Virus record (IMG/VR): IMGVR_UViG_3300015262_000014
Location: 1-52,465 of that record
Reading direction: 5' to 3' (one strand)
Length of the DNA stretch: 52,465 nucleotides
From: a virus
Part shown: positions 1 through 52,465 of the stretch, piece by piece
Layout of the letters: each line of letters opens with the position of its first letter
How positions within the stretch are numbered: position 1 is the stretch's first letter
Made by a program: the position numbers and the translations under genes
The notes under the pieces: model-generated
What the model saw: only the letters and a program-made list of their open reading frames with translations
Databases searched by the model: none
Told to the model about the DNA's origin: nothing

Positions 1-288
1 GAGCTGAAATCCTACGGCAGCCGCCCGGTGACGTCGCTGCTCAGCAACCTTAAGCCCGACGTCGAAGACATCGTCTTCGTAACCCCGAGAATTCCTGAAA
101 GCGACACCTACGCCCATCGTTTGATTGACCGCATTATCAATAAATACGGCAAGTGGTCGGGCACCCAACTGTCCAACCTCTCCCACGAGGAAGGTACCGC
201 CTGGGCACTCAGGGGCGCGGATGGTTCCGCCATTGACTGGAAGGAAATGGCGCAGCTCATTCACCCAAAGAGCCGCAACCGTGAATGA
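1..288 (+). CDS. Panacea (DUF4065/SocA-like) domain protein, C-terminal part
   Basis: The open frame runs in from the left edge, so the 5' end is missing and only the last ~95 residues are seen. The stretch KYGKWSGTQLSNLSHEEGTAW is the typical C-terminal signature of the Panacea domain (formerly DUF4065, SocA/GepA family), in which a 'leucine-serine...H-E-x-x-W' motif recurs. Panacea proteins often act as antitoxins or as partners of toxins and are common in mobile elements. The stop codon overlaps the start of the next gene by 8 bases, so the two are probably co-transcribed. In P. fluorescens-group genomes the region before mutS often holds phage-derived tailocin clusters, and this gene may be the end of such an element. 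That last point is inference. Confidence 0.7.
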   Translation, partial: ELKSYGSRPVTSLLSNLKPDVEDIVFVTPRIPESDTYAHRLIDRIINKYGKWSGTQLSNLSHEEGTAWALRGADGSAIDWKEMAQLIHPKSRNRE

Positions 289-652
289 GGAACTCGACAC
301 CCTGGAACTGACCCTGCCCCCCGCATCAGGGCCCGACCAGGACTCCCAACCCGGAGGCGAGCAGGCAGTAGGCGCTGACGACGAAAGAAACCAAAACCTG
401 AAAGATCAGAAGGCTGAACGGCTGCTGCGCAAGAAATATGCGGGGCGTGCTTTCTGGTTTGCTGCGTGCGGCGTGATCTTTTGGGCGGTGTTACTTGTGT
501 GGAATGGTTGGTCAACGTACTACTCCGGCAAAGCCCCCTTTTCCGATAACGTGTTGATTGCTATCACTACCGCAACCTCAATCAATTTGTTTGCCGCTTT
601 TCTCGGCGTTATCCGAGGCTTGTTCCCCGCCAGTGGCCGCAGGGCAAAATAA
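281..652 (+). CDS. small two-helix membrane protein partnered with the Panacea gene
   Basis: The GTG at 281 overlaps the end of the Panacea gene and is the start that keeps a compact two-gene unit, giving 123 residues. The first ~50 residues are acidic and Pro/Gly-rich and are followed by a basic stretch (residues ~50-58, AERLLRKKYAGR). Two hydrophobic segments follow (about residues 62-80, FWFAACGVIFWAVLLVW, and 93-112, NVLIAITTATSINLFAAFLG). The tail is short and basic. No enzyme motif is visible. The gene order (Panacea protein then membrane protein) suggests a toxin-antitoxin-like or exclusion pair, but nothing in the sequence proves it. Confidence 0.6.
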   Translation: MNEELDTLELTLPPASGPDQDSQPGGEQAVGADDERNQNLKDQKAERLLRKKYAGRAFWFAACGVIFWAVLLVWNGWSTYYSGKAPFSDNVLIAITTATSINLFAAFLGVIRGLFPASGRRAK

Positions 653-821
653 CGGCTCTTACAGCCTGCTCTCCGCCCCTGACTTTCGTCCTGCACTTTA
701 CTAACCGTACGCGACCTGCGAAGCCCCGACCTCGCGTGTTAACCTTGCGCCCATCGCAAAATCGCAGGGCGGAATGCCCCACATTTGCCCCACTCCTTTC
801 AACGAATTTGCCTACGACCCA
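653..821 (+). promoter_or_regulatory. original upstream region of mutS, now cut off from the gene
   Basis: There is no gene here. The stretch lies directly before the ancestral mutS start codon at 822, so it should hold the native promoter and leader of mutS. I cannot pick a convincing -35/-10 pair and see no clear ribosome binding site before 822. A weak hairpin (GGGC...GCCC around 768-778) lies inside. Transcripts starting here now read into the prophage instead of mutS. Confidence 0.35.
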
Positions 822-902
822 ATGAGTAAAACCACTTCAGACCTGTCCTCCCACACCCCCATGATGCAGCAGTATGAGCCGGAGGTGGTCGCGCGCCTTT
901 AA
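822..902 (+). pseudogene. mutS: orphan 5' end of mutS fused to prophage sequence
   Basis: The ATG at 822 begins [18 protein letters not shown], the normal Pseudomonas MutS N-terminus. After residue 18 the frame leaves the 24-bp attachment core and continues into prophage DNA as EPEVVARL, then stops, giving 26 codons in all. The remainder of mutS lies 48.9 kb away at the right end of the prophage. This stub is the host half of the split gene. Precise excision would rejoin it and give a MutS of about 863 residues. Confidence 0.9.
851..874. repeat. attL core, 24-bp direct repeat within mutS codons
   Basis: The core contains cacccccatgatgcagcagt and is identical at 49757-49780. It codes for HTPMMQQY in the mutS frame. 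Identity ends sharply to the right (t versus c). To the left the copies stay similar but with three synonymous changes in four codons. Confidence 0.92.
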
Positions 903-1186
903 TTACGTGGACTCCAGCAATTCGCTGTCTAAAACTCTACTTTGATTTAGCTGCGGTTAAGGTCAATGAATGCGCGTTAGCTTGAGGTAGTTCTAGACAG
1001 CAAAATCATCCAGATGCTGGACGCTCCCAGACGCCTTCTAAGCTGATCGATTGCGCTACATTCCGGTTACCCTGGCCAGCCGCGCTATCCGGTCATCGTT
1101 TTTACAAGGAAAAGAAGGGCTGAATGTTGAAACGGTAATGGCACATCGATATAGTCTGCCACCAAAAAAAATTCAGGGATGTGCGA
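875..1186. other. gene-free left prophage arm
   Basis: About 310 bases lie between the attachment core and the first cargo gene with no supported gene. The stretch holds the integrase arm-type heptamers listed separately, the presumed promoter of the STAS/HATPase gene, and an AGGGA ribosome binding site at 1175-1179. Confidence 0.5.
924..1001. repeat. integrase arm-type sites, left arm (inverted pair)
   Basis: gctgtcta at 924-931 and tagacagc at 994-1001 form a perfect 8-bp inverted pair. The same heptamer TAGACAG occurs twice more beside the right core (49692-49698 and 49714-49720). Four copies flanking the two cores, at 37-120 bases distance, fit the arm-binding sites of a tyrosine integrase. 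Their role is inferred from position and repetition only. Confidence 0.55.
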
Positions 1187-2170
1187 GTGCGGGTTCAGGA
1201 CGGAATTTACACGGAAAGCAACGTCATTCATTTTCCACCGTCACTGAGTGAATCGGAGCCGGGCGCGCTCTTTGAGTTTTGCGAAGCAATTCTGGCAAGT
1301 GAAGGCGTAGTAGTTCTCGACGCAAGCGCCTTTCAATTTATTGATCCCCTGGGGCTCGCAACCCTCAAATCGTCACTAGAGCGCGCGTCAATTGCCAGGC
1401 TCCATATCAGGTGGATGAGCAAAGGTCTCATTAACTACCTAGCCAGAATGGAGTTTTTCGACGGCATGATCGTCGATGGCATGGACATAGAGAAAGAACG
1501 GAATCTACTGGGTGAGCCTGACCGCTGCGTTGAACTTGTAAAGGTTGTGGACGGTCAATCGGAAGAGGTTGCTTCAAGACTTGCGCTAGCTACGGTCGGC
1601 TGGGCTCAAGGTCGTGAGCAGGAGGAACTAGACTCCTACAGGCGCCCCATTGAGTATGCCTTGAAGGAATTGCTGGGGAATGCCCTTTCCCATGCAAAGA
1701 GGGAAGGTAACTTTGGTGCGTCAGTTTGGGTCGCCTGCCAGCACTTCCGTAGTAACGGGGACGTCCGGCTTGCGATAGTTGACAACGGATGTGGTTTTCT
1801 GGCTACGCTATGGCGTCATGATCAGCTCAAAGAGCGTACAGACGTCGAAGCCATCAGAGCTGCCTTAATCGCTCGTGTGAGCTGCAATCGTGGCCCTTAC
1901 GTAGGCTATGAGACCGATAGCCAGAATCAAGGTGTAGGTTTGACCACAACCGCTAAAATCGCTGATGCCGCTGATGGCTTTCTTGTTGTAGCGAGTGGTG
2001 AGGCCTGCCTGAACACCAGAACTGATATGTCGACGTCGCTTGTCAAAGCGCCGTGGAAAGGTGTTGCGATATCATTTCACTGCAACCGCGACAAATTGCC
2101 GCAGATCAGCATTCCTGCGCTGCTCCCAGCCGTAGAGGGCGCAGTTGACGACGACATCAGTTTCATTTGA
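1187..2170 (+). CDS. STAS domain - GHKL ATPase (HATPase_c) fusion protein
   Basis: The protein has 327 residues. The GTG at 1187 was chosen because AGGGA at 1175-1179 is 7 bases upstream; a GTG at 1181 would be too close. Residues ~25-95 look like a STAS fold (VVVLDASAFQFIDPLGLATL). The second half is a GHKL ATPase: N-box ELLGNALSHA with Asn165, G1 box VDNGCGF (Asp199) and G2 box NQGVGL (Gly249, Gly251). There is no phosphoacceptor-histidine domain and no membrane segment, so it resembles an anti-sigma kinase or MutL/Hsp90-like ATPase more than a sensor kinase. The next gene is a DUF4325 STAS-like protein on the same strand. The pair recalls SpoIIAB/SpoIIAA partner switching. Function is unknown; a prophage signalling or defence role is inference. 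Confidence 0.75.
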   Translation: MRVQDGIYTESNVIHFPPSLSESEPGALFEFCEAILASEGVVVLDASAFQFIDPLGLATLKSSLERASIARLHIRWMSKGLINYLARMEFFDGMIVDGMDIEKERNLLGEPDRCVELVKVVDGQSEEVASRLALATVGWAQGREQEELDSYRRPIEYALKELLGNALSHAKREGNFGASVWVACQHFRSNGDVRLAIVDNGCGFLATLWRHDQLKERTDVEAIRAALIARVSCNRGPYVGYETDSQNQGVGLTTTAKIADAADGFLVVASGEACLNTRTDMSTSLVKAPWKGVAISFHCNRDKLPQISIPALLPAVEGAVDDDISFI

Positions 2171-2183
2171 CTAGCTTCAAGAT

Positions 2184-2211
2184 TTGCTTACTAGTGGTAC
2201 CTAGCTAAACT
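2184..2211 (+). promoter_or_regulatory. possible promoter before the DUF4325 gene
   Basis: ttgctt (2184-2189) and taaact (2206-2211) are separated by 16 bases. The match to sigma-70 consensus is moderate, and the site lies in the 97-base gap between the ATPase and STAS-like genes. It may allow separate expression of the small gene. Confidence 0.3.
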
Positions 2212-2267
2212 TTTTACCCATGCGTACGATAAACATTGTCTACGCGTACATTGCCGAGGGAAGCGCC

Positions 2268-2582
2268 ATGCAAACTCAAATCAACCTTGCTGCGGGGTCA
2301 GAGACCATTCGCACGCTTGGTATGAGGGCATCTGCCACGCCGTATCGAAAGGAAATCGAACGCTGCTTGGACACCGGCTATAGCGTCGCCATAGATTTTT
2401 CCGGTAAGGATGCCACTCAATCATTTGTCGACGAACTAATCGGCGGATTGATTCTGAAGCGAGGCAGAACTGTTCTGTCCAGCCTATCTTTTCAAAACTG
2501 TCCTGACGACGTGAAGTCGATCATTAAGTTCGTCGTTAATGATAGAGCACATCAATTGAAGACTGAGCAGGCAGTAGCCTAA
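2268..2582 (+). CDS. STAS-like domain protein (DUF4325)
   Basis: The ATG at 2268 is preceded by GAGGGAAG with good spacing and gives 104 residues. An earlier in-frame ATG at 2220 lacks such a site. The pattern 'YRKEIERCLDTGYSVAIDFSG' followed by 'DATQSFVDELIGGLI' is the hallmark of DUF4325: a beta strand ending in hydrophobic-D-F, then a loop with S-F-x-D-E. These proteins have a STAS-like fold and usually sit beside an ATPase. Here the partner is the STAS/HATPase gene just upstream. A terminator follows 20 bases after the stop, closing a two-gene unit. Confidence 0.75.
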   Translation: MQTQINLAAGSETIRTLGMRASATPYRKEIERCLDTGYSVAIDFSGKDATQSFVDELIGGLILKRGRTVLSSLSFQNCPDDVKSIIKFVVNDRAHQLKTEQAVA

Positions 2583-2601
2583 TCTATCGGATATGGAAAA
2601 A

Positions 2602-2625
2602 GCCTCGCATTGCGGGGCTTTTTTT
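2602..2625 (+). terminator. rho-independent terminator of the STAS/HATPase unit
   Basis: gcctcgc (2602-2608) pairs with gcggggc (2612-2618, one G-U) around a 3-base loop, followed by seven T. It also separates this unit from the convergent methylase gene. Confidence 0.8.
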
Positions 2626-2652
2626 GGTTTCGAGATAGGTGTTACGCCGGCG

Positions 2653-3420
2653 TCACCAGTTCAAAATCACCAGCTCGCCTTTTTTTTCGGCTACCCCCTT
2701 TCGCGGATTGGCCGTGCTGTAACGAATATCCATCGCCTCCATGCGAAACCCCTCAAACACCCGCCGGATCTCGGGATGATCGTTGATGCTTACCATCACC
2801 TTGCCATCGCAGGCTCGCATGAACTCAGCCATTCGCTCGTACTGGTCAAAGCCGAACTCGGTGCCGTAGCCCTCGGTTTTCCAGTAGGGTGGGTCCATAT
2901 AGTGGAAGGTGTGGGGCCGATCGTACTTTTCGGCGCACTTCAACCACGGCAGGTTCTCCACGTAGGTTCCCGATAGCCTCTGCCAGGCCAGCGATAGGTT
3001 TTCCTCAATCCGCAGCAGGTTGATTGCCCGGCCGGTAGTGGCGGTTCCGAATGTCTGTCCCGTGGCCTTTGCACCGAACGCGTGGTGTTGGAGGTAGAAA
3101 AACCTGGCCGCCTTCTGTATATCCGTCAGCGTCTCAGGGGACGTCATCTTTTGCCATTCGAAGATCTGCCTGGAGCTGAGCGCCCATTTGAACTGGCGCA
3201 CGAATTCCTCCAGGTGGTGCTGGACGACGCGGTACAGGTTCACCAGGTCGCCGTTGAGATCGTTAAGCACCTCGACCTTGGAGGGCTGCTCGCGCTTGAA
3301 GTACAGCGCTGCGCCGCCGGCGAACACCTCAACGTAGCATTCGTGGTCCGGAAATAGCGCCAGCAGACGTTTCGAAAGACGGCGCTTGCCGCCCATCCAT
3401 GGAACGATTGGGTTTGTCAT
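2653..3420 (-). CDS. DNA adenine methyltransferase (D12/Dam class)
   Basis: The protein has 255 residues from the ATG at 3420, which has AAGGA upstream. Motif I is PWMGGKRRL near the N-terminus (the F/W-x-G-x-K signature of Dam-class N6-adenine methylases), followed by 'EVFAGGAALYF' and 'LNDLNGDLVNLYRV'. The catalytic motif IV DPPY is at residues 176-179. Length and motif order fit phage Dam enzymes that act without a restriction partner. The likely role is protection of phage DNA or altered methyl-directed signalling. No endonuclease gene is adjacent. The gene lies downstream of umuC on the same strand (36-base gap), so it may share the SOS-controlled transcript. A fragment of a second, related gene lies at 7475-7597. 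Confidence 0.9.
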   Translation of the reverse strand: MTNPIVPWMGGKRRLSKRLLALFPDHECYVEVFAGGAALYFKREQPSKVEVLNDLNGDLVNLYRVVQHHLEEFVRQFKWALSSRQIFEWQKMTSPETLTDIQKAARFFYLQHHAFGAKATGQTFGTATTGRAINLLRIEENLSLAWQRLSGTYVENLPWLKCAEKYDRPHTFHYMDPPYWKTEGYGTEFGFDQYERMAEFMRACDGKVMVSINDHPEIRRVFEGFRMEAMDIRYSTANPRKGVAEKKGELVILNW

Positions 3421-3455
3421 TAGCAGTCCTTTGCAATGGGTTGAGGTGGTGGTGC

Positions 3456-4733
3456 CTATTTGCAGCTGATCGTCCAAAGCTGATCAAGCCGCGTTGTATA
3501 GCTCTGGCTCATCATCTCGCGGCGCATGCCCCAGTCCGGGTTCGACGGAACACTGGCGGCGCGAAGCGTGCCGCGCCCCCAGCGCTCGTTGATCTGGTCC
3601 AGAACCGTCATCACTCGGGTTGCCTCGGCCGGCTGCGAAATTGCGAAGAGATCGTCGGTGTATTCGCCTTGTTGGCACAGGTTGAGCAGCATCACTTCGG
3701 CTTTGCTGTATTTGAAACCTGGGCGGAAGATCCTGTCGAGCGCATCGACAGCGGCTTTCGTGAGCAGGCGAACATCATCGGTGGGGTACGGCATATCGAC
3801 CACCACGCCGTTGGCATACTTCGCCTCCTCCGGATTGAACATTCCAGTGCGGATGCAGACGCGGACCTTTTTGCAGAGCGAGTTTTGAGCACGGAGCTTT
3901 TCGGATGCCCTCATCATGTAGGTGGCCACCGCCTCCTTGATCGGCGCCAGTTCAGTCAGGCGCTTGCCGAACATGCGACTACAGCAGATCTCTTGCTTCG
4001 GTGGGTCGGGCTCGTCCAGCTCGAGGCATGATGTGCCGGCCAGTTCCCGCGCTGTCTTCTCGATCACCACGCTGAATTTCTTGCGTAGCGTCCAAGGATC
4101 GGCTTTGGCCAGGTCCATAGCTGACTTTATGCCCATGGCGTCGAGGTGCAGTTTCATTTTCCGGCCCACACCCCAGACTTCCGACACGTCCGTGTTGCGC
4201 AGCACCCAGTCGCGCTTGACCGAATCGGTGATGTTTACCACTCCCCCGGTCTGCGCCTGCAGTCGCTTTGCCGTGTGGTTGGCCAACTTGGCCAGGGTCT
4301 TGGTGTTCGCGATGCCGACCCCGACAGGAATGCTGGTGCCGCGCAGCACCTGTGCCCGGATCTGGCGCCCTAGGGCATCCAGCCCCGATATACCCGTGAG
4401 ATCGGCGAATGCCTCATCAATGCTGTAAATCTCAACGGCGGGAACCAGAGTCTCGATCAGCGTCATCACGCGCTCGCTCATATCGCCATAAAGCGCGTAG
4501 TTTGATGAGAAGGGCACGATGCCGTGCTGCTTGAGCTTGTGCTTGATTTGGAAGTACGGCTCGCCCATCTTGATGAAAGGCTTTGCGTCGTAGCTTCGGG
4601 CGATGACACAGCCGTCGTTGTTGCTGAGCACCACGATGGGCACCCTCGCCAAGTCGGGACGGAACACACGCTCGCAGCTTGCATAAAAGCTGTTGCAGTC
4701 GATCAGCGCAAAGACAGGTGCCTGGTCAGACAT
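3456..4733 (-). CDS. umuC: UmuC/RulB-type Y-family DNA polymerase
   Basis: The protein has 425 residues, the usual length. The N-terminal polymerase domain shows the metal-binding block FALIDCNSFYASCE (Asp12), 'VVLSNNDGCVIARS', and the catalytic SIDEAF motif (YSIDEAFADL). The helix-hairpin-helix region (VWGVGRKMKLHLDAMGI) and the little-finger plus C-terminal region follow. It is the error-prone subunit of a Pol V-like complex and performs translesion synthesis once paired with processed UmuD. Its start overlaps the umuD stop by 8 bases, so both are translated from one message. All key residues are present, so it looks functional. Confidence 0.95.
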   Translation of the reverse strand: MSDQAPVFALIDCNSFYASCERVFRPDLARVPIVVLSNNDGCVIARSYDAKPFIKMGEPYFQIKHKLKQHGIVPFSSNYALYGDMSERVMTLIETLVPAVEIYSIDEAFADLTGISGLDALGRQIRAQVLRGTSIPVGVGIANTKTLAKLANHTAKRLQAQTGGVVNITDSVKRDWVLRNTDVSEVWGVGRKMKLHLDAMGIKSAMDLAKADPWTLRKKFSVVIEKTARELAGTSCLELDEPDPPKQEICCSRMFGKRLTELAPIKEAVATYMMRASEKLRAQNSLCKKVRVCIRTGMFNPEEAKYANGVVVDMPYPTDDVRLLTKAAVDALDRIFRPGFKYSKAEVMLLNLCQQGEYTDDLFAISQPAEATRVMTVLDQINERWGRGTLRAASVPSNPDWGMRREMMSQSYTTRLDQLWTISCK

Positions 4734-5151
4734 GGCTGCGTACGGTGCTGGTGATCACGCCCCAGATCGACAGTTCGTCGCCCTCCAAAATGTACCGAGC
4801 TGGGTATTTCGGGTTCTCCGACAGAAGGATCACCTCTTTCCCGCGCTTACACAGGCGTTTGCAGATGGGGTCATTGTTCAGCAGCGCCACGACTACGTGC
4901 CCGTGGGCCGGCTCAATAGATCGGTCAACGACCGCTAGGTCACCCTCAAAAATACCCGCGCCCTGCATACTCTCGCCAGTAATGGCGATCAGATAGACGT
5001 GCGGAGCCCTGATATTTAAGACCTCATCCAGTGAGATGTGCTGCTCGATGTGATCGGCCGCCGGCGATGGAAAGCCTGCTGGCACCCGAAAAGAGCAAAA
5101 AGGCAGCTTCGTGCCGCCCTCGGCGATAGGACCTAAAATTGCGAAACTCAT
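4726..5151 (-). CDS. umuD: UmuD/RulA-type self-cleaving protein
   Basis: The protein has 141 residues from the ATG at 5151. It belongs to the LexA/UmuD peptidase family (S24). The cleavage site is Ala25-Gly26 within VPAGFPSPAAD, the catalytic serine is Ser61 in ITGESMQ, and the lysine is Lys98 in PICKRL. RecA-stimulated self-cleavage would give the UmuD' form that activates UmuC. The perfect LexA-type box 21 bases upstream of the start indicates SOS control. The operon continues into umuC and possibly the methylase. Confidence 0.94.
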   Translation of the reverse strand: MSFAILGPIAEGGTKLPFCSFRVPAGFPSPAADHIEQHISLDEVLNIRAPHVYLIAITGESMQGAGIFEGDLAVVDRSIEPAHGHVVVALLNNDPICKRLCKRGKEVILLSENPKYPARYILEGDELSIWGVITSTVRSHV

Positions 5152-5171
5152 GACGCAGCCTTTTACAGACA

Positions 5172-5187
5172 CTGTACGAATGTACAG
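5172..5187. promoter_or_regulatory. LexA (SOS) box of the umuDC operon
   Basis: ctgtacgaatgtacag matches CTGT-N8-ACAG exactly and is a near-perfect palindrome. It sits 21 bases upstream of the umuD start, where it would cover the promoter. Binding by host LexA would keep the operon off until DNA damage. Confidence 0.85.
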
Positions 5188-5247
5188 TTAATATCGCAGA
5201 TGGATTGCGGTCAATTTGGCGTAAGAGATATCTGACAAGCGGGCGCG

Positions 5248-5427
5248 TCAGCCCAACTCATCTGCGTACGTGGCGACGGCCTCTTCGGTCAGTTCCCGCC
5301 ACTCACCGCTGTCGATTACACCGCGCTCTTTCATGTCGTCAGCCAGCGCCAGGCGCCTCTCGTAACGCTCCTCCGGTGTTGCTGAGATGAAGTCCGGATC
5401 GTTGCGCAGGGAAAACCACGCCTCCAT
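5248..5427 (-). CDS. small charged protein of unknown function (59 aa)
   Basis: A complete short frame starts at the ATG at 5427 and reads MEAWFSLRNDPDFISATPEE, with 'ERYERRLALADDMKERGVID' and 'EWRELTEEAVATYADELG' after it. The helical, acidic composition and regular codon use look like a real phage protein. No Shine-Dalgarno sequence is obvious. It lies between the LexA box of umuDC and the SRAP gene, on the umuDC strand. Function is unknown. Confidence 0.5.
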   Translation of the reverse strand: MEAWFSLRNDPDFISATPEERYERRLALADDMKERGVIDSGEWRELTEEAVATYADELG

Positions 5428-5478
5428 TGCGTTGATCTAATCGATGTTTATTGTCATGACGAATACCCGGGGCCAGTG

Positions 5479-5491
5479 TCTACAGTGTAGA
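5479..5491. promoter_or_regulatory. possible operator before the SRAP gene
   Basis: tctacagtgtaga is a perfect 6+1+6 palindrome located 48 bases before the SRAP start. It is too short to be a canonical LexA box, so the regulator is unknown. Confidence 0.3.
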
Positions 5492-5539
5492 GATTGGCCG
5501 GGCCCCGGCTGTTCATGGGGCCGACGAGCGGAGACGACT

Positions 5540-6220
5540 ATGTGTGGAAGGATTTCCCAATACAGCGGCATTCACGACTTCGTTGCAGCGCTGAGCATGC
5601 CCAATGCTCTGGCGAATTCCGTCGGCGAATTGCCGCTCGAGCGCTACAACGTCGCCCCGACAACCCAAGTCGCCCTGCTCCACCTGCAGGGCGATCTGCT
5701 GCACGCCGACCTGGTGCGATGGGGATGGCGGTCGCACTGGGCCAAGGACCGCGCAGCGCCGATTAATGCCCGCGTCGAGAAGGTGGCCCACGGACCGTTC
5801 TTCCGCGCGATCTGGCCATACCGGGCAATCACGCCCATCGATAACTGGTTTGAGTGGGTGGACGAAGGCGGACCAAAGAAGCAGCCCTACCTGATCCGGC
5901 GGCGGGACGGCGCGCCGGTGCTGTGCGCCGCCATTGGCCAACTGCCCGACAGCGATGAAGGCCCGGGTGAACATGACGGCTTCGTAATCATCACCGCCGA
6001 CAGCGCCGGCGGCATGGTGGACATTCACGACCGGCGCCCGGTGGTGCTGACTCCGGGCCTGGGCCGGGAATGGTTGGACCCGGCCACGCCCAAGGAGCGC
6101 GCCGAACAGATGGTGCTGCACCAGGACGAGTCGGCCGATGCTTTCGAATGGTTTAAAGTCGACATGGCCGTTGGCAATTCGAAAAACAGAGGGCCGGATT
6201 TAATTCAAGCTAAGAACTAG
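5540..6220 (+). CDS. yedK: SOS response-associated peptidase (SRAP/YedK/HMCES)
   Basis: The protein has 226 residues. The ATG at 5540 is fixed by the obligatory MCGR start, because Cys2 must become the N-terminal nucleophile after methionine removal. The other active-site residues are visible: Asn76 in PINARVE, Glu105 in NWFEW and His163 in DIHDRRPV. The family crosslinks to abasic sites in single-stranded DNA and shields them from nucleases and error-prone bypass. The gene is divergent from umuDC and close to it, making a DNA-damage module in the prophage. The 3' end overlaps the convergent membrane-protein gene by 11 bases. Confidence 0.93.
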   Translation: MCGRISQYSGIHDFVAALSMPNALANSVGELPLERYNVAPTTQVALLHLQGDLLHADLVRWGWRSHWAKDRAAPINARVEKVAHGPFFRAIWPYRAITPIDNWFEWVDEGGPKKQPYLIRRRDGAPVLCAAIGQLPDSDEGPGEHDGFVIITADSAGGMVDIHDRRPVVLTPGLGREWLDPATPKERAEQMVLHQDESADAFEWFKVDMAVGNSKNRGPDLIQAKN

Positions 6221-7280
6221 CCTTTTTTATAAGAGCTATTGTTTCCTGAATTATCGGATGGTTTTCGTTGTAGCGAGCTCTCTCATCCCTTACAAGTTCA
6301 TCAATATCGAACTCGTGCAAACGCTCAATTTCCAATCCGCCCTCAGTGAGGCTTTTCCCTCCACGAAAAACCACATCAAAAGTTTGTGGTATGAACAATC
6401 TTGAAACCCCTGCAAAATCACAAAGACTATCATAAAATCCACGAACAAATCTTATAGCAGCTAGAGCATGGAGAGTAGTTGTACCTAAAGTAAGCATATC
6501 GTAATGTGGCGGCTTACACTTTTCACTTCTAATCATCACACCCAGCAAAACAAAATCCCTTGTGATTTTTGTGATATGAAGAGATTCAGCGGCGACAAGA
6601 ATATTCTCACATGCTTGCAAATACATGTTCAGGGTCGAGATAGAGCTAACGGGATCAGGGACCAACACCCCTCTAAGAAATTTTGCTGCCGAAAGTATGG
6701 AGGCTTCGACCGACTTAAATGCCTCCATGTCTACCGCTGGAAGCCCCTTCTCAGGTGTGCCCGAAAAGAAGCGGAGGTGCAAGACTGGGTGCAAATGATA
6801 TCCAAACATCGCAACCCCCAGATAGTCGACTTCCTCCATAGCGGCAAAATACGCGAGCATTTCCTTTCTGTGAGTATAGAATGCATCTAAATTATTCTTA
6901 AAGCTGACCACTTCAATTTGCTTAGCTGTTTGCTGCGTCGAATGAAACTTCGATATCAACCCAGACAAAGGCAACGACAATGACATTATTGCCAGCGGCA
7001 GGATACTAATATCAATAAAGTTTTTAAAACCTGCTGGCGATAGTTCAAAACTGTACTTAGGCCAAACCCAAAGCCCCAAGGAAATTGCTATTGCAACAGG
7101 GATAGAAATAGACAGCCAAAGCAAGCCCTGATGCGCCAGCCCTTGGCCAGTATCAAGTTGCAAAGTTGAATTTATTCTAGACCACCCCCACTCCCCTTTG
7201 CCAATAAAACATGCAACCAACATTAACGAAACTAACACCGCCAACGATATCGTGACTATCAACAATACACCGTCTGCCAT
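6210..7280 (-). CDS. low-GC membrane protein of unknown function
   Basis: The protein has 356 residues from the ATG at 7280, with GGAG six bases upstream. Three hydrophobic segments lie at about residues 3-26, 52-73 and 87-107. A long, mainly helical soluble region with no catalytic motif follows; it begins after KFHSTQQTAKQIEVVSFKNN and includes 'FYTHRKEMLAYF'. The gene is clearly lower in GC than its neighbours and sits alone among cargo genes, so it is probably a recent acquisition (a moron). The layout (N-terminal membrane anchor, cytosolic helical domain) is like that of membrane effectors in phage-exclusion systems, but that is only a resemblance. Confidence 0.75.
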   Translation of the reverse strand: MADGVLLIVTISLAVLVSLMLVACFIGKGEWGWSRINSTLQLDTGQGLAHQGLLWLSISIPVAIAISLGLWVWPKYSFELSPAGFKNFIDISILPLAIMSLSLPLSGLISKFHSTQQTAKQIEVVSFKNNLDAFYTHRKEMLAYFAAMEEVDYLGVAMFGYHLHPVLHLRFFSGTPEKGLPAVDMEAFKSVEASILSAAKFLRGVLVPDPVSSISTLNMYLQACENILVAAESLHITKITRDFVLLGVMIRSEKCKPPHYDMLTLGTTTLHALAAIRFVRGFYDSLCDFAGVSRLFIPQTFDVVFRGGKSLTEGGLEIERLHEFDIDELVRDERARYNENHPIIQETIALIKKASS

Positions 7281-7474
7281 GACGTACTCCATCCCCTATC
7301 AATCTAAGATTTTGGCAATTTCCCACATGATCGCTCACATCCACGTTTTGACGAAGGGATTTCGAGATACGTCAAGCCACGATCAGTGTCGGTTCTTAGA
7401 TCAAAAAGCGCAGTATTTTTAGGGTGGGAGACTCCTAAAAGGTACTACAGGCGAGTAGTAAATGTGACCAGCGC
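7281..7474. other. gene-free stretch upstream of the membrane-protein gene
   Basis: AT-rich leader of the membrane-protein gene; no gene is supported. A perfect inverted repeat, ttttagg (7417-7423) and cctaaaa (7434-7440), could form a hairpin. Nothing else is recognisable before the methylase remnant. Confidence 0.4.
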
Positions 7475-7597
7475 CCGATCATCCTTCTCGGTGCATTTGA
7501 GCTATGGCAAGTTCCCGACGTAGGTTCCAGCCAGGCGTGACCAGGCTTCGGATGGATTCTCCTCGATCCGAAGCCAGTTTTTCGGCCGCCCGGTAGT
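7475..7597 (-). pseudogene. fragment of a second DNA adenine methylase
   Basis: Read on the minus strand, the fragment gives TTGRPKNWLRIEENPSEAW, then SRLAGTYVGNLP, an in-frame stop, then LKCTEKDDR. This aligns residue for residue with ~128-168 of the intact methylase at 2653-3420 (TTGRAINLLRIEENLSLAW, LSGTYVENLPWLKCAEKYDR). A Trp codon has become TAG. Nucleotide identity is only moderate, so it is not a recent duplication. It is the remnant of another Dam gene, left next to the late operon. Confidence 0.85.
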
Positions 7598-7620
7598 GGG
7601 CGGCTGCGGGTAAATCTGAG

Positions 7621-8313
7621 CTACTCGGTTTCAGCCGTTTTAGCGGCCTCCGCTTCCACGCGCCGTGCATCTTCCTCACGTCGAGCTTCAGCTTGTTGTT
7701 GAACCTGCCTCCAGCGAGATATCTGTCGGTCGATAGCCAGATCATATTCAGCGGGCGTCATCTTATGCTGGGGAAAATCTTGGATTCCGTCCCACGCTAT
7801 CGGATCGAGCCGGAGCACGTCGCGGTGCATGATGTAGCGGAGCTGGTCGCGCAAGATGGACTGAACAAACGCAGGGAACACATCAGGTGCCGTATCCGCC
7901 GAGAGGCCTATCAGTTTAAGTGAGGCGTCGAATGCCGCCGCCTTTGCTGTGAGCGGGGTCTGAACATCCTGAAGCGTCCGGCAATTCTGGATTGACTGGT
8001 CCACCATCGCGCGCAACGAAATGCAGTCGATTTGAGCCCCCTTGAGCCTTTCACTGTTGTCATTCAGCAGCTTGGCCATGGTCTCGTAAACATGGGTAAC
8101 CGCCTTGCTGGGCGCTTTAGCCGCGGTTGAGCCGCACGCTGGGCACGCGCCGTCCTGTCGCTGCCCGGCGGGGCCGAACCAACCGCAATTGCATGAACAA
8201 AGCGCCTGGCCGCTCAACGGCAGCGGATTTAGTGTACGGATCGGCTCTCGCTCACCGGGTTTCAAACGGTCCGGATCAGCGAAAAGTGTCGGTTCTGAAG
8301 ATTGTCCAGGCAT
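7621..8313 (-). CDS. phage protein with N-terminal zinc-ribbon-like cysteines
   Basis: The protein has 230 residues from the ATG at 8313. The N-terminal third carries CSCNCGWFGPAG and, 11 residues later, CPACG, a plausible zinc ribbon. The middle is helical, and the end (from about residue 195) is a charged coiled coil rich in Arg/Glu/Ala. It is the last gene of the leftward late operon, after the giant ejection protein. Function is unknown; it could be an accessory virion or morphogenesis protein. Confidence 0.7.
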   Translation of the reverse strand: MPGQSSEPTLFADPDRLKPGEREPIRTLNPLPLSGQALCSCNCGWFGPAGQRQDGACPACGSTAAKAPSKAVTHVYETMAKLLNDNSERLKGAQIDCISLRAMVDQSIQNCRTLQDVQTPLTAKAAAFDASLKLIGLSADTAPDVFPAFVQSILRDQLRYIMHRDVLRLDPIAWDGIQDFPQHKMTPAEYDLAIDRQISRWRQVQQQAEARREEDARRVEAEAAKTAETE

Positions 8314-8389
8314 CTGCAATACCTACTGGGTGGGGCCTCACGGCCGGATTGATAGGAATGCGGCCCCTTTACAAGCAGGCCACTTATAA

Positions 8390-11300
8390 TCAACTGGCAA
8401 GTTGTTCCCGTTCCTGGGTCAGCTTGGCCAACTCCTGCTGTTTGCGCTCTGCACTCATTCCACCGAGGCGCACCGCTGCCATTTTGGCATTGACGGACTT
8501 CACGGTTAGCTTCGAAGCCGCGGCTGCCAGCGGCTTGGCGGTGTCGCCAGCCTTGAGCCAGGCCTTGAACTCCGGCATTTTCATCTCATTGACATCGCCC
8601 ACGCTCCAGTCCTTGTCGAAGTTTGACTTGTAGGCTTTGATCGCCGCCGCCTGGCTGGTGTAACCCAGCATGACCTTGTGCTCATCAAACTTGCCTGAGC
8701 CTTGGTCTTTCTGGTCCACGACGAACACACGCTGACTGAAAGGCTCAGGACCGACATACACGTCAACCTGGTCGCCATCAGCACCGGTGGTGCGCTTGAT
8801 GTAGCCGTAATGGTCGGACATGGAATGCGACCACTCCTTGCCGTTCGCATCGACGCCTTTCCGTTCAGAACCACGTGGGTTCTCGATGGCGATGTGCAGC
8901 CCCTGCAGCTTGATATGCCCCTTGCGATAGTTGCCCGCTTCCTTTTGGGCAGTACTCGGTTCAGGCAGATCGTTATCCGGAGAGGTAGCGGCACTTCGGG
9001 CAGCGAGGTCCAGCGCTTTGGCAGGGGACAAGGCGGCTTGATCGTCACCAGCCACCGGCACAACGTCACCGGGCTTGGCGCCATCCTTGTCGCCATATTG
9101 CTCCGCCTGGTCCTCGTGCAGCTTTTCAGCGTACGCATTAGCGCTCTCGGGGTTCTTGAACATACCGAGGTGCTTGCCGGTGCGCTGATAAGTCTGGATC
9201 GCCTCGTCATCCGACATGATCCTGCCGTCATCGCTGACTGTGGGAATGAGGACTTCCTTGCCATCGATGCCGATCGACATTGATCGAACTGTGCTGATCG
9301 AGCCGTCTGCGTTCCTGACCGTGGGCCTGGCGTTCAAATCAATGTTGCCCGCAGTGATTTGCCCTGCCACAGGTGCTGGGGATGTGCGATCAGCCCCTTG
9401 AATACCAGCAGCGACTGACGCGCGCGCTGCCTCGGGCGGGGTTGGTTGTTGTTCCGACTCATCGCCTCCCAGGGCCGAAATAACAGCACCCGGTGCAGCT
9501 ATTTGCGACGGTGCCTCAATCGCGGGCATCGGCTGAACGTCTTGAGCCTTCGCAGCAACTTCGGGCTTGAGCAGGCGCTCAGCTACAGCGTCATCCGAAC
9601 GAGCGTGCAATCGATCACGGGTGCCTTTGTAGCCAGCCGCGATAGTCTTGCCGGTCAACGCCAAGAAGCGCCCGCCCATAAGATCAGCAAGCGCTCCACC
9701 CGCCCTTTCTACCGCCCCACTCTCATCATCAACCTCAGCCATCCGCCGAGCGGTAGCGCTATTACCAGTTGCACGTTGACGGAGAGCAGTCGCCGCCACC
9801 TCCTGATCGAGCAAGGTGTTCCAGCGGTCCCGCGCAGCCTTATTCGGCAGCATTGCGCCAATTTTCTCACGCATATTCCGTGAGTTCAGATCTCGAACAA
9901 CGTCCGAATAGGTGCTGGTCTTGCTGCCCATTTTGCCGATCACAGACGAAACCGCGCCGGTTGCGAAGCCTTCTCGGTCAGCGGGCGACATTCTACGGAA
10001 CGTGTCTGCAAACTCCTCGGGGCTCATTTTCTGGTTGAAAATCAGATCGCGCCCTTTCTCGGTTGCCCCCATATAGCTGGAGTCGTCAGACCAGACTTTC
10101 CGTGCTTCGGAATAGGTGGGGCTGTGCTCATCCATGATGCCGAGCAGCTTGTTTTTGATGTTGATGATGTCGCCTGCTCGACCCTTCTCCCCCGAACGCA
10201 TGAACGCGCCAATCTGGTCATCGAGGTTTTTCTTCATGATGTCCAGGTCGCCGGTGCTGGGCACGTCCTTGACAGTAAACGTTCCATCGTCGGCCAGATC
10301 CACAAACTTTCCGTAGAACGGCCGGCCCTGGTTTCCAGCGCGCGTCTTGGCATCACGGAAGGCTGTCTGCATAGCCGGGCGGGCCATTAACTCCTCAAGC
10401 TCCTTTGTCCAGGGCACCGGCTCCTTGTAAGCCTGCTCGTAGAGGGGCGCGGCCGCCTTTGCGCGCTCTTTAATCGTGTCTTCAAGCGCACGGTAAGCAC
10501 TCCGGCGCTGCTCTGCCGTACCGCCGGCGGCCATATCATCAGCGACCTTCGATATCGCATCACCTTCACGGGAGCCCGGTGCAGGTGGCTGCCAAACAGT
10601 CATCTCCTTGGAATCGGACATTGTCACCGGTTTGTCACGGCCACGACCTGCTCCGGTCAGCTTGTACAGCTGCTCAGCTACGCGGTCAGGTTGAGCTGCT
10701 TGGCGCTCGTTCAGCGCAGGGATGATCTTGGTGCGTCCAGCGCCTGGCGTGTTTGCTACACGCTCCAGGAGGCCTGCTACGTTCTCACCCCCAGCGTCAA
10801 CGGGCAGCGCGGCAGGGTTTTCCTCGCGCATAGTCTGTACCCGCCGCTGCCACTCCTCAAGACTGATGCCGTCTCGCTCAAGCGCGCGCTGAAGTTGACG
10901 GTTTGCCGAGTTCTCTGATGAAGTCAGCGCACGCTTGACGGCGCCACCGGCTACTGCTGCCGCGGGCAAAGCGCCGCCTACAACGCCTCCGAGTGCCGCC
11001 CCCTCCACTGCGCTAGGAATGCGGTCAGCGAGATCCCCCTGGCCTGATCCCAAGCCATACAACCCGCCGTAAGCCGAACCGGTGGCTGCCGACCGACCAA
11101 TAACTTGCGCGGTCGTCGGAGCGGCCGCTGCCGAAGCGTGAGCCGCCAGACCAGGCAAGGCAGTGGTACCGCCGCTGGCAAGCATTGGAACGACACCACC
11201 GACTAACCCACCGCCGATATTTGCAACCGGGTGCTGGTCACGAGAGGCCGCATCGAGGTTACGCTCACCTGCGACATTCTGGTCATACCGCTCCCGCCAA

Positions 11301-11584
11301 GTCTTGCCTGGGTTGCCGGTACCGACCAGCGGCTCAAGCGTGGCAGCCAGGCCGCCGGAAATTTCGTCAGCAAACCCGAAGGTTAGGCCGTCATTCAGGC
11401 CTCGCAAGCCCGCCCGAAAAGCGCCGACCTCTGGTGCTGCGGGCTTTTTCGGTGCGTCCGCGGCGGGCGCGCTCATCTTGGCCATCTGGGAGAACACTTC
11501 TTGAGCCTGCTCCGGGGTGGCTCCATCGGGCATCTCGAAACGAGCAATACGGCCGTCCGGCATCTCAAACTTTGCGATTGGCAT
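8390..11584 (-). CDS. large internal virion / DNA-ejection protein with an inorganic-pyrophosphatase-like domain
   Basis: The protein has 1064 residues. The ATG at 11584 has AAGGAG upstream and gives [20 protein letters not shown], an N-terminus common in podovirus internal proteins. Long Ala/Gly-rich and helical stretches follow. Around residues 760-860 is a domain with '[20 protein letters not shown]' and 'TGKHLGMF', frequent in phage ejection proteins. Residues ~925-1020 contain [20 protein letters not shown] and '[20 protein letters not shown]' plus 'VDVYVG', the signature of the InPase-type domain of phage polyvalent proteins. It is probably packaged in the capsid and delivered with DNA. 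Confidence 0.8.
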
Positions 11585-11594
11585 GGCTTGCTCC

Positions 11595-13142
11595 TTATTC
11601 GAAGCCGAGGAATTTGGCACCGTGCGGGAGTTCAGCAGGTGGTGCCTTCGAGGTTGTTGCTGGCTGACGAGGCTGTAATCCAGCCGAAGGCATACTGAGG
11701 CCACGCTGCTGGTCGACCTGCGGAATGACGGTGCCGATATCCAGTGGCTCAGCACGTGCGTTATGCCGGCGCTGCTGGATCATGTTGGTCTTGAGCTCCA
11801 TTGCCTTTTCGTTCAGGGCACGGATTTCGGTCAGGCGCTGCTGCACAAGCGCCGGATCGTTGATGTTGGTGATGAGCTCATTCCAGGCTCGCTGGGCGTC
11901 ACCGTCCGTCTGCACGCCGGCATTGAGTCGCAGACTGGCGTTACGTAATTGCTCGAGTGTCGAGTTGAGCGAGCCATAGTTCCTCGACTCCTCGGTACTC
12001 ATGCCCATCGCGTTGCGCGCCGCTGCGAGTTTGTTATTGACCGGGCCGAGGTTGAGCTTCCCGGATGTGATCTGCTCACCGATTTTCGACAACTGATCGT
12101 TCATTGTTGATGCGGCGGCGATCGCCTCCAGATCCTTGTCCTCGGCTTTTTGAACCGGGGCCGCAAGCGGCTTGCTCAGTTGATCTTTCGGGGCCAGCCC
12201 CATTTGCTGACCATACCGCAGCGCGGCCTGCCTGTTTTCAGGGGTGTTGAAAACTCCGCTCAGCAGTTTGTAGCCGGACACACGGTCAACCAACTTCTCA
12301 ATGGGCACTTCGAGCACTTCGTCGTCAGCATCGTTCGCTGTGCCACGATTCTTGGTCATGGGCGCGGTGTATTTCTTCCCGTCATCACCGGTGACTTCCA
12401 GCTCAAACACCACCGTGCCCTCGGTCTGGCCCGGCATCACCTGAACAATGCGTTTTTTGCCGCCGCCCCCCTTCTGGATATCAGGACCGAACACCCGGTT
12501 TACGGCATCCAAGGCTTCCGGGGCATTGGAGTTGAGCTCTCCGGTGAATACTTTGCCGGCGGTGGCCACGTCGTCTTGCATCGCGGGAGAAAGGACATGC
12601 CGGGGGTCCATCCATGGATTACGCTTGAAGACTTCGAGGTCGCTGTCATCCAGGTCACCGCCGGCGGCAATTTTGGCATAAGCCGATTTCGCTGTGAGCG
12701 CATCCTGCTGTTGCATCTCAGCCTTGTCCTGCCGGCCGATCTGGCGGGTCAGTTGCTGTTGCTGAAGGTCAAAGCGCTGATCCTCGCGCTGCATCCTCGC
12801 CGCCGCCTGCCGTTGACCGGCCACCTGAAGGCCGTAGGTCGCGTGGAATTGGCGATCCTGGCGCGCAGCGTTATCCGCATCGCGCTGGTGGAGGTACTGG
12901 CGCTGGGCCTGGGTGTCAGTATAATTTCGCTGATCAGTTTCCCGGCGATACGCCAAGTCGTCTTTGCGCAGGCCCATTTCCTGTTGCTGGATCTCGCGAC
13001 CATATTGGCGATCCTCTGCCTGCTGGGCGAGTTGAGCCTGCTGGAGTGCTCGCTGGTCCTTCTGCGCGAGGAGATTGCTTACCAGGCCAAAGCCCTGGGT
13101 GAAGCCATCCATCCCGCCACGGGTGTCTAATCCGCCTGCCAT
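11595..13142 (-). CDS. internal virion / ejection protein, Gln-rich coiled coil
   Basis: The protein has 515 residues, and GGGAG precedes the ATG. Residues ~25-170 are extremely rich in Gln, Arg and Ala, giving a long coiled coil (for example [20 protein letters not shown]). The middle (~200-300) holds beta-rich text including '[20 protein letters not shown]', and the C-terminal third is helical. Its place between small glycine-zipper proteins and the 1064-residue protein matches the internal core proteins of podoviruses. The exact role is unknown. Confidence 0.7.
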
Positions 13143-13224
13143 TTGTTGTCTCCCGACAATAGTATTCCCTGGACACCATTCGGCTAATTTACTGCCGTAG
13201 TTCTATGGAAAAGGTTGTTTGTGA

Positions 13225-13443
13225 TCAGTGCTCCAATTGATGCGAGCGGTTTGAAGCGAGCGTATCGATGCTTCCGCGCACATCCTCTACCCGCTCAGCA
13301 ACCTGATCTAATCGTTCAACATTTAGGTCTGAGGCGACCTTGATCAGCTTAGGTAGGTCTTTCCTCAGCAGCTGTACCGCTTGACGGAGCAGCAGGTAAA
13401 TGAGGAGAAGGAGGATGGCGATAATCCAGAGCGCAAGTTCCAT
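13225..13443 (-). CDS. small membrane protein with coiled coil (72 aa)
   Basis: One N-terminal hydrophobic helix (residues 3-20, LALWIIAILLLLIYLLLR) is followed by an amphipathic helical region (LIKVASDLNVERLDQVAERV). It is encoded inside the virion-protein block. It could be a small structural or ejection-related membrane peptide, or a holin-like accessory. There is no family that I recognise. Confidence 0.55.
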   Translation of the reverse strand: MELALWIIAILLLLIYLLLRQAVQLLRKDLPKLIKVASDLNVERLDQVAERVEDVRGSIDTLASNRSHQLEH

Positions 13444-13487
13444 GAGCGATTCTCGAATAAATGAAGATTCGAGTGTAGCGCAGCTAT

Positions 13488-13736
13488 CTACATGAACGAT
13501 CCTGCAATAAATCCAATACCAGCACCGATAGCCGTACCCACCGGGCCAAAGGCAGAGCCTGCCATTGCGCCCGTGGTGGCCATGCCTACCTGACTCGACT
13601 GGGTATTTGCCTTGTTCTGCTGGTTCATCTGGTCTTCGGCCAGTTTCGCCTGTTGCTGCTGCTGGGATAGCTGGGAGAGGCCTTGCATGGCCTCCCCCTG
13701 CATTTCCTGTTTCAGTCCGATCAGTCCATATCCCAT
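13488..13736 (-). CDS. small glycine-zipper virion-type protein (82 aa)
   Basis: The N-terminal half is a Gln-rich helix. The C-terminal half is a glycine-zipper membrane-active segment (GAMAGSAFGPVGTAIGAGIG, FIAGSF). Such proteins accompany internal proteins in podoviruses and may insert into membranes during DNA ejection. The gene is 3 bases downstream of its neighbour at 13740. Function is inferred from composition and position. Confidence 0.6.
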   Translation of the reverse strand: MGYGLIGLKQEMQGEAMQGLSQLSQQQQQAKLAEDQMNQQNKANTQSSQVGMATTGAMAGSAFGPVGTAIGAGIGFIAGSFM

Positions 13737-13739
13737 GAT

Positions 13740-14156
13740 TTAACTCCCAGGTTTCAACCCACTGAGGCCCATCCCGCCGGCCATGATTTGTTCTTGCAGG
13801 TCGCGCGCCGAAACACGTGCGTTGTTGCTCGCGTCGACGGTCGCTGAAGCTCGACCCAGCTGCATTTTTCTGTCCTGCGCCGCCTGCTGGGCCGGCGACA
13901 GCATCAGCCCCATGCCTTGCTGCTGCATCTGCAGGCCCTGCGCAGCGCTGTCGAAGGTTTTATTGACCGCATTAGAGGCGGTCGCTGCCTGCTCGCCGGC
14001 GAAAGACTCGCTGGTTGCAATGTTGGCCAGCTTATCGACATAGGGTTGGAATCGGGCTTTCCAGTCGTCCCATTGGGAACGACTCAACTGCCCCAGCACC
14101 GTGGACGCGCCTTGTTTGCCGGCGAACGACGCATTCGGATCGACGTAGTAAGGCAT
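13740..14156 (-). CDS. phage structural protein, unknown (138 aa)
   Basis: A helical, Ala/Gln/Met-rich protein starting MPYYVDPNASFAGKQGASTV. Its ATG overlaps the previous stop (TAATG), so it is translationally coupled to the 14156-14848 gene. No recognised motif is seen. The location among Gln- and Gly-rich small genes suggests a component of the internal or tail machine. Confidence 0.6.
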   Translation of the reverse strand: MPYYVDPNASFAGKQGASTVLGQLSRSQWDDWKARFQPYVDKLANIATSESFAGEQAATASNAVNKTFDSAAQGLQMQQQGMGLMLSPAQQAAQDRKMQLGRASATVDASNNARVSARDLQEQIMAGGMGLSGLKPGS

Positions 14157-14848
14157 TATGTGTAGCTCCCGAAATTGGCGCCCCCAGTGGCGCTGTCATA
14201 GATATTTCCGCTCAGCCCTTTGGGGTTGAGAACAGTGGAGTTTGTAACCGTTGTCTTTGCCGGGCCCATGTTGTTGAGACCGTATGCAGCACCGCCCGCA
14301 AGGGCGCCCATGGCAGTGCCAGCGAGCTGCAGGTTCGCCGATTTACGGTTGAAGGTGGTGAACGCGGCCGCTTGGGCATCTTGGGCTGCCTGGTTGGCTA
14401 CGGTATTCAGGCCCGCCTGGGCCTGAGACGATTGCCCCTGGCCGATGGCCGCCACGCTGCTGAGCCCGGCGATTTTCTGACCCTTCTGTTCAAACTGTGC
14501 ACGGGCCATTGTGTCGCCGCCAGCTGCCCCAACGCTCGCGGCCAGATCGCCCTGGGCGCCGATGGAACGGCCGCTGTTCGGGTTCAGGCCATACTGCTGG
14601 GCCATACCTTCATCGACCTGTTTCAGGCCGGACGCCAGCGCTTGTTGAGTTCCCGCGTTCGCCTTGCCGCGAACATAGGCCATGCTGCCGGCCGAATCCA
14701 TGTCATCAACACGCTTCATGTACGCGTTTTCGACGGGCGCCAGTCGCTCCTGAGCGTAGTTCCACTTCTCCGCTGCCACCTGGGCCGCGTACTTCTGCTC
14801 AGGTGTGTCCTGTATTGAGTTGTCAGCCTTCTTTGCGCCGCCGCTCAT
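14156..14848 (-). CDS. phage structural protein with glycine-zipper segment (230 aa)
   Basis: An Ala/Gln-rich helical protein with a short glycine-zipper (LAGTAMGALAGGAAYGLNNM) at about residues 177-196 and a Gly/Ser/Thr-rich C-terminus. Its start overlaps the preceding gene by 4 bases (ATGA). It is probably a minor virion protein in the same complex as the next three small proteins. Confidence 0.6.
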   Translation of the reverse strand: MSGGAKKADNSIQDTPEQKYAAQVAAEKWNYAQERLAPVENAYMKRVDDMDSAGSMAYVRGKANAGTQQALASGLKQVDEGMAQQYGLNPNSGRSIGAQGDLAASVGAAGGDTMARAQFEQKGQKIAGLSSVAAIGQGQSSQAQAGLNTVANQAAQDAQAAAFTTFNRKSANLQLAGTAMGALAGGAAYGLNNMGPAKTTVTNSTVLNPKGLSGNIYDSATGGANFGSYT

Positions 14849-15309
14849 CGTGCAACTCCTTTGATCAGTTCCTGGTTGTAGGCAGAAAAGGTCTCGTCAT
14901 GGAAAAATCGACGAATGCCCGCGGAGACCTCTGCCATCCAGGCGCTCCCGCCGATGAGGTACGCGCACTGCACCACCAGACCGGTGAGCTGGTCGCGCAG
15001 GACAAAGGCCAAGCTGCGGCCGTGGTGGTCGCCGTCTCGCTCCAGTGTGACGCTATCGCGCCAGTCTTGGAGAGCGCCGGCCATGAGCGGACGCACGAAG
15101 TGCTCGAAGTGCCGATAGAACGGGTTGATGGGTAATTCGATCAGCGCCAACCAGAAAGCCTGGTAAACGTCGTTGGTGGTGAGCGGCTTATCACCGTCCA
15201 CGATGTCATCCAAGGTCTGCGAAATAGCGAAAAGCGTCTCGCAGAACGCGATTGCATCGGAATTACCCTGGAGCACCCTGGCAAGCATTTGCTCTTGTGT
15301 TTCACTCAT
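14845..15309 (-). CDS. conserved phage protein of the virion cluster (154 aa)
   Basis: It is helical and acidic, with motifs 'LFAISQTLDDIVDGD', 'PINPFYRHFEHFVRPL' and 'AFVLRDQLTGLVVQCAYLIG'. This type of protein is widespread in temperate podoviruses beside tail genes, but no function is known to me. It lies directly after the SGNH fibre gene (10-base gap) and overlaps the next gene by 4 bases. Confidence 0.65.
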   Translation of the reverse strand: MSETQEQMLARVLQGNSDAIAFCETLFAISQTLDDIVDGDKPLTTNDVYQAFWLALIELPINPFYRHFEHFVRPLMAGALQDWRDSVTLERDGDHHGRSLAFVLRDQLTGLVVQCAYLIGGSAWMAEVSAGIRRFFHDETFSAYNQELIKGVAR

Positions 15310-15319
15310 CGATAAGCCC

Positions 15320-17134
15320 TCACGCGAAAATTCGTGTCAGGTCTACCTGACGAAGTTTGATCGTTGCGTCCTGCCCGGTACCGCTCTTGCAGATGATGGA
15401 CAGCCGGACCTTTAAACTGGTGGGCACCTCGGCCAGGGTCAGTGTCTGCGTGACGAGGGTCCCGGCGATGGTCCCAATCGGCATTGCGTTGACGAGTTCC
15501 TGGTTCTGCCCGATCTGGGCAATGGTGGTGCCGCTCGCACTCACCGCGACGATTTGCAGGGCGACCTGCAGCACGCTGGTATTCACACTGATGAACTCCC
15601 AGCCGGCCACAGCGCGCAGTCGCTGCCCTACCGCAACCTTCGATACGTCCACCGATTGTTCGAAGGTCAGCGTCGGCATCTTGCCGCTGGGCATGCCGGT
15701 GATACGCAAAACCTGCTTGAACCCTACATCTGCTGCCTCTTTCGAAGCCGCCACGGCCAGGCCGTTGAGATCCGAGCCCAGCAGGGTGCATGACGCAGCC
15801 AACTGGCCGGTGGCGTTGCTGCCATCTCCCAGCAGCCCGTTCGTGCCGGTAAGAAGCGAATTCGGGATCAGGCTTCCGCCGGGCACAAGCGCTGCGTCGA
15901 ACGCAACATTCGCTGTAGGGAGGATTGCGGGAAAGGTAAAGAGCCGTTTCAGCACCTCGGCGACCTTGCGACCAATGATGCGCGCGCCGGCGGGCGTTGG
16001 GTGGAGGCCGTCACCGGTCAGGCCGCCAAGGGGCCAGAAATTCGAACCGGATGCAGGGTCGACCATCTCGTCCCAAGGATTCACCACCAGGACGCCCAAG
16101 CTTGGAGCGACGTTCAGATACCAGTTATGGATAGCGAAGTGGTTCGCGGTCTGCTGCGGGGGCAGCCCCACGTTCGCACCGATGATCGGCGTCTCTGCGA
16201 CTGCAATGACAACCTTGCCCCGCTTGATCAGGGCGGCGTACATATACTCAACGTTCCGGATTGTCTGCTCCAGGGACATGCCTTTGATGCGGTCATTGCC
16301 CGTGCCGAAATGCACCATCACGTCAAACGATGCGCTGTTGGCCAGGACGTCAGCCTCGAGCCGGGCAAGCATCTGGGAGGTTGTATTGCCGTCGATGCCT
16401 TTGTTCAGGTTGAGGGGAAAGGCCGCCAGCCCTCCGGATTCCGACACGGCCCAGTCAGAAAACCCGACGTTGCCCTTTGTGCACTGGAATACACGACTGT
16501 CCCCCAGCACCAGCACGTCGGTGAGCAGGGGTTTATAGAGCCGGGCCAATGCCTTTTGCACAGCACCATCGGCTAGCACACCCTGCTGCGCCGTTGCCGC
16601 CTGGATATCGCCCGGGGTGACGGTGAGCTTGCCGTTTTCATCCGGAGTGACGTCATTGAGTTGCTTCACCGTTCCAGCCCCGCCACCACCGCCGCCGCCA
16701 GTGCCCGCAATAACTGCAAGCTTGGCCGGGCATGCGGCCATGGTGACAGTGCCGTACCGGTCGGTGAGTGGATACTTTCCGTCTTTGTTCGGCCCGCCGG
16801 TAGCAGTCCCCGAAGCCCAGTCGGCGAACTCGGCCAGACTGACCTGTCTGTCCTTCAGGAACTCCTCTACTTTCTCAAGGAGATCGCGCACATTTTGGGC
16901 GGTGGCAAAGCGCAGCAGGACGTAGGGTGCGCCATTTATCGCCGCCACCGGGCCCGCATCCAGCGTAACCCGGGTGTCGGTTTCCACCGTAACCAGCTCA
17001 AAGCATTGTCCAGTTGGAACCAGCAGCACGTCGCCCCTCGCGGCATTTGACAGCCATGCTGTACCTGAGCCGGTCGCAACTGAAGCGCCCGCAGCAATAG
17101 AGACCGTGCCAACGCGGTAGATGTGAGTAGCCAT
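15320..17134 (-). CDS. tail fibre/spike with SGNH (GDSL) hydrolase domain
   Basis: The protein has 604 residues, with an AGGA site upstream. Residues 1-140 form the virion-binding part and end in a run of seven glycines (~146-152), a flexible hinge. Residues ~205-395 are an SGNH hydrolase: nucleophile Ser213 in VLGDSRV, block II Gly in DGNTTSQM, Asn280 in FGTGND, and Asp375/His378 in GDGLHPTP. The C-terminal ~200 residues are beta-rich and may form a jelly-roll receptor domain. Such domains deacetylate surface polysaccharides. This is the likely host-range determinant that attacks LPS or capsule. Confidence 0.8.
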   Translation of the reverse strand: MATHIYRVGTVSIAAGASVATGSGTAWLSNAARGDVLLVPTGQCFELVTVETDTRVTLDAGPVAAINGAPYVLLRFATAQNVRDLLEKVEEFLKDRQVSLAEFADWASGTATGGPNKDGKYPLTDRYGTVTMAACPAKLAVIAGTGGGGGGGAGTVKQLNDVTPDENGKLTVTPGDIQAATAQQGVLADGAVQKALARLYKPLLTDVLVLGDSRVFQCTKGNVGFSDWAVSESGGLAAFPLNLNKGIDGNTTSQMLARLEADVLANSASFDVMVHFGTGNDRIKGMSLEQTIRNVEYMYAALIKRGKVVIAVAETPIIGANVGLPPQQTANHFAIHNWYLNVAPSLGVLVVNPWDEMVDPASGSNFWPLGGLTGDGLHPTPAGARIIGRKVAEVLKRLFTFPAILPTANVAFDAALVPGGSLIPNSLLTGTNGLLGDGSNATGQLAASCTLLGSDLNGLAVAASKEAADVGFKQVLRITGMPSGKMPTLTFEQSVDVSKVAVGQRLRAVAGWEFISVNTSVLQVALQIVAVSASGTTIAQIGQNQELVNAMPIGTIAGTLVTQTLTLAEVPTSLKVRLSIICKSGTGQDATIKLRQVDLTRIFA

Positions 17135-17152
17135 AGTTATTCCTGATTATTT

Positions 17153-18040
17153 TTACGCTGGACCGTTGCCGGGCGGCAAAATGATGCCCTGCTCAATCGG
17201 CCGCCTGGTTTCGATGTACAGCAGGGGCATGTGAATCAAAGTGCCAGATCTGCCGGTGAGAATTTTTCTCTCCATTGGCATACCGGGATTACCAGGAACG
17301 TAAAGGCGGCTACCTGCAGTTGAACCGTCATATCGAGTGAAATAGCCCGTGCCAATTGAGCTGACCAACACCCACTCGTTGCGAGTAGTGCTGCTGAACC
17401 CGTCGCTTCCATACCAGTGTTCGAAGTATTGATCCCTAGTCATCTGGTCACGGCCGTTATACAACCAGGAGCCGCCAGAGCGCTTGTAACTCACTGCGTT
17501 ATTTCCCGAATCGAAGACAACCTCCGGGCCGGGTTTCCAGACGCGAACGCCATGAGACTCGCCGGAAATGTAACCACCAGACGAGACCACGAGAAACTCA
17601 CACATCGAGTCCCGCAGTCGATTGTAAATCTGTGCCGAAGAGGAGCCGCCGCCAGGCAAGTGGATTACCGTGAAGGCGATAACCACACCGGTCCAGGCTC
17701 CTGGGGCGCCTGTTGCAGCGCAGTAAGCAATGCACGTCGGCGACTCCGATCTAACCCCTCGAGGTCGAGCAAAAACTAATGGCGGTGTCACACTGGTTGA
17801 GGTACCGAAGAAGGAATATTCAAAAAAAATACCCTCCCCACCAATCGCTCCCTCATCTTTCCAAAGCTGCACATCGTGCCAACCGCCGTTAGAGACAGCG
17901 CCTGCATCTTCGCCAAACGCAATAAATATGGGATTGTTCTCGTCGACTGCGAGATTGCCCCAATCGTTTTTCACCCTAAAGCCAGTGCTCACGACGATAC
18001 CCCTAAGATCAAATAGCAGGACACCGGCGCAGCGGACCAT
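17153..18040 (-). CDS. tail-associated protein, probable fibre component
   Basis: The protein has 295 residues and is rich in Gly, Ser and aromatic residues (for example RVWKPGPEVVFDSGNNAVSY), typical of beta-sheet tail proteins. The start at 18040 lies 52 bases inside the preceding gene and has GAGGGGAA upstream, so the overlap seems genuine. No enzymatic motif is visible. It sits between the tail-tip-like gene and the SGNH fibre, suggesting a host-recognition accessory. Confidence 0.6.
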   Translation of the reverse strand: MVRCAGVLLFDLRGIVVSTGFRVKNDWGNLAVDENNPIFIAFGEDAGAVSNGGWHDVQLWKDEGAIGGEGIFFEYSFFGTSTSVTPPLVFARPRGVRSESPTCIAYCAATGAPGAWTGVVIAFTVIHLPGGGSSSAQIYNRLRDSMCEFLVVSSGGYISGESHGVRVWKPGPEVVFDSGNNAVSYKRSGGSWLYNGRDQMTRDQYFEHWYGSDGFSSTTRNEWVLVSSIGTGYFTRYDGSTAGSRLYVPGNPGMPMERKILTGRSGTLIHMPLLYIETRRPIEQGIILPPGNGPA

Positions 18041-18264
18041 CGAAGTGAGTTCCCCTCTCTGACCACCAGCGGGACGGGTTGCAAGCCCACGTTTTGTGCC
18101 GGCATTAGGTGAATGTCGAAATTGAGACCGGCGTATGGTGTTAGGTCCATGACACCGGCCACGTTGGACTGTGTCTTGATGAACTCTGTTTTACGAATGG
18201 TCCTCACGGTGCTGTCGAAAGTAATCTGCTTATTTTTGTCGAAGCAGCGGATGACAAAAGTCAT
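17989..18264 (-). CDS. small tail-associated protein (91 aa)
   Basis: It begins MTFVIRCFDKNKQITFDSTV and is predicted beta-rich. It overlaps the tail-tip-like gene by 4 bases and the following gene by 52 bases. No known motif was recognised. The position indicates a tail-fibre accessory or chaperone. Confidence 0.6.
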   Translation of the reverse strand: MTFVIRCFDKNKQITFDSTVRTIRKTEFIKTQSNVAGVMDLTPYAGLNFDIHLMPAQNVGLQPVPLVVREGNSLRWSAAPVSCYLILGVSS

Positions 18265-20024
18265 TGCAGCATCTCCCCAATCTCAATCCGCAAGTCGCCG
18301 CTGCTGTCGTACCAGTGCTGATAACTGTCAGTCATCACCATCCTGGTACCTCCGACGAGACCATTCATAAAAATCCCGCCCTGGGGATCGATTACGAAAC
18401 GCGGCAGCCCACCTGCGCCCAGCTGTGTGCTTACGAGCTGGCCGTAAATCTGGCCGAACCCTATGGTGATGCTTGCCACGTCGATGGCCTCGGCGCGCAG
18501 CTGGCCGCCTACAGTGGTTACCGGAGTGAATCCGTCGTTCGCTGTGAGCTTCCCGATACTGATAGGCCCGATTTGCGCCTGCTGAATGGAGGCCTCCTTG
18601 ACCAACAGCGTGTTGATGTAAACCTTCTCCCCATCAAGCATGAAAGGATTCACATAGTTCGGCCCATGCTGCCCAGGCGTCGCCACCCAAAAGCGATTGG
18701 CCAAGATCGCAAAGTCAGCAACCGTCCCGCTGTTGTAGGCACCAAAACCGCTGATCAGTCCATTTACATCAAGTCGAAGTGTGTACTGGGCAGACAGGCC
18801 CTCGAGCGCAGAAGTATGCGTGCTCAACGTCTGTTCAATTGCCGCTGACTGATCGTTGAGGTTGGTTTGTAGGGTTGTGATTGCACGGGCAGTCGCTTCG
18901 AACTCGTTGACGATGGCTTGCTGGTCGCTCACATAAATCGCGTCCGTGTTATCCATCCGCGCTACCAGGCTCTGCATGTTGCGCACCTGCGTTTCCAGGG
19001 CGCTGGCGAAGGTCTCGCTGTATCCCGTAAGCACCGCCTCTGCTGTTTCGAGACGAGAAGACATTCCGTTAAGCGCTTGGGTGGCAGCGTCCTGCAAAGT
19101 AATACGCGCCGAGCGCTCGCCGACGATATCGGCCTGGGCCTTACCGACGCTGACCTGCATCAGGTCGATTTGATGGGCGATTGCCTGCTGATCGGAGGTA
19201 ATGACTTCCTGCAACTGCGTGATAGCCGCCTTCACGTCTTCGCCGGTCTGCACCCGAATATCGGTGATTTGCCGGCGGATCTGGACGTTGTCGTCATCGC
19301 GCAGGAATCGCTCAGCGGACGTCAGAAGCCTCGCCGACTGTGCGGCAGCATCCAGCATTGCTATCGTCTGATTCAGCCCTTCCAGGTCGATGGCTTTCGC
19401 CAGCGCTTTCGCCAGCTCGCTCTGACTGGTCTGGCTGGTGATCAGCTTGAGCAGATACTCGATATCGAGTTGCGCCTCGATGGCGGTGCCGGCCGGGCTG
19501 TTTGGAGGCCCCTCAATGCCCGAGGTGGAAACCCAGGTGATCCAGTAGAAATACACTTTCCCTCTCTTGGGATCGTTGGGGTCTACCGCATCGCCTCGAA
19601 TTGGGTCGCTGTACATCATGCCCGTGGCGCGGCTGATCTGCGTCGCCTGACCGAAGTTATCGGTTTCACTGCGGTAAATGTTGGTCAGCGAGTGGTTTCG
19701 ATAGAGCTTGTAGGGGTTATCCCAGGTCAGGGTGTTCATGCCGAACACACCAGCACCTTGGAACCCCACAGGGGCAGGCGGTATTGCCCGGTCTGGCACG
19801 CCAGGGCTTGGAACCAATCCGCCGTTACCACCTGGCTTCCAGCCTGGCCGGAGCGTGAACGCACCGCTTTCCAGCAAATCCCGGTAGGTCAGCTTCTTGT
19901 CGAGGCCATTCCCGCGATTACCCTCGCCCGTCTCAATGATTTCAGTCAGAGCACTGAAAAACGGGCGCAACTCCGCCGAAACCTTGCTGCTGGGTGCAGG
20001 AAGGCTTGAGCGTTTTGTCGTCAT
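18261..20024 (-). CDS. tail-tip protein with DUF1983 (gpJ-like) domain
   Basis: The protein has 587 residues. An N-terminal region with fibronectin-like text (GVFGMNTLTWDNP, 'FYWITWVSTSGIEGPPN') is followed by a ~230-residue coiled coil. It ends in the DUF1983 block 'YTLRLDVNGLISGFGAYNSG' with 'FAILANRFWVATP', which is diagnostic of the central region of phage tail-tip/host-specificity proteins. The start overlaps the previous stop (TAATG). It likely links the tail hub to the fibres. Confidence 0.8.
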   Translation of the reverse strand: MTTKRSSLPAPSSKVSAELRPFFSALTEIIETGEGNRGNGLDKKLTYRDLLESGAFTLRPGWKPGGNGGLVPSPGVPDRAIPPAPVGFQGAGVFGMNTLTWDNPYKLYRNHSLTNIYRSETDNFGQATQISRATGMMYSDPIRGDAVDPNDPKRGKVYFYWITWVSTSGIEGPPNSPAGTAIEAQLDIEYLLKLITSQTSQSELAKALAKAIDLEGLNQTIAMLDAAAQSARLLTSAERFLRDDDNVQIRRQITDIRVQTGEDVKAAITQLQEVITSDQQAIAHQIDLMQVSVGKAQADIVGERSARITLQDAATQALNGMSSRLETAEAVLTGYSETFASALETQVRNMQSLVARMDNTDAIYVSDQQAIVNEFEATARAITTLQTNLNDQSAAIEQTLSTHTSALEGLSAQYTLRLDVNGLISGFGAYNSGTVADFAILANRFWVATPGQHGPNYVNPFMLDGEKVYINTLLVKEASIQQAQIGPISIGKLTANDGFTPVTTVGGQLRAEAIDVASITIGFGQIYGQLVSTQLGAGGLPRFVIDPQGGIFMNGLVGGTRMVMTDSYQHWYDSSGDLRIEIGEMLQ

Positions 20025-21640
20025 TAGGTCAACTCAGAGGGTGTGTTTGCAATTTGGATAGAGAAAACTTCTGTCGAGCCGGATGCTTCCACCTGCCATT
20101 CGCGCGCATCCGCGAAACCTGGCGGCAGCCTGAACATCTGGTTACTGCCAATTTCGGCGTCGAGCGCAGTGGTGCCATCGGCGATCACCCGGAACCGAAC
20201 CGGAAACGCCGCCGCCACCACCTTTCCGCAGCTGAAATTCGCCGAACCAGGTGGAAATTCGAATACCTTAGAGCGCCATCGGTAGGTCATCGGCGGCCCG
20301 CCTCGCCACTTGGCAATCGTGCTGCCCTGGATCAGATACAGCGTGGAGGCCGCAATGTCGTAGTAGGAGTTGGCCGCCTGGGCGTCAATAAACTCGATAC
20401 CCTCGCCCGGGGCCAGGGCAAAGCAGCCGCCGTCGTAAAACGCCAGATACCGACCTTCGTATCGGCAGGCATGGATTGATGCGGGATTCAGCGCTTGCCA
20501 CTGCTCCGGCGTCAGCACCCCGTCGGTGATCAGTTGCGGCTCCCCGCCGGACACCGCCACCAACCCCTCAGTCGACGCATAGACTACGTACTCGCCCATA
20601 TCGACCACCGACCCCCTGGACACGCACACACGGTCTGCATCCGGGTCAGCAGCGCTCATCGCCGCAGGCGTTGTGCCGGTAACCAGTCGCGGACGTCCGG
20701 TGGTGGCAACCACCAGCCCGGCGGTGGTGACGCCGATCCCGACTATTTTGTCAGGAAAGGAAATTTGGTAATCAACCGGCCAGGCGTGCGGGTGATACGG
20801 CTCGCAAAAGCACAGCGTGTTGTCGAAGAACCCGGCAAATATGCCGTTTGGCATCTCGACCAGGCCGACCATCGCCGGATCAGGCATATCCCAGGTGAGC
20901 GACGGGCAGGCAATACCCAGTTCATCGCTGTTCACGTCGTCCACCCAACTGCCCTGGGCCACAGGGAAGTCAGCCAAATACAGGAATTCACCGCCGCTTT
21001 CCGACCTGTAGAGCCGCTTGGTAACGATGTTGTACGGCCCGTCGGGCGACGGCGGCAGTTGAACGTTGACTTTCCCAGGCAACTGGTCGCCCGCGCCGTC
21101 CCAGCGGTTGATGATGTTCGACGCAGGGCTAGGCGGCCCTTCTTCGCCATAGGCTGAAACATAGGTCACCACATACGTCGCTCCCACGGTGGTGGTGGGC
21201 GGTGCTTCACCGCCGGCTGGCTCTGTCACCAATGGCGCGCTGACCGGAGCAGGGATGCCCAGCCGATAAAACCCGGATGGGTATGGCCCAGCGCCCTGAG
21301 TGGCGACACCGATGGGGGCCATCTTGGGAAACGAGTCGCCGGTCCAGTACACCCGCGACCAAGCATCCTTCGCGAGGGGGCTTTTTGCTGCATTGACCTG
21401 CTGGCCATCGCCCCAGGCAAACCAGAACCCGGCGCCGTTGTTACCGAATGGGTACCGGTAGATGGATGACGGATTGATCACGCCGACAATCCCAAGCACG
21501 GGCAGCGGCGCATTTTCAGCCCGCAGCGAACCCTTGCGCAGATTTACGTTGCGGGCCGCCTGGGCATTGGTGGGCTGCAAGAGACGCGGAGTCAGCGCTG
21601 GCAGCTCACCCTTGAAAGACGTGATCGCAATCGATGTCAT
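20024..21640 (-). CDS. podovirus tail hub / stabilisation-type protein
   Basis: The protein has 538 residues starting MTSIAITSFKGELPALTPRL. The N-terminus (choose-the-origin 'PTNAQAARNVNLRKGSLRA') and repeated beta motifs with Trp/Tyr/Gly (beta-propeller-like) are typical of the large nozzle protein of podoviruses, analogous to T7 gp12 or the P22 stabilisation protein. It overlaps the preceding gene by 4 bases. Assignment is by position, size and composition. Confidence 0.65.
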   Translation of the reverse strand: MTSIAITSFKGELPALTPRLLQPTNAQAARNVNLRKGSLRAENAPLPVLGIVGVINPSSIYRYPFGNNGAGFWFAWGDGQQVNAAKSPLAKDAWSRVYWTGDSFPKMAPIGVATQGAGPYPSGFYRLGIPAPVSAPLVTEPAGGEAPPTTTVGATYVVTYVSAYGEEGPPSPASNIINRWDGAGDQLPGKVNVQLPPSPDGPYNIVTKRLYRSESGGEFLYLADFPVAQGSWVDDVNSDELGIACPSLTWDMPDPAMVGLVEMPNGIFAGFFDNTLCFCEPYHPHAWPVDYQISFPDKIVGIGVTTAGLVVATTGRPRLVTGTTPAAMSAADPDADRVCVSRGSVVDMGEYVVYASTEGLVAVSGGEPQLITDGVLTPEQWQALNPASIHACRYEGRYLAFYDGGCFALAPGEGIEFIDAQAANSYYDIAASTLYLIQGSTIAKWRGGPPMTYRWRSKVFEFPPGSANFSCGKVVAAAFPVRFRVIADGTTALDAEIGSNQMFRLPPGFADAREWQVEASGSTEVFSIQIANTPSELT

Positions 21641-22182
21641 GGGAACCTCGGTGTTTTCATCCTTGTGCTGCCGTACTGGTGGCCGGCGAGCGCCTCAGAT
21701 CGAGCATTGGTGCAGAGGGCATAGAACGCTGCCTGATCCATCAGGGCGCGCTGCATGTCGGACCAGGGTTTCTCGGGCATCTTGCGCAGCCAGTACTGGG
21801 CGCCGAGCATCAACGCCTCACAGTAACGGTCCAGCAGCCAGTCCGGGGGCACCGCCAAAGTGGAGCCAAACGTGGGCCGCACGACCACATCAGCGGTCAG
21901 CCCCGAAGGGCCACCGGTGACAATGACAGTGTCCGGCGAAGGCTGGAACACTTGGCAATATGCAGGCCGACCATCCTGATACAGCGCCTGGATGCGGATA
22001 GGCTCCAAGCCGGGCCCGGCGGTGATCTGCTGCTCACCATCGGACAGCTGAATTCTGACTTTCCAAGCCGGCACCTCAGTGCACAGCTCGCGCAGCGCCC
22101 AGGCCACACCGTCACGGATAGAAGCGATTAACACCCCCGGCACGTTTGGCAGGATCTGGTCGACCAGCTGGCTCACGTTCAT
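21637..22182 (-). CDS. phage tail/head-completion protein, unknown (181 aa)
   Basis: It starts MNVSQLVDQILPNVPGVLIA and contains 'WLLDRYCEALMLGAQYWLRK', a helical segment commonly seen in proteins next to the podovirus adaptor. It is translationally coupled on both sides by 4-base overlaps. It is likely a head-tail joining or tail-tube component; this is inference from order. Confidence 0.6.
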   Translation of the reverse strand: MNVSQLVDQILPNVPGVLIASIRDGVAWALRELCTEVPAWKVRIQLSDGEQQITAGPGLEPIRIQALYQDGRPAYCQVFQPSPDTVIVTGGPSGLTADVVVRPTFGSTLAVPPDWLLDRYCEALMLGAQYWLRKMPEKPWSDMQRALMDQAAFYALCTNARSEALAGHQYGSTRMKTPRFP

Positions 22183-22877
22183 TGCTGCAGTACCTGTTGT
22201 TGGGACGTGGCGGCGACCGGCAGAGGGCCAAGCATGCGATCTGTCTGCACTTTCATGCCCAGGGCAGCCTGGAACATCTGGAAGTGCATCGTTGCGCGGT
22301 TGAGGTTGGCCGCGTGTTCGGCGTCTTTCGCGTAGGCCCTGGAGAGGATGTAATCCACCAGCACCGGCGCAAACGAGTCATCCAGGCGGATCTTTTCAGC
22401 GGCGGAGTCGGTGGCCATCGCCTGGGCGTGCGGGTCTGGTACCGACGAGTAGATGATCTCCAGTTTGCTGGTGGCCATTGCCGGCGGGTAGACATAAAAC
22501 TGGCGCGGTGCCGCCTCGTCGAAGATGTATTGCTCGATCTCTTCAACCTGTTGCTCGGCATGCCACCGGCGCCTGGTTGAGTCGATAGCGCCTCGGGTCG
22601 TGAGAATCACACTCAGCCCACCGCCCGCGGGGGTGATGTTACGCACCACCTCCAGCAGGCGCAGGCCGCCCTCGGGGATGGATTGCCTGGTGCCCGGGGC
22701 GCAAGTAATTTCGGCCGTGACAGAACTGGCATTGGGCTTGATGTTGCAAATTGCCGCATACCCTTCATTCAGCCAATCCAGCAGCTCGGTGTTTGCCCAC
22801 CGGGTGCCGTTGGAAGTGACTTCCTGCAGGATCTTTTTGGCGCGGGTCAGGATGTTGCCTACAGTCGTCACGGCCAC
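22179..22877 (-). CDS. head-tail adaptor protein (DUF6682-like, T7 gp11-like)
   Basis: The protein has 232 residues with N-terminus 'VGNILTRAKKILQEVTSNGT', then 'WANTELLDWLNEGYAAICNI' and later 'DDSFAPVLVDYILSRAYAKD'. This is the familiar layout of podovirus adaptor or tubular-A proteins: an N-terminal helix pair, a beta insertion and a final long helix. It would form the ring below the portal. The position just after the capsid genes agrees. Confidence 0.75.
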   Translation of the reverse strand: MAVTTVGNILTRAKKILQEVTSNGTRWANTELLDWLNEGYAAICNIKPNASSVTAEITCAPGTRQSIPEGGLRLLEVVRNITPAGGGLSVILTTRGAIDSTRRRWHAEQQVEEIEQYIFDEAAPRQFYVYPPAMATSKLEIIYSSVPDPHAQAMATDSAAEKIRLDDSFAPVLVDYILSRAYAKDAEHAANLNRATMHFQMFQAALGMKVQTDRMLGPLPVAATSQQQVLQQ

Positions 22878-22880
22878 GTT

Positions 22881-23561
22881 TTACACCTCTTGCATGTAGG
22901 AGAGTTTCGCCAGCTCGGTAGTCCATACGAACTCGCAGCCGGTCCTGGTGTTGCGCAGCAGACGATTGCCGGTGACCGGCACCGAACGCTCCTCCTCGTC
23001 GACGTCGTCGAGGTCAGGCGCCTGGGCCTCGGCCAAAGCAGAGGCTGTTGGCGGGTCGCCTGCTACCAACTTCATGTTGATGCCTGAGATGCTGGCATCG
23101 CGCACAAGCGCCTCGGGCAGATACACCTGACCGTCCTCGCCGTTCACGGTGACAGGCCCGACGTGACGCCCGGGGCCAGGGTCGGCTGCGACCTGCACAG
23201 TCTCAACAGCAGCAGTTTGGGCAGCGGCGGCGTCGCCGGCTGGTTGGTCGCCCTCCGCCGCTTGATCAGCACCATCACCCGATGCCGCGTGCGCAGCGGA
23301 GTCAGTACCGGCTACAGGATCGCCGGTAGTCTTGGGATCAGCGAGGCCAGCAGTGCCGGCATTGCCAGGTTTCAGATCAGGGTTCGGCGCGTTTGAGTCG
23401 TCGGCTTCATCAGCCAGGGCCTTTTCGAGCCCTGCTAGCAGTTCGGAGCGTAGTGTGTCCTCGCTCTTGCGTTGATCTGCCTTCAAGCCCAGATCTTTGA
23501 GCATTTCCAGCAAACCGTCTTTGTCGGCTGTTTTTGCCTTTTCAATCAATTCGCGAATCAT
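22881..23561 (-). CDS. acidic Ala/Asp-rich phage protein (226 aa)
   Basis: The ATG at 23561 (MIRELIEKAKTADKDGLLEM) has GGAG 7 bases upstream, so it is preferred over one 21 bases earlier. Residues ~50-125 are a disordered stretch of Ala, Asp, Gly and Pro. The N-terminus is helical and the C-terminus compact. The function is not recognised. It lies after the terminator that follows the capsid gene, so it is probably made in smaller amounts. Confidence 0.65.
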   Translation of the reverse strand: MIRELIEKAKTADKDGLLEMLKDLGLKADQRKSEDTLRSELLAGLEKALADEADDSNAPNPDLKPGNAGTAGLADPKTTGDPVAGTDSAAHAASGDGADQAAEGDQPAGDAAAAQTAAVETVQVAADPGPGRHVGPVTVNGEDGQVYLPEALVRDASISGINMKLVAGDPPTASALAEAQAPDLDDVDEEERSVPVTGNRLLRNTRTGCEFVWTTELAKLSYMQEV

Positions 23562-23577
23562 GGTTTTCTCCGAGAAA

Positions 23578-23602
23578 AGCAAAAAGCGGCCAGGCGGCCG
23601 CT
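23578..23602 (-). terminator. terminator downstream of the major capsid gene
   Basis: On the minus strand AGCGGCC-GCCT-GGCCGCT is followed by TTTTTGCTTTT. The strong hairpin lies 23 bases after the capsid stop and would give a highly expressed capsid transcript with read-through to tail genes. Confidence 0.8.
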
Positions 23603-23624
23603 TATGGTGTGGAGATGAGGGTGA

Positions 23625-24563
23625 TCAGCGGCTGCAGTACAGGTTGCCGATCGCTTTCGGGTCGATGACGCCGGAACCGAACACGTTCAAACCACGAACG
23701 AGTTTCCCGAAGTCGTTCGGGTTCGGCAGGGTTTCCATTTGGGTCATCTGGCTGGCAAAGGTGAGGCCTTTCTTGTGACCGAACATCACGTTGCTGGCCT
23801 TCTTGGTGGCCGCGACATCATCCACTGCTGTGGTGTTGTTGCTGATGAACACGGTGAAACGATCGAGCATGCCGACCTTGCCGTTGCGGAAGACCGAAGT
23901 GGAATCGCCCATAATGCTGGCGTCGCGCAAATCGGACTTTTTCAGCATGCCGTTCATCCAAGCAGGCAGAACGACCCAGCGGCCTTGCTCGGGAACGTTT
24001 TGCTCGTCGAGAACGGTGCCGCAGTCCACCAACACATCCAGGATGTTGTCCTTGGTGATCTGCACAGGTGCGCCAGCTTTGCCGAGGTTGATGCCGCCAG
24101 ACTTTGCGCCGGCGTTGTCGCCGCGGTTGGCCGCTGCAGCGTCGGCGTAGTGGCGGTTCAGCAGTTGGGTGTCGATAGCCACCTTCATCTGCTCACCGCC
24201 GTCGGTGCTGAACTCGTCCATCAGCTTGATATCGGCCTGGTAAGCATCGACGTCGTTCACCTCGAACGCGAAGTACTTGCCCTGGTCAATCTGCAGCTGC
24301 ACCTTGTCACTTACCGGCTTTTCGTAAGTAACGCCGCCGCCGATCACGTAGTCCTTGATGACAATCGACGGTACGGTGCGGATGTTGATGGTGTCGCCTT
24401 GGTTCTTGATTTCGCCCTCATAGTCGGTGTTTGCGATCTCACCGAATACGGTTGCGGCGTACAGCTTCTGCACCAACTTGCCGGACCAGAGCGCCGGGAT
24501 GAAACCCGATGCACTGGTCGAGCTGTAGTTTGGATGCCCTGGGGCGCGTGCTGGACCTGCCAT
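23625..24563 (-). CDS. major capsid protein
   Basis: The protein has 312 residues, with TAGGAG before the ATG. Conserved text includes 'FIPALWSGKLVQKLYAATVF', 'NTDYEGEIKNQGDTINIRTV' and the C-terminal 'TLPNPNDFGKLVRGLNVFGS', which together are typical of the HK97-fold coat proteins of this podovirus group. It is preceded by the scaffold gene and followed by its own terminator. It self-assembles into the capsid with the scaffold. Confidence 0.88.
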   Translation of the reverse strand: MAGPARAPGHPNYSSTSASGFIPALWSGKLVQKLYAATVFGEIANTDYEGEIKNQGDTINIRTVPSIVIKDYVIGGGVTYEKPVSDKVQLQIDQGKYFAFEVNDVDAYQADIKLMDEFSTDGGEQMKVAIDTQLLNRHYADAAAANRGDNAGAKSGGINLGKAGAPVQITKDNILDVLVDCGTVLDEQNVPEQGRWVVLPAWMNGMLKKSDLRDASIMGDSTSVFRNGKVGMLDRFTVFISNNTTAVDDVAATKKASNVMFGHKKGLTFASQMTQMETLPNPNDFGKLVRGLNVFGSGVIDPKAIGNLYCSR

Positions 24564-24610
24564 GGTGTAGCTCCTATTTCCTGACGCCTCGCGGCGTTAC
24601 AGAGCGCGTG

Positions 24611-25552
24611 CTATCGCGAAATGCGACCGTTTGCTACCGCGTCTGAGATGTCCTGTTCAATCGCAGTCGCCTCGGCTTTCGTGTACCGCTTGCCCAGCGC
24701 CACATCCTTGTAGAACTCGTTGATTTCAGCATTGCTCCACCACTTGCCCTCCGCCGGCGGCGTAGGATCGGTGCGAGTGGAGCGTGGCTGAACGTTTTCC
24801 GGTGGGATGGTGCGATCTGGGTTCGGTGCTGCCGGTGCGGGCTGCGCGTCTTTGAAGGCCTGAAACAGCGCGGCGACGCGGTATGCGTCGTTGGCTGTCT
24901 GGGCCTCGATCAAAAGCTGCTGCCGCTCTTTGCCGGTGAACGTGTCCATGTGGCTGAGCCACTCATGGAACGCGGGCAATCCGTTGATCTCAACAGCGTC
25001 AGGAATGCGCTGAATCAGTTGCCGGAAGAACTCTTCCTGCGCTTGCTCGGCTTTTTCCTGCTCGCTTTGCTGGGTTTTATGCTTCAGCCCCTCGAGTTCG
25101 GTTTTGATCGACTCCAGTTCCGTGGGATTGGCGCCAGAAGCCTGGCCACCAGCCACTCGCTGGATAAGTGCTATGAGGTCCGGCCCGTAGCTTTCAATTT
25201 CCTCGGGGGTCAGATCCGACACTGCGCGCTGCACCGCATTGCCTGCGGGCTGCTGCGCTTTCGCCAGTTCTGCGGTCAGTCGGGACAATTCTTGTTGCAA
25301 CGCGGGTACTTCAGCGTTGTATTTCCCTTGCATGACCTTGAAGCGTTGCTCCCAGTAATCAGCACCATCGTTACGGGCGGCGGGGGCCGGGTCCGTTTTG
25401 GCGGGTGCTTGTTGGTCTGAGATCACCGGCGCATTTGGATCTGCTGCCGGAGCCGCATCTGGTGCGGGGTTCTCGGCAGGCTTATTCAGCGCTTCCTGAA
25501 TAGCCGTTGCTTCATCGATTTGCGCCTGTACGTTGCGGGGTAGCGTGCTCAT
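24611..25552 (-). CDS. capsid scaffolding protein
   Basis: The protein has 313 residues. The ATG at 25552 has AAGGAG nine bases upstream; the longer frame lacks support. It is acidic and helical, with coiled-coil text (ALQQELSRLTAELAKAQQ and 'LESIKTELEGLKHKTQQSEQ') and a conserved C-terminal patch near 'WWSNAEINEFYKDVALGKRY'. It lies immediately before the capsid gene, the usual place of a podovirus scaffold. Confidence 0.85.
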   Translation of the reverse strand: MSTLPRNVQAQIDEATAIQEALNKPAENPAPDAAPAADPNAPVISDQQAPAKTDPAPAARNDGADYWEQRFKVMQGKYNAEVPALQQELSRLTAELAKAQQPAGNAVQRAVSDLTPEEIESYGPDLIALIQRVAGGQASGANPTELESIKTELEGLKHKTQQSEQEKAEQAQEEFFRQLIQRIPDAVEINGLPAFHEWLSHMDTFTGKERQQLLIEAQTANDAYRVAALFQAFKDAQPAPAAPNPDRTIPPENVQPRSTRTDPTPPAEGKWWSNAEINEFYKDVALGKRYTKAEATAIEQDISDAVANGRISR

Positions 25553-25646
25553 TGATCGTATTCTCCTTGGGTAGAGCCGGCAGGTCCGGGCTTCTGGGTG
25601 TGCTACTGGTTCCGGGCACTTGGCCGAATGACCGGAGAGTGGCCAC

Positions 25647-25677
25647 AAAAAAACCGCCTCAAGTTGGGCGGCTTTTT
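25647..25677 (-). terminator. terminator between the portal block and the scaffold
   Basis: Read on the minus strand, GCCGCC-CAACTTGA-GGCGGT is followed by seven T. It sits 7 bases beyond the stop at 25684 and about 95 bases before the scaffold start. The scaffold/capsid pair therefore probably has its own promoter within 25553-25646. Confidence 0.8.
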
Positions 25678-25683
25678 CTGTAG

Positions 25684-25935
25684 CTACTGGATAGGCCGCG
25701 AGGTGCTTGCCTGGATTCGCTCAAGCATCTCGCGGGATTCTTCAAACGTCTTGATCAGCTCCCTGGCCAGGCTCGCCCTGCCCTGGGCCCTGAATAAACC
25801 CTCCAGGTTGTTCACCCCCTCCAGGCTCTGCTGCGCCTCCATCAAATGACTGCTCAGTATCTCCTTGAGGTGCTTCCATTCCGGGCTGTTGGTCAGATTG
25901 ACCAGGGCTTGCCACTGTTGGTTGCTGGGTTTCAT
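25684..25935 (-). CDS. small phage protein overlapping the portal C-terminus (83 aa)
   Basis: It starts MKPSNQQWQALVNLTNSPEW; the ATG at 25935 has GGAG three bases upstream (short spacing). Balanced helices (ILSSHLMEAQQSLEGVNNLE, 'GLFRAQGRASLARELIKTFE') look like a conserved podovirus protein found after the portal. It shares 194 bases with the portal gene in another frame, where the portal reads only as low-complexity Gly/Gln/Pro. Function is unknown. Confidence 0.6.
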   Translation of the reverse strand: MKPSNQQWQALVNLTNSPEWKHLKEILSSHLMEAQQSLEGVNNLEGLFRAQGRASLARELIKTFEESREMLERIQASTSRPIQ

Positions 25936-28102
25936 TGGCTCCGCCACCTGCATGTTGAAGTTGGGCTACCACGGCACCGTTGCTCATACCGAGGCGCTGG
26001 GCCTCAGCACGGGTTTTCTCGGCCTTCGCGGTCAGTTCAGCTGTCTGGGCAGCGGTTTTCTCTGTTTCCGCTTCGACCTGCTGGCCCATCGCGGCGGCTT
26101 GCTTTTGCTGCTGTTGGGCCTGCTGGGCCTGCTGTTGCTCCTCCCGGGTCTTCATCTCGGCTTTCGTCGGGATCAGGCCTGGCATATCGAGGCTTTCAGC
26201 AACCTTGCGCAAGATCGCTGCCCTGCCCTCAAGGCCAAGGATCTGCATGTCGGTCGGGTTGTTGGTGAAACTCAGGAACTGAGTGCGAGCGTTCAGCGTC
26301 TGCTCACGCTGGAGCATCGCGTTAGCGCCGCGGGCCACGACTTTGCAGTCGCCCTTGATGGCGTTGTCATCGGAATAGCGCATGTTGAACAACCACAGCG
26401 CCTCAATGACACGACGCACCACCCCACGGTCGATGTGACGGATCGCGTCCTTGATGCCCTTGTTGGCCGACTCCATCAGCATCGACAGGCCGCTGGCCGT
26501 GTTGCCAGCTCCACCGACCTTTTCGGCACCGTAGATGTATCGCGGGATATTCGTCGCGTCGTCCGCGCGCTTCTCCCAGGAGTCATAGACAGCCTGAAGC
26601 TCCCCGGCCATGCTGACCGGCTGGTAAAAGCGAATCACCGGTGACGTCGCGCCACCCTGCATCCCTGGCGTCTGGCCGCTTTTCACCCGCCAACGTTTCA
26701 GCGGATACATCTCGTTGGGGTTCTCACCTGGCTGCAAGCGGTCTTCATCAACTTCCACCTGCGGGCCGCTGGCAAACGCCATGTTGTTGGCCTGCGCGCG
26801 GGCTGTTGAGCCGCAGAAGTCTTGCACGTCACTCATCAGCTCAGGAATCGACATACCCCAGAACGAGCCGGGCACGATCTGGAACGATGCTTTGTGATAT
26901 GGCCGGCCGCCCAAAGGGTTGCGGTTGAACACGCACCGGATGACGTGATTGCCGATCAGGATCGCATCAACCTGGTACTCATCAAGCACGTCCGGCACTT
27001 GGGATGGATCAATGCCCCATTGCAGGAGCATCAGCCCCTGGGCACCGCCCCAATAGTGCAGCCCCTCAATGGTTTCCCCGTTATTGATCATCCAGTCGCC
27101 GGCCTTGTCCTCAAGCCGCGCGCGCTGCGAATCAGTTGCGAGCCACTCACGCAGGCCGCCTTGACCATGCTCGGCAAGCACGGCACGAACCGCGTTGTCG
27201 CTGTAGCCGGGAACACCAGTGAGCGCGTTGAGGCGCGACCGTGTGTAGCGTTCGCGCTCGATGATGAATGCGCCGTCATCGGTGTTTGTCGAATCTGGAG
27301 ACGGGTAGATGTCGAAGGGCGAAACCCGGTGGAACAGCGGCTGAATCTCCTCTGTTTCGATCATCTGCCAGTTTTGGCCCCAGGCAATCTGCGGCACGCG
27401 TTGAAGCAATGGCCCTTTAACGAACGCCGCCGGATAGATGGTGAAGTCGTCGATGAATTCCTCGAGCGCGGTTTCCCACCCGCCCTCGGCCAACTGGTCG
27501 GCGATAAGCGTTTCATGTGCCTCGCTTGCCTCCTTGGCCTTGGCCTGGATCAGCTCACGCAGCTTCACCTCCAGTTCGGTAGGGTCAGGCATTGTCTGTG
27601 GCGGCGCAACCTGCCCCTGCTCCCCTTGCTCCCCTTGCTCCCCTTGCTCCCCCTGCTGGGCCTGCTGGGCCTGCATCATCTGCTGGGCGAGCTTCTGCTG
27701 AAATGCAGCAAGAAACTCGGGCGGGATGTCCGCCACCGGCGTTGGATCTAGCCCCCATGGGTGCCCATTGACCGGGATCAGGATGTCACGAATCCAGGAG
27801 GCGCCCGCGCGGCACTTGGTGGTGGTCAGCTTGGGATAAATCTCGCTGCCGCCAGCTTCCCGGATCGCTTGGAGTTTCGTCTCCTCATGCTTTCCTTTCT
27901 GGCGCCGCGCGCAGTCCAGCAGCCGATCATCGATTTCACGCTTGGCGTTTTTGGCAGACTCGAAGCACCGACGGATGTGCGCCGCCAAAGACGACTGCAC
28001 TTGTAGAGCGCGCCTGCTTTGCAGCGCCTGCTCCTCAGCGGCGACGTCATCAGCATGCAGGTCTGCGGCGCTCCTGAATTGCAGCAAACCTAATTCAGCC
28101 AT
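25742..28102 (-). CDS. portal protein
   Basis: The protein has 786 residues, the large portal class of short-tailed phages. An N-terminal helical part (ESAKNAKREIDDRLLDCARR) is followed by the portal core with 'FDIYPSPDSTNTDDGAFIIE' and 'QIVPGSFWGMSIPELMSDVQ', and a helical barrel. Residues ~150-163 hold an EQG tandem repeat and residues ~640-786 are Gln/Ala then Gly-rich. It forms the dodecameric DNA channel at the capsid vertex and is followed by scaffold and coat genes. Confidence 0.88.
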   Translation of the reverse strand: MAELGLLQFRSAADLHADDVAAEEQALQSRRALQVQSSLAAHIRRCFESAKNAKREIDDRLLDCARRQKGKHEETKLQAIREAGGSEIYPKLTTTKCRAGASWIRDILIPVNGHPWGLDPTPVADIPPEFLAAFQQKLAQQMMQAQQAQQGEQGEQGEQGEQGQVAPPQTMPDPTELEVKLRELIQAKAKEASEAHETLIADQLAEGGWETALEEFIDDFTIYPAAFVKGPLLQRVPQIAWGQNWQMIETEEIQPLFHRVSPFDIYPSPDSTNTDDGAFIIERERYTRSRLNALTGVPGYSDNAVRAVLAEHGQGGLREWLATDSQRARLEDKAGDWMINNGETIEGLHYWGGAQGLMLLQWGIDPSQVPDVLDEYQVDAILIGNHVIRCVFNRNPLGGRPYHKASFQIVPGSFWGMSIPELMSDVQDFCGSTARAQANNMAFASGPQVEVDEDRLQPGENPNEMYPLKRWRVKSGQTPGMQGGATSPVIRFYQPVSMAGELQAVYDSWEKRADDATNIPRYIYGAEKVGGAGNTASGLSMLMESANKGIKDAIRHIDRGVVRRVIEALWLFNMRYSDDNAIKGDCKVVARGANAMLQREQTLNARTQFLSFTNNPTDMQILGLEGRAAILRKVAESLDMPGLIPTKAEMKTREEQQQAQQAQQQQKQAAAMGQQVEAETEKTAAQTAELTAKAEKTRAEAQRLGMSNGAVVAQLQHAGGGANETQQPTVASPGQSDQQPGMEAPQGDTEQSFDGGAAEPGGGEQPGGFIQGPGQGEPGQGADQDV
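27618..27653. repeat. 9-bp tandem repeat inside the portal gene
   Basis: Four units of (c/t)tgctcccc encode successive Gly-Glu-Gln triplets in the portal. The unit length is a multiple of three, so copy-number slippage would keep frame. Confidence 0.8.
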
Positions 28103-28448
28103 GGATCATTGCCTCATGAACGTTGTTGATTTCAGCCTGGCGGCCGGAGCGGCGCAGTTTCGCGCCGTGCTCCAGTTTCCGCAGGTTGGCCAGCAGATCC
28201 TGCATGTAGGTGACGGGGTCGGCCGCAAACTCGGCCAACTTGACGTTGAGTGTCACGCCCAGGTCATGAGCCATCTCGAACTGCACCCGAACTGCAGGGT
28301 GTCCGCCATCCGGCTCCTTGATCTCTACTGCGTCGACTTGGACCAAGCCAATGTCTCGACGTAGTTGAAAGCTCTGGACGGTGAGCGGGGCAACCAGGCG
28401 GGCTATGACGTCGGCGACCTGCTTCCATTCAATAAACATAGTGGTCAT
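28095..28448 (-). CDS. conserved phage protein between terminase and portal (117 aa)
   Basis: It starts MTTMFIEWKQVADVIARLVA and contains alternating beta text (VQVDAVEIKEPDGGHPAVRV) and a helical C-terminus. It overlaps the TerL gene by 4 bases and the portal by 8 bases, so it is part of the packaging operon. Function is not recognised; possibly a packaging or portal accessory. Confidence 0.6.
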   Translation of the reverse strand: MTTMFIEWKQVADVIARLVAPLTVQSFQLRRDIGLVQVDAVEIKEPDGGHPAVRVQFEMAHDLGVTLNVKLAEFAADPVTYMQDLLANLRKLEHGAKLRRSGRQAEINNVHEAMIHG

Positions 28449-30127
28449 GTGTGCGCGCTCCAGTTGCGTCGGGCTCGATCTGTGTTTGATGTAGTTGGCG
28501 CCGCGGAGATTGCCCCTGCCGTTGCCTCGAAGACCCCGCAGCGGGCCAGGGTTTCAAATGCCTTGGCCCCATGGCTTGCCCAGTCGTGACGCGGCTGATC
28601 CTTGTACACGCCCAACCTCAGATCCCACTCTTTCCGGTAGTTGTCGATGCAGTCGATCAGCCTCGACACGCCTGCGGTTCTTGGCTTGCCTGTATCGGCA
28701 TCGCCAGTCGACGCGCGGGTGTCTTGCTCATCCTCGGCGAACCAACACAGCGGCAGGAAGTTACGCACCGCCTGCACGCCCTCGCTGTTGCGGGAGACGC
28801 GTGGGACGATCTGAAACGTGATCCCGTATTGCTTTGCCACATCGATACGGGACTTCCCCGTACCGATCTCGCGCACCACGATGTCGTGCGGGGCGTAGTG
28901 GGCACCGTAGGAATAACCCAGCTTTTTGAGCAGATCGCCGTAGTACTCCATGCCCTCGCCGGAATGCTCGATGTAATCGATGATGTGCACCTGGCGTCCC
29001 ACCACCTGGAACAGCACGATGGACATAGCGTCCCCCATACCCAAGTCCCATGCAGTGAATACCGGCAAGGTAGGGTTGCGAGTCACCGCCTTGGTGATTC
29101 GGCCCTGCTGCCGCAGGAATCGCATCTGCGTGAGGTAGTAAGCACCCTTGATGCCTTGGTCGAAAGCTTCGTCAGGCGTGGCTGGGTATTCGCGCTTCAT
29201 GTCGTCGTGGAGCGCTTCGGCCTTTTTGGCGTACCAGGCTTGCTGGGCGCGGTCGAGGCGGATTCCGTGTTTGGCTGCCAACTCGGCGAAGTACTCCTGC
29301 AACCACTGCGGCACCACCACCTGGTCGAATGCCTCCAGGCGATACGTGGGGTCTTTGAACCAGGGGAAGAAGTGGAACTGCCAATCCATCACCGTCGGCG
29401 TGCGGCCGGCGTCTTTAATGGCCCTGGCCAACTCGCAATAGGTGAAGAAGTAGCCTTCACGACCCTCGGCGGTGCTTTCAATGGTGACCCGATTGCCCAG
29501 GCCCACGGCCTCAAACGCACCGGTGACGATTTCCTGGGCCTTGTCCGGGCTCAGCTTGCAGATCTTGCCGAACTCCGACACATGCAGGCGCTGGAGCGTG
29601 CCACCCCGGAACGAGGTCGACACCTGAATGCTGGAGCCGTTGTCGAAAATGTAACCTTGGTCCTTGTCACTGCGCGGTACCGGCAGGCGCATTCCGATCA
29701 GCTTGAAAATTGCAGACCACGCCGGGTCGCCTGACAGCTTTTCGTAGGCAAACCTGATTTTGTTACGGTAGATCTCTTTCGCGTCCGGCAACGTGTGGCA
29801 GATGCAGCCGGCACTGTAGTTCCTGATGAACAGGCAATCGTCGAGCGCGTCGATCATCTCGAAGGTGGTAAAGCCCAACTGCCGGGCCTTGAGGATGATG
29901 TCGCGGTTATGCTCGTCGAGGAATCGCTCGCGCTGCTGCTGGTTGGGCTTGAAGCGCTGAACCTTGCCGTTCTTGTCCTTGATTTTGTACAGGGCGTTGA
30001 GCCTGTACCACTTGTTGCTCAGGGCTTTCAGCAGTAAAGCCTTGCCCTTGAGCTGCTTGGCGAGGTGTAGGGCGATTAACTCGTCACCCTCACGCACCAG
30101 GCGCTGGCGGTCGGTTTCATTCCTCAT
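28445..30127 (-). CDS. terminase large subunit (TerL)
   Basis: The protein has 560 residues from the ATG at 30127 (MRNETDRQRLVREGDELIAL), which overlaps the TerS end by 11 bases. The ATPase domain has a Walker A-like ILKARQLGFTT in place of GxxxxGKT, the deviant form normal in TerL, and a downstream hydrophobic strand. The C-terminal nuclease begins at 'PVFTAWDLGMGDAMSIVLFQ' with the first catalytic Asp. It translocates and cuts concatemeric DNA with TerS at the portal. Confidence 0.9.
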   Translation of the reverse strand: MRNETDRQRLVREGDELIALHLAKQLKGKALLLKALSNKWYRLNALYKIKDKNGKVQRFKPNQQQRERFLDEHNRDIILKARQLGFTTFEMIDALDDCLFIRNYSAGCICHTLPDAKEIYRNKIRFAYEKLSGDPAWSAIFKLIGMRLPVPRSDKDQGYIFDNGSSIQVSTSFRGGTLQRLHVSEFGKICKLSPDKAQEIVTGAFEAVGLGNRVTIESTAEGREGYFFTYCELARAIKDAGRTPTVMDWQFHFFPWFKDPTYRLEAFDQVVVPQWLQEYFAELAAKHGIRLDRAQQAWYAKKAEALHDDMKREYPATPDEAFDQGIKGAYYLTQMRFLRQQGRITKAVTRNPTLPVFTAWDLGMGDAMSIVLFQVVGRQVHIIDYIEHSGEGMEYYGDLLKKLGYSYGAHYAPHDIVVREIGTGKSRIDVAKQYGITFQIVPRVSRNSEGVQAVRNFLPLCWFAEDEQDTRASTGDADTGKPRTAGVSRLIDCIDNYRKEWDLRLGVYKDQPRHDWASHGAKAFETLARCGVFEATAGAISAAPTTSNTDRARRNWSAHT

Positions 30128-30680
30128 CACCAACTGCCTCAGCCAGCAGATCCTCAAGGGATTTGCCTGTGCTTTCCCGTTCTTTGTCGATGTCCAGACC
30201 GTGGGCCTGGCGTTCGAGCTTGATCAGGCGCTCCAGGGACTGCGTAGCGTGGCCGATGCTCTTGCCCACATAGTCCAGGGGAATGTCGATCTCCACCGGG
30301 TCACCCTTCTGGGTCATCACTGCGATCTTGCCAGCGGCAACTTGCTCATGAATACGATCGACGTACTGCTGCGTCAGGTCGCGAGTTCTGGCAATTACAA
30401 TCTGGTGACCGCGTACCAACTGGGCACCGGCCTCGGCGGCCTGCTCGACGATCTCGGCGTCGTTGGTTGCCTCTGCGACAGCAGCAGCAGCGGCCCGACC
30501 GGTCTTCTCCCTGACGCGCTGACGAATCATCTCAGACAGATCTTTCTGCCATTCATACTTATCGGCACGGTTGCGGATCGAGCTTTCCGACACATTGTGC
30601 CGGCGACCCAGTTCGCGGTTCGTAAAGCAGCCAGTCCGGTAATCCCTCTCGACGGCTGCCCAATCACATTTAGCAGCCAT
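30117..30680 (-). CDS. terminase small subunit (TerS)
   Basis: The protein has 187 residues; AAGGAAG precedes the ATG at 30680. The N-terminal helix-turn-helix reads DWAAVERDYRTGCFTNRELG and 'RHNVSESSIRNRADKYEW'. A long helical oligomerisation region and an acidic tail (LEDLLAEAVGDEE) follow. It recognises the packaging site and feeds DNA to TerL, whose gene overlaps it. Confidence 0.85.
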   Translation of the reverse strand: MAAKCDWAAVERDYRTGCFTNRELGRRHNVSESSIRNRADKYEWQKDLSEMIRQRVREKTGRAAAAAVAEATNDAEIVEQAAEAGAQLVRGHQIVIARTRDLTQQYVDRIHEQVAAGKIAVMTQKGDPVEIDIPLDYVGKSIGHATQSLERLIKLERQAHGLDIDKERESTGKSLEDLLAEAVGDEE

Positions 30681-30727
30681 GGGGGAGCTTCCTTTGCTTG
30701 GAGATCGGGTTGTTGAATTGGTGTGTG

Positions 30728-31183
30728 TTATGCCAGCGCCCGGCGGAGCCCTTCGGCTAAAACCGCCTCTGGATAGGCGAAGCCTGCACATTCGTGGGAA
30801 ATGATGCTGGTAACCATCACGCGCAGTGTTGCCAGCTTCCGGACGTCGATCACGTCGTTGGCATTCACACCCAAGCGGCGGGCCACGGCCGCTATGTAGG
30901 CCTCGGTGTTGTTCTCGTTGCCCGGCGCCCACCTGGTGATGGTTTCTCGCACCGTGTCGATGCCTGGGCCACCCACGCCGGGCATGCCGTCTTTGCCGCG
31001 GTAGTTGATAACAAGCTTGCCCAGGGCGCGGATACCGTTCTCAGGTGTGTCAAAGCGTGCAAAACGTGGGTATGGCACGCCGACTTCCAGGCCAAGCTGC
31101 CCTTGCCAGGCATTGCGCGGGTTGTAGTCGATGTTGCCGGGGTTGTTGTTGCGCACGCCGCGAGGCGTAGTGATCGTGGTCAT
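30728..31183 (-). CDS. endolysin-like muralytic protein (151 aa)
   Basis: The ATG at 31183 overlaps the Ntn-hydrolase stop (ATGA) and has GAGGG upstream. The N-terminus PRGVRNNNPGNIDYN is the signature of a phage family of peptidoglycan-degrading proteins found either as endolysins or as virion-associated lysins. 'RFARFDTPENGIRALGKLVI' and 'ITRWAPGNENNTEAYIAAVA' are conserved family blocks. It lies close to holin and spanins, which supports a lysis role. Confidence 0.75.
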   Translation of the reverse strand: MTTITTPRGVRNNNPGNIDYNPRNAWQGQLGLEVGVPYPRFARFDTPENGIRALGKLVINYRGKDGMPGVGGPGIDTVRETITRWAPGNENNTEAYIAAVARRLGVNANDVIDVRKLATLRVMVTSIISHECAGFAYPEAVLAEGLRRALA

Positions 31184-31629
31184 AGCGTAGCCCTCGGCTC
31201 TACTGGAGCAATGGTGACGGTGCGGACCGTGCCGCCCGTGTAGATATCCCGCTTCATCGCAGCGCGCACCGCCTCCTCCGCGCTTGCACCCATATCCATT
31301 GCAGCCAAAGCGTATGTCGCGCCACTGCCCATAGCGTCCGGGTTCGCTGGATCGAGATCCTGTTTCCAAATCCCGGTCACGTCATCGTGACCAATCATCA
31401 TCAGCTTGCCGCCGTCACCGGCATAACCTGAGCACTCCACAGGAACTGCCGATTTGGTGCCGAAGTAGGCAGCGATCAAAGCCTTCTCGTCGCATACAGC
31501 GCCGGACAGGAAGAAGCTCACACCGTCAACAACCACGTACTTAGGCGCGCTGTCGGAGACGATGCGGTCATTACGGACCTGACGGCCGTCATAGGCGATG
31601 ACGCCGTCTTTATAGGCAATTGTCGTCAT
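31180..31629 (-). CDS. Ntn-hydrolase (HslV/proteasome-beta-like) phage protein
   Basis: The protein has 149 residues. The ATG at 31629 (GAGG five bases upstream) gives MTTIAYKDGVIAYDGR; Thr2 would be the N-terminal nucleophile after methionine removal, with Asp/Lys positions as in the proteasome-beta fold. 'GSGATYALAAMDMGASAEEA' is the conserved GSG-x-x-A-x-A-(A/M) block of HslV-like proteins. Phages of this type carry the gene near lysis or packaging genes. The substrate is unknown: prohead maturation or host-protein processing are possibilities. Confidence 0.75.
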   Translation of the reverse strand: MTTIAYKDGVIAYDGRQVRNDRIVSDSAPKYVVVDGVSFFLSGAVCDEKALIAAYFGTKSAVPVECSGYAGDGGKLMMIGHDDVTGIWKQDLDPANPDAMGSGATYALAAMDMGASAEEAVRAAMKRDIYTGGTVRTVTIAPVEPRATL

Positions 31630-31704
31630 ATAGCCTCGAAGTGGAGCTTGAAATGGGGTGTGGATATAGGTATTGGTGAAGCTCATCTAGCGAGGAGAAG
31701 TGCG
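31630..31704. promoter_or_regulatory. divergent intergenic region
   Basis: These 75 bases separate the leftward Ntn-hydrolase gene from the rightward gene at 31705 and must hold the start signals of at least the latter. No clear promoter pair could be assigned. Confidence 0.3.
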
Positions 31705-32025
31705 ATGGTTACCTTCCCAATCAGTGTTGGTCGTGACTCGTACCGGGGCAATGACGCTCGAAAGCGCAGTAAAACTGCACAGAACAACAGAGATGCAATT
31801 GCACTTGAACAGGCCGCCAACGATCTACTTCTTAACCAAGAAGAACCTATAAGAAGCTATCGATGGCACGAGCTATGCCAAGCCAGTGGGTTAAGCCTGG
31901 ATACCGTGAAGCGTTTGGGATTTAGCATTGATTGCGGACACAACGGATACACGGCTATCAAGCCAGGCCTTTCCTTTGATGAGGCTACAAATCTTCTTCG
32001 TCAGGAGCCTCCTAGCGCTCAATGA
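31705..32025 (+). CDS. unknown small protein on the opposite strand inside the late block
   Basis: The protein has 106 residues; GAGGAGAAG six bases before the ATG fixes the start. The central part (YRWHELCQASGLSLDTVKRL) reads like a winged or helix-turn-helix unit, followed by 'YTAIKPGLSFDEATNLL'. The N-terminus is polar and basic (SYRGNDARKRSKTAQNNRDA). It is the only rightward gene between the lysis genes and the packaging genes and has its own terminator, so it behaves like a moron. A DNA-binding role is plausible, not shown. Confidence 0.6.
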   Translation: MVTFPISVGRDSYRGNDARKRSKTAQNNRDAIALEQAANDLLLNQEEPIRSYRWHELCQASGLSLDTVKRLGFSIDCGHNGYTAIKPGLSFDEATNLLRQEPPSAQ

Positions 32026-32030
32026 ACTTG

Positions 32031-32072
32031 CGCGCCACGATTTGGCGCATTCGAAAACGTGGCGCGGTTTAT
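32031..32072 (+). terminator. terminator after the rightward small gene
   Basis: cgcgccacg (32031-32039) pairs perfectly with cgtggcgcg (32058-32066), followed by gtttattt. A shorter inner hairpin (gcgcca/tggcgc) overlaps it. It lies 6 bases beyond the stop of the 31705 gene. Confidence 0.6.
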
Positions 32073-32341
32073 TTGCTCTGGCTTCTGACGATCTGGGCGT
32101 CGACCTGGTCGGCACACGTGTCGAGCAGCTTGATGGCCTTGTCCTTGAGCTCCCACACATCACCATTCAGGCGAAGGTCGGTGTCGTCCTGGTCAACCCG
32201 CTCGCACGGGATCAGCTCAGGGGCTTCAATCCTTACGGCCTGGGCCTTTGTCACCACCGCCGGCTTTGCCGCGCAGGCCGTCAGGCAGAGGCTGAGCAGC
32301 CCAGTCACGAACAGGCTTACTGTTGCGTTTGAGGTCTTCAA
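32069..32341 (-). CDS. Rz1-like outer-membrane lipoprotein spanin
   Basis: The protein has 90 residues from a TTG at 32341 with GAGGAAAG upstream. The signal peptide MKTSNATVSLFVTGLLSLCL ends in the lipobox LTAC, with lipidated Cys at residue 22. Its reading frame is embedded out of phase within the 3' part of the Rz gene, the classic Rz/Rz1 arrangement, and then extends beyond it. It would join Rz to fuse inner and outer membranes at lysis. Confidence 0.75.
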   Translation of the reverse strand: MKTSNATVSLFVTGLLSLCLTACAAKPAVVTKAQAVRIEAPELIPCERVDQDDTDLRLNGDVWELKDKAIKLLDTCADQVDAQIVRSQSK

Positions 32342-32603
32342 AGTCTTTCCTCGCCTTCTCGGCTTTCTTCTCGCTGGCCTTGATCCGCTTGGCCAGGTCT
32401 GCGGTGTACGCGGCATTGCGCAAGGCTTCGGCGCGTAGCGTTGTGATGGTGGCCTGGCTTTCGGTATTTGCGTCGACAGCCTTTTTCTTCTCGCTGGCCT
32501 CGAAAGCGACCTCACCGCGTAGGGCTACGACTCGCTGCTGCTGGATGCCGACCAGCAAGAGGCCCACCAAGGCGACGATGATTGCTACTGCAACTGCCTT
32601 CAT
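32226..32603 (-). CDS. Rz-like inner-membrane spanin
   Basis: The protein has 125 residues, with one N-terminal membrane helix (VAVAIIVALVGLLLVGI) followed by a long periplasmic coiled coil (KKAVDANTESQATITTLRAE) and a short Pro/Gly/Lys tail. The overlapping Rz1 frame and the holin gene directly upstream (4-base overlap) confirm the lysis cassette. Confidence 0.8.
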   Translation of the reverse strand: MKAVAVAIIVALVGLLLVGIQQQRVVALRGEVAFEASEKKKAVDANTESQATITTLRAEALRNAAYTADLAKRIKASEKKAEKARKDFEDLKRNSKPVRDWAAQPLPDGLRGKAGGGDKGPGRKD

Positions 32604-32923
32604 AGTGAATCCGCCTTTTTCCCAAGAAACCTGATGATCAGGTCGCGGATGGCCGTGACACCTATGAAGCCAATCGCACCGCCGGCAGCGACTGACAAGC
32701 TGGGCGGCCAGGCCATCCACTCGATGATGCTGCTTGCTGACAGGCTTAAAGCCCCACACAGCAGCGCTTCGAACAAGGTGCGCCAGTAGTTCGGCTCTTT
32801 GGCGTCATACAGCACGCGCAACAGCGTGATCGTGAAGGCCATGATTGCGCCCTGCCACAGTGGATTGGAGAGGACCAGCCAGACCTGGGCCCAAAAGTCA
32901 GGGTTTTTCTCAGGCATGTTCAT
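32600..32923 (-). CDS. holin (lambda-type three-helix family)
   Basis: The protein has 107 residues with three hydrophobic segments at about residues 24-38, 49-66 and 75-92, a charged C-terminus (RDLIIRFLGKKADSL), and an N-terminus MNMPEKNPDFWAQ. Size and pattern fit the phage holin family of class I. It forms the lesion that releases the endolysin. It is the first gene of the leftward late block. Confidence 0.8.
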   Translation of the reverse strand: MNMPEKNPDFWAQVWLVLSNPLWQGAIMAFTITLLRVLYDAKEPNYWRTLFEALLCGALSLSASSIIEWMAWPPSLSVAAGGAIGFIGVTAIRDLIIRFLGKKADSL

Positions 32924-33058
32924 GGACGTCCAGTAGTCCTCCCATTACGGGAGCTTGATAAATCCGGCACCAGCAGCACTCCCAGGTCGGATCGATGGGC
33001 GTGGTGGAGCCGAAAACGGAAGAGACTCTCCAAGGAAAGGCCCTGAAAAGACCGAAAC

Positions 33059-33098
33059 ACAACAAAAGTGTTGTATTACAACAAAAGTGTTGTAGAAT
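33059..33098 (+). promoter_or_regulatory. hicAB promoter with two operator repeats
   Basis: acaacaaaagtgttgta occurs twice (33059-33075 and 33078-33094); each copy is itself an inverted repeat (acaac/gttgt). A promoter overlaps them: ttgtat (33071-33076), a 16-base spacer, tagaat (33093-33098). The arrangement fits autorepression by HicB. Confidence 0.75.
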
Positions 33099-33126
33099 GA
33101 CCTCATCCCAACAACGAGGCGAGGTG

Positions 33127-33309
33127 ATGAAGTTCAGCGAGTTCAGACGATGGTTGAAGGCCCAAGGGGTGACCTTCGAAGCTGGCAAGGGAAGCCACTT
33201 CAAAGTAACCGCCCCAAACGGCAACAGGACCACCTTCGCGGATCACGGAAGCAAGGAAATGCCCGAACCGACCCGCAAGGCGATAATTAAACAACTGGGG
33301 CTCTCATGA
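33127..33309 (+). CDS. hicA: HicA-type mRNA interferase toxin
   Basis: The protein has 60 residues starting MKFSEFRRWLKAQGVTFEAG. The double-stranded-RNA-binding-like fold has the catalytic His in KGSHFKV and the family ending 'DHGSKEMPEPTRKAIIKQLG'. It cleaves mRNA until bound by HicB, encoded 50 bases downstream. It is located beside the lysis genes on the opposite strand, so it is expressed in the lysogen independently of late transcription. Confidence 0.9.
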   Translation: MKFSEFRRWLKAQGVTFEAGKGSHFKVTAPNGNRTTFADHGSKEMPEPTRKAIIKQLGLS

Positions 33310-33359
33310 GCCCCTTCACCACATCTGCACGCTGAGCGATCACCTCCAAAGGAGTGACC

Positions 33360-33788
33360 ATGTACAACTACGCAATCCGCTTTGAGCAGGACGACAGCGC
33401 TCCCGGCCTGGCCGTGTTCTGCCGTGACCTGCCAGAGCTGAACAGCTACGGCGACGACAAAGAACACGCGATCCGTGAAGCGCAGGACGCGATTGAGAGT
33501 GCGCTATCCATCTACGTCGACGAGCGCCGAGCGATTCCAGCGGCATCTGCACCCCAGGCCGGCGAACACGTCATCCACTTACCAGCGGTGACCGTGGCAA
33601 AGATCGCCCTGTGGAACTCGATGATGGATCGGGATATGCGCAAGGCCGACTTATGCCGGTTGCTGGGCGTTCACCAGGCCCAGGGGGATCGCCTGGTCGA
33701 CTTCCTGCACACATCGAAGATGGAACAGGTGGAAAACGCCCTGGCCGCGCTCGGTAAACGCCTGTCGGTGTCTGTCGAGGCAGCCTGA
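33360..33788 (+). CDS. hicB: HicB-type antitoxin
   Basis: The protein has 142 residues; AAGGAG precedes the ATG at 33360. The N-terminal partial RNase-H-like HicB fold (YAIRFEQDDSAPGLAVFCRD and 'DAIESALSIYVDERR') is followed by a C-terminal helix-turn-helix ('KADLCRLLGVHQAQGDRLVD'). It neutralises HicA and represses the operon through the paired operators upstream. Confidence 0.9.
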   Translation: MYNYAIRFEQDDSAPGLAVFCRDLPELNSYGDDKEHAIREAQDAIESALSIYVDERRAIPAASAPQAGEHVIHLPAVTVAKIALWNSMMDRDMRKADLCRLLGVHQAQGDRLVDFLHTSKMEQVENALAALGKRLSVSVEAA

Positions 33789-33794
33789 ATAGGT

Positions 33795-33812
33795 GCCAGG
33801 GCGAACCCTGGC
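33795..33812 (+). terminator. hairpin after hicB
   Basis: gccaggg-cgaa-ccctggc is a 7-bp stem with tetraloop, 7 bases after the hicB stop, followed by ggtttgtgcttg. The T-tract is weak. Confidence 0.5.
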
Positions 33813-33884
33813 GGTTTGTGCTTGTGTGTCGTCATCTCGACGATACGGCACGTCGCTGCAACGCCTCACGGCGTGGCGGTGCAA

Positions 33885-34100
33885 TCACCCCTGTTCGGGA
33901 TTCAGTGGCTGAGCAACTGCCGCCGCGGTGGTGACGGTCACTGAGCCTTGGTACATCGTTTTCAGCTCCGCGACGTACACGGGCTGCTTGGGCGCCTGCT
34001 GGACCATTTGTTCAGCACGGGCGTTCGCCTCATCCTCGGTCGCGAACTGCGTCTGCAGCGGCGAATTGGGAAAAGGCTGAGGGATCACTACAAAAGGCAT
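33885..34100 (-). CDS. small phage protein (71 aa)
   Basis: It starts MPFVVIPQPFPNSPLQTQFA and has the AGGTGA site six bases upstream. The central 'TEDEANARAEQMVQQAPKQP' helix and a Val/Thr-rich end give a compact alpha/beta look common among short phage proteins near tail or lysis genes. Function is unknown. Confidence 0.6.
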   Translation of the reverse strand: MPFVVIPQPFPNSPLQTQFATEDEANARAEQMVQQAPKQPVYVAELKTMYQGSVTVTTAAAVAQPLNPEQG

Positions 34101-34116
34101 GGGTTCACCTATCTGG

Positions 34117-34605
34117 TTAGCGGTCGGCGATCATCCGGCCATTGATGTGGCATGTATCAGCGTGCAGCACGAATGGCGGCTCAGCAGCCATCACGATCAT
34201 GACGTGGCCGCCGGCGCGGATCTCTACTCGTTCAGCGGACACCACCAGCGTGCTGGCTGACGGGCTTGCGGCCAAACGCTCTGCCATCTCAGCGGCCGTC
34301 TCTGGCCGTTTGTAAATCAGCCTGGTGCGAATGTCGGCGCAATCGCGGTCGTATGACTCGTCCGTGGTCGAGAACTCCGCACCGTCGCGGTACTCGGCGG
34401 GAATAGCCATAACCTGGTCACCAATGAATCGGTAACGCTCGATCGCATTGGTTGGCAGTTCGCTCTCGGCCCAGTCCCCCACTTCCACTGTGATCAGGCG
34501 CGGGACGTTCAACTGGCCCGTGCCTCCCGAATTCAGCTCCATGGCGCCGGTCGCCTCATCCAGCCGCAGGCCAGACAGGCCCGGCACATAGTCATGGCTC
34601 TGCAT
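34117..34605 (-). CDS. conserved phage tail-region-type protein (162 aa)
   Basis: The ATG at 34605 (MQSHDYVPGLSGLRLDEATG) has GGAG upstream. Conserved-looking parts are 'MITVEVGDWAESELPTNAIE'-like text in the middle and 'AIPAEYRDGAEFSTTDESYD'. I recall this type from the distal ends of late regions in temperate phages, where it is sometimes annotated as a tail or DUF1983-linked protein. I cannot assign a function. Confidence 0.55.
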   Translation of the reverse strand: MQSHDYVPGLSGLRLDEATGAMELNSGGTGQLNVPRLITVEVGDWAESELPTNAIERYRFIGDQVMAIPAEYRDGAEFSTTDESYDRDCADIRTRLIYKRPETAAEMAERLAASPSASTLVVSAERVEIRAGGHVMIVMAAEPPFVLHADTCHINGRMIADR

Positions 34606-34687
34606 TGTGGATCTCCAGGTCGTAATAGGCGCGGGCAACCGGACGCGATCCATGCTGCTGATCCGGCCTTTGCTCATCCTTGAGCAT
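34592..34687 (-). CDS. very small conserved-looking phage peptide (31 aa)
   Basis: The frame from the ATG at 34687 reads MLKDEQRPDQQHGSRPVARA then YYDLEIHNAEP. GGGTG lies just upstream, and its stop overlaps the start of the 34117-34605 gene by 14 bases. The polar N-terminus plus 'AYYDLEI' strand looks like a real microprotein. Support is limited to composition and coupling. Confidence 0.4.
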   Translation of the reverse strand: MLKDEQRPDQQHGSRPVARAYYDLEIHNAEP

Positions 34688-34710
34688 TCACCCACATAAA
34701 ACTCGTTGAT

Positions 34711-34796
34711 TGGCGGAAGGCGGAGGAGTCGAACCCCTACCGTTTCCAGCAGCACCGGGTTCAAACCGGCTTGCCTACCACTTGGCGCCGCCTTCC
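34711..34796 (-). tRNA. tRNA-Ser(UGA)-like gene, slightly non-canonical
   Basis: On the minus strand the acceptor GGAAGGC pairs with GCCTTCC, and discriminator G plus encoded CCA follow (34711-34714). The D-arm contains AAGTGGTA. The anticodon stem GCCGG/CCGGT encloses TTTGAAC, so the anticodon is UGA (serine). A 17-base variable region can form an arm, as in class II tRNAs, and the T-loop is TTCGACT. Deviations are no U at position 8, an acceptor helix extendable to 9 bp, and one mismatch in the T-stem. It may be a functional phage tRNA or a degenerate one. Confidence 0.65.
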
Positions 34797-34804
34797 AGAA
34801 ACGC

Positions 34805-34828
34805 AAAACCCCGCACGATGGCGGGGCT
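34805..34828 (-). terminator. leftward terminator before the tRNA
   Basis: Read on the minus strand, GCCCCGC-CATCGT-GCGGGGT is followed by TTT. It lies just upstream of the tRNA on its strand and separates it from leftward transcription coming from the early region. Confidence 0.65.
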
Positions 34829-35255
34829 CTTGAATGGGTGCAGGTGGCTGGCGCAACTCTCCAGCTCTGGTGGGGCAGATCGCCGGGTCACGCACCCTGC
34901 CCTCTCATCGCGTAGCCGCCCATTGTCCGCACGGGATTAGACGACGCCTCTACCGACTTAGCCCAGCTGCCTGGGCGATAACCTGCATAAAACAATCAGG
35001 CATCAGCTGCGCAATATGCGCAATTCCAATCCCCTGAAACCCACACGCAACCCGCGTGCCGTCTGCTTTTGCGCGTATTGCGCAGGTGCGCACTGACTGC
35101 GCAGATTGCGCACTTTAGGTATTTATGGATACGCACCAGCGACGTACGACGCCGGGACCGACAGGGACCTGCTGAATCTAAATCGGTGATGGCGTGAAAA
35201 TCTCTATGAATTAACGAGTAGTGGAATGATCTGTAACCAATACAGGGAGAACCAC
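34829..35255. other. gene-free region with TGCGCA repeats
   Basis: About 430 bases lie without a supported gene. The first part resembles tRNA-flank sequence but does not fold into a tRNA. The middle holds six TGCGCA palindromes (listed separately). The end carries the leader of the DUF6555-like gene. Confidence 0.45.
35008..35112. repeat. cluster of six TGCGCA palindromes
   Basis: TGCGCA occurs at 35008, 35017, 35079, 35087, 35098 and 35107, in two groups with centre spacings of 8, 9 or 11 bases. Several share flanks (TTGCGCA). Such density of a 6-mer in 105 bases is far above chance. The function is unknown: a regulator array, a replication or packaging element, or a methylation-protected site. 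Confidence 0.6.
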
Positions 35256-35525
35256 ATGCCAACACCAGCGCTTTACATAATTGAATACGAGCTTCACGGC
35301 ACCCCAAAGTCGTTCATCTTTCGGGCTGAAGTAATGAATAATGCGGAAGCATGGCACTGGGCGTGCTGCGATGCCGGAATAGGAATAATTCCTAAATATG
35401 GGCGTACCCGTATAAAGAAGGTATCGAAGCCAATGGCCGAACGTTACGGAATCGCCGACGTAAAATGGCGACCTTCAGGATCTATTCCATTCAACCCTGC
35501 ACCTTTTGTTCCTCTAGCCCCGTGA
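35256..35525 (+). CDS. DUF6555-like small protein (89 aa)
   Basis: The ATG at 35256 follows AGGGAGAACCAC. Text such as ALYIIEYELHGTPKSFIFRA, 'AEAWHWACCDAGIGIIP' and 'PMAERYGIADVKWR' matches my memory of the DUF6555 family, which is found in Pseudomonas and its prophages. Function is unknown. It stands alone on the plus strand with its own leader, so it may be expressed in the lysogen. Confidence 0.7.
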   Translation: MPTPALYIIEYELHGTPKSFIFRAEVMNNAEAWHWACCDAGIGIIPKYGRTRIKKVSKPMAERYGIADVKWRPSGSIPFNPAPFVPLAP

Positions 35526-35771
35526 CTTAAAAGGCCTCAGTCAGAGTATTTTCAGAAATTAATCCAATGACGTTGTTCTGCACTCTGCTCGGAAATTAAG
35601 GGCCAAGTGCTCTATTTTCGAGGAGAAGCATGGAAATTTTGCTGAGCACTCTGAAGACATGGCCCAAGGCCACGCATTGCAGTTAATCAGGATAAGGTCC
35701 ATACCTGAGGGGAAACACTTACGGCGGCACCAGCGCAGCTCCTGGCGTGACATCCCTAATGAGAGGGCGAC
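35526..35771. other. intergenic region before the 35772 gene
   Basis: No supported gene lies here. The sequence is moderately AT-rich and probably contains the promoter of the following small gene. Confidence 0.35.
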
Positions 35772-36050
35772 ATGGATACCAACTCAATCACTTCGGCCAA
35801 GTGGCATGGAGCTACTGACCTGAGCAATCGGCTTTTCAAAGAAGCCGACCAACTCGACGGAATAGCTTTTGCGTTGCTTACTCACGCGCCTGCTTCCCCG
35901 GACGCCGCTAGAAAATACCAAGCTGCAAGAAATTCTGCCGATGCGAAGTATGCAGAGGCGAGGCAAGCCTGGGAGGAAGCGAAGGCTAATTTCCAGATAA
36001 CTGCAAAACGAAAAGAAATCTCACGGAGAGCTCAGCCGCCCGCGTCATAA
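35772..36050 (+). CDS. small helical protein of unknown function (92 aa)
   Basis: GAGAGGGCGAC precedes the ATG. The sequence is Ala/Lys/Glu-rich and helical (AARKYQAARNSADAKYAEAR, 'QAWEEAKANFQITAKRKE'), consistent with a coiled coil. There is no known motif. It lies between the DUF6555-like gene and the VapD-like gene on the same strand and is probably accessory. Confidence 0.6.
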   Translation: MDTNSITSAKWHGATDLSNRLFKEADQLDGIAFALLTHAPASPDAARKYQAARNSADAKYAEARQAWEEAKANFQITAKRKEISRRAQPPAS

Positions 36051-36212
36051 GGCGCAGATGGCCGGCACTGATCTCCGGCTTTCGACGTGGTCCCCAATCT
36101 GCCAGATGGGTTGAACCTCGGTGATCAAGTCATCGAACCCGCCGTACTTTGCGTGCCACGACCTGGCATCGTCACGCATCGTTAGCGCCTCAGCCTGCGC
36201 ATTCATCTGCAT
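36045..36212 (-). CDS. possible microprotein (55 aa)
   Basis: A complete frame from the ATG at 36212 reads MQMNAQAEALTMRDDARSWH, then 'AKYGGFDDLITEVQPIWQIG'. It fills the gap between two rightward genes and overlaps the end of the first by 6 bases. The composition is protein-like, but the ribosome binding site is weak, so the call is tentative. Confidence 0.4.
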   Translation of the reverse strand: MQMNAQAEALTMRDDARSWHAKYGGFDDLITEVQPIWQIGDHVESRRSVPAICAL

Positions 36213-36328
36213 AAATTTTCACTGCTGCGTGGGCGTGATTTGCGATGACCGCCAGACTGTCAGTCCATAAAGGCAAACGAGAGCGGATTGATCTATGCTC
36301 AGTGATCGACAAACTTGAGAATTGAAGA

Positions 36329-36706
36329 ATGAGCAGATACGCGATCGCTTTCGACTTAGCTTATGCGGAAATGAAATCAGATGGTTACACCCACAGCGAG
36401 GTAGTTCAGGTCTATCAGAAAGAGATCCCCAATGCATTCCGAGCCGCTGGGTTTGACGGCCACCTTCAGGGTTCTGTTTACCACACTGAAACAGACAAGG
36501 AAGAACTCTCAATTCTCATCAATCTAAAGACGGTGCTCCAGTCCGCGGCGCCTAATTTCTGTAGATACGCGAAGCGAATTCACGTGTTTCGCCTAGAGGC
36601 TTGGTCTGACGTCACGAAGGACTTGTCCACCAGACCTGAGACTTCCTCTGAACCGCAAGCAATTGAAGAGATTCTTGAACAGCTGTTCGAAGAAGTGAGC
36701 ACTTAA
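36329..36706 (+). CDS. VapD-like endoribonuclease family protein (Cas2-type fold)
   Basis: The protein has 125 residues beginning MSRYAIAFDLAYAEMKSDGY. The first strand (YAIAFDL), 'VYQKEIPNAFRAAGFDGHLQ' and 'GSVYHTETD', then 'HVFRLEAWSDVT', follow the VapD family, which shares a Cas2-like ferredoxin fold and cleaves mRNA. No antitoxin gene is adjacent, so it would be an orphan. It is expressed rightward in a cargo segment. The catalytic assignment is by family resemblance. Confidence 0.75.
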   Translation: MSRYAIAFDLAYAEMKSDGYTHSEVVQVYQKEIPNAFRAAGFDGHLQGSVYHTETDKEELSILINLKTVLQSAAPNFCRYAKRIHVFRLEAWSDVTKDLSTRPETSSEPQAIEEILEQLFEEVST

Positions 36707-36844
36707 CACCGGCCATCGGTCTCATGTGACAGGCACTCTTTTTTCCTGATGTTACACAGATACATCGGCACCCGAGGCGCTACGCTTCTGCGGCCTTAAG
36801 GTTACTGGTGCCCCTGTAGAAATCTCGGCTTGGGACTTCTAACA

Positions 36845-36872
36845 AAAAGCCCGGCGCTGTGGCCGGGCTTTT
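36845..36872. terminator. bidirectional terminator
   Basis: AAAAGCCCGGC-GCTGTG-GCCGGGCTTTT is an 11-bp perfect stem that ends in T on both strands. It serves the VapD-like gene on one side and the FxLYD gene on the other. Confidence 0.88.
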
Positions 36873-36883
36873 GGATAACGTAA

Positions 36884-37201
36884 TCAGTAAATATCGATGC
36901 TGCTCAATTTGGCTTGGGCAAAAGGTGCGGTGGTAGGCGCTGAAAATTTCCAGTTCTCCCCAGGTCCAATGTCCGCCGCGTGGGCCACCGTGTTGCCTAT
37001 AACATTCCCGGCCGCGTCATAAAGCTTGAACTTCACAAATACAGAGCCCAACTGAGCGTTCGTATTGTTGTGAGCCGTGCCCATTACTGCGGTGAATCCT
37101 TCCGGCGCTTGTCCTGCATGAATATCGGATAATGTTACCCGGTCATCTGCAATTACAGCCGTGGACATAAAAAGTGCTGCTATGGCGAGGATCTTCCGCA
37201 T
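36884..37201 (-). CDS. secreted FxLYD-domain protein
   Basis: The protein has 105 residues from the ATG at 37201 (GGAG upstream). A clear signal peptide MRKILAIAALFMSTAVIADD is followed by a small beta-sandwich with the diagnostic 'VFVKFKLYDAAGNVIGNTVA' (FxLYD). Such domains occur in exported bacterial proteins. In a prophage it would be a lysogenic-conversion factor at the cell envelope. It is flanked by terminators on both sides, so it is an independent unit. Confidence 0.8.
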   Translation of the reverse strand: MRKILAIAALFMSTAVIADDRVTLSDIHAGQAPEGFTAVMGTAHNNTNAQLGSVFVKFKLYDAAGNVIGNTVAHAADIGPGENWKFSAPTTAPFAQAKLSSIDIY

Positions 37202-37293
37202 CGGTACTGCTCCATTCTGAATAGAGCTCAACCTTTGCCCAACCCTTGAGCGCTGTCAACTTCGGCACAGATGAAGTGCGTTCGACAGGCATA

Positions 37294-37321
37294 AAAAAAC
37301 CCGACTCAATAGCCGGGTTTT
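37294..37321. terminator. terminator of the leftward early operon
   Basis: AAAACCCG...CGGGTTTT with a short loop and T-runs on both strands. It lies about 70 bases beyond the last gene of the early operon (stop at 37392). Confidence 0.75.
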
Positions 37322-37391
37322 CTGTTCGGCGTACCTGCCTAAGCACGCACCGAACCGCAGGTTACGAATCTAAACGGTCACTCGGTCACTG

Positions 37392-37937
37392 TCAAGCTGC
37401 GCTTTGCAACAGCAGGCCATTCTCCTCGAGCAATGACTCGACGACGATGTGCGCTGCGTTCACCTGGTCATCGAGCCAGCGCATGGTCGTTGCCCTCCAT
37501 CGACGTAGCGTACGGTCAGGCGTTCCGTCCGCGTCCCAAGTGTGGATCTCGTAGAAGCTGGCCGGCAGCCCCCGGCGGCGCTCCGGCACCATCCAGGCCA
37601 TAACGCACTTGGTCTTGAACAGGTGGTGCGCCGGGCTGACCACTCTGGGGATCAGGTAGCGGGCGGCCTCCTGGACCTCCCCCTCGTTCACCGAGTATTT
37701 GCCGGCTAGCACGTGCCATTGCCCATCTGCCAGGGTGCGCTTGAGCATCGCCCGGGTCATCGCATCCTGCGTTGTTCGCTCTTCCGGCGATAGCCCGTCA
37801 TCTATTCGGCTGGTCAGCAACTCATCATCGGCGGAAGCCTTGAATCGGTTCTGCCATGCCGGCTTAGAGGTGCCGTCGTGGATCTCGATAGACATCACTC
37901 GGCTGATGCAGTGTCCTGCGTCCTTGTAAATACTCAT
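37392..37937 (-). CDS. unknown protein at the end of the early operon (181 aa)
   Basis: A basic and helical protein. A middle part with 'EVQEAARYLIPRVVSPAHHL' and 'FYEIHTWDADGTPDRTLRRW' shows no family that I recognise. It overlaps the preceding gene by 4 bases. The position at the end of the replication operon is where lambdoid phages keep late regulators (Q) or recombination accessories, so either is possible. Confidence 0.6.
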   Translation of the reverse strand: MSIYKDAGHCISRVMSIEIHDGTSKPAWQNRFKASADDELLTSRIDDGLSPEERTTQDAMTRAMLKRTLADGQWHVLAGKYSVNEGEVQEAARYLIPRVVSPAHHLFKTKCVMAWMVPERRRGLPASFYEIHTWDADGTPDRTLRRWRATTMRWLDDQVNAAHIVVESLLEENGLLLQSAA

Positions 37938-38233
37938 GCTGCCCTCCGAATGCGGCGAGGTGGTGGGTTGTCATCCAGGCCGAGCAGGTTGCGCAGCAGT
38001 GCGTCGGCAGTCTTGCTCTTGGCATTGCCCTCTGCTACCCAGCGTTTGCAGTAATCGCCGAACTCGATGTTGACCCGGATGGCGTGCCAGCTGGCGACCA
38101 TATCCAGAAGGCAGGCCAATGCTGCTGCACCGCCGACCTTCTCTTGGGCCAGGCCATCCCCGGCAATTTTCAAGAACTTTCGTTCGTGCTCCAACAGGCT
38201 CTTGCGCGGCAATGCCGCCGTTACGTTACTCAT
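37934..38233 (-). CDS. unknown early protein (99 aa)
   Basis: The ATG at 38233 has GGGAG eight bases upstream. It is mainly helical with a basic C-terminus (PPPRRIRRAA). It is coupled to its neighbours by short overlaps in the replication operon. No motif is recognised. Confidence 0.6.
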   Translation of the reverse strand: MSNVTAALPRKSLLEHERKFLKIAGDGLAQEKVGGAAALACLLDMVASWHAIRVNIEFGDYCKRWVAEGNAKSKTADALLRNLLGLDDNPPPRRIRRAA

Positions 38234-38405
38234 CTGCGACACTCCCGAGGCTTTTATAAACCTCCATAATCACAATTTGTGGATGCGGGGCGCGGGCCTC
38301 GCCAAACGTGGGCTGTAGCTGAATACGCGAATATTGGAATCTAACGCCTGTCTGCTCGGCATCAGCCCAAAAGGCGATCCTGTCTAAAGTTTTGGAGACG
38401 CTCAT
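38226..38405 (-). CDS. small early protein (59 aa)
   Basis: The ATG at 38405 is preceded by GGAAG inside the dnaB 3' end and overlaps the dnaB stop (ATGA). It reads MSVSKTLDRIAFWADAEQTG. The tight coupling supports expression; function is unknown. Confidence 0.6.
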   Translation of the reverse strand: MSVSKTLDRIAFWADAEQTGVRFQYSRIQLQPTFGEARAPHPQIVIMEVYKSLGSVADE

Positions 38406-39775
38406 GATTTCTTCCGCCCCTTGTACTGTTCGGAGAAGGGGCGGTTGATCTCCACCTCTTCCTGGGTGGGCTCGCGGCCCGCAAAGTTGACGAATCGGGC
38501 AAACTTGCCCTGCTGCTGCACAACGCATGAGCCCACCGGTGCGTGCCTGCACTTGGGCATGAGCAACTCGGTGGCGCCGTTCTGTCCTTCCTCGCTCTCC
38601 ATGTCGCGGTGGACCAGGATGATGCAGTGGGCGTCCGCCTCAATCTGTCCAGAGTCGCGCAGGTCTGAGGCGATCGGCTTCTTGCTCGGGCGCTTGGTCG
38701 AGTCGCGATTAAGCTGAGCCAGCAGGATCACCGGCACCTCGAGTTCCTTGGCGATGTTGACGATGCCGGTCGATATCTTGCCGAGCTCGGCAGTGCGGTT
38801 GAACGCCTTGCCGTCCGAACCGATCAGGCCTATGTAGTCAATCACCACCACATCGAGACCGTGCTTGCGCTTGACCTGGCGACAGATGCTCCGAATGCGC
38901 GCGACGGTGAGGCCAGACTTGTCGCTGACGTAAAGGGGCTTGTCCATGATCTTATTGACCGCGGAGGTCAGCCGAGGCCAGTCGTCGTCCTCCAGCTTCC
39001 CGTTGTCGAGTACCTGCAGGTCTATGCTGCCAAGTGACGCCAGCGCTCGGTTGGCCAACTCCTCTTCTGGCATTTCCAACGAGAACACCATGCCGACGCC
39101 GAGGCCGGTGCAAGAGATATGCTGGGCTATCTGCAGGCCGAGGGTTGTCTTACCACTGCCCGGCAGGCCCGCAACGATGGTCACGGTTTTTTTGCGCAAC
39201 CCACGGACCAGCTTGTCCAGATCCACCAGGCCGGTGGATAGCCCTGCCTGCACGCTCCCGTTGTACTTGGCGTCAATGATGTCGATGTTTCTGGCTACCA
39301 CTTCATCCATGCGCTTGTAATCCGGCTCGCCAGTATCCAGATCGCGCAGGTCCGCCATCGCTTGTTGAGCACTGGCAATGATCTCTGCAACCGGCCGGTT
39401 CTCGTTCGCCGAATCGCGAACCGCATCGGCAGCTTCAACCAGGCGGCGGAGCACTGCCCGTTCTGCAACAGTGCGGGCATACGCCTTCCAATTGACGGTG
39501 CTGGGCGTGTTCCTCGCCAGCTCACCGGCATAAGCAATGGTTGTGCCGCCACTCGGGAGGACCGGCTTGAAGTCGTGAAGGGTGACAGGATCAACCGGAG
39601 CACCAGTGGCGTGCAGCTCCAGCATCACCTGGAACAGCGCCGCGTTTTCCGGATCGTGGAAATCGGCAGCTGTAACCGCGGCGGTGATCGAGTCGAACAA
39701 CTCGCCATCCAGCATCAGCGACCCGAGCAGCGCGTGTTCGGCCTCATCGCTGTACAACTCGCGATAGTCGCTCAT
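38402..39775 (-). CDS. dnaB: replicative DNA helicase, DnaB type
   Basis: The protein has 457 residues, a normal length. It has an N-terminal domain (EAEHALLGSLMLDGELFDSI) and a RecA-like C-terminal domain with Walker A AGLPGSGKT (Lys209), then 'GMVFSLEMPEEELANRALAS', Walker B 'DVVVIDYIGLI', and the motif with 'ILLAQLNRDSTKRP'. It unwinds phage DNA at the fork after loading by the adjacent DnaC-like protein, whose gene overlaps by 4 bases. No intein is present. Confidence 0.92.
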   Translation of the reverse strand: MSDYRELYSDEAEHALLGSLMLDGELFDSITAAVTAADFHDPENAALFQVMLELHATGAPVDPVTLHDFKPVLPSGGTTIAYAGELARNTPSTVNWKAYARTVAERAVLRRLVEAADAVRDSANENRPVAEIIASAQQAMADLRDLDTGEPDYKRMDEVVARNIDIIDAKYNGSVQAGLSTGLVDLDKLVRGLRKKTVTIVAGLPGSGKTTLGLQIAQHISCTGLGVGMVFSLEMPEEELANRALASLGSIDLQVLDNGKLEDDDWPRLTSAVNKIMDKPLYVSDKSGLTVARIRSICRQVKRKHGLDVVVIDYIGLIGSDGKAFNRTAELGKISTGIVNIAKELEVPVILLAQLNRDSTKRPSKKPIASDLRDSGQIEADAHCIILVHRDMESEEGQNGATELLMPKCRHAPVGSCVVQQQGKFARFVNFAGREPTQEEVEINRPFSEQYKGRKKS

Positions 39776-40569
39776 ACGCGCCCCCGTGCCGATGCCCAGG
39801 TGAAGCCGACCAGCAGCGCCTTGTTCTCACGCAGACGGTCAAGGGCTCTCTCGCCGATGTACTGGCTCAAGCCTATGGCGCTGAGGTTTGACACCACCAC
39901 CGTCGGGCGGATCACGTTGTAACGGCGATCCAGCACCTCATGCAGCACCGACAGTTCGTATTGGGTGCCCGCCTGGGCGCCAACTTCATCGATCACCAGC
40001 AGGTCGAAACTCGCCAGTTCGTTGATCACGTCGCCCTCGGTGTACCCGGCATTGCGGTCCATCGAGCGCTTGAACACGCGGATGATTTCGGAGGCGGTGG
40101 TGATCACCGCCACGGCCCGGTGTTGGCGAATGACGTGCTGGACGATGCCACTGGCCAGGTGCGTCTTGCCGTTACCGACGTTGCCACAGAGCAACAGGTT
40201 GCGGCCGGCCTGGAAGTGCTCGCCGAAGCTGTCGGCGTATCCCTGGCAAGTTTCCAGCGCCAACTTCATCTCCGGAGTTGTGGGACGGTAGGTAGCGAAG
40301 GTGCTGTCGGCAAACCGAGGCGTGATGCCAGAGCCTAAAAGCGTGCTGTTGACGCTTTCGGCTTGCAGGTTGGCCAGCGCCTGCGAGTGTTCTTCGCTGC
40401 CCCGTGGTGCTACGCGAAGGCCGTGGAATTGGCACTGCTTGCACGGGCGCACAGCCATGGTGCCGTTGAACTGCTCAACCTCGGAGCGATCAACCTCGCC
40501 ATGGACCGGACACTCGCCGGCGAAGGTACGCTGCTCAGGCTGGCGGCGGAAATTAGAACGCTGGGCCAT
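39772..40569 (-). CDS. dnaC: DnaC-like helicase loader (AAA+ ATPase)
   Basis: The protein has 265 residues. The ATG at 40569 has AAGGAGG upstream. An N-terminal zinc-finger-like part (CPVHGEV...CKQCQFHG) precedes the AAA+ domain with Walker A 'CGNVGNGKTHLASG', Walker B 'LLVIDEVGAQ' and the arginine-finger region 'GERALDRLRENK'. It delivers DnaB helicase to the origin, probably the iterons in the gene before it. Confidence 0.88.
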   Translation of the reverse strand: MAQRSNFRRQPEQRTFAGECPVHGEVDRSEVEQFNGTMAVRPCKQCQFHGLRVAPRGSEEHSQALANLQAESVNSTLLGSGITPRFADSTFATYRPTTPEMKLALETCQGYADSFGEHFQAGRNLLLCGNVGNGKTHLASGIVQHVIRQHRAVAVITTASEIIRVFKRSMDRNAGYTEGDVINELASFDLLVIDEVGAQAGTQYELSVLHEVLDRRYNVIRPTVVVSNLSAIGLSQYIGERALDRLRENKALLVGFTWASARGRV

Positions 40570-41290
40570 CTTCGCCTCCTTGGTACATGTCGGGTGTGTG
40601 GTTGGGCAGGTTGTTGAACGCCGAGCCGCCGGCGGCTGTTGCTGGCTTAAGCACGTCCGTCCAGCGCTCGCCGTTGAGCCAGGTCGACGCCATAGGCACG
40701 TACTGGCCGTCATCCTTGGTCCAGTCGCGAGAAACGCATTGGCTGGCCAGGGCGGTCGTTAGGGTCAGGCGAAGTTCGGCGCTCGGCTTAAGCTTCATCC
40801 ATACCTTGCGTGCGTTCGCTTTGGCCTTCTTGTTTGGGTACAGCTTCCAGAACACCTCAAATGCATCTGCAAATTCATCACCTGGTGCACACAAGGTTTT
40901 AGGTTCCTTGACTGGTTCAGAAGAGTGACTGGTTCTGGGGGCAGCTGCTGCCCCACCCCCTGGGTTATCTGCTGCCCCAGGTGGGTTATCTGTTGCCCCA
41001 CCCACTAGGGCAGATGCTGCCCCACCGTCGAGAGTCAAGTGAAAGAGATTTGACTGATTCAGCTCACCTTTACGGCGAAACTCACGACGGAGAAACCCGG
41101 CCTTTTCCAGCTCGCGAACATGCAGCTTCACCGTCGATCGGCCAATCTCGCACTGGTCTGCAATGTGCTGGTAGGACGGCCAGCATTCACCCTGATCACT
41201 GGCGTTGTCGGCCAGCTTGACCAGCACCAGCTTGCGCAGCGGGTTGCCCACCTTGGTTTTCATGGCCTTGACCATCAATTCCATACTCAT
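40553..41290 (-). CDS. lambda O-like replication initiator with internal iterons
   Basis: The protein has 245 residues; GGGAG precedes the ATG. The N-terminal winged helix (SYQHIADQCEIGRSTVKLHV) resembles the DNA-binding domain of phage replication proteins. The middle is a repetitive linker of Gly/Ala/Asn/Pro, encoded by the iterons. The C-terminal domain contains 'FADAFEVFWKLYPNKKAKAN' and 'YVPMASTWLNGERW', seen in O-like/DnaT-like proteins that contact the helicase. It overlaps the helicase-loader gene by 17 bases. It is the presumed initiator. Confidence 0.8.
   Translation of the reverse strand: MSMELMVKAMKTKVGNPLRKLVLVKLADNASDQGECWPSYQHIADQCEIGRSTVKLHVRELEKAGFLRREFRRKGELNQSNLFHLTLDGGAASALVGGATDNPPGAADNPGGGAAAAPRTSHSSEPVKEPKTLCAPGDEFADAFEVFWKLYPNKKAKANARKVWMKLKPSAELRLTLTTALASQCVSRDWTKDDGQYVPMASTWLNGERWTDVLKPATAAGGSAFNNLPNHTPDMYQGGEDGPAF
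40943..41026. repeat. iterons: putative phage replication origin
   Basis: The 11-mer (c/a)tg(c/t)tgcccca occurs four times, at 40947-40957, 40971-40981, 40992-41002 and 41016-41026, with spacings of 24, 21 and 24 bases. Two copies share the longer flank gggttatctg. They lie within the initiator gene, as in lambda ori inside gene O. Confidence 0.7.
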
Positions 41291-41523
41291 ATGTCCAACT
41301 CCCGTGTTACCCGGGCAATGAACGCGTCATAGCTCTCGGTCATGACCACGCCGCGATCCTCCAGCGCGCCTCGTGAGGCCTTGGCCATGGCGTAGACCTC
41401 CCAGCGGTCGCGCTCAGGCAGGTGACGGCAATTGGAATAGTTGGGCCAGGGACCGGCTACTACTTCGCTGGTGCCGGGCTGTACTGCTGCGATTGCAGTG
41501 GTTGATTCCAGTGGAGTGGTCAT
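41287..41523 (-). CDS. small early protein (78 aa)
   Basis: The ATG at 41523 has AAGGAG upstream and overlaps the preceding stop (ATGA). It contains 'CRHLPERDRWEVYAMAKASR' and a helical end 'ESYDAFIARVTRELDI'. The function is not recognised. It is part of the replication operon. Confidence 0.6.
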   Translation of the reverse strand: MTTPLESTTAIAAVQPGTSEVVAGPWPNYSNCRHLPERDRWEVYAMAKASRGALEDRGVVMTESYDAFIARVTRELDI

Positions 41524-41948
41524 AGCTGCATCTCCTTGGCCTTTCCGGTGGCATTGCAGCGCGGACACGGCTTAAACCGGTTGCCGGTGTCGCAGCCCCA
41601 ACCCGAAAGCCACATGCCGGAACCCGCGCAATCGTGGCACTTACCGGTCTCGACCTCGTAATCGGCTTTGGCCTGATCGTGCTCAGTTTGGGTAACCACG
41701 CACTTTGTGATCGCGCAGTCGCGCCAGGTCAGTTGCCCCTTGCGCTCGCCACTCATGAGCCGTCGCGGAACACCGCCCTCGACCACACAGTCATGGGTGT
41801 CGCCGATCATCTCGAACTTGCACCACCGCCATTCCGGCGGCTGTCCAAGCTTCTTGCGAGCGACCACGTTGAGCCAATTCGGCGGCAGCTCTGGTTCTGG
41901 TTTCACGTCGACCAGTTCCAGCAGGTCAGTTGGTTTCAGGTCGGTCAT
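41520..41948 (-). CDS. protein with DnaJ-like zinc finger (142 aa)
   Basis: The last 45 residues carry CHDCAGSGMWLSGWGCDTG and CPRCNATGKA, two C-x-x-C-x-G(S/T)G-type knuckles like one half of the DnaJ cysteine-rich domain. The N-terminal 90 residues are unassigned, with 'PEWRWCKFEMIGDTHDCVVE'. It is coupled by 4-base overlaps on both sides. It probably binds nucleic acid or a protein partner during early infection. Confidence 0.65.
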   Translation of the reverse strand: MTDLKPTDLLELVDVKPEPELPPNWLNVVARKKLGQPPEWRWCKFEMIGDTHDCVVEGGVPRRLMSGERKGQLTWRDCAITKCVVTQTEHDQAKADYEVETGKCHDCAGSGMWLSGWGCDTGNRFKPCPRCNATGKAKEMQL

Positions 41949-42538
41949 TGCAAGGTCTCCCCTGGCTTACGGCTCATTCCGGCGCCCATGGCCTCCACTG
42001 AGCCGCCAGACAGACGCAGAACCAGCAGACGGAGTGCGGTGGTGGAGTCAATTGCAAAAGTTCGCGCTTCATCGAGCGAGAGCCCGGTCGGTGAATGATC
42101 GCTGAGTAGGCGCCGGACACGATCGCTGTAGTTGAAGGCCGCACAAGCCAGCGCTTGATTGGTTAGCCCGTCGAACGCTTCGTCTAGGAGGCACTCTGCC
42201 GGGTACACGACGACGGGGATTTTGTTTTCCGGGCGCGGCTCGCCAGCCAGCAGATGACGGCTCATTGCGTCGAAGTGATCTTTGGCGACCTGGGCGGCAT
42301 CGTGACCAGTCCTGCGCCTGAAAAGCACCTTCAATGCGTAGTAGGCGCGATACAGATCTATGTGAGTGTCATCCTCCTTTTCGATGGAGTATTCAGGCTC
42401 GGCGATCACGTCCAATACGTCCTTCACTACTTCGAAGCACTTCAGCAACAGCGCGGCGTCGTTGTTTTTTTCGAACAGGGTCTCGTCGATGCATTCCGTT
42501 GGCAGCACCTGCGGAGGGATATCCAATACTTTTTTCAT
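41945..42538 (-). CDS. unknown early protein (197 aa)
   Basis: The ATG at 42538 (MKKVLDIPPQVLPTECIDET) has GAGGAA upstream and overlaps the antirepressor stop. It is helical throughout and rich in Ala and Leu, with 'YRAYYALKVLFRRRTGHDAA' in the middle. No family is recognised. It lies between the antirepressor and the zinc-finger gene. Confidence 0.6.
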   Translation of the reverse strand: MKKVLDIPPQVLPTECIDETLFEKNNDAALLLKCFEVVKDVLDVIAEPEYSIEKEDDTHIDLYRAYYALKVLFRRRTGHDAAQVAKDHFDAMSRHLLAGEPRPENKIPVVVYPAECLLDEAFDGLTNQALACAAFNYSDRVRRLLSDHSPTGLSLDEARTFAIDSTTALRLLVLRLSGGSVEAMGAGMSRKPGETLQ

Positions 42539-43299
42539 GCGTGATTCCTCGGGCGCAGCTTGAAGCGGCCTTGCTGAATGTCGGGATGGGTTGCGCGCTC
42601 GGCGGTGACAAAAGTGCACTCGGCAGCGAACCGGTCGAAGCGGCGGGTGATATCGGCGGTGGGCCAGATTGGGTACGGCTGAGCACCGTCGTCAGCGTGC
42701 TTGCTGCGCACCATGGCGAACGGCAACGGCGCGCCGGGGATATCGCGCATCACGGCGTTGATCACCCACTGCGGCATCCCGTGGCGTAGGCTGACGCGCT
42801 CGCGGATGGTGGTCATCGATTCGAAGCCGGCCGGCCTGGAGTCGAGGTATCGGATCTGCTCGACGCTGGCCACCCGGGTTTCTATGCCAGCGACAGCCTG
42901 ATCGATGCGATCCTGGCGGCGCTCCATGTCGACCAGGACCTGGGCGTTCGCCAGCAGCTGCTCGGCGGGCGACAGAGGGCGTTGGTAGCTGCCGGTCTTT
43001 CGAATGCTCGGCAGCACCTCACCCACCACCCATTCCTCAAATGCCTCTGCAGCTGGCATCTTCGAGCGCATGACCAGTCGGTAAAGGTCTCGCTCAGGGA
43101 TCACTTTCACGTTGCGGACCTGACCCGTCATTTCGACGGGCCAGGTCTTGGCAGCTTTGCAGTGGAATCTCACGGCTTGGTCGGTATCGACATACTCCAG
43201 CAGATCGGCGACGTCCTTGGCGACAAACCACGGTTCTCCTTGCTCGTCGGTGATGACTCGAACGCTGGTGCCGCGAAAGTCGAAGGGAATAGTGTTCAT
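42535..43299 (-). CDS. BRO-N domain antirepressor-type protein
   Basis: The protein has 254 residues. The BRO-N domain (NTIPFDFRGTSVRVITDEQG, 'PWFVAKDVADLLEYVDTDQA' and 'LYRLVMRSKMPAAEAFEEWV') spans residues 1-105. A coiled-coil linker and a C-terminal domain with 'RVSLRHGMPQWVINAVMRDI' follow. BRO-N/Ant proteins in temperate phages bind DNA or inactivate repressors to favour lysis. The early leftward position after cro supports that. Confidence 0.8.
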   Translation of the reverse strand: MNTIPFDFRGTSVRVITDEQGEPWFVAKDVADLLEYVDTDQAVRFHCKAAKTWPVEMTGQVRNVKVIPERDLYRLVMRSKMPAAEAFEEWVVGEVLPSIRKTGSYQRPLSPAEQLLANAQVLVDMERRQDRIDQAVAGIETRVASVEQIRYLDSRPAGFESMTTIRERVSLRHGMPQWVINAVMRDIPGAPLPFAMVRSKHADDGAQPYPIWPTADITRRFDRFAAECTFVTAERATHPDIQQGRFKLRPRNHA

Positions 43300-44015
43300 T
43301 AGTAGGCCCTCGAACGAGAATCGCGGCGATAGGTTCTTGGACGGCGAGCCTGCTCAATTGCTGCGACTGATACACCTGAGCCAATGAATGACGCGTGCGC
43401 ATTTGTCATGAGCATCGCTTCAGGGATATGCATATAGCGGCCCGCTGGAAGCGCTCGAGGCTGACGCCGAATCCTTGGCATGTGCTTATCCATCAGTGCG
43501 ATATCGGCGGCGACTTCTTCTTGAAGGCTTTTGCCAAGCTCGCAAAGCGGCACGGGCTCGCCGGGTCGAATCTGGTTCCAGGCATAGCGATCCGCCAATA
43601 CCTCATTGATACTGCGGATCACGCTTACACAGCGGGTGCGAGCCAGGTCGTCTTCGACACGGTTAGCGTCCCAGTAGCAAAAGTTATCCACGCGATGCCC
43701 GATCTCATGGGCGACAATGAATGGATATATTTCGTGATCCTCAAGCGCAGACCAGTCGATTTCCGGTCGCTGATTGCTGCGCAGACGGCCCGCATCCACG
43801 CTCGTGGCGAGTTGAAAGCCACACACCTCAGTGAATGCCGCGTCATCAGACGAAACATCCAAGAAGGCAAGCTTGGCGCGAGGGTCGAAGATCCCCCAGC
43901 AATTACCAAGTGCGTGGAACGTCGAAAGGCTTAGCGTGCAGCCGGACAGCTTGGCCTGCTCGGCGAAGGCTCGGTATTGGGTGCGGGTGAGGCGAAGTGT
44001 GGTGTCAGTTTTCAT
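43299..44015 (-). CDS. HExxH zinc peptidase-like phage protein
   Basis: The protein has 238 residues. The zinc-binding helix is 'YPFIVAHEIGHRVDNFCYWD' (HEIGH). About 35 residues later 'SINEVLADRYAW' offers the third ligand (Glu), giving a gluzincin/ImmA-like pattern. The C-terminus is basic. ImmA-type peptidases in mobile elements cleave repressors to trigger induction, and the adjacent BRO antirepressor gene (1-base overlap) makes that reading attractive, though unproven. Confidence 0.65.
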   Translation of the reverse strand: MKTDTTLRLTRTQYRAFAEQAKLSGCTLSLSTFHALGNCWGIFDPRAKLAFLDVSSDDAAFTEVCGFQLATSVDAGRLRSNQRPEIDWSALEDHEIYPFIVAHEIGHRVDNFCYWDANRVEDDLARTRCVSVIRSINEVLADRYAWNQIRPGEPVPLCELGKSLQEEVAADIALMDKHMPRIRRQPRALPAGRYMHIPEAMLMTNAHASFIGSGVSVAAIEQARRPRTYRRDSRSRAY

Positions 44016-44320
44016 TGGCGCACCTCGATATCAATACCGGGACGCTTGCCAACCTCACCGAAGGATGCGCCCAGGTGGCGATGCCGCCAGCAGAAGTTCC
44101 CACTGAAGGTTTGGATGTGTTCAAGGTGTCGAGCGATATCGCAGGCTAGTTCGTTGCTGTACCCGCCCATAGCCGGAATGATCTTGCCCAGCAGGATTGC
44201 GGACAGCTTGTAACACTCCTCGCGAGCAAAATTCATCGAACACATGTCGTGAGCGTCAAGCATCGCGTCACGAAGTACTTCGCCTTCTACCGGGTTGATC
44301 ACCGAAACGGCAATGTTCAT
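44012..44320 (-). CDS. unknown early protein (102 aa)
   Basis: It is a helical, Cys- and His-containing protein (MNIAVSVINPVEGEVLRDAM, 'FCWRHRHLGASFGEVGKRPG'). It overlaps both neighbours by 4 bases in the early operon. No motif is recognised. Confidence 0.6.
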   Translation of the reverse strand: MNIAVSVINPVEGEVLRDAMLDAHDMCSMNFAREECYKLSAILLGKIIPAMGGYSNELACDIARHLEHIQTFSGNFCWRHRHLGASFGEVGKRPGIDIEVRQ

Positions 44321-44733
44321 GGCTGCACCCCCGAATCCTGCGCCACGATTTCGGATTGCGTGTTTTGTGGCGCATAACCTTCATACGAGCCGAACTGCCC
44401 CAGCCTTGCACGCAACTCATTGCCAGGCCGCTCAGCCGAGCGTACGGATTTGATTAGGTCGGTCATGAACCCATCCATGCGCAGGAATCGATCAAACTCC
44501 GGAGCCCAGCCTCCAGCCCATACAATGCGAACCGGATTTGGATATACCTCTGGCTCCAATATTGCTTTGAGCTCTTTCGCAACTTCCTCATCAAGCAATC
44601 CTGGGTACGAATGCTTGAACCCGGCCTCCTCATAAACCACCTGCACCTCGAAGTACTCGAAGCCCGCACACTCAGCTAGTAATCTGCGGGGGTGTTGCGC
44701 TTTTGATGGCGTGGTGCTATTTTCAGATTTCAT
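44317..44733 (-). CDS. unknown first protein of the coupled early operon (138 aa)
   Basis: The ATG at 44733 (MKSENSTTPSKAQHPRRLLA) has AAGGGA upstream. The middle is an alpha/beta segment ('YFEVQVVYEEAGFKHSYPGL' and 'VRIVWAGGWAPEFDRFLRMD'). Function is unknown. It follows the hairpin at 44799-44823 that separates it from the cro-like gene. Confidence 0.6.
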   Translation of the reverse strand: MKSENSTTPSKAQHPRRLLAECAGFEYFEVQVVYEEAGFKHSYPGLLDEEVAKELKAILEPEVYPNPVRIVWAGGWAPEFDRFLRMDGFMTDLIKSVRSAERPGNELRARLGQFGSYEGYAPQNTQSEIVAQDSGVQP

Positions 44734-44798
44734 TGATTTGTCCCTTCCGAAGACAAAGTGATGCCAATGCCACCAGCTCCACACTGGTAGCGACCAAG

Positions 44799-44823
44799 AA
44801 CCCGCCTCCACAGCGGGTTTTTT
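44799..44823. terminator. hairpin between the cro-like gene and the early operon
   Basis: aacccgc-ctccaca-gcgggtt is followed by TTTT on the plus strand and by a weak T-tract (TTCTT) on the minus strand. Its place after cro resembles lambda tR1, where leftover termination is overcome by antitermination. Confidence 0.6.
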
Positions 44824-44877
44824 ATTGCCCGGAATAGGGTCAGCCGGACATTAAAAATTGGAATGGGTGGTGCTGTC

Positions 44878-45171
44878 TCATGGATGCCCCTGCCAAGTAC
44901 TGGATGGATTAACAGATGGATTGCCGGACTGCCCATGAGGCGTAGCGTCTGTCATTATTTGGTTCAAGGTTGGCGCTGCTTCTGGATACAGGTCGGGCCG
45001 CAGTTCATGGCGGTGGACGCCAGTCGCGCTTTCAATCAAAACGACATGCCGCGCGGGAATTCCGCGAACTTTCCAGTAAGAAACGGCCATCGGCGTCACA
45101 CCTGCCAATTTCGCAAGCGCAACGGCTGATCCCGCAGCAGCAATCGCTCGCTCAAGCGGAGAAGAATTCAT
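44878..45171 (-). CDS. Cro-like repressor (YdaS type)
   Basis: The protein has 97 residues. The helix-turn-helix AAGSAVALAKLAGVTPMAVS plus 'YWKVRGIPARHVVLIESATG' matches the YdaS/Cro family found opposite CI in many prophages. The C-terminal third is polar and disordered. The ATG at 45171 is preferred over a GTG at 45177. It would repress the cI promoter through the shared operators to its right. Confidence 0.82.
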   Translation of the reverse strand: MNSSPLERAIAAAGSAVALAKLAGVTPMAVSYWKVRGIPARHVVLIESATGVHRHELRPDLYPEAAPTLNQIMTDATPHGQSGNPSVNPSSTWQGHP

Positions 45172-45191
45172 AGGCACACCGATGCATGGTT

Positions 45192-45256
45192 ATAAACATA
45201 AATCAACAATACGTTTATTTAATAAACATCGCAACCCCGGTAAACTTTCCGTTTAT
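45192..45256. promoter_or_regulatory. immunity operators between cro and cI
   Basis: Half-sites ataaac/gtttat occur at 45192, 45213, 45222 and 45251. GTTTATTTAATAAAC (45213-45227) is a perfect 7+1+7 palindrome. They lie in the 83-base divergent gap and should hold the paired promoters. The cI ATG (45255) overlaps the last half-site, so its message may be nearly leaderless. Confidence 0.7.
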
Positions 45257-45974
45257 GAATACTCAACACTCTGGCATTCGCCTAAAAGAAGAGCTCCACC
45301 ACCAGGGCATTGCGCAGGCTGAATTCGCAAAATCCATGGGTGTGAGCGCTCAAACGCTCAACAACTGGTTTGTCCGCGGGGTACCGGGACGCTGGCTCAT
45401 CCCTGTCGCCAAGATGCTCAAGATCGGCATCAGTTGGCTGAATACTGGTGAAGGCCCACGACATTTATTTGGAAGGGGCGAAGCAGATAGGGACATGCAC
45501 CACCTGAGCTTGTGGGACGAGCAGACCCCCCTAGATGATGATGAAGTAGAGGTGCCGTTTTTACAGGAGGTCGAACTGGCCGCAGGTGCGGGGAGATTTT
45601 CAATCGAGGAAAGCTCCGACTCAAATCTTCGCTTCAGCAAAAAAAATCTGAGGGAGAACGGTGTTCAGTTTGATCAAGCCAGATGTGTAACCGTACGCGG
45701 AAACAGCATGACGCCAGTACTCCGGGATGGGGCTACGGTGGGCGTAAACATTGGTCGTCGTAGCGTCGGTGAGCTGGCGGATGGGGAGCTGTATGCGATC
45801 AACCACAACGGGCAGCTTCGCATCAAACAGGTGTACCGCTTACCGACCGGCATCAGGCTGAGAAGCTTCAACCGAGAAGAGCATCCCGACGAGGAGTACA
45901 CCTTCCAGCAAATGCAAGATCAGGAAATCAGCATACTCGGTCACGTATTTTGGTGGGCTATGTACGCGAAATAG
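45255..45974 (+). CDS. CI-type phage repressor with S24 peptidase domain
   Basis: The protein has 239 residues. The N-terminal helix-turn-helix reads GIAQAEFAKSMGVSAQTLNN. The linker contains the probable self-cleavage site Ala110-Gly111, and the S24 domain has nucleophile Ser151 in RGNSMTP and Lys191 in LRIKQVY. RecA-dependent cleavage would induce the prophage in SOS, in step with the LexA-controlled umuDC. No ribosome binding site is visible before the ATG at 45255. Confidence 0.92.
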   Translation: MNTQHSGIRLKEELHHQGIAQAEFAKSMGVSAQTLNNWFVRGVPGRWLIPVAKMLKIGISWLNTGEGPRHLFGRGEADRDMHHLSLWDEQTPLDDDEVEVPFLQEVELAAGAGRFSIEESSDSNLRFSKKNLRENGVQFDQARCVTVRGNSMTPVLRDGATVGVNIGRRSVGELADGELYAINHNGQLRIKQVYRLPTGIRLRSFNREEHPDEEYTFQQMQDQEISILGHVFWWAMYAK

Positions 45975-45991
45975 TCCGTCCTCCGCATCCA

Positions 45992-46014
45992 AGCCCGCTA
46001 GAGCGGGTTTTTTT
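45992..46014 (+). terminator. terminator after cI
   Basis: agcccgc-tag(a)-gcgggtt forms a short stem followed by seven T, 18 bases after the stop. Confidence 0.8.
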
Positions 46015-46031
46015 GCGCCTTCAGAAATCCC

Positions 46032-46072
46032 ATAAACAAAAATGTTGATTTGTTTATAAACATATTGTTTAC
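46032..46072. promoter_or_regulatory. second set of immunity-type operators
   Basis: ataaac at 46032 and the 12-bp palindrome tgtttataaaca at 46051-46062, then tgtttac at 46066-46072, repeat the half-site of the cI/cro region. They precede the LuxR-type gene and suggest that CI or Cro also controls it. Confidence 0.55.
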
Positions 46073-46106
46073 TTGCTCCATCGCATCTCAGCATGGAGCT
46101 CCAGAA

Positions 46107-46406
46107 ATGACCACCAACACCCTCATCGCCGGTAACTGGCAAGGCTCACTCAAGATGGGCTTGGCTCCCCGCGAACTTGAAGCCACGCTGTTGGCTGCCG
46201 CCGATTTGACGGTTAAAGAGATTGGTCGGGTCATGGGAATCAGTCCTGGTACCGCTGAGAAGCGACTTGAGTCTGCCCGCTTCAAATTGGGCGTTAAAAC
46301 AATGCGCGGTCTGGTTATGGAGGCATTCAAGCGCGGGCTGATCAGCTCGTGCCCGAACGGACCTGACCAGCAGAGCAATGAGCAGGAAGGAATTTTCCTG
46401 GCCTGA
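46107..46406 (+). CDS. LuxR-type (GerE) helix-turn-helix regulator (99 aa)
   Basis: The HTH 'LAPRELEATLLAAADLTVKE' and 'IGRVMGISPGTAEKRLESAR' plus 'FKLGVKTMRGLVMEAFKRGL' form a stand-alone GerE domain with no sensor. GGAG lies upstream. It sits in the CII position of a lambdoid immunity region, downstream of cI and behind possible CI operators. It could activate int or the membrane-protein genes that follow. Confidence 0.82.
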   Translation: MTTNTLIAGNWQGSLKMGLAPRELEATLLAAADLTVKEIGRVMGISPGTAEKRLESARFKLGVKTMRGLVMEAFKRGLISSCPNGPDQQSNEQEGIFLA

Positions 46407-46536
46407 CAGGCGCAGCACTAAAGCTCAACCAGTTTCATTTTTTTCTCGAAAGCCAACAACGCGGCCGGGATTCGCTCGGCCTGAAAAAGACGATCGGGTG
46501 ACCTATCACCCTAACCATCAACTGCAGGAGCTGGAC

Positions 46537-46989
46537 ATGGAACATAAAAAATTCAACCTCTGGAGGCTACTCCGGAATGTGACCATCGGCGCAGTTTCTG
46601 CTGCCGTAGTCAGCGCAGTACTGATGATGACGGCGCCGGACGTGGTCAGCCCTTCGTGCGGCGAAAATGCGATGTTTGCTTTTTTGTTTATCGCTCTGTC
46701 CGTCGGCATGTACGGCATCTTCGCCATGATTAACCTCGCAGATCCAGTTCTTGGTAGCCAACCGACCGTCGAATTAAGCGCGTCTACAGAATCGATGCAC
46801 ATCGACGATCGCGTGAAAATGGCTGCGAATGTCCGGCGCTACGAATTCCTGCGCGACGTCGCATTCAGCCTGACGCTACCGATCAAGGTGCGTGACTTCT
46901 ACGGCAATCTGCTGGTGAAAGACGACCTCGACAACGAGCTTGATCGCGTCATGAGAGCATTTACCGTCGGCGCGGATGCGCAGCCATGA
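46537..46989 (+). CDS. small two-helix membrane protein (150 aa)
   Basis: CAGGAG precedes the ATG. Two hydrophobic segments (about residues 14-33 and 46-66, with 'FAFLFIALSVGMYGIFAMIN') are followed by a soluble acidic C-terminus ('RYEFLRDVAFSLTLPIKVRD'). It is in the int-side operon, expressed in the lysogen. A superinfection-exclusion role is possible but unproven. Confidence 0.65.
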   Translation: MEHKKFNLWRLLRNVTIGAVSAAVVSAVLMMTAPDVVSPSCGENAMFAFLFIALSVGMYGIFAMINLADPVLGSQPTVELSASTESMHIDDRVKMAANVRRYEFLRDVAFSLTLPIKVRDFYGNLLVKDDLDNELDRVMRAFTVGADAQP

Positions 46990-47273
46990 AGCGCCGTCAG
47001 ATCTCATCTGCCCTTATCGCGCTGCTGCTGATGACTGGCCAAGCAGCCGCCGTCGAGCAATTCATCAGTGTTCAGCACTACTCAACTCGGGGTGTCACAT
47101 GCTTCATCACGACCCAAGGCGGAATCAGCTGCCTGCCTGACAACCAGATTCGCTCCCGCGTCACAGCCACCCCATCAAGTGAAGCGGGCCGGGCTTCTCA
47201 AGCGAGTTCCATGCCGGAGAAGGTGGTCATGCCCGCCACCCCGCTCCCGCAGAAAAAAGGATTCCAATTATGA
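46986..47273 (+). CDS. secreted small protein (95 aa)
   Basis: The signal peptide MKRRQISSALIALLLMTGQA is followed by a short domain with two Cys (VTCFITTQGGISCLPD), which may form a disulfide, and a disordered tail. It overlaps the previous gene by 4 bases. It is an exported lysogenic factor of unknown function. Confidence 0.6.
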   Translation: MKRRQISSALIALLLMTGQAAAVEQFISVQHYSTRGVTCFITTQGGISCLPDNQIRSRVTATPSSEAGRASQASSMPEKVVMPATPLPQKKGFQL

Positions 47274-47437
47274 GCCGCCGCAACGGGCCGGTGGGCAAGC
47301 GCCTGATCGAGCTGTTCAATGCCCTGCAGCGCCGGGAAACCACGTTCGGGCAGATCTACGCACTGTCGGCATCGTGCGGTATCGACGCACGACGAGTGCT
47401 GGTTGATCACTTCCGCGGGAGCTCAGGTGATGGGTAA
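47270..47437 (+). CDS. small helical protein (55 aa)
   Basis: The ATG at 47270 overlaps the previous stop (ATGA) and reads MSRRNGPVGKRLIELFNALQ, 'RRETTFGQIYALSASCGIDA', 'RRVLVDHFRG'. The basic helical character suggests nucleic-acid binding. It directly precedes the operator and excisionase gene. Confidence 0.6.
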   Translation: MSRRNGPVGKRLIELFNALQRRETTFGQIYALSASCGIDARRVLVDHFRGSSGDG

Positions 47438-47445
47438 GGGCAATA

Positions 47446-47487
47446 TCGCGACACGGTTCGCGAATAAAGAAAACGTGTCGCGACACG
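47446..47487. promoter_or_regulatory. palindromic operator before the excisionase gene
   Basis: cgtgtcgcgacacg (47474-47487) is a perfect 14-bp palindrome. Its half tcgcgacacg also occurs at 47446-47455, making a 10-bp inverted repeat. The palindrome ends just before the strong GGAGG site of the DUF4224 gene, so binding would block its translation or transcription. Confidence 0.65.
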
Positions 47488-47500
47488 AAAGGAGGTAGGT

Positions 47501-47695
47501 ATGTTTCTGACAGCAGAGGAAGTTGCCGACCTGACCGGCTACAAGAAGCCAGGGGCACAGATAAAGTGGCTGACCGCCGAACGTTACGGGTTCGCGGTAG
47601 GTGGTGATGGGCACCCGAAGGTGCTGCGCCAGGTTGTCATTGGCCGGCTGGGTGGTATTCAATCAAGGAAGGGGCCGGAACTTCGGCTGGGTTGA
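47501..47695 (+). CDS. DUF4224 excisionase-like protein (64 aa)
   Basis: AAAGGAGGTAGGT precedes the ATG. The text MFLTAEEVADLTGYKKPGAQ, 'IKWLTAERYGFAVGGDGHPK' is a typical DUF4224 protein: a small winged-helix found directly upstream of phage integrases and acting as a recombination directionality factor or regulator. The integrase starts 10 bases later. Confidence 0.8.
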   Translation: MFLTAEEVADLTGYKKPGAQIKWLTAERYGFAVGGDGHPKVLRQVVIGRLGGIQSRKGPELRLG

Positions 47696-47705
47696 GGTGA
47701 AGATC

Positions 47706-48698
47706 ATGCGTCCGCGCAAAAAGGACCGGCACCTGCCGGCGTGCATGTACCAGAAGCATGGCGCTTATTACCTGGTCCGCAAGGGCAAGTGGAAGCGCCT
47801 GGGCACCGACTTCCAGGCATCCCTGGCCGAGTACGCCAAGCTGCTGGATAAAGGCAGCCAGGGCGGCATGCCCAAGCTGATCGACGACGCGCTCGAGCAC
47901 ATGCGCACCAGGACGAAGCCGCCGCTGAAGCCGAACACTCTCAAGCAGTACGAGGCGGCGTGCGAGCGGCTGAAGGAAAACTTCGCCGACTTTGAGCCCC
48001 GCGAGGTACTGCAGCGGCACGTTGTCGCCCTCAAGCTGCACATGGCCGACACACCGAATATGTCGAACCGGGTGATCTCGGTGTTGCGGGCAGTATTCAC
48101 TTACGCCCTTGAGCAGCAGATAGTCGACTCAAATCCATGCATCGGCGTCCGTCGGCACGTGGAGCACAAGCGCGATAGGTATATCACTCACGGCGAATTC
48201 CAGGCCATCTGCGCCCACTCCAGCGACAACATGCGGGTTATATACGAGATGTGCTATCTGACCGGCCAGCGCATTGGAGACGTCCTTGCTATCCGCCTGG
48301 TGGATATTAGCGCCGAAGGAATCGCCTTCAAGCAGGAGAAGACGAATGCCAGGTTGCTGGTGCAGATGACTCCTGACCTGGAGGATCTGATCTCCAGGAT
48401 CAAGGCGCTGCCGAGAAAGATTCGGGGGCTCACCCTATTCTGCTCCCCTCGCGGCGGGAAGCCGGTGCACTACAGCTCGGTCAAGGACGCCTTCGCCATC
48501 AGTTGCAGAAAAGCCGGCGTCGAGGATGCGAGCCTTCATGACCTTCGAGCAAAGTCCCTTTCGGATACCGACGACCAAGGCAACGATGCTCAAAAGTTGG
48601 GGGGGCACACAGACGCCAAGATGACGCAGCGTTATCTGCGCTTGCGCAAAATCAACGTAGGTCTTCCACCAACAATGCCAAAAGATGTAAAACTTTAA
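47706..48698 (+). CDS. int: tyrosine recombinase (phage integrase)
   Basis: The protein has 330 residues from the ATG at 47706 (GAGGTGAAG upstream); an upstream ATG at 47601 lies in the excisionase gene. An N-terminal arm-binding part and core-binding part are followed by the catalytic domain with Arg189 (GQRIGD), Lys212, His278-x-x-Arg281 (LHDLRAK), His301 (LGGHTD) and the nucleophile Tyr310 (QRYLR). It directs recombination at the 24-bp mutS core, probably with the TAGACAG arm sites. Confidence 0.93.
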   Translation: MRPRKKDRHLPACMYQKHGAYYLVRKGKWKRLGTDFQASLAEYAKLLDKGSQGGMPKLIDDALEHMRTRTKPPLKPNTLKQYEAACERLKENFADFEPREVLQRHVVALKLHMADTPNMSNRVISVLRAVFTYALEQQIVDSNPCIGVRRHVEHKRDRYITHGEFQAICAHSSDNMRVIYEMCYLTGQRIGDVLAIRLVDISAEGIAFKQEKTNARLLVQMTPDLEDLISRIKALPRKIRGLTLFCSPRGGKPVHYSSVKDAFAISCRKAGVEDASLHDLRAKSLSDTDDQGNDAQKLGGHTDAKMTQRYLRLRKINVGLPPTMPKDVKL

Positions 48699-48705
48699 AG
48701 CTCGC

Positions 48706-49542
48706 TTAGGACTGAAGGATATACCTGACAAAATCCACGCCCTTATCAGTAAGTTTGTCATCATCCATCAACCCGTAACGTCGCATGTATCTAATAGCGG
48801 AATTACCGAAAGCTGGATCATCAATAACTTTCTGAAATTGCCGACGGATGAATAAAGGCCGTCCGTTTACTGTATCTTTAGGAAAGTGCTTTAAAACAAA
48901 TTCCCCAAGATAGCCTCTGAAGCCAGGATCAACTTCATCACCTAGTTCACGACGCTGCTCGGCCAGCTCGGCTTTGGACTGCTCTAGCTCTCTGCTCAAA
49001 CTAGACAACCGTTCAAGCAACTGATCTCTTTCTTCGCCCGCAACTGATGCGCGCTGCATCAATTCCTCAATAATATCCTGCCTTCTTGCCTCCTGCTCTT
49101 CGATTTCGGCCTTCTTAGCTTCGGAATTTTCAACCCTAGAAGCCGCAGCAACTGGATCAAATGAAAACCTATCGAACTTTTGGCTTAAATCATTATAACC
49201 TTGACCAATATTGGTTAGCTTCTCTCCAAACCCAGAATCAATTCTTCCGAGCATTTCCGACACTTCTTTTGTGAATTTATAAGTATGTGTATAGAACGTC
49301 CTCGAAGACTCATCAGCTTTGAAGTAAAATAACGCAGAAAGCGCAACCGATGAAACCGCCAGAAAAAGACTAACCAGATCTGTAAAGCTAAAATCTTTGA
49401 GGTCAATATTAAAGTCAGCAGTGGCAAACCGCACACCTACTACAATGATAAGCGCGACGACTGCAAGATCTCTTACATTCGCAAGCGTTAAAAAACCAGT
49501 GACAGATCGTTTCTTTTCGTTATTTTCATTAGTCTCTGACAT
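48706..49542 (-). CDS. coiled-coil membrane protein of unknown function
   Basis: The protein has 278 residues and lower GC than the backbone. Two hydrophobic segments lie at about residues 26-44 and 56-74 (LVSLFLAVSSVALSALFYF). A coiled coil follows at ~140-200 ('DQLLERLSSLSRELEQSKAE'). A C-terminal winged-helix-like domain ends the protein ('FIRRQFQKVIDDPAFGNSAI' with 'YMRRYGLMDDDKLTDKGVDF'). It is tail-to-tail with int (7-base gap) and beside attR. That place is typical for lysogenic-conversion and phage-exclusion genes. Confidence 0.75.
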   Translation of the reverse strand: MSETNENNEKKRSVTGFLTLANVRDLAVVALIIVVGVRFATADFNIDLKDFSFTDLVSLFLAVSSVALSALFYFKADESSRTFYTHTYKFTKEVSEMLGRIDSGFGEKLTNIGQGYNDLSQKFDRFSFDPVAAASRVENSEAKKAEIEEQEARRQDIIEELMQRASVAGEERDQLLERLSSLSRELEQSKAELAEQRRELGDEVDPGFRGYLGEFVLKHFPKDTVNGRPLFIRRQFQKVIDDPAFGNSAIRYMRRYGLMDDDKLTDKGVDFVRYILQS

Positions 49543-49739
49543 TACATTCCCTTGAGTGATGGCATTTTAATGCGAACAATCTAGCACATCAAAATCTCTG
49601 AATCCCACACGCCTTTTTCGAACACGATCCACGGCGGACGCTCTCCATCAAACGACCTCGACCACAATCTGCGGATATTTCCCTGTAGTATTAGACAGAT
49701 ACGAATCGTCAAATAGACAGGAAGAGCTGAAAGCCCCGT
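49543..49739. promoter_or_regulatory. right prophage arm: must drive mutS in the lysogen
   Basis: These 197 bases separate the divergent membrane-protein gene from the restored mutS start. They contain the attR arm sites and a GGAAGAG site at 49719-49725, 14 bases before the ATG. No promoter pair is clear. Any mutS transcription in the lysogen has to start here or further into the prophage. Confidence 0.5.
49692..49720. repeat. integrase arm-type sites, right arm
   Basis: tagacag occurs at 49692-49698 and 49714-49720 in the same orientation, 22 bases apart and 37-59 bases before the core. Confidence 0.55.
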
Positions 49740-52319
49740 ATGACAGACCTCTCCAGCCACACCCCCATGATGCAGCAGTACTGGCGCCTCAAGAACCAGC
49801 ACCCTGATCAGCTGATGTTCTACCGCATGGGCGACTTCTACGAGATCTTCTACGAAGACGCGAAGAAGGCCGCCAAGTTGCTGGATATCACCCTGACAGC
49901 GCGCGGGCAGTCGGCAGGGCAGTCGATCCCGATGTGTGGGATTCCCTACCATTCGTTGGAAGGCTATCTGGTCAAACTGGTGAAATTGGGCGAGTCAGTG
50001 GTGATCTGTGAGCAGATCGGCGATCCGGCCACCAGCAAGGGGCCGGTGGAACGTCAGGTGGTGCGCATTATTACGCCGGGGACGGTGAGTGATGAGGCGC
50101 TGCTGGATGAGCGCCGCGACAACCTGATTGCAGCGGTGTTGGGCGACGAGCGCCTGTTCGGCCTGTCGGTGCTGGACATCACCAGTGGCAACTTCAGCGT
50201 GCTGGAGATCAAAGGCTGGGAGAACCTGCTGGCGGAGCTGGAGCGTATCAACCCCGTGGAGTTATTGATCCCGGATGATTGGCCGAAGGATCTGCCGGCG
50301 GAAAAACGCCGTGGGGCCAAGCGCCGTGCGCCGTGGGACTTCGAACGCGATTCGGCGCTGAAAAGCCTGTGCCAGCAGTTCTCGGTGCAGGACCTTAAAG
50401 GCTTCGGTTGTGAAACCTTAACCCTGGCCATCGGTGCAGCAGGTTGCTTGCTGGGCTATGCCAAGGAAACCCAGCGCACGGCCCTGCCGCATTTGCGCAG
50501 CCTGCGTCATGAGCGTCTGGACGATACCGTGGTGCTCGATGGCGCAAGCCGTCGCAACCTGGAGCTGGACACCAACCTGGCCGGCGGGCGTGACAACACC
50601 CTGCAATCGGTGGTCGACCGTTGCCAGACGGCCATGGGTAGCCGCTTGCTGACCCGCTGGCTGAACCGTCCGCTGCGCGACTTGAGCGTGCTGCAGGCGC
50701 GTCAGACGTCTATTACTTGCCTGCTGGACGGCTATCGCTTTGAAAAGCTGCAGCCACAGCTGAAGGAAATCGGCGATATCGAGCGCATCCTGGCGCGTAT
50801 CGGTCTGCGTAATGCGCGCCCGCGCGACTTGGCGCGCCTGCGTGATGCCCTCGCAGCCTTGCCACAGTTGCAAGCGGCGATGACCGAACTGGATACGCCG
50901 CACCTGCAACAGCTCGCGGTCACGGCCGGTACTTACCCGGAACTGGCGGCGTTGCTGGGAAAAGCCATCATCGACAACCCGCCGGCAATCATCCGCGACG
51001 GCGGCGTATTGAAGACCGGTTACGACAGCGAGCTGGACGAACTCCAAGCCCTGAGCGAGAACGCCGGGCAATTCCTGATTGACCTGGAAGCCCGCGAGAA
51101 AGCCCGTACCGGCCTGGCCAACTTGAAAGTCGGCTACAACCGCGTGCACGGTTATTTCATCGAATTACCGAGCAAGCAGGCCGAGTCGGCGCCGATCGAC
51201 TATCAACGTCGCCAGACACTGAAAGGTGCCGAACGGTTTATCACTCCCGAACTGAAAGAATTCGAAGACAAGGCGCTGTCGGCGAAGAGCCGCGCCCTGG
51301 CTCGGGAGAAGATGCTCTATGAAAACCTGCTTGAAGACCTGATCAGCCAGTTGGCGCCGCTGCAGGACACCGCCAGCGCCCTGGCCGAACTGGATGTACT
51401 GAGCAACTTGGCCGAACGTGCATTGAACCTTGACCTGAACTGCCCGCGTTTTGTCAGCGAGCCGTGCATGCGCATCGTGCAAGGTCGCCACCCGGTCGTA
51501 GAGCAGGTGCTGACCACGCCGTTCGTCGCCAACGATCTGTCGCTGGACGACGATACCCGCATGCTGGTGATCACCGGTCCGAACATGGGCGGTAAATCCA
51601 CCTACATGCGCCAGACCGCTTTGATCGTGCTCCTGGCGCATATCGGCAGCTTTGTGCCGGCGGCCAGTTGCGAGCTGTCCCTGGTGGATCGCATTTTCAC
51701 CCGGATCGGTTCCAGCGACGACCTGGCCGGTGGCCGTTCGACGTTTATGGTGGAAATGAGCGAGACCGCCAACATCTTGCACAACGCCACCGAACGCAGC
51801 CTGGTGTTGATGGACGAAGTGGGCCGCGGCACCAGCACCTTCGACGGCCTGTCCCTGGCCTGGGCGGCGGCCGAGCGCCTGGCGCACTTGCGTGCCTACA
51901 CCCTGTTTGCCACCCACTACTTCGAGCTGACTGTTTTGCCGGAGAGCGAACCGTTGGTGGCCAACGTGCATCTGAACGCCACCGAGCACAACGAGCGTAT
52001 CGTGTTCCTGCACCACGTACTGCCGGGCCCGGCCAGCCAGAGTTACGGCCTGGCCGTGGCCCAACTGGCGGGTGTGCCGAATGACGTGATCACCCGCGCC
52101 CGCGAACACCTCAGCCGCCTGGAAACCACGGCCCTGCCCCATGAAACGGCGGTAGCCAGCCCCGCCAAAGCCTCCAGCAAACCGGCCGCACCGCATCAAA
52201 GCGACATGTTCGCCAGCCTGCCCCATCCGGTGCTGGATGAGCTGGCAAAGCTTGACCTGGATGACTTGACGCCGCGGAAAGCGCTCGAAATGTTATATGC
52301 ACTGAAGACTCGGATATAA
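49740..52319 (+). CDS. mutS: DNA mismatch repair protein MutS with prophage-supplied N-terminus
   Basis: The protein has 859 residues. The first residues [16 protein letters not shown] come from the prophage arm and core. Domain I carries the mismatch-wedging motif [10 protein letters not shown]. Walker A is [15 protein letters not shown], followed by '[20 protein letters not shown]', Walker B '[16 protein letters not shown]' and 'FATHYFELT'. The protein ends normally at a Pseudomonas-type C-terminus. The sequence differs from the displaced native start (MSKTTSDLSS...) only before the core. MutS should be active if expressed, but its promoter and leader are now phage-borne. Confidence 0.97.
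49757..49780. repeat. attR core, 24-bp direct repeat within mutS
   Basis: It is identical to 851-874 and codes for the same HTPMMQQY in the active gene. The upstream flank is prophage DNA that encodes MTDLSS. Confidence 0.92.
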
Positions 52320-52461
52320 CGCATATGCGTGCAAGCTGGTAGACTCTCGCGCGGTTTGGGATGCTGCAGACTCTTAGCCTGGCCTGCAGACTATCGCTCC
52401 CGAACCTCGCGAGCCCTGCCATAAAGGGTTTCGCTGCCGCCGCCTGAGGAGAAAATTAGAA
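52320..52461. other. intergenic region after mutS
   Basis: No gene lies here. The palindrome gcatatgc follows the stop. The stretch should hold the promoter of the next gene, whose GAGGAG site is at 52446-52451. Confidence 0.35.
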
Positions 52462-52465
52462 ATGA
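52462..52465 (+). CDS. start codon of the next gene, probably ferredoxin fdxA (cut by window end)
   Basis: Only ATGA is visible. A good GAGGAG site 10 bases upstream and the usual Pseudomonas order mutS-fdxA-rpoS suggest the 7Fe ferredoxin gene. This is inference from synteny. Confidence 0.35.

Follow-up and report, generated by a model that had tools for sequence, protein, structure and literature searches.

What becomes of a mismatch-repair gene when a phage integrates within its first codons? The DNA analysed here, IMG/VR virus record IMGVR_UViG_3300015262_000014 (52,465 nucleotides in all, hereafter the window), contains a tyrosine-integrase prophage of about 48.9 kb inside mutS. The mutation rate is strongly affected by MutS. 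A sequence-only reading of the window had claimed that the prophage replaces both the first codons and the promoter of the gene; we take the two replacements separately.

The split gene and its substitute start

The window has exactly two copies of a 24-bp core, CCACACCCCCATGATGCAGCAGTA, identical to each other, and none on the opposite strand, with 48,906 bp from core to core; identity between the two copies stops at the core edges on both sides. The core encodes the MutS motif HTPMMQQY. To its left the host leader, beginning MSKTTSDLSS, is stranded at ATG 822, and the same native leader opens the uninterrupted mutS of a sister genome (locus L214, genome G026). Joined to each other, the flanks of the window align with this empty site over 579 columns at 93.6% identity, from about window position 696 on; the only gap is non-coding, upstream of the ATG, and the junction is gap-free and in frame. 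The crossover region common to six two-junction lysogen records, the window included, could be narrowed to ATGATGCAGCA, and in phage phiAH14a (KU708004) the core peptide is joined to phage DNA, which makes it an attP. The exact repeats, both junctions and the empty site thus bear out the sequence-only reading in that a prophage splits mutS within its coding sequence and strands the native ATG and first 18 codons (822-875); the in-frame match of the joined flanks likewise agrees with its view that excision would give back the host version.

Table 1. Coordinates of the features discussed (window positions)
Feature	Position	Strand	Remark
Stranded host mutS start	822..902	+	18 native codons followed by 8 of the phage arm and a stop
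attL, left 24-bp core copy	851..874	+	exact repeat
GTCTA, putative integrase arm-type site	927..931	-	core +76, inverted
TAGAC, putative integrase arm-type site	994..998	+	core +143
Major head protein	23625..24563	-	phrog_267, 5e-64
Portal / head-tail adaptor	25742..28102	-	phrog_332, 3e-68
Terminase large subunit	28445..30157	-	phrog_2, 2e-26
Terminase small subunit	30117..30932	-	phrog_1206, 5e-39
CI-like repressor (S24 peptidase)	45186..45974	+	same strand as int and mutS
Tyrosine integrase	47706..48698	+	330 aa from Met-36 of the ORF opening at 47601
Accessory gene	48706..49542	-	between int and mutS leader; apparent membrane segments and coiled coil
TAGAC, putative arm-type site	49692..49696	+	core -65, 48 bp before ATG
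TAGAC, putative arm-type site	49714..49718	+	core -43, 26 bp before ATG
Phage-supplied mutS leader	49740..49757	+	ATG ACA GAC CTC TCC AGC (MTDLSS); last base is the core's first
attR, right 24-bp core copy	49757..49780	+	exact repeat
Hybrid mutS of the lysogen	49740..52319	+	859 aa, open throughout

At the other junction the ATG supplied by the prophage does open an in-frame MutS, in which all five Pfam MutS domains are present. The host form would have 863 residues, with 10 residues before HTPMMQQY against 6 in the hybrid, as the proposed lengths (859 versus about 863) required. Asp-Leu-Ser-Ser is kept by both leaders, and direct comparison of the codons (host GAC-CTG-TCC-TCC, phage GAC-CTC-TCC-AGC) gives the three base differences in four codons, all synonymous, that had been reported. 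Phage arms pair better with the anti-Shine-Dalgarno sequence (median -2.6, n=49) than do starts lacking integrase or arm motif (-0.5, n=81), these figures being simple duplex scores and the comparison set coming partly from viral contigs, so that it may include arms of other element families. Each of 15 related integrase-carrying genomes (15/15) has one MutS match.

The element genes include a tyrosine integrase, an S24/CI repressor, an Ant anti-repressor, a helicase with its loader, an internal virion protein and tail fibres, and the structural and packaging set comprises both terminase subunits, the portal/head-tail adaptor and the major head protein. Of the "complete podovirus-type phage" proposed earlier, the full-looking gene set stands, while the podovirus type is plausible from the relatives of the internal virion protein. 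The accessory gene between integrase and leader has similar genes, judged by eye, in the same slot of four other loci (L010, L022, L030, L204); its matches to JetC/LmuB (PADLOC, E 1e-4 to 1e-2) and to SMC/EzrA/FliT were judged coiled-coil matches, and an integrase match (phrog_95, E 4e-4) was rejected as another. A DISARM assignment through DrmA (1181-2170, E 7e-7; 2220-2582, E 2e-5) was also set aside, the matches covering only profile positions 39-247 and 300-401 of 1750. It is curious that these two matches follow the order of the profile along the DNA.

We are highly confident in the following explanation as a whole. The prophage is a temperate phage whose gene set looks full, and its tyrosine integrase recombines attP with an attB lying in mutS codons 11-18 (HTPMMQQY). 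The left arm of attP carries substitute first mutS codons together with a ribosome-binding region; integration swaps MSKTTSDLSS for MTDLSS and gives an open, full-length MutS, and on excision the host leader would be joined in frame again, leaving no scar. As far as sequence can demonstrate this arrangement, it does so through the repeated core with its two junctions, the empty site, the attP of phiAH14a and the frame and start kept in the related arms examined. Excision presumably takes place in this strain, and the lysogen presumably contains a roughly normal amount of MutS; we infer that the leader stays functional since a lysogen deprived of mismatch repair would serve the phage poorly.

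The arrangement recurs more often than chance would allow. Integrase matches were found at 60 loci in viral contigs, where counts from a pattern scan are lower bounds and no census, and, at E <= 1e-60, in 9 of 298 sampled Pseudomonas genomes; in all nine the match is placed ahead of mutS, oriented like it and at most 2.2 kb off. Among 69 loci found by integrase, 59 have a core downstream, followed by mutS in 51 and by other DNA or a contig edge in 8; the remaining 10 reach the contig end before any core. A search of E. coli genomes for a near match to the distant integrase locus L086 returned none.

Putative arm-type sites and the transcription of the hybrid gene

Conserved blocks in the leader region consist of TAGAC repeats and the start region, and on either side of the core such repeats keep constant distances from it (Table 1). 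Among 29 distinct right sides not leading into mutS, the +76 and +143 sites are each found at the same offset in 22; both are present in 21, one of the two in L138 and L146, and neither in L077, L113, L140, L142, L179 and L211. Some of these site-poor right sides probably do not belong to phages of this family as arms. On the mutS side, 57 distinct arms selected solely on their integrase match have both TAGAC sites in 46 cases, at least one in 52 and neither exact site in 5, and a TAGAC site appears in 0/26 distinct mutS upstreams of genome loci without integrase match. It does appear in 2 of 94 mutS starts whose locus has no integrase match: L091 is on the same contig as L022, whose arm it has, and L242 is in genome G172, with an integrase 2.2 kb upstream. 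From this geometry, the repeats look like integrase arm-type sites.

The sequence-only reading had put mutS of the lysogen under phage-controlled transcription. A consensus promoter scan of the mutS strand at 49543-49739 returned no site; the wider interval 48600-49800 contained two promoter-like sites against 1.7 expected from shuffles, neither of them on the mutS strand within 49543-49739, and no terminator was found in it. Around the left junction (400-1300) the same scans gave one promoter-like site against 0.7 in shuffles, and three terminators against 1.2. Nothing in these scans is decisive for mutS. The conserved repeats at 49543-49739 are better explained as integrase arm-type sites, and phage-controlled transcription remains a proposal.

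It is possible, although we do not favour it, that the phage supplies a promoter and thereby a MutS regulation unlike that of the host, as the earlier reading held and as Chu et al. (PMC5296598) also raised as a possibility. The host promoter, 49 kb away, is unable to serve the hybrid gene, so that some phage-side transcript must do so; strain 12B01 has a working MutS with its element integrated (PMC5296598), and a weak sigma-70-like match (9 of 12) is present on the plus strand at 49499-49526, which places it within the accessory gene, 214 nt ahead of the ATG. On the other hand, the promoter-like sites are about as many as in shuffles and absent from the mutS strand at 49543-49739, and the conserved blocks are accounted for by repeats and start region. 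Read-through from the co-directional integrase side is an alternative in 38 of the 59 distinct attR (de-duplicated over 150 nt), where the gap between integrase match and core is no more than 74-103 nt.

A second proposal, which we regard as unlikely, is a switch: the integrase and a directionality factor, acting on the attR arm sites, would lower mutS expression during induction, and mismatch repair would drop while the prophage excises, then recover once the host promoter is rejoined. The proximity of the two TAGAC sites to the ATG and their distribution (52/57 integrase-chosen arms, 0/26 integrase-free upstreams) are in its favour, and with the short gap of those 38 attR any promoter there would overlap the arm sites. 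An analogue exists in KplE1, whose attL region overlaps the intS promoter and where IntS represses about five-fold (PMC2951348). However, binding of Int at the arm sites is read from repeat geometry alone, five arms lack both exact sites, the consensus scan found no promoter at them, and recombination by itself already predicts such sites. That the arm-type sites double as a mutS operator, Int and the directionality factor covering the attR leader on induction so that mismatch repair goes down, is in our opinion distinctly improbable; if true, mutation rate and prophage induction would be linked throughout a widespread family of Pseudomonas phages, mutS not being lost.

As this phage family rewrites the start of mutS, lysogeny may shift mismatch-repair levels while the gene stays unbroken, its first codons and promoter context being replaced, and the geometry of the arm sites opens a specific hypothesis on mutS regulation to testing.

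Codon changes in the phage-borne leader

An in-frame start precedes the core in all 57 distinct arms taken by integrase match alone (>=50%), 55 of these starts being ATG; 200 shuffles gave 21.8 on average and at most 32, and the two shifted frames gave 20 and 4. The wider set, in which some arms were taken by motif, gives 59/59; it was obtained from 62 distinct arms by leaving out L077, L140 and L146 (integrase matches of 44-50%). L086 (integrase 38%) was kept out of the arm-site counts and of the 57-arm tests, L242, with no integrase in its locus, out of the latter, and core matches whose downstream peptide departs from the HTP pattern were discarded.

The synonymous differences between host and phage leaders had been ascribed to selection for a working MutS N-terminus, and an alignment of related arms had been proposed as a check. 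In the 18 arms nearest that of the window, all five variable leader sites are synonymous third positions and no amino acid changes, while upstream, in the same arms, variable sites are distributed 7/7/8 by codon position. These arms were grouped by non-coding similarity only, and choosing them by the peptide MTDLSS returns the identical 18 and the same result; since they are related and have only 8 leader haplotypes, the 1/3003 expected for five third positions out of five is no clean probability. When the cut is relaxed to a non-coding identity of 0.55 (22 arms), the amino acid is changed in 2 of 5 variable leader codons, and elsewhere in 8/16 (GLSS clade), 2/5 (MSS[LI]S[DE] group) and 1/4 (D[LV]SA group). 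The 21 arms with an integrase at least 85% identical read MTDLSS (18), MESLSS (2) or MSDLSS (1). The alignment supports codon selection on the leader within the clade of the window; between clades the leader residues differ.

That the synonymous differences merely reflect the age of a host-derived attP copy, whose frame would be kept by recombination with host mutS and not by selection, is very unlikely: the leader does resemble MSDLSA-like leaders at starts without integrase match, and at the attL-type junction of L097 the host leader, too, has the GAC-CTC-TCC of the phage arm, making an origin from such a host possible, but frame and start are retained in 57/57 arms, and the 18 near arms have CTY with AGC or AGT where the host of the window and 12 native starts all have CTG, so that no recent conversion from those hosts is seen. 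The collected arms provide evidence for what is new here: related viruses appear to preserve a readable gene start in the copy that they carry, beside apparent integrase-binding sites, a comparative test not met with in the consulted passages of the 2017 report (PMC5296598).

Relation to known elements

Integration at a mismatch-repair gene had suggested the streptococcal chromosomal islands as an analogue. SpyCI of Streptococcus pyogenes is likewise a mobile element at such a gene (PMC4129442), but its integration site is the 5' end of mutL, whose transcription it halts according to Chu et al. (PMC5296598); in the window the target is mutS, the insertion is inside the gene, the start is replaced and the reading frame is restored. 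The mutS elements of Chu et al. are the closer precedent. Other integrases enter the 5' end of other target genes, and we claim no membership with them: those associated with dusA, where the 5' end is replaced by element sequence and putative promoters stand on both versions (PMC4482086), and the SXT/R391 ICEs, SXT entering the 5' end of prfC (PMC2791158). The prophage/tailocin clusters of P. fluorescens (Mavrodi et al. 2009, PMC2647930) also put phage-derived DNA beside Pseudomonas mutS, but are described as lying between mutS and cinA and thus outside the reading frame of mutS.

A relative by integrase is phiAH14a, a 55-kb record (integrase 91.6% identical over 95% of the query) whose attP has the same leader and the same four site positions as the window. 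This prophage was induced with mitomycin C (PMC4936722); mutS, attP and attB do not occur in the main text of its paper, so that the site is unnamed there.

Chu et al. (mBio 2017, PMC5296598) described elements at the HTPMMQQ motif of mutS in Vibrio splendidus 12B01, Pseudomonas putida F1, Escherichia coli 536 and Burkholderia multivorans CF2; they supply a start and a promoter region, and some are prophages. The consulted passages give neither arm-type sites nor the codon pattern ('arm' and 'excisionase' have 0 occurrences in the main text), and no further report on such mutS elements was found among the open-licence PMC papers retrieved. Scarless excision was sequenced in P. putida F1, E. 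coli 536 and B. multivorans CF2, whereas that of 12B01 leaves a 2-bp frameshift (PMC5296598); the joined flanks of the window are in frame. In common with these elements, Pseudomonas being among their hosts, the window has an insertion at HTPMMQQ, an integrase gene beside mutS (one accessory gene lies between), an in-frame translation start supplied by the element at ATG 49740, and an orphaned host start matching a relative (822-874 against L214). The element in the window is of the kind published in 2017.

The interrupted mutS and its uninterrupted counterpart

The 24-bp attachment core, which encodes HTPMMQQY, is present in exactly two copies in the window, with no flanking identity on either side, and the element measures 48,906 bp from core to core. 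The frame of the native mutS start enters phage DNA and runs into a stop, and the ATG supplied by the phage opens an 859-residue MutS with all five domains, of which residues 4-857 align with solved MutS chains (phmmer). The splitting of mutS by a prophage that strands the native start and supplies a new ATG, as the sequence-only reading had described it, is thus real.

The prophage encodes a tyrosine integrase, a CI/S24 repressor, an anti-repressor, a DNA polymerase-like protein and DnaB/DnaC-type proteins, together with both terminase subunits, portal, major head protein, internal virion protein and tail fibres, so that its gene set appears complete. Relatives of the internal virion protein come from 158 phage records, of which 104 are Vibrio; this would be in keeping with, although not proof of, a podovirus identity. 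The left end of the prophage encodes a GHKL-type ATPase next to a DUF4325 STAS-like protein; the pair gives weak matches to successive stretches of a single DrmA profile.

Coordinates of the features in the window
Feature	Position	Strand	Remark
SocA-like (Panacea) fragment and protein with a phage-family match (phrog_33656)	1-695		before the match to the sister genome
Native mutS start	822		stranded
Core, attL	851-874
Stop in the native frame	902		in phage DNA
GHKL-type ATPase	1181-2170		prophage left end
DUF4325 STAS-like protein	2220-2582		prophage left end
tRNA-Ser (TGA)	34711-34796	-	within prophage
Slot between int and mutS leader, occupied	48706-49542		also in loci L010, L012, L017, L019, L022, L030, L061, L066, L067, L089, L204
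Weak sigma-70-like site	49499-49526		consensus scan
Phage-supplied mutS ATG	49740
Core, attR	49757-49780

A sister genome, G026, carries at locus L214 an uninterrupted mutS with an identical native leader, the MutS proteins being 98% identical. Once joined, the host flanks of the window are identical to this locus at 542 of 579 columns, and the sole gap falls far upstream of the ATG, in non-coding sequence. Since the joined flanks match the uninterrupted gene and its leader, the stranded piece is the ancestral host start. Precise excision would rejoin the native start in frame; the proposal that excision returns the host version agrees with this match, which runs across the site in frame. The joined-flank query, which begins at window position 451, matches L214 only from about 696 onward; the DNA preceding this point is possibly another mobile segment beside mutS.

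Related elements and the start on the phage arm

The window integrase has matches at 60 loci in viral contigs and at 9 in named genomes (P. lactis, P. parakoreensis, P. frederiksbergensis, P. kitaguniensis, P. songnenensis, Stutzerimonas nosocomialis and three Pseudomonas sp.). The core lies downstream of int in 59 of these 69 loci, followed by mutS in 51 and by other DNA or the contig edge in 8; in the other 10 the contig ends before any core. An integrase match at E <= 1e-60 occurs in 9 of the 298 genomes sampled from the genus; by coordinates, the integrase is upstream of mutS, in the same direction and 0.06 to 2.2 kb off, in all nine matched genomes. Each of the 15 integrase-carrying genomes checked gave a single MutS match (E limits 0.001 and 1e-20). 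Across six lysogen records that contain both junctions (the window is one of them), the common region narrows to ATGATGCAGCA. The record of the related Pseudomonas phage phiAH14a (KU708004) has the attP form, core then phage DNA; this phage is described as inducible with mitomycin C, and mutS, attP and attB do not occur in the main text of its paper (PMC4936722). One contig, IMGVR 3300011452_000001 (loci L097, L131 and L043), combines an attL-type junction with an attP-type junction (in the order phage arm, core, phage arm) that lies about 100 nt away from an end of the contig; this may reflect prophages in tandem or a join made in assembly.

With arms picked by integrase match alone (at least 50%) and de-duplicated on 75 nt, the set comprises 57 different arms, and mutS follows in 51. 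A start codon in frame precedes the core in each of the 57 (ATG in 55), and no stop intervenes; mononucleotide shuffles of the arms yield a mean of 21.8 and a maximum of 32 with a start (10.8 and 18 for ATG only), and the two shifted frames 20 and 4 (1 and 3 for ATG only). An earlier count, with some arms taken by motif, was 59 of 59, and the integrase-only recount agrees with it.

Codon selection on the phage arm had also been proposed, from three synonymous bases, an argument too thin alone. When arms are ranked by identity to the non-coding part of the window arm (-75 to -19 from the core start), 18 reach at least 0.82 and the next ones stand at 0.60. Within these 18, the five leader codons after the ATG contain 5 variable sites, all third-position and synonymous, and the variable sites upstream divide by codon position into 7, 7 and 8. 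For 5 sites placed randomly among 15 the chance is 1 in 3003, a guide only, given the kinship of the arms, which comprise 8 leader haplotypes. This sample agrees with selection for the clade of the window; residues do change at a looser cut and in other groups. At 0.55 (22 arms) 2 leader codons show an amino-acid change, and 21 arms with integrases at least 85% identical include MESLSS twice and MSDLSS once. Of the 16 codons that follow the ATG in the GLSS clade, 8 change the amino acid, 4 vary synonymously only and 4 are invariant, the last four leader codons varying synonymously only; the MSS[LI]S[DE] group has 2 amino-acid-changing and 3 synonymous codons, and the D[LV]SA group 1 and 3. As these three groups were picked by peptide, their synonymous counts tilt toward the selection reading. 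Every arm examined conserves the frame and a start, and residues are conserved mainly near HTPMM.

Putative arm-type sites and expression of the hybrid mutS

In attP, TAGAC occurs at -65 and -43 from the core start, inverted at +76 and direct at +143, at identical positions in the window phage and phiAH14a. Four loci with integrases about 62% identical (L051, L058, L059, L100) keep +76 and +143 and have left sites at -62 and -42; L048 lacks the outer left site, and L043, too short to reach +143, has an additional site at +29. Of the 57 arms chosen by integrase, 46 carry the two left sites and 52 carry one or both; neither site occurs in any of the 26 distinct mutS upstreams from genus-sample loci lacking an integrase match. 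On distinct non-mutS right sides, +76 is present in 22 of 29, +143 in 22 and both in 21, the background of TAGAC/GTCTA across the phage being 0.53 per kb. L211 (KM389229, Pseudomonas phage F_TK1718sp/PAK) and L085, whose integrase is more distant (54%), occupy this site in mutS as well; their leaders, MNKPNTDIAQ/MNKPNTDLAQ, come without TAGAC arm sites, and L211 has none of the four. The spacing of the TAGAC repeats is that of integrase arm-type sites, which they putatively represent. In 9 of 10 GLSS arms the second TAGAC is within the reading frame (e.g. ATGAGTATTAGACAG, MSIRQ).

The left sites of the window lie 48 and 26 bp upstream of the phage-supplied ATG. A phage-side transcript would be needed for the hybrid mutS, as the host promoter sits 49 kb away. 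A consensus scan of the mutS strand found no sigma-70-like site in 49543-49739, and one weak site further upstream. In 38 of 59 distinct attR (150-nt de-duplication) only 74-103 nt separate the integrase match from the core, a gap so short that a promoter within it would overlap the TAGAC sites; alternatively, transcription of mutS in these attR would come through from int, which points the same way. By a rough measure, Shine-Dalgarno pairing is better on the phage arm: -3.3 in the window versus 0.1 for the native start, with medians of -2.6 for phage arms (n=49) versus -0.5 for starts without integrase or arm motif (n=81).

The int-to-leader gap exceeds 300 nt in 21 of the 59 attR, and the longest ORF is antisense to mutS in 18 of the 21 distinct gap sequences; this gap is an accessory-gene slot. 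Its gene types include a membrane/coiled-coil family (window), Zeta_toxin (PF06414, L012 protein) and SDH_protease (PF01972, L019 protein), types having been searched for the L012 and L019 proteins and assigned by eye for the remaining loci. In L011, L018 and L048 the slot holds a gene on the plus strand. Its product is similar to the integrase N-terminus over the first ~27 residues (57-62% identity in L011 and L048), and its C-terminal part is unrelated and looks HNH-like by eye; the L011 protein has no match in Pfam and NCBIfam. Such a protein might possibly compete for the putative arm-type sites.

Relation to known elements

Chu et al. 2017 describe elements of 4 to >150 kb that occupy the HTPMMQQ motif of mutS in Beta- and Gammaproteobacteria and are mobile; some are prophages, and they supply their own start and promoter region (PMC5296598). 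The study reports sequenced scarless excision products for P. putida F1, E. coli 536 and B. multivorans CF2, and in V. splendidus 12B01 an excision that leaves a 2-bp scar, with hypermutation (PMC5296598). Our full-text search of open-licence PMC literature for the motif returned this paper alone. The window element is a further member of this known kind; the addition lies in the comparison of arms, which gives evidence that the leader is maintained, and in the putative arm-site geometry, through which the 'switch of control' becomes a testable statement. A similar 5'-end replacement appears in the published account of dusA islands (PMC4482086), and SXT is described as inserting in the 5' end of prfC (PMC2791158, PMC2654960). 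For KplE1, the intS promoter, overlapped by att arm sites, is reported to be repressed (PMC2951348); this repression is the model for a bolder and less probable reading, in which the TAGAC sites before the phage mutS ATG would double as an operator of mutS during induction.

What the first reader, a model, noticed from the sequence alone, without database searches (positions are those of the whole stretch)
1187..2582. STAS-HATPase protein paired with a DUF4325 STAS-like protein: candidate new signalling or defence module
The first protein fuses a STAS fold to a complete GHKL ATPase core, with no histidine-kinase dimerisation domain. The second is a minimal STAS-like protein. Two genes, one terminator, at the prophage edge: the architecture mimics partner-switching (SpoIIAA/SpoIIAB) but with no sigma factor nearby. 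Such pairs recur near mobile elements, and I know of no described function.
Basis: partly seen in the sequence, partly recalled or inferred. Interest (0 to 1): 0.72.

Follow-up and report, generated by a model that had tools for sequence, protein, structure and literature searches.

The report
Prophage kinase–STAS switch without output gene
Two adjacent prophage genes look like a serine kinase and the small protein it phosphorylates, resembling a recently described DNA-damage switch that controls bacterial immune genes or toxins, but here the gene that the switch should control is missing.

Summary
p1 (1187-2170, +) is an N-terminal STAS domain plus a complete GHKL core. They share a σ70-type promoter (1127-1155) and a strong terminator (2595-2625). 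They are the first genes inside attL of a complete ~49-kb prophage in mutS. All informative loci sampled (about 16 independent elements) keep p1-p2 in tandem.

The claim of no described function is out of date. CapK/CapS and VapK/VapS/VapC (Chambers et al., EMBO J 2026, PMC13373217) have the same kinase-substrate logic. p1 models as a SpoIIAB-like serine kinase and aligns with a VapK over its length. p2 has an invariant serine at the CapS phospho-acceptor position (18/18). The common single-chain HTH-GHKL-DUF4325 proteins have Ala or Gly there (18/18).

It is neither CapKS nor VapKSC as defined: p1 has no HTH, p2 has no DNA-binding wing, and no PIN toxin or other conserved third gene follows. 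Best reading: a mobile phospho-switch whose target is encoded elsewhere. The trigger (ssDNA?) and output are undetermined. New variant of a known kind.

The parts
851..874 (.). attL core (24-bp direct repeat with attR) in the 5' end of mutS
   Evidence: Exact repeat with 49757-49780; intact mutS starts at 49740 on the right
1127..1155 (+). sigma70-type promoter TTGAAA-17-TATAGT of the pair
   Evidence: 10/12 consensus; hexamers and 17-nt spacing shared by L003, L004, L006, L007, L014 and, with a weaker -35, L016; the conserved DNA block with L004 begins exactly at 1127. Such sites are expected by chance in this region, so the evidence is the conservation
1175..1179 (+). Shine-Dalgarno AGGGA of p1
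   Evidence: Conserved AGGGA/AAGGA about 7-9 nt before GTG in relatives
1187..2170 (+). p1: STAS-GHKL protein, 327 aa, predicted serine kinase (VapK/CapK-like)
   Evidence: Pfam HATPase_c; model pLDDT 82, best PDB matches SpoIIAB and RsbW-type anti-sigma kinases; VapK profile match over 264 columns; catalytic motifs invariant
2268..2582 (+). p2: DUF4325 STAS-like protein, 104 aa, predicted phospho-acceptor Ser52 in ATQSFVDEL
   Evidence: PF14213 1.4e-10; Ser52 invariant 18/18; model pLDDT 89, Ser52 at the N-terminus of helix 51-65
2595..2625 (+). rho-independent terminator
   Evidence: Hairpin -18.5 kcal/mol, z -4.69, ending in T7
47706..48698 (+). tyrosine integrase of the prophage; lies near the pair across attP in the circular phage
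   Evidence: 70% identical to the L014 integrase, which is Pfam Phage_integrase 3.2e-19
49757..49780 (.). attR core
   Evidence: 24-bp repeat

Best explanation
A phage-carried kinase-substrate switch of the CapK/VapK kind. p1 is a serine kinase whose N-terminal STAS domain probably senses a signal, by analogy ssDNA or another product of DNA damage or infection. p2 is its substrate: unphosphorylated p2 binds a partner protein, and phosphorylation at Ser52 releases that partner. Because p2 has no DNA-binding domain and no toxin is co-encoded, the partner is most likely a host or phage protein made elsewhere. The pair is transcribed from its own promoter in the lysogen, as autonomous integrase-linked cargo, and most likely serves stress- or infection-responsive protection or control of the lysogen. 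Shown here: genes, promoter-like site, terminator, conservation, fold, catalytic and acceptor residues. Inferred: expression in the lysogen, phosphorylation, the trigger, the partner and the benefit.
For: Every informative locus keeps p1 followed by p2. p1 and p2 distance matrices correlate (r 0.86, permutation p 0.0005, 18 loci). The p1 model best matches SpoIIAB 1l0o, 1tid, 1til and then mycobacterial anti-sigmaF kinases. Catalytic Glu161/Asn165 and G1/G2 motifs are invariant. Profile match to the VapK of an intact VapKSC-type operon (L069): hhalign probability 95.7, E 9e-9, 264 columns over STAS and GHKL. VapS of that operon is itself DUF4325 (1.5e-14). Acceptor Ser 18/18 in the two-gene form versus Ala/Gly 18/18 in single-chain GHKL-DUF4325 proteins. 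Published biochemistry of CapK/CapS and VapK/VapS (PMC13373217).
Against: No direct evidence of phosphorylation, ssDNA binding or a target. p2 versus VapS by sequence alone is weak (hhalign E 0.0016-0.0025, probability 12-16), and the p2 fold search gave no significant match. The Trp that stacks on ssDNA in CapK has no clear equivalent in p1. No immune gene follows the pair. The mirror correlation is partly shared ancestry.
Confidence: 0.58

Rival explanations
1. Lysogeny control: p2 holds a phage protein (repressor, antirepressor or integrase/excisionase) and p1, activated by DNA damage, releases it, so the pair tunes prophage induction rather than defending the host.
For: The pair lies next to the integrase in L007, L014, L022 and L023 and near it in the window's circular form; UmuDC, SRAP and Dam cargo beside it in several elements suggests DNA-damage linkage.
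Against: The pair occurs in elements with different integrases and on conjugative plasmids, and a distant relative lies beside ileS (L106), where no phage repressor is at hand.
Confidence: 0.18
2. Counter-defence decoy: p2 mimics VapS/CapS, or p1 mis-phosphorylates them, disarming host VapKSC or CapKS-controlled immunity.
For: Shares the DUF4325 family with VapS and lies on phages.
Against: Sequence similarity to VapS is low and p2 has lineage-specific conserved surfaces (ATQSFVDEL, C-terminal xxERAIA); an active kinase would not be needed for a decoy.
Confidence: 0.08
3. Classical partner switch acting on a host sigma factor (anti-sigma p1, anti-anti-sigma p2).
For: p1 fold is SpoIIAB/RsbW-like.
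Against: No sigma factor or PP2C-type phosphatase was recognised beside the pair in the neighbourhoods read; p1 has an extra STAS domain absent from SpoIIAB/RsbW; it recurs mainly on mobile elements.
Confidence: 0.1
4. Decayed remnant of a VapKSC or CapKS system that lost its output gene and has no function.
For: No third gene.
Against: p2 dN/dS about 0.06-0.07, invariant catalytic and acceptor residues, retained promoter, and the same two-gene form in all sampled elements.
Confidence: 0.04

Closest known systems
VapK-VapS-VapC (Chambers et al. 2026, PMC13373217)
   Same: STAS-GHKL kinase without HTH followed by a short DUF4325 STAS protein; serine just before the conserved Phe; p1 aligns with VapK over 264 columns
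   Different: No PIN toxin gene; p2 ends near where the VapS inhibitory tail would extend; low p2-VapS sequence similarity
CapK-CapS (same paper; homologues at L097 and L101 here)
   Same: Kinase then STAS substrate in tandem; acceptor Ser directly before Phe as in CapS homologues
   Different: p1 lacks the N-terminal HTH, p2 lacks the winged HTH, no immune operon downstream
SpoIIAB/SpoIIAA and RsbW/RsbV
   Same: GHKL serine kinase fold, top structural match; STAS substrate with serine at a helix start
   Different: No sigma factor, no phosphatase, extra N-terminal STAS in the kinase
Single-chain HTH-GHKL-DUF4325 proteins (~345 aa, the commonest PF14213 form among the Gammaproteobacteria sampled)
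   Same: Same two domains fused
   Different: Acceptor Ser replaced by Ala/Gly in 18/18; HTH at the N-terminus

Membership tests
PF14213 (DUF4325) | Profile score above the curated cut-off | tested here: met
   p2 41.1 bits against cut-off 23
GHKL ATPase/kinase (PF02518) | Profile score above cut-off with N, G1 and G2 boxes | tested here: met
   28.3 bits against 26.4; boxes invariant
Sensor histidine kinase | H-box dimerisation/phospho-acceptor domain | tested here: not met
   No HisKA-type hit; a STAS domain occupies the N-terminus
VapKSC | STAS-GHKL kinase without HTH, homologous to VapK | tested here: met
   hhalign probability 95.7 over 264 columns
VapKSC | DUF4325 substrate with conserved Ser/Thr | tested here: met
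   Both p2 and VapS are PF14213; Ser52 18/18; the exact register with VapS Ser48 may be off by one residue
VapKSC | VapC-like PIN toxin gene in the operon | tested here: not met
   No tblastn hit of the Deinococcus VapC in the window or 17 loci; p2 is followed by the terminator
CapK/CapS | N-terminal HTH in the kinase and C-terminal winged HTH in the substrate | tested here: not met
   p1 starts at the STAS domain; p2 is 104 aa and all STAS; contrast L097 CapS, which hits MarR-type HTH
CapK/CapS | Located upstream of an immune operon | tested here: not met
   Terminator and convergent or unrelated genes follow
CapK/VapK | Activation by ssDNA through an aromatic residue (CapK W68, VapK F54) | tested here: inconclusive
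CapK/VapK | Phosphorylation of the substrate serine | not testable with these tools
   Needs biochemistry
SpoIIAB/SpoIIAA | Linked sigma factor | tested here: not met
   None recognised in the neighbourhoods read

The most novel reading that the evidence does not exclude
A third output class of the CapK/VapK kinase switch: a mobile two-gene module in which the STAS substrate is neither a repressor nor an antitoxin for a linked toxin, but controls an unlinked host or phage protein, so that a prophage hooks a host pathway to DNA damage or infection.
Probability: 0.33. Interest if true: 0.65.

Novelty: new variant of a known kind. Interest (0 to 1): 0.46.

Why it matters
It shows the CapK/VapK phospho-switch in a stripped-down form that prophages and plasmids carry without the gene it should control, which makes 'what does the STAS protein bind?' directly testable. 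It also links the large family of uncharacterised DUF4325 proteins to a phosphorylation mechanism, and separates two-gene switches (Ser kept) from single-chain relatives (Ser lost).

Tried and rejected
A first joint alignment misplaced the kinase rows. p2 fold search: no significant match. tblastn of p1 and p2 in annotated phages: none at the limits used. The upstream ORF 1051-1251 as an N-terminal extension or frameshift of p1: rejected, it is the conserved promoter. p2 start at 2220: rejected. DISARM link through the PADLOC DrmA profile (N-terminal part matches p1 and p2): followed to genomes, where the strong DrmA matches begin at position 637 or later and the N-terminal part matches separate STAS-GHKL or DUF4325 proteins; read as a composite profile, not evidence of DISARM. 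Literature searches for DUF4325/STAS-like defence found only the 2026 paper.

Full report
What is in the sequence. The window is one virus record of 52,465 bases. It contains a complete prophage inserted in the 5' end of mutS, bounded by a 24-bp repeat at 851-874 and 49757-49780, with an intact mutS at 49740-52319, an integrase at 47706-48698 and phage genes between. The two genes of the finding are the first genes inside the left boundary. The short reading frame upstream that resembles an N-terminal extension in relatives is a conserved promoter-like site, TTGAAA-17-TATAGT, shared by L003, L004, L006, L007 and L014, and L016 with a weaker -35. One or two such matches are expected by chance in the region, so the support is its conservation. 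p2 begins at ATG 2268, where the ribosome site and start are conserved, not at 2220. A strong terminator follows at 2595-2625. DNA similarity to L004 runs from 1127 to 2640, that is from the promoter to the terminator, so the cassette is promoter-p1-p2-terminator.

What the proteins are. p1 has a GHKL ATPase match above the Pfam cut-off and a weak STAS match. Its model (pLDDT 82) matches SpoIIAB and the mycobacterial anti-sigma kinase best, and a STAS domain for the N-terminal part. The catalytic Glu161 and Asn165 and the G1/G2 glycines are invariant in 16 relatives. No histidine-kinase dimerisation domain was found. p2 is DUF4325. Its model (pLDDT 89) puts the invariant Ser52 of ATQSFVDEL at the start of a helix, the usual place of the STAS phospho-acceptor (the usual place is established knowledge of SpoIIAA-type proteins). 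The Foldseek search with p2 was not informative.

Conservation. Relatives were found in prophage contigs, Pseudomonas chromosomes and a pair of conjugative plasmids. p1 is followed by p2 in every locus where both sides are visible: L001-L011, L014, L016, L022, L023, five near-identical Pseudomonas loci L027-L031, and L083. The count of independent elements is therefore about 16, not the raw number of loci. p2 evolves under strong purifying selection (dN/dS 0.06-0.07 against L003 and L004; dS of p1 is saturated). p1 and p2 distances correlate (r 0.86), which fits co-evolution but also shared descent. The pair is next to different tyrosine integrases in L007, L014 and L022/L023.

What it works like. 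A 2026 paper (PMC13373217) describes CapK (HTH-STAS-GHKL), a kinase activated by ssDNA, which phosphorylates CapS (STAS-winged HTH) and relieves repression of immune operons, and VapK-VapS-VapC, where a HTH-less kinase and a short STAS antitoxin control a PIN toxin. I found an intact VapKSC-type operon on a Deinococcus plasmid (L069; ATP-binding protein, STAS-like protein, PIN protein). The p1 profile matches its VapK over 264 columns (probability 95.7), more strongly than a CapK homologue (72); both are comparisons with single sequences. The VapS there is DUF4325 like p2, although direct p2-VapS similarity is weak. CapS homologues at L097 and L101 carry the serine directly before the conserved Phe, as p2 does. 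In the large single-chain HTH-GHKL-DUF4325 family that serine is Ala or Gly in all 18 sequences read, against Ser in all 18 p2 proteins. This contrast is the best sequence evidence that the two-gene form is a phospho-switch; that the single-chain form is not one is an inference.

What is different. p1 lacks the CapK HTH and p2 lacks the CapS winged HTH. No PIN gene or other shared third gene follows p2: VapC gave no hit in the window or 17 loci, and neighbours differ between elements. So the pair fails a defining feature of each system and should not be filed as a member of either. The nearest statement is a third arrangement of the same kinase-substrate core. The target is then probably a protein encoded elsewhere. 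Whether the trigger is ssDNA is open: the CapK tryptophan has no counterpart in p1, while an aromatic before [IV]DP is kept in 17 of 17 and may correspond to VapK F54.

Verdict. Confidence 0.58 in the kinase-substrate switch with an unlinked target.

Noticed in passing
window 822-880 and 49740-49800: The prophage uses the 5' end of mutS as attachment site and restores mutS with its own start codon; a mutS remnant is left at attL. The same kind of remnant is seen in L001 and L003.
   Followed up: partly
window 28-652: Panacea (SocA-like) antitoxin domain followed by a small membrane-protein reading frame, a likely toxin-antitoxin pair, just outside attL.
   Followed up: no
window 2653-6217: Dam-type methylase, UmuC, UmuD and an SRAP peptidase lie beside the pair; UmuDC and Dam recur near it in L001, L002 and L003.
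   Followed up: partly
L050 369-2268; L056 385-2211: STAS-GHKL + DUF4325 + a small protein with an N-terminal membrane helix (~155-165 aa) in tandem in two other genomes: possibly a switch controlling a membrane effector instead of VapC.
   Followed up: partly
L035, L036, L037: A second, distant Pseudomonas family of GHKL + DUF4325 pairs (SISESF/YADELFG motif); in L036 and L037 directly beside what looks like a tyrosine integrase.
   Followed up: no
PADLOC model PDLC02567 (DrmA), positions 39-401: The first ~400 positions of this defence model match STAS-GHKL and DUF4325 proteins rather than DrmA helicases, so stand-alone pairs could raise false DISARM hits.
   Followed up: partly
L101 2730-5590; L097 13167-14876: CapK/CapS-like pairs in front of a CBASS-type nucleotidyltransferase (L101) and about 5 kb from a DrmA-like gene (L097).
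   Followed up: partly
L011 3250-7163: On a conjugative Pseudomonas plasmid the pair lies next to PfkB-type kinase, QueC-like, nitroreductase, 8-oxoguanine glycosylase and Dam genes.
   Followed up: no
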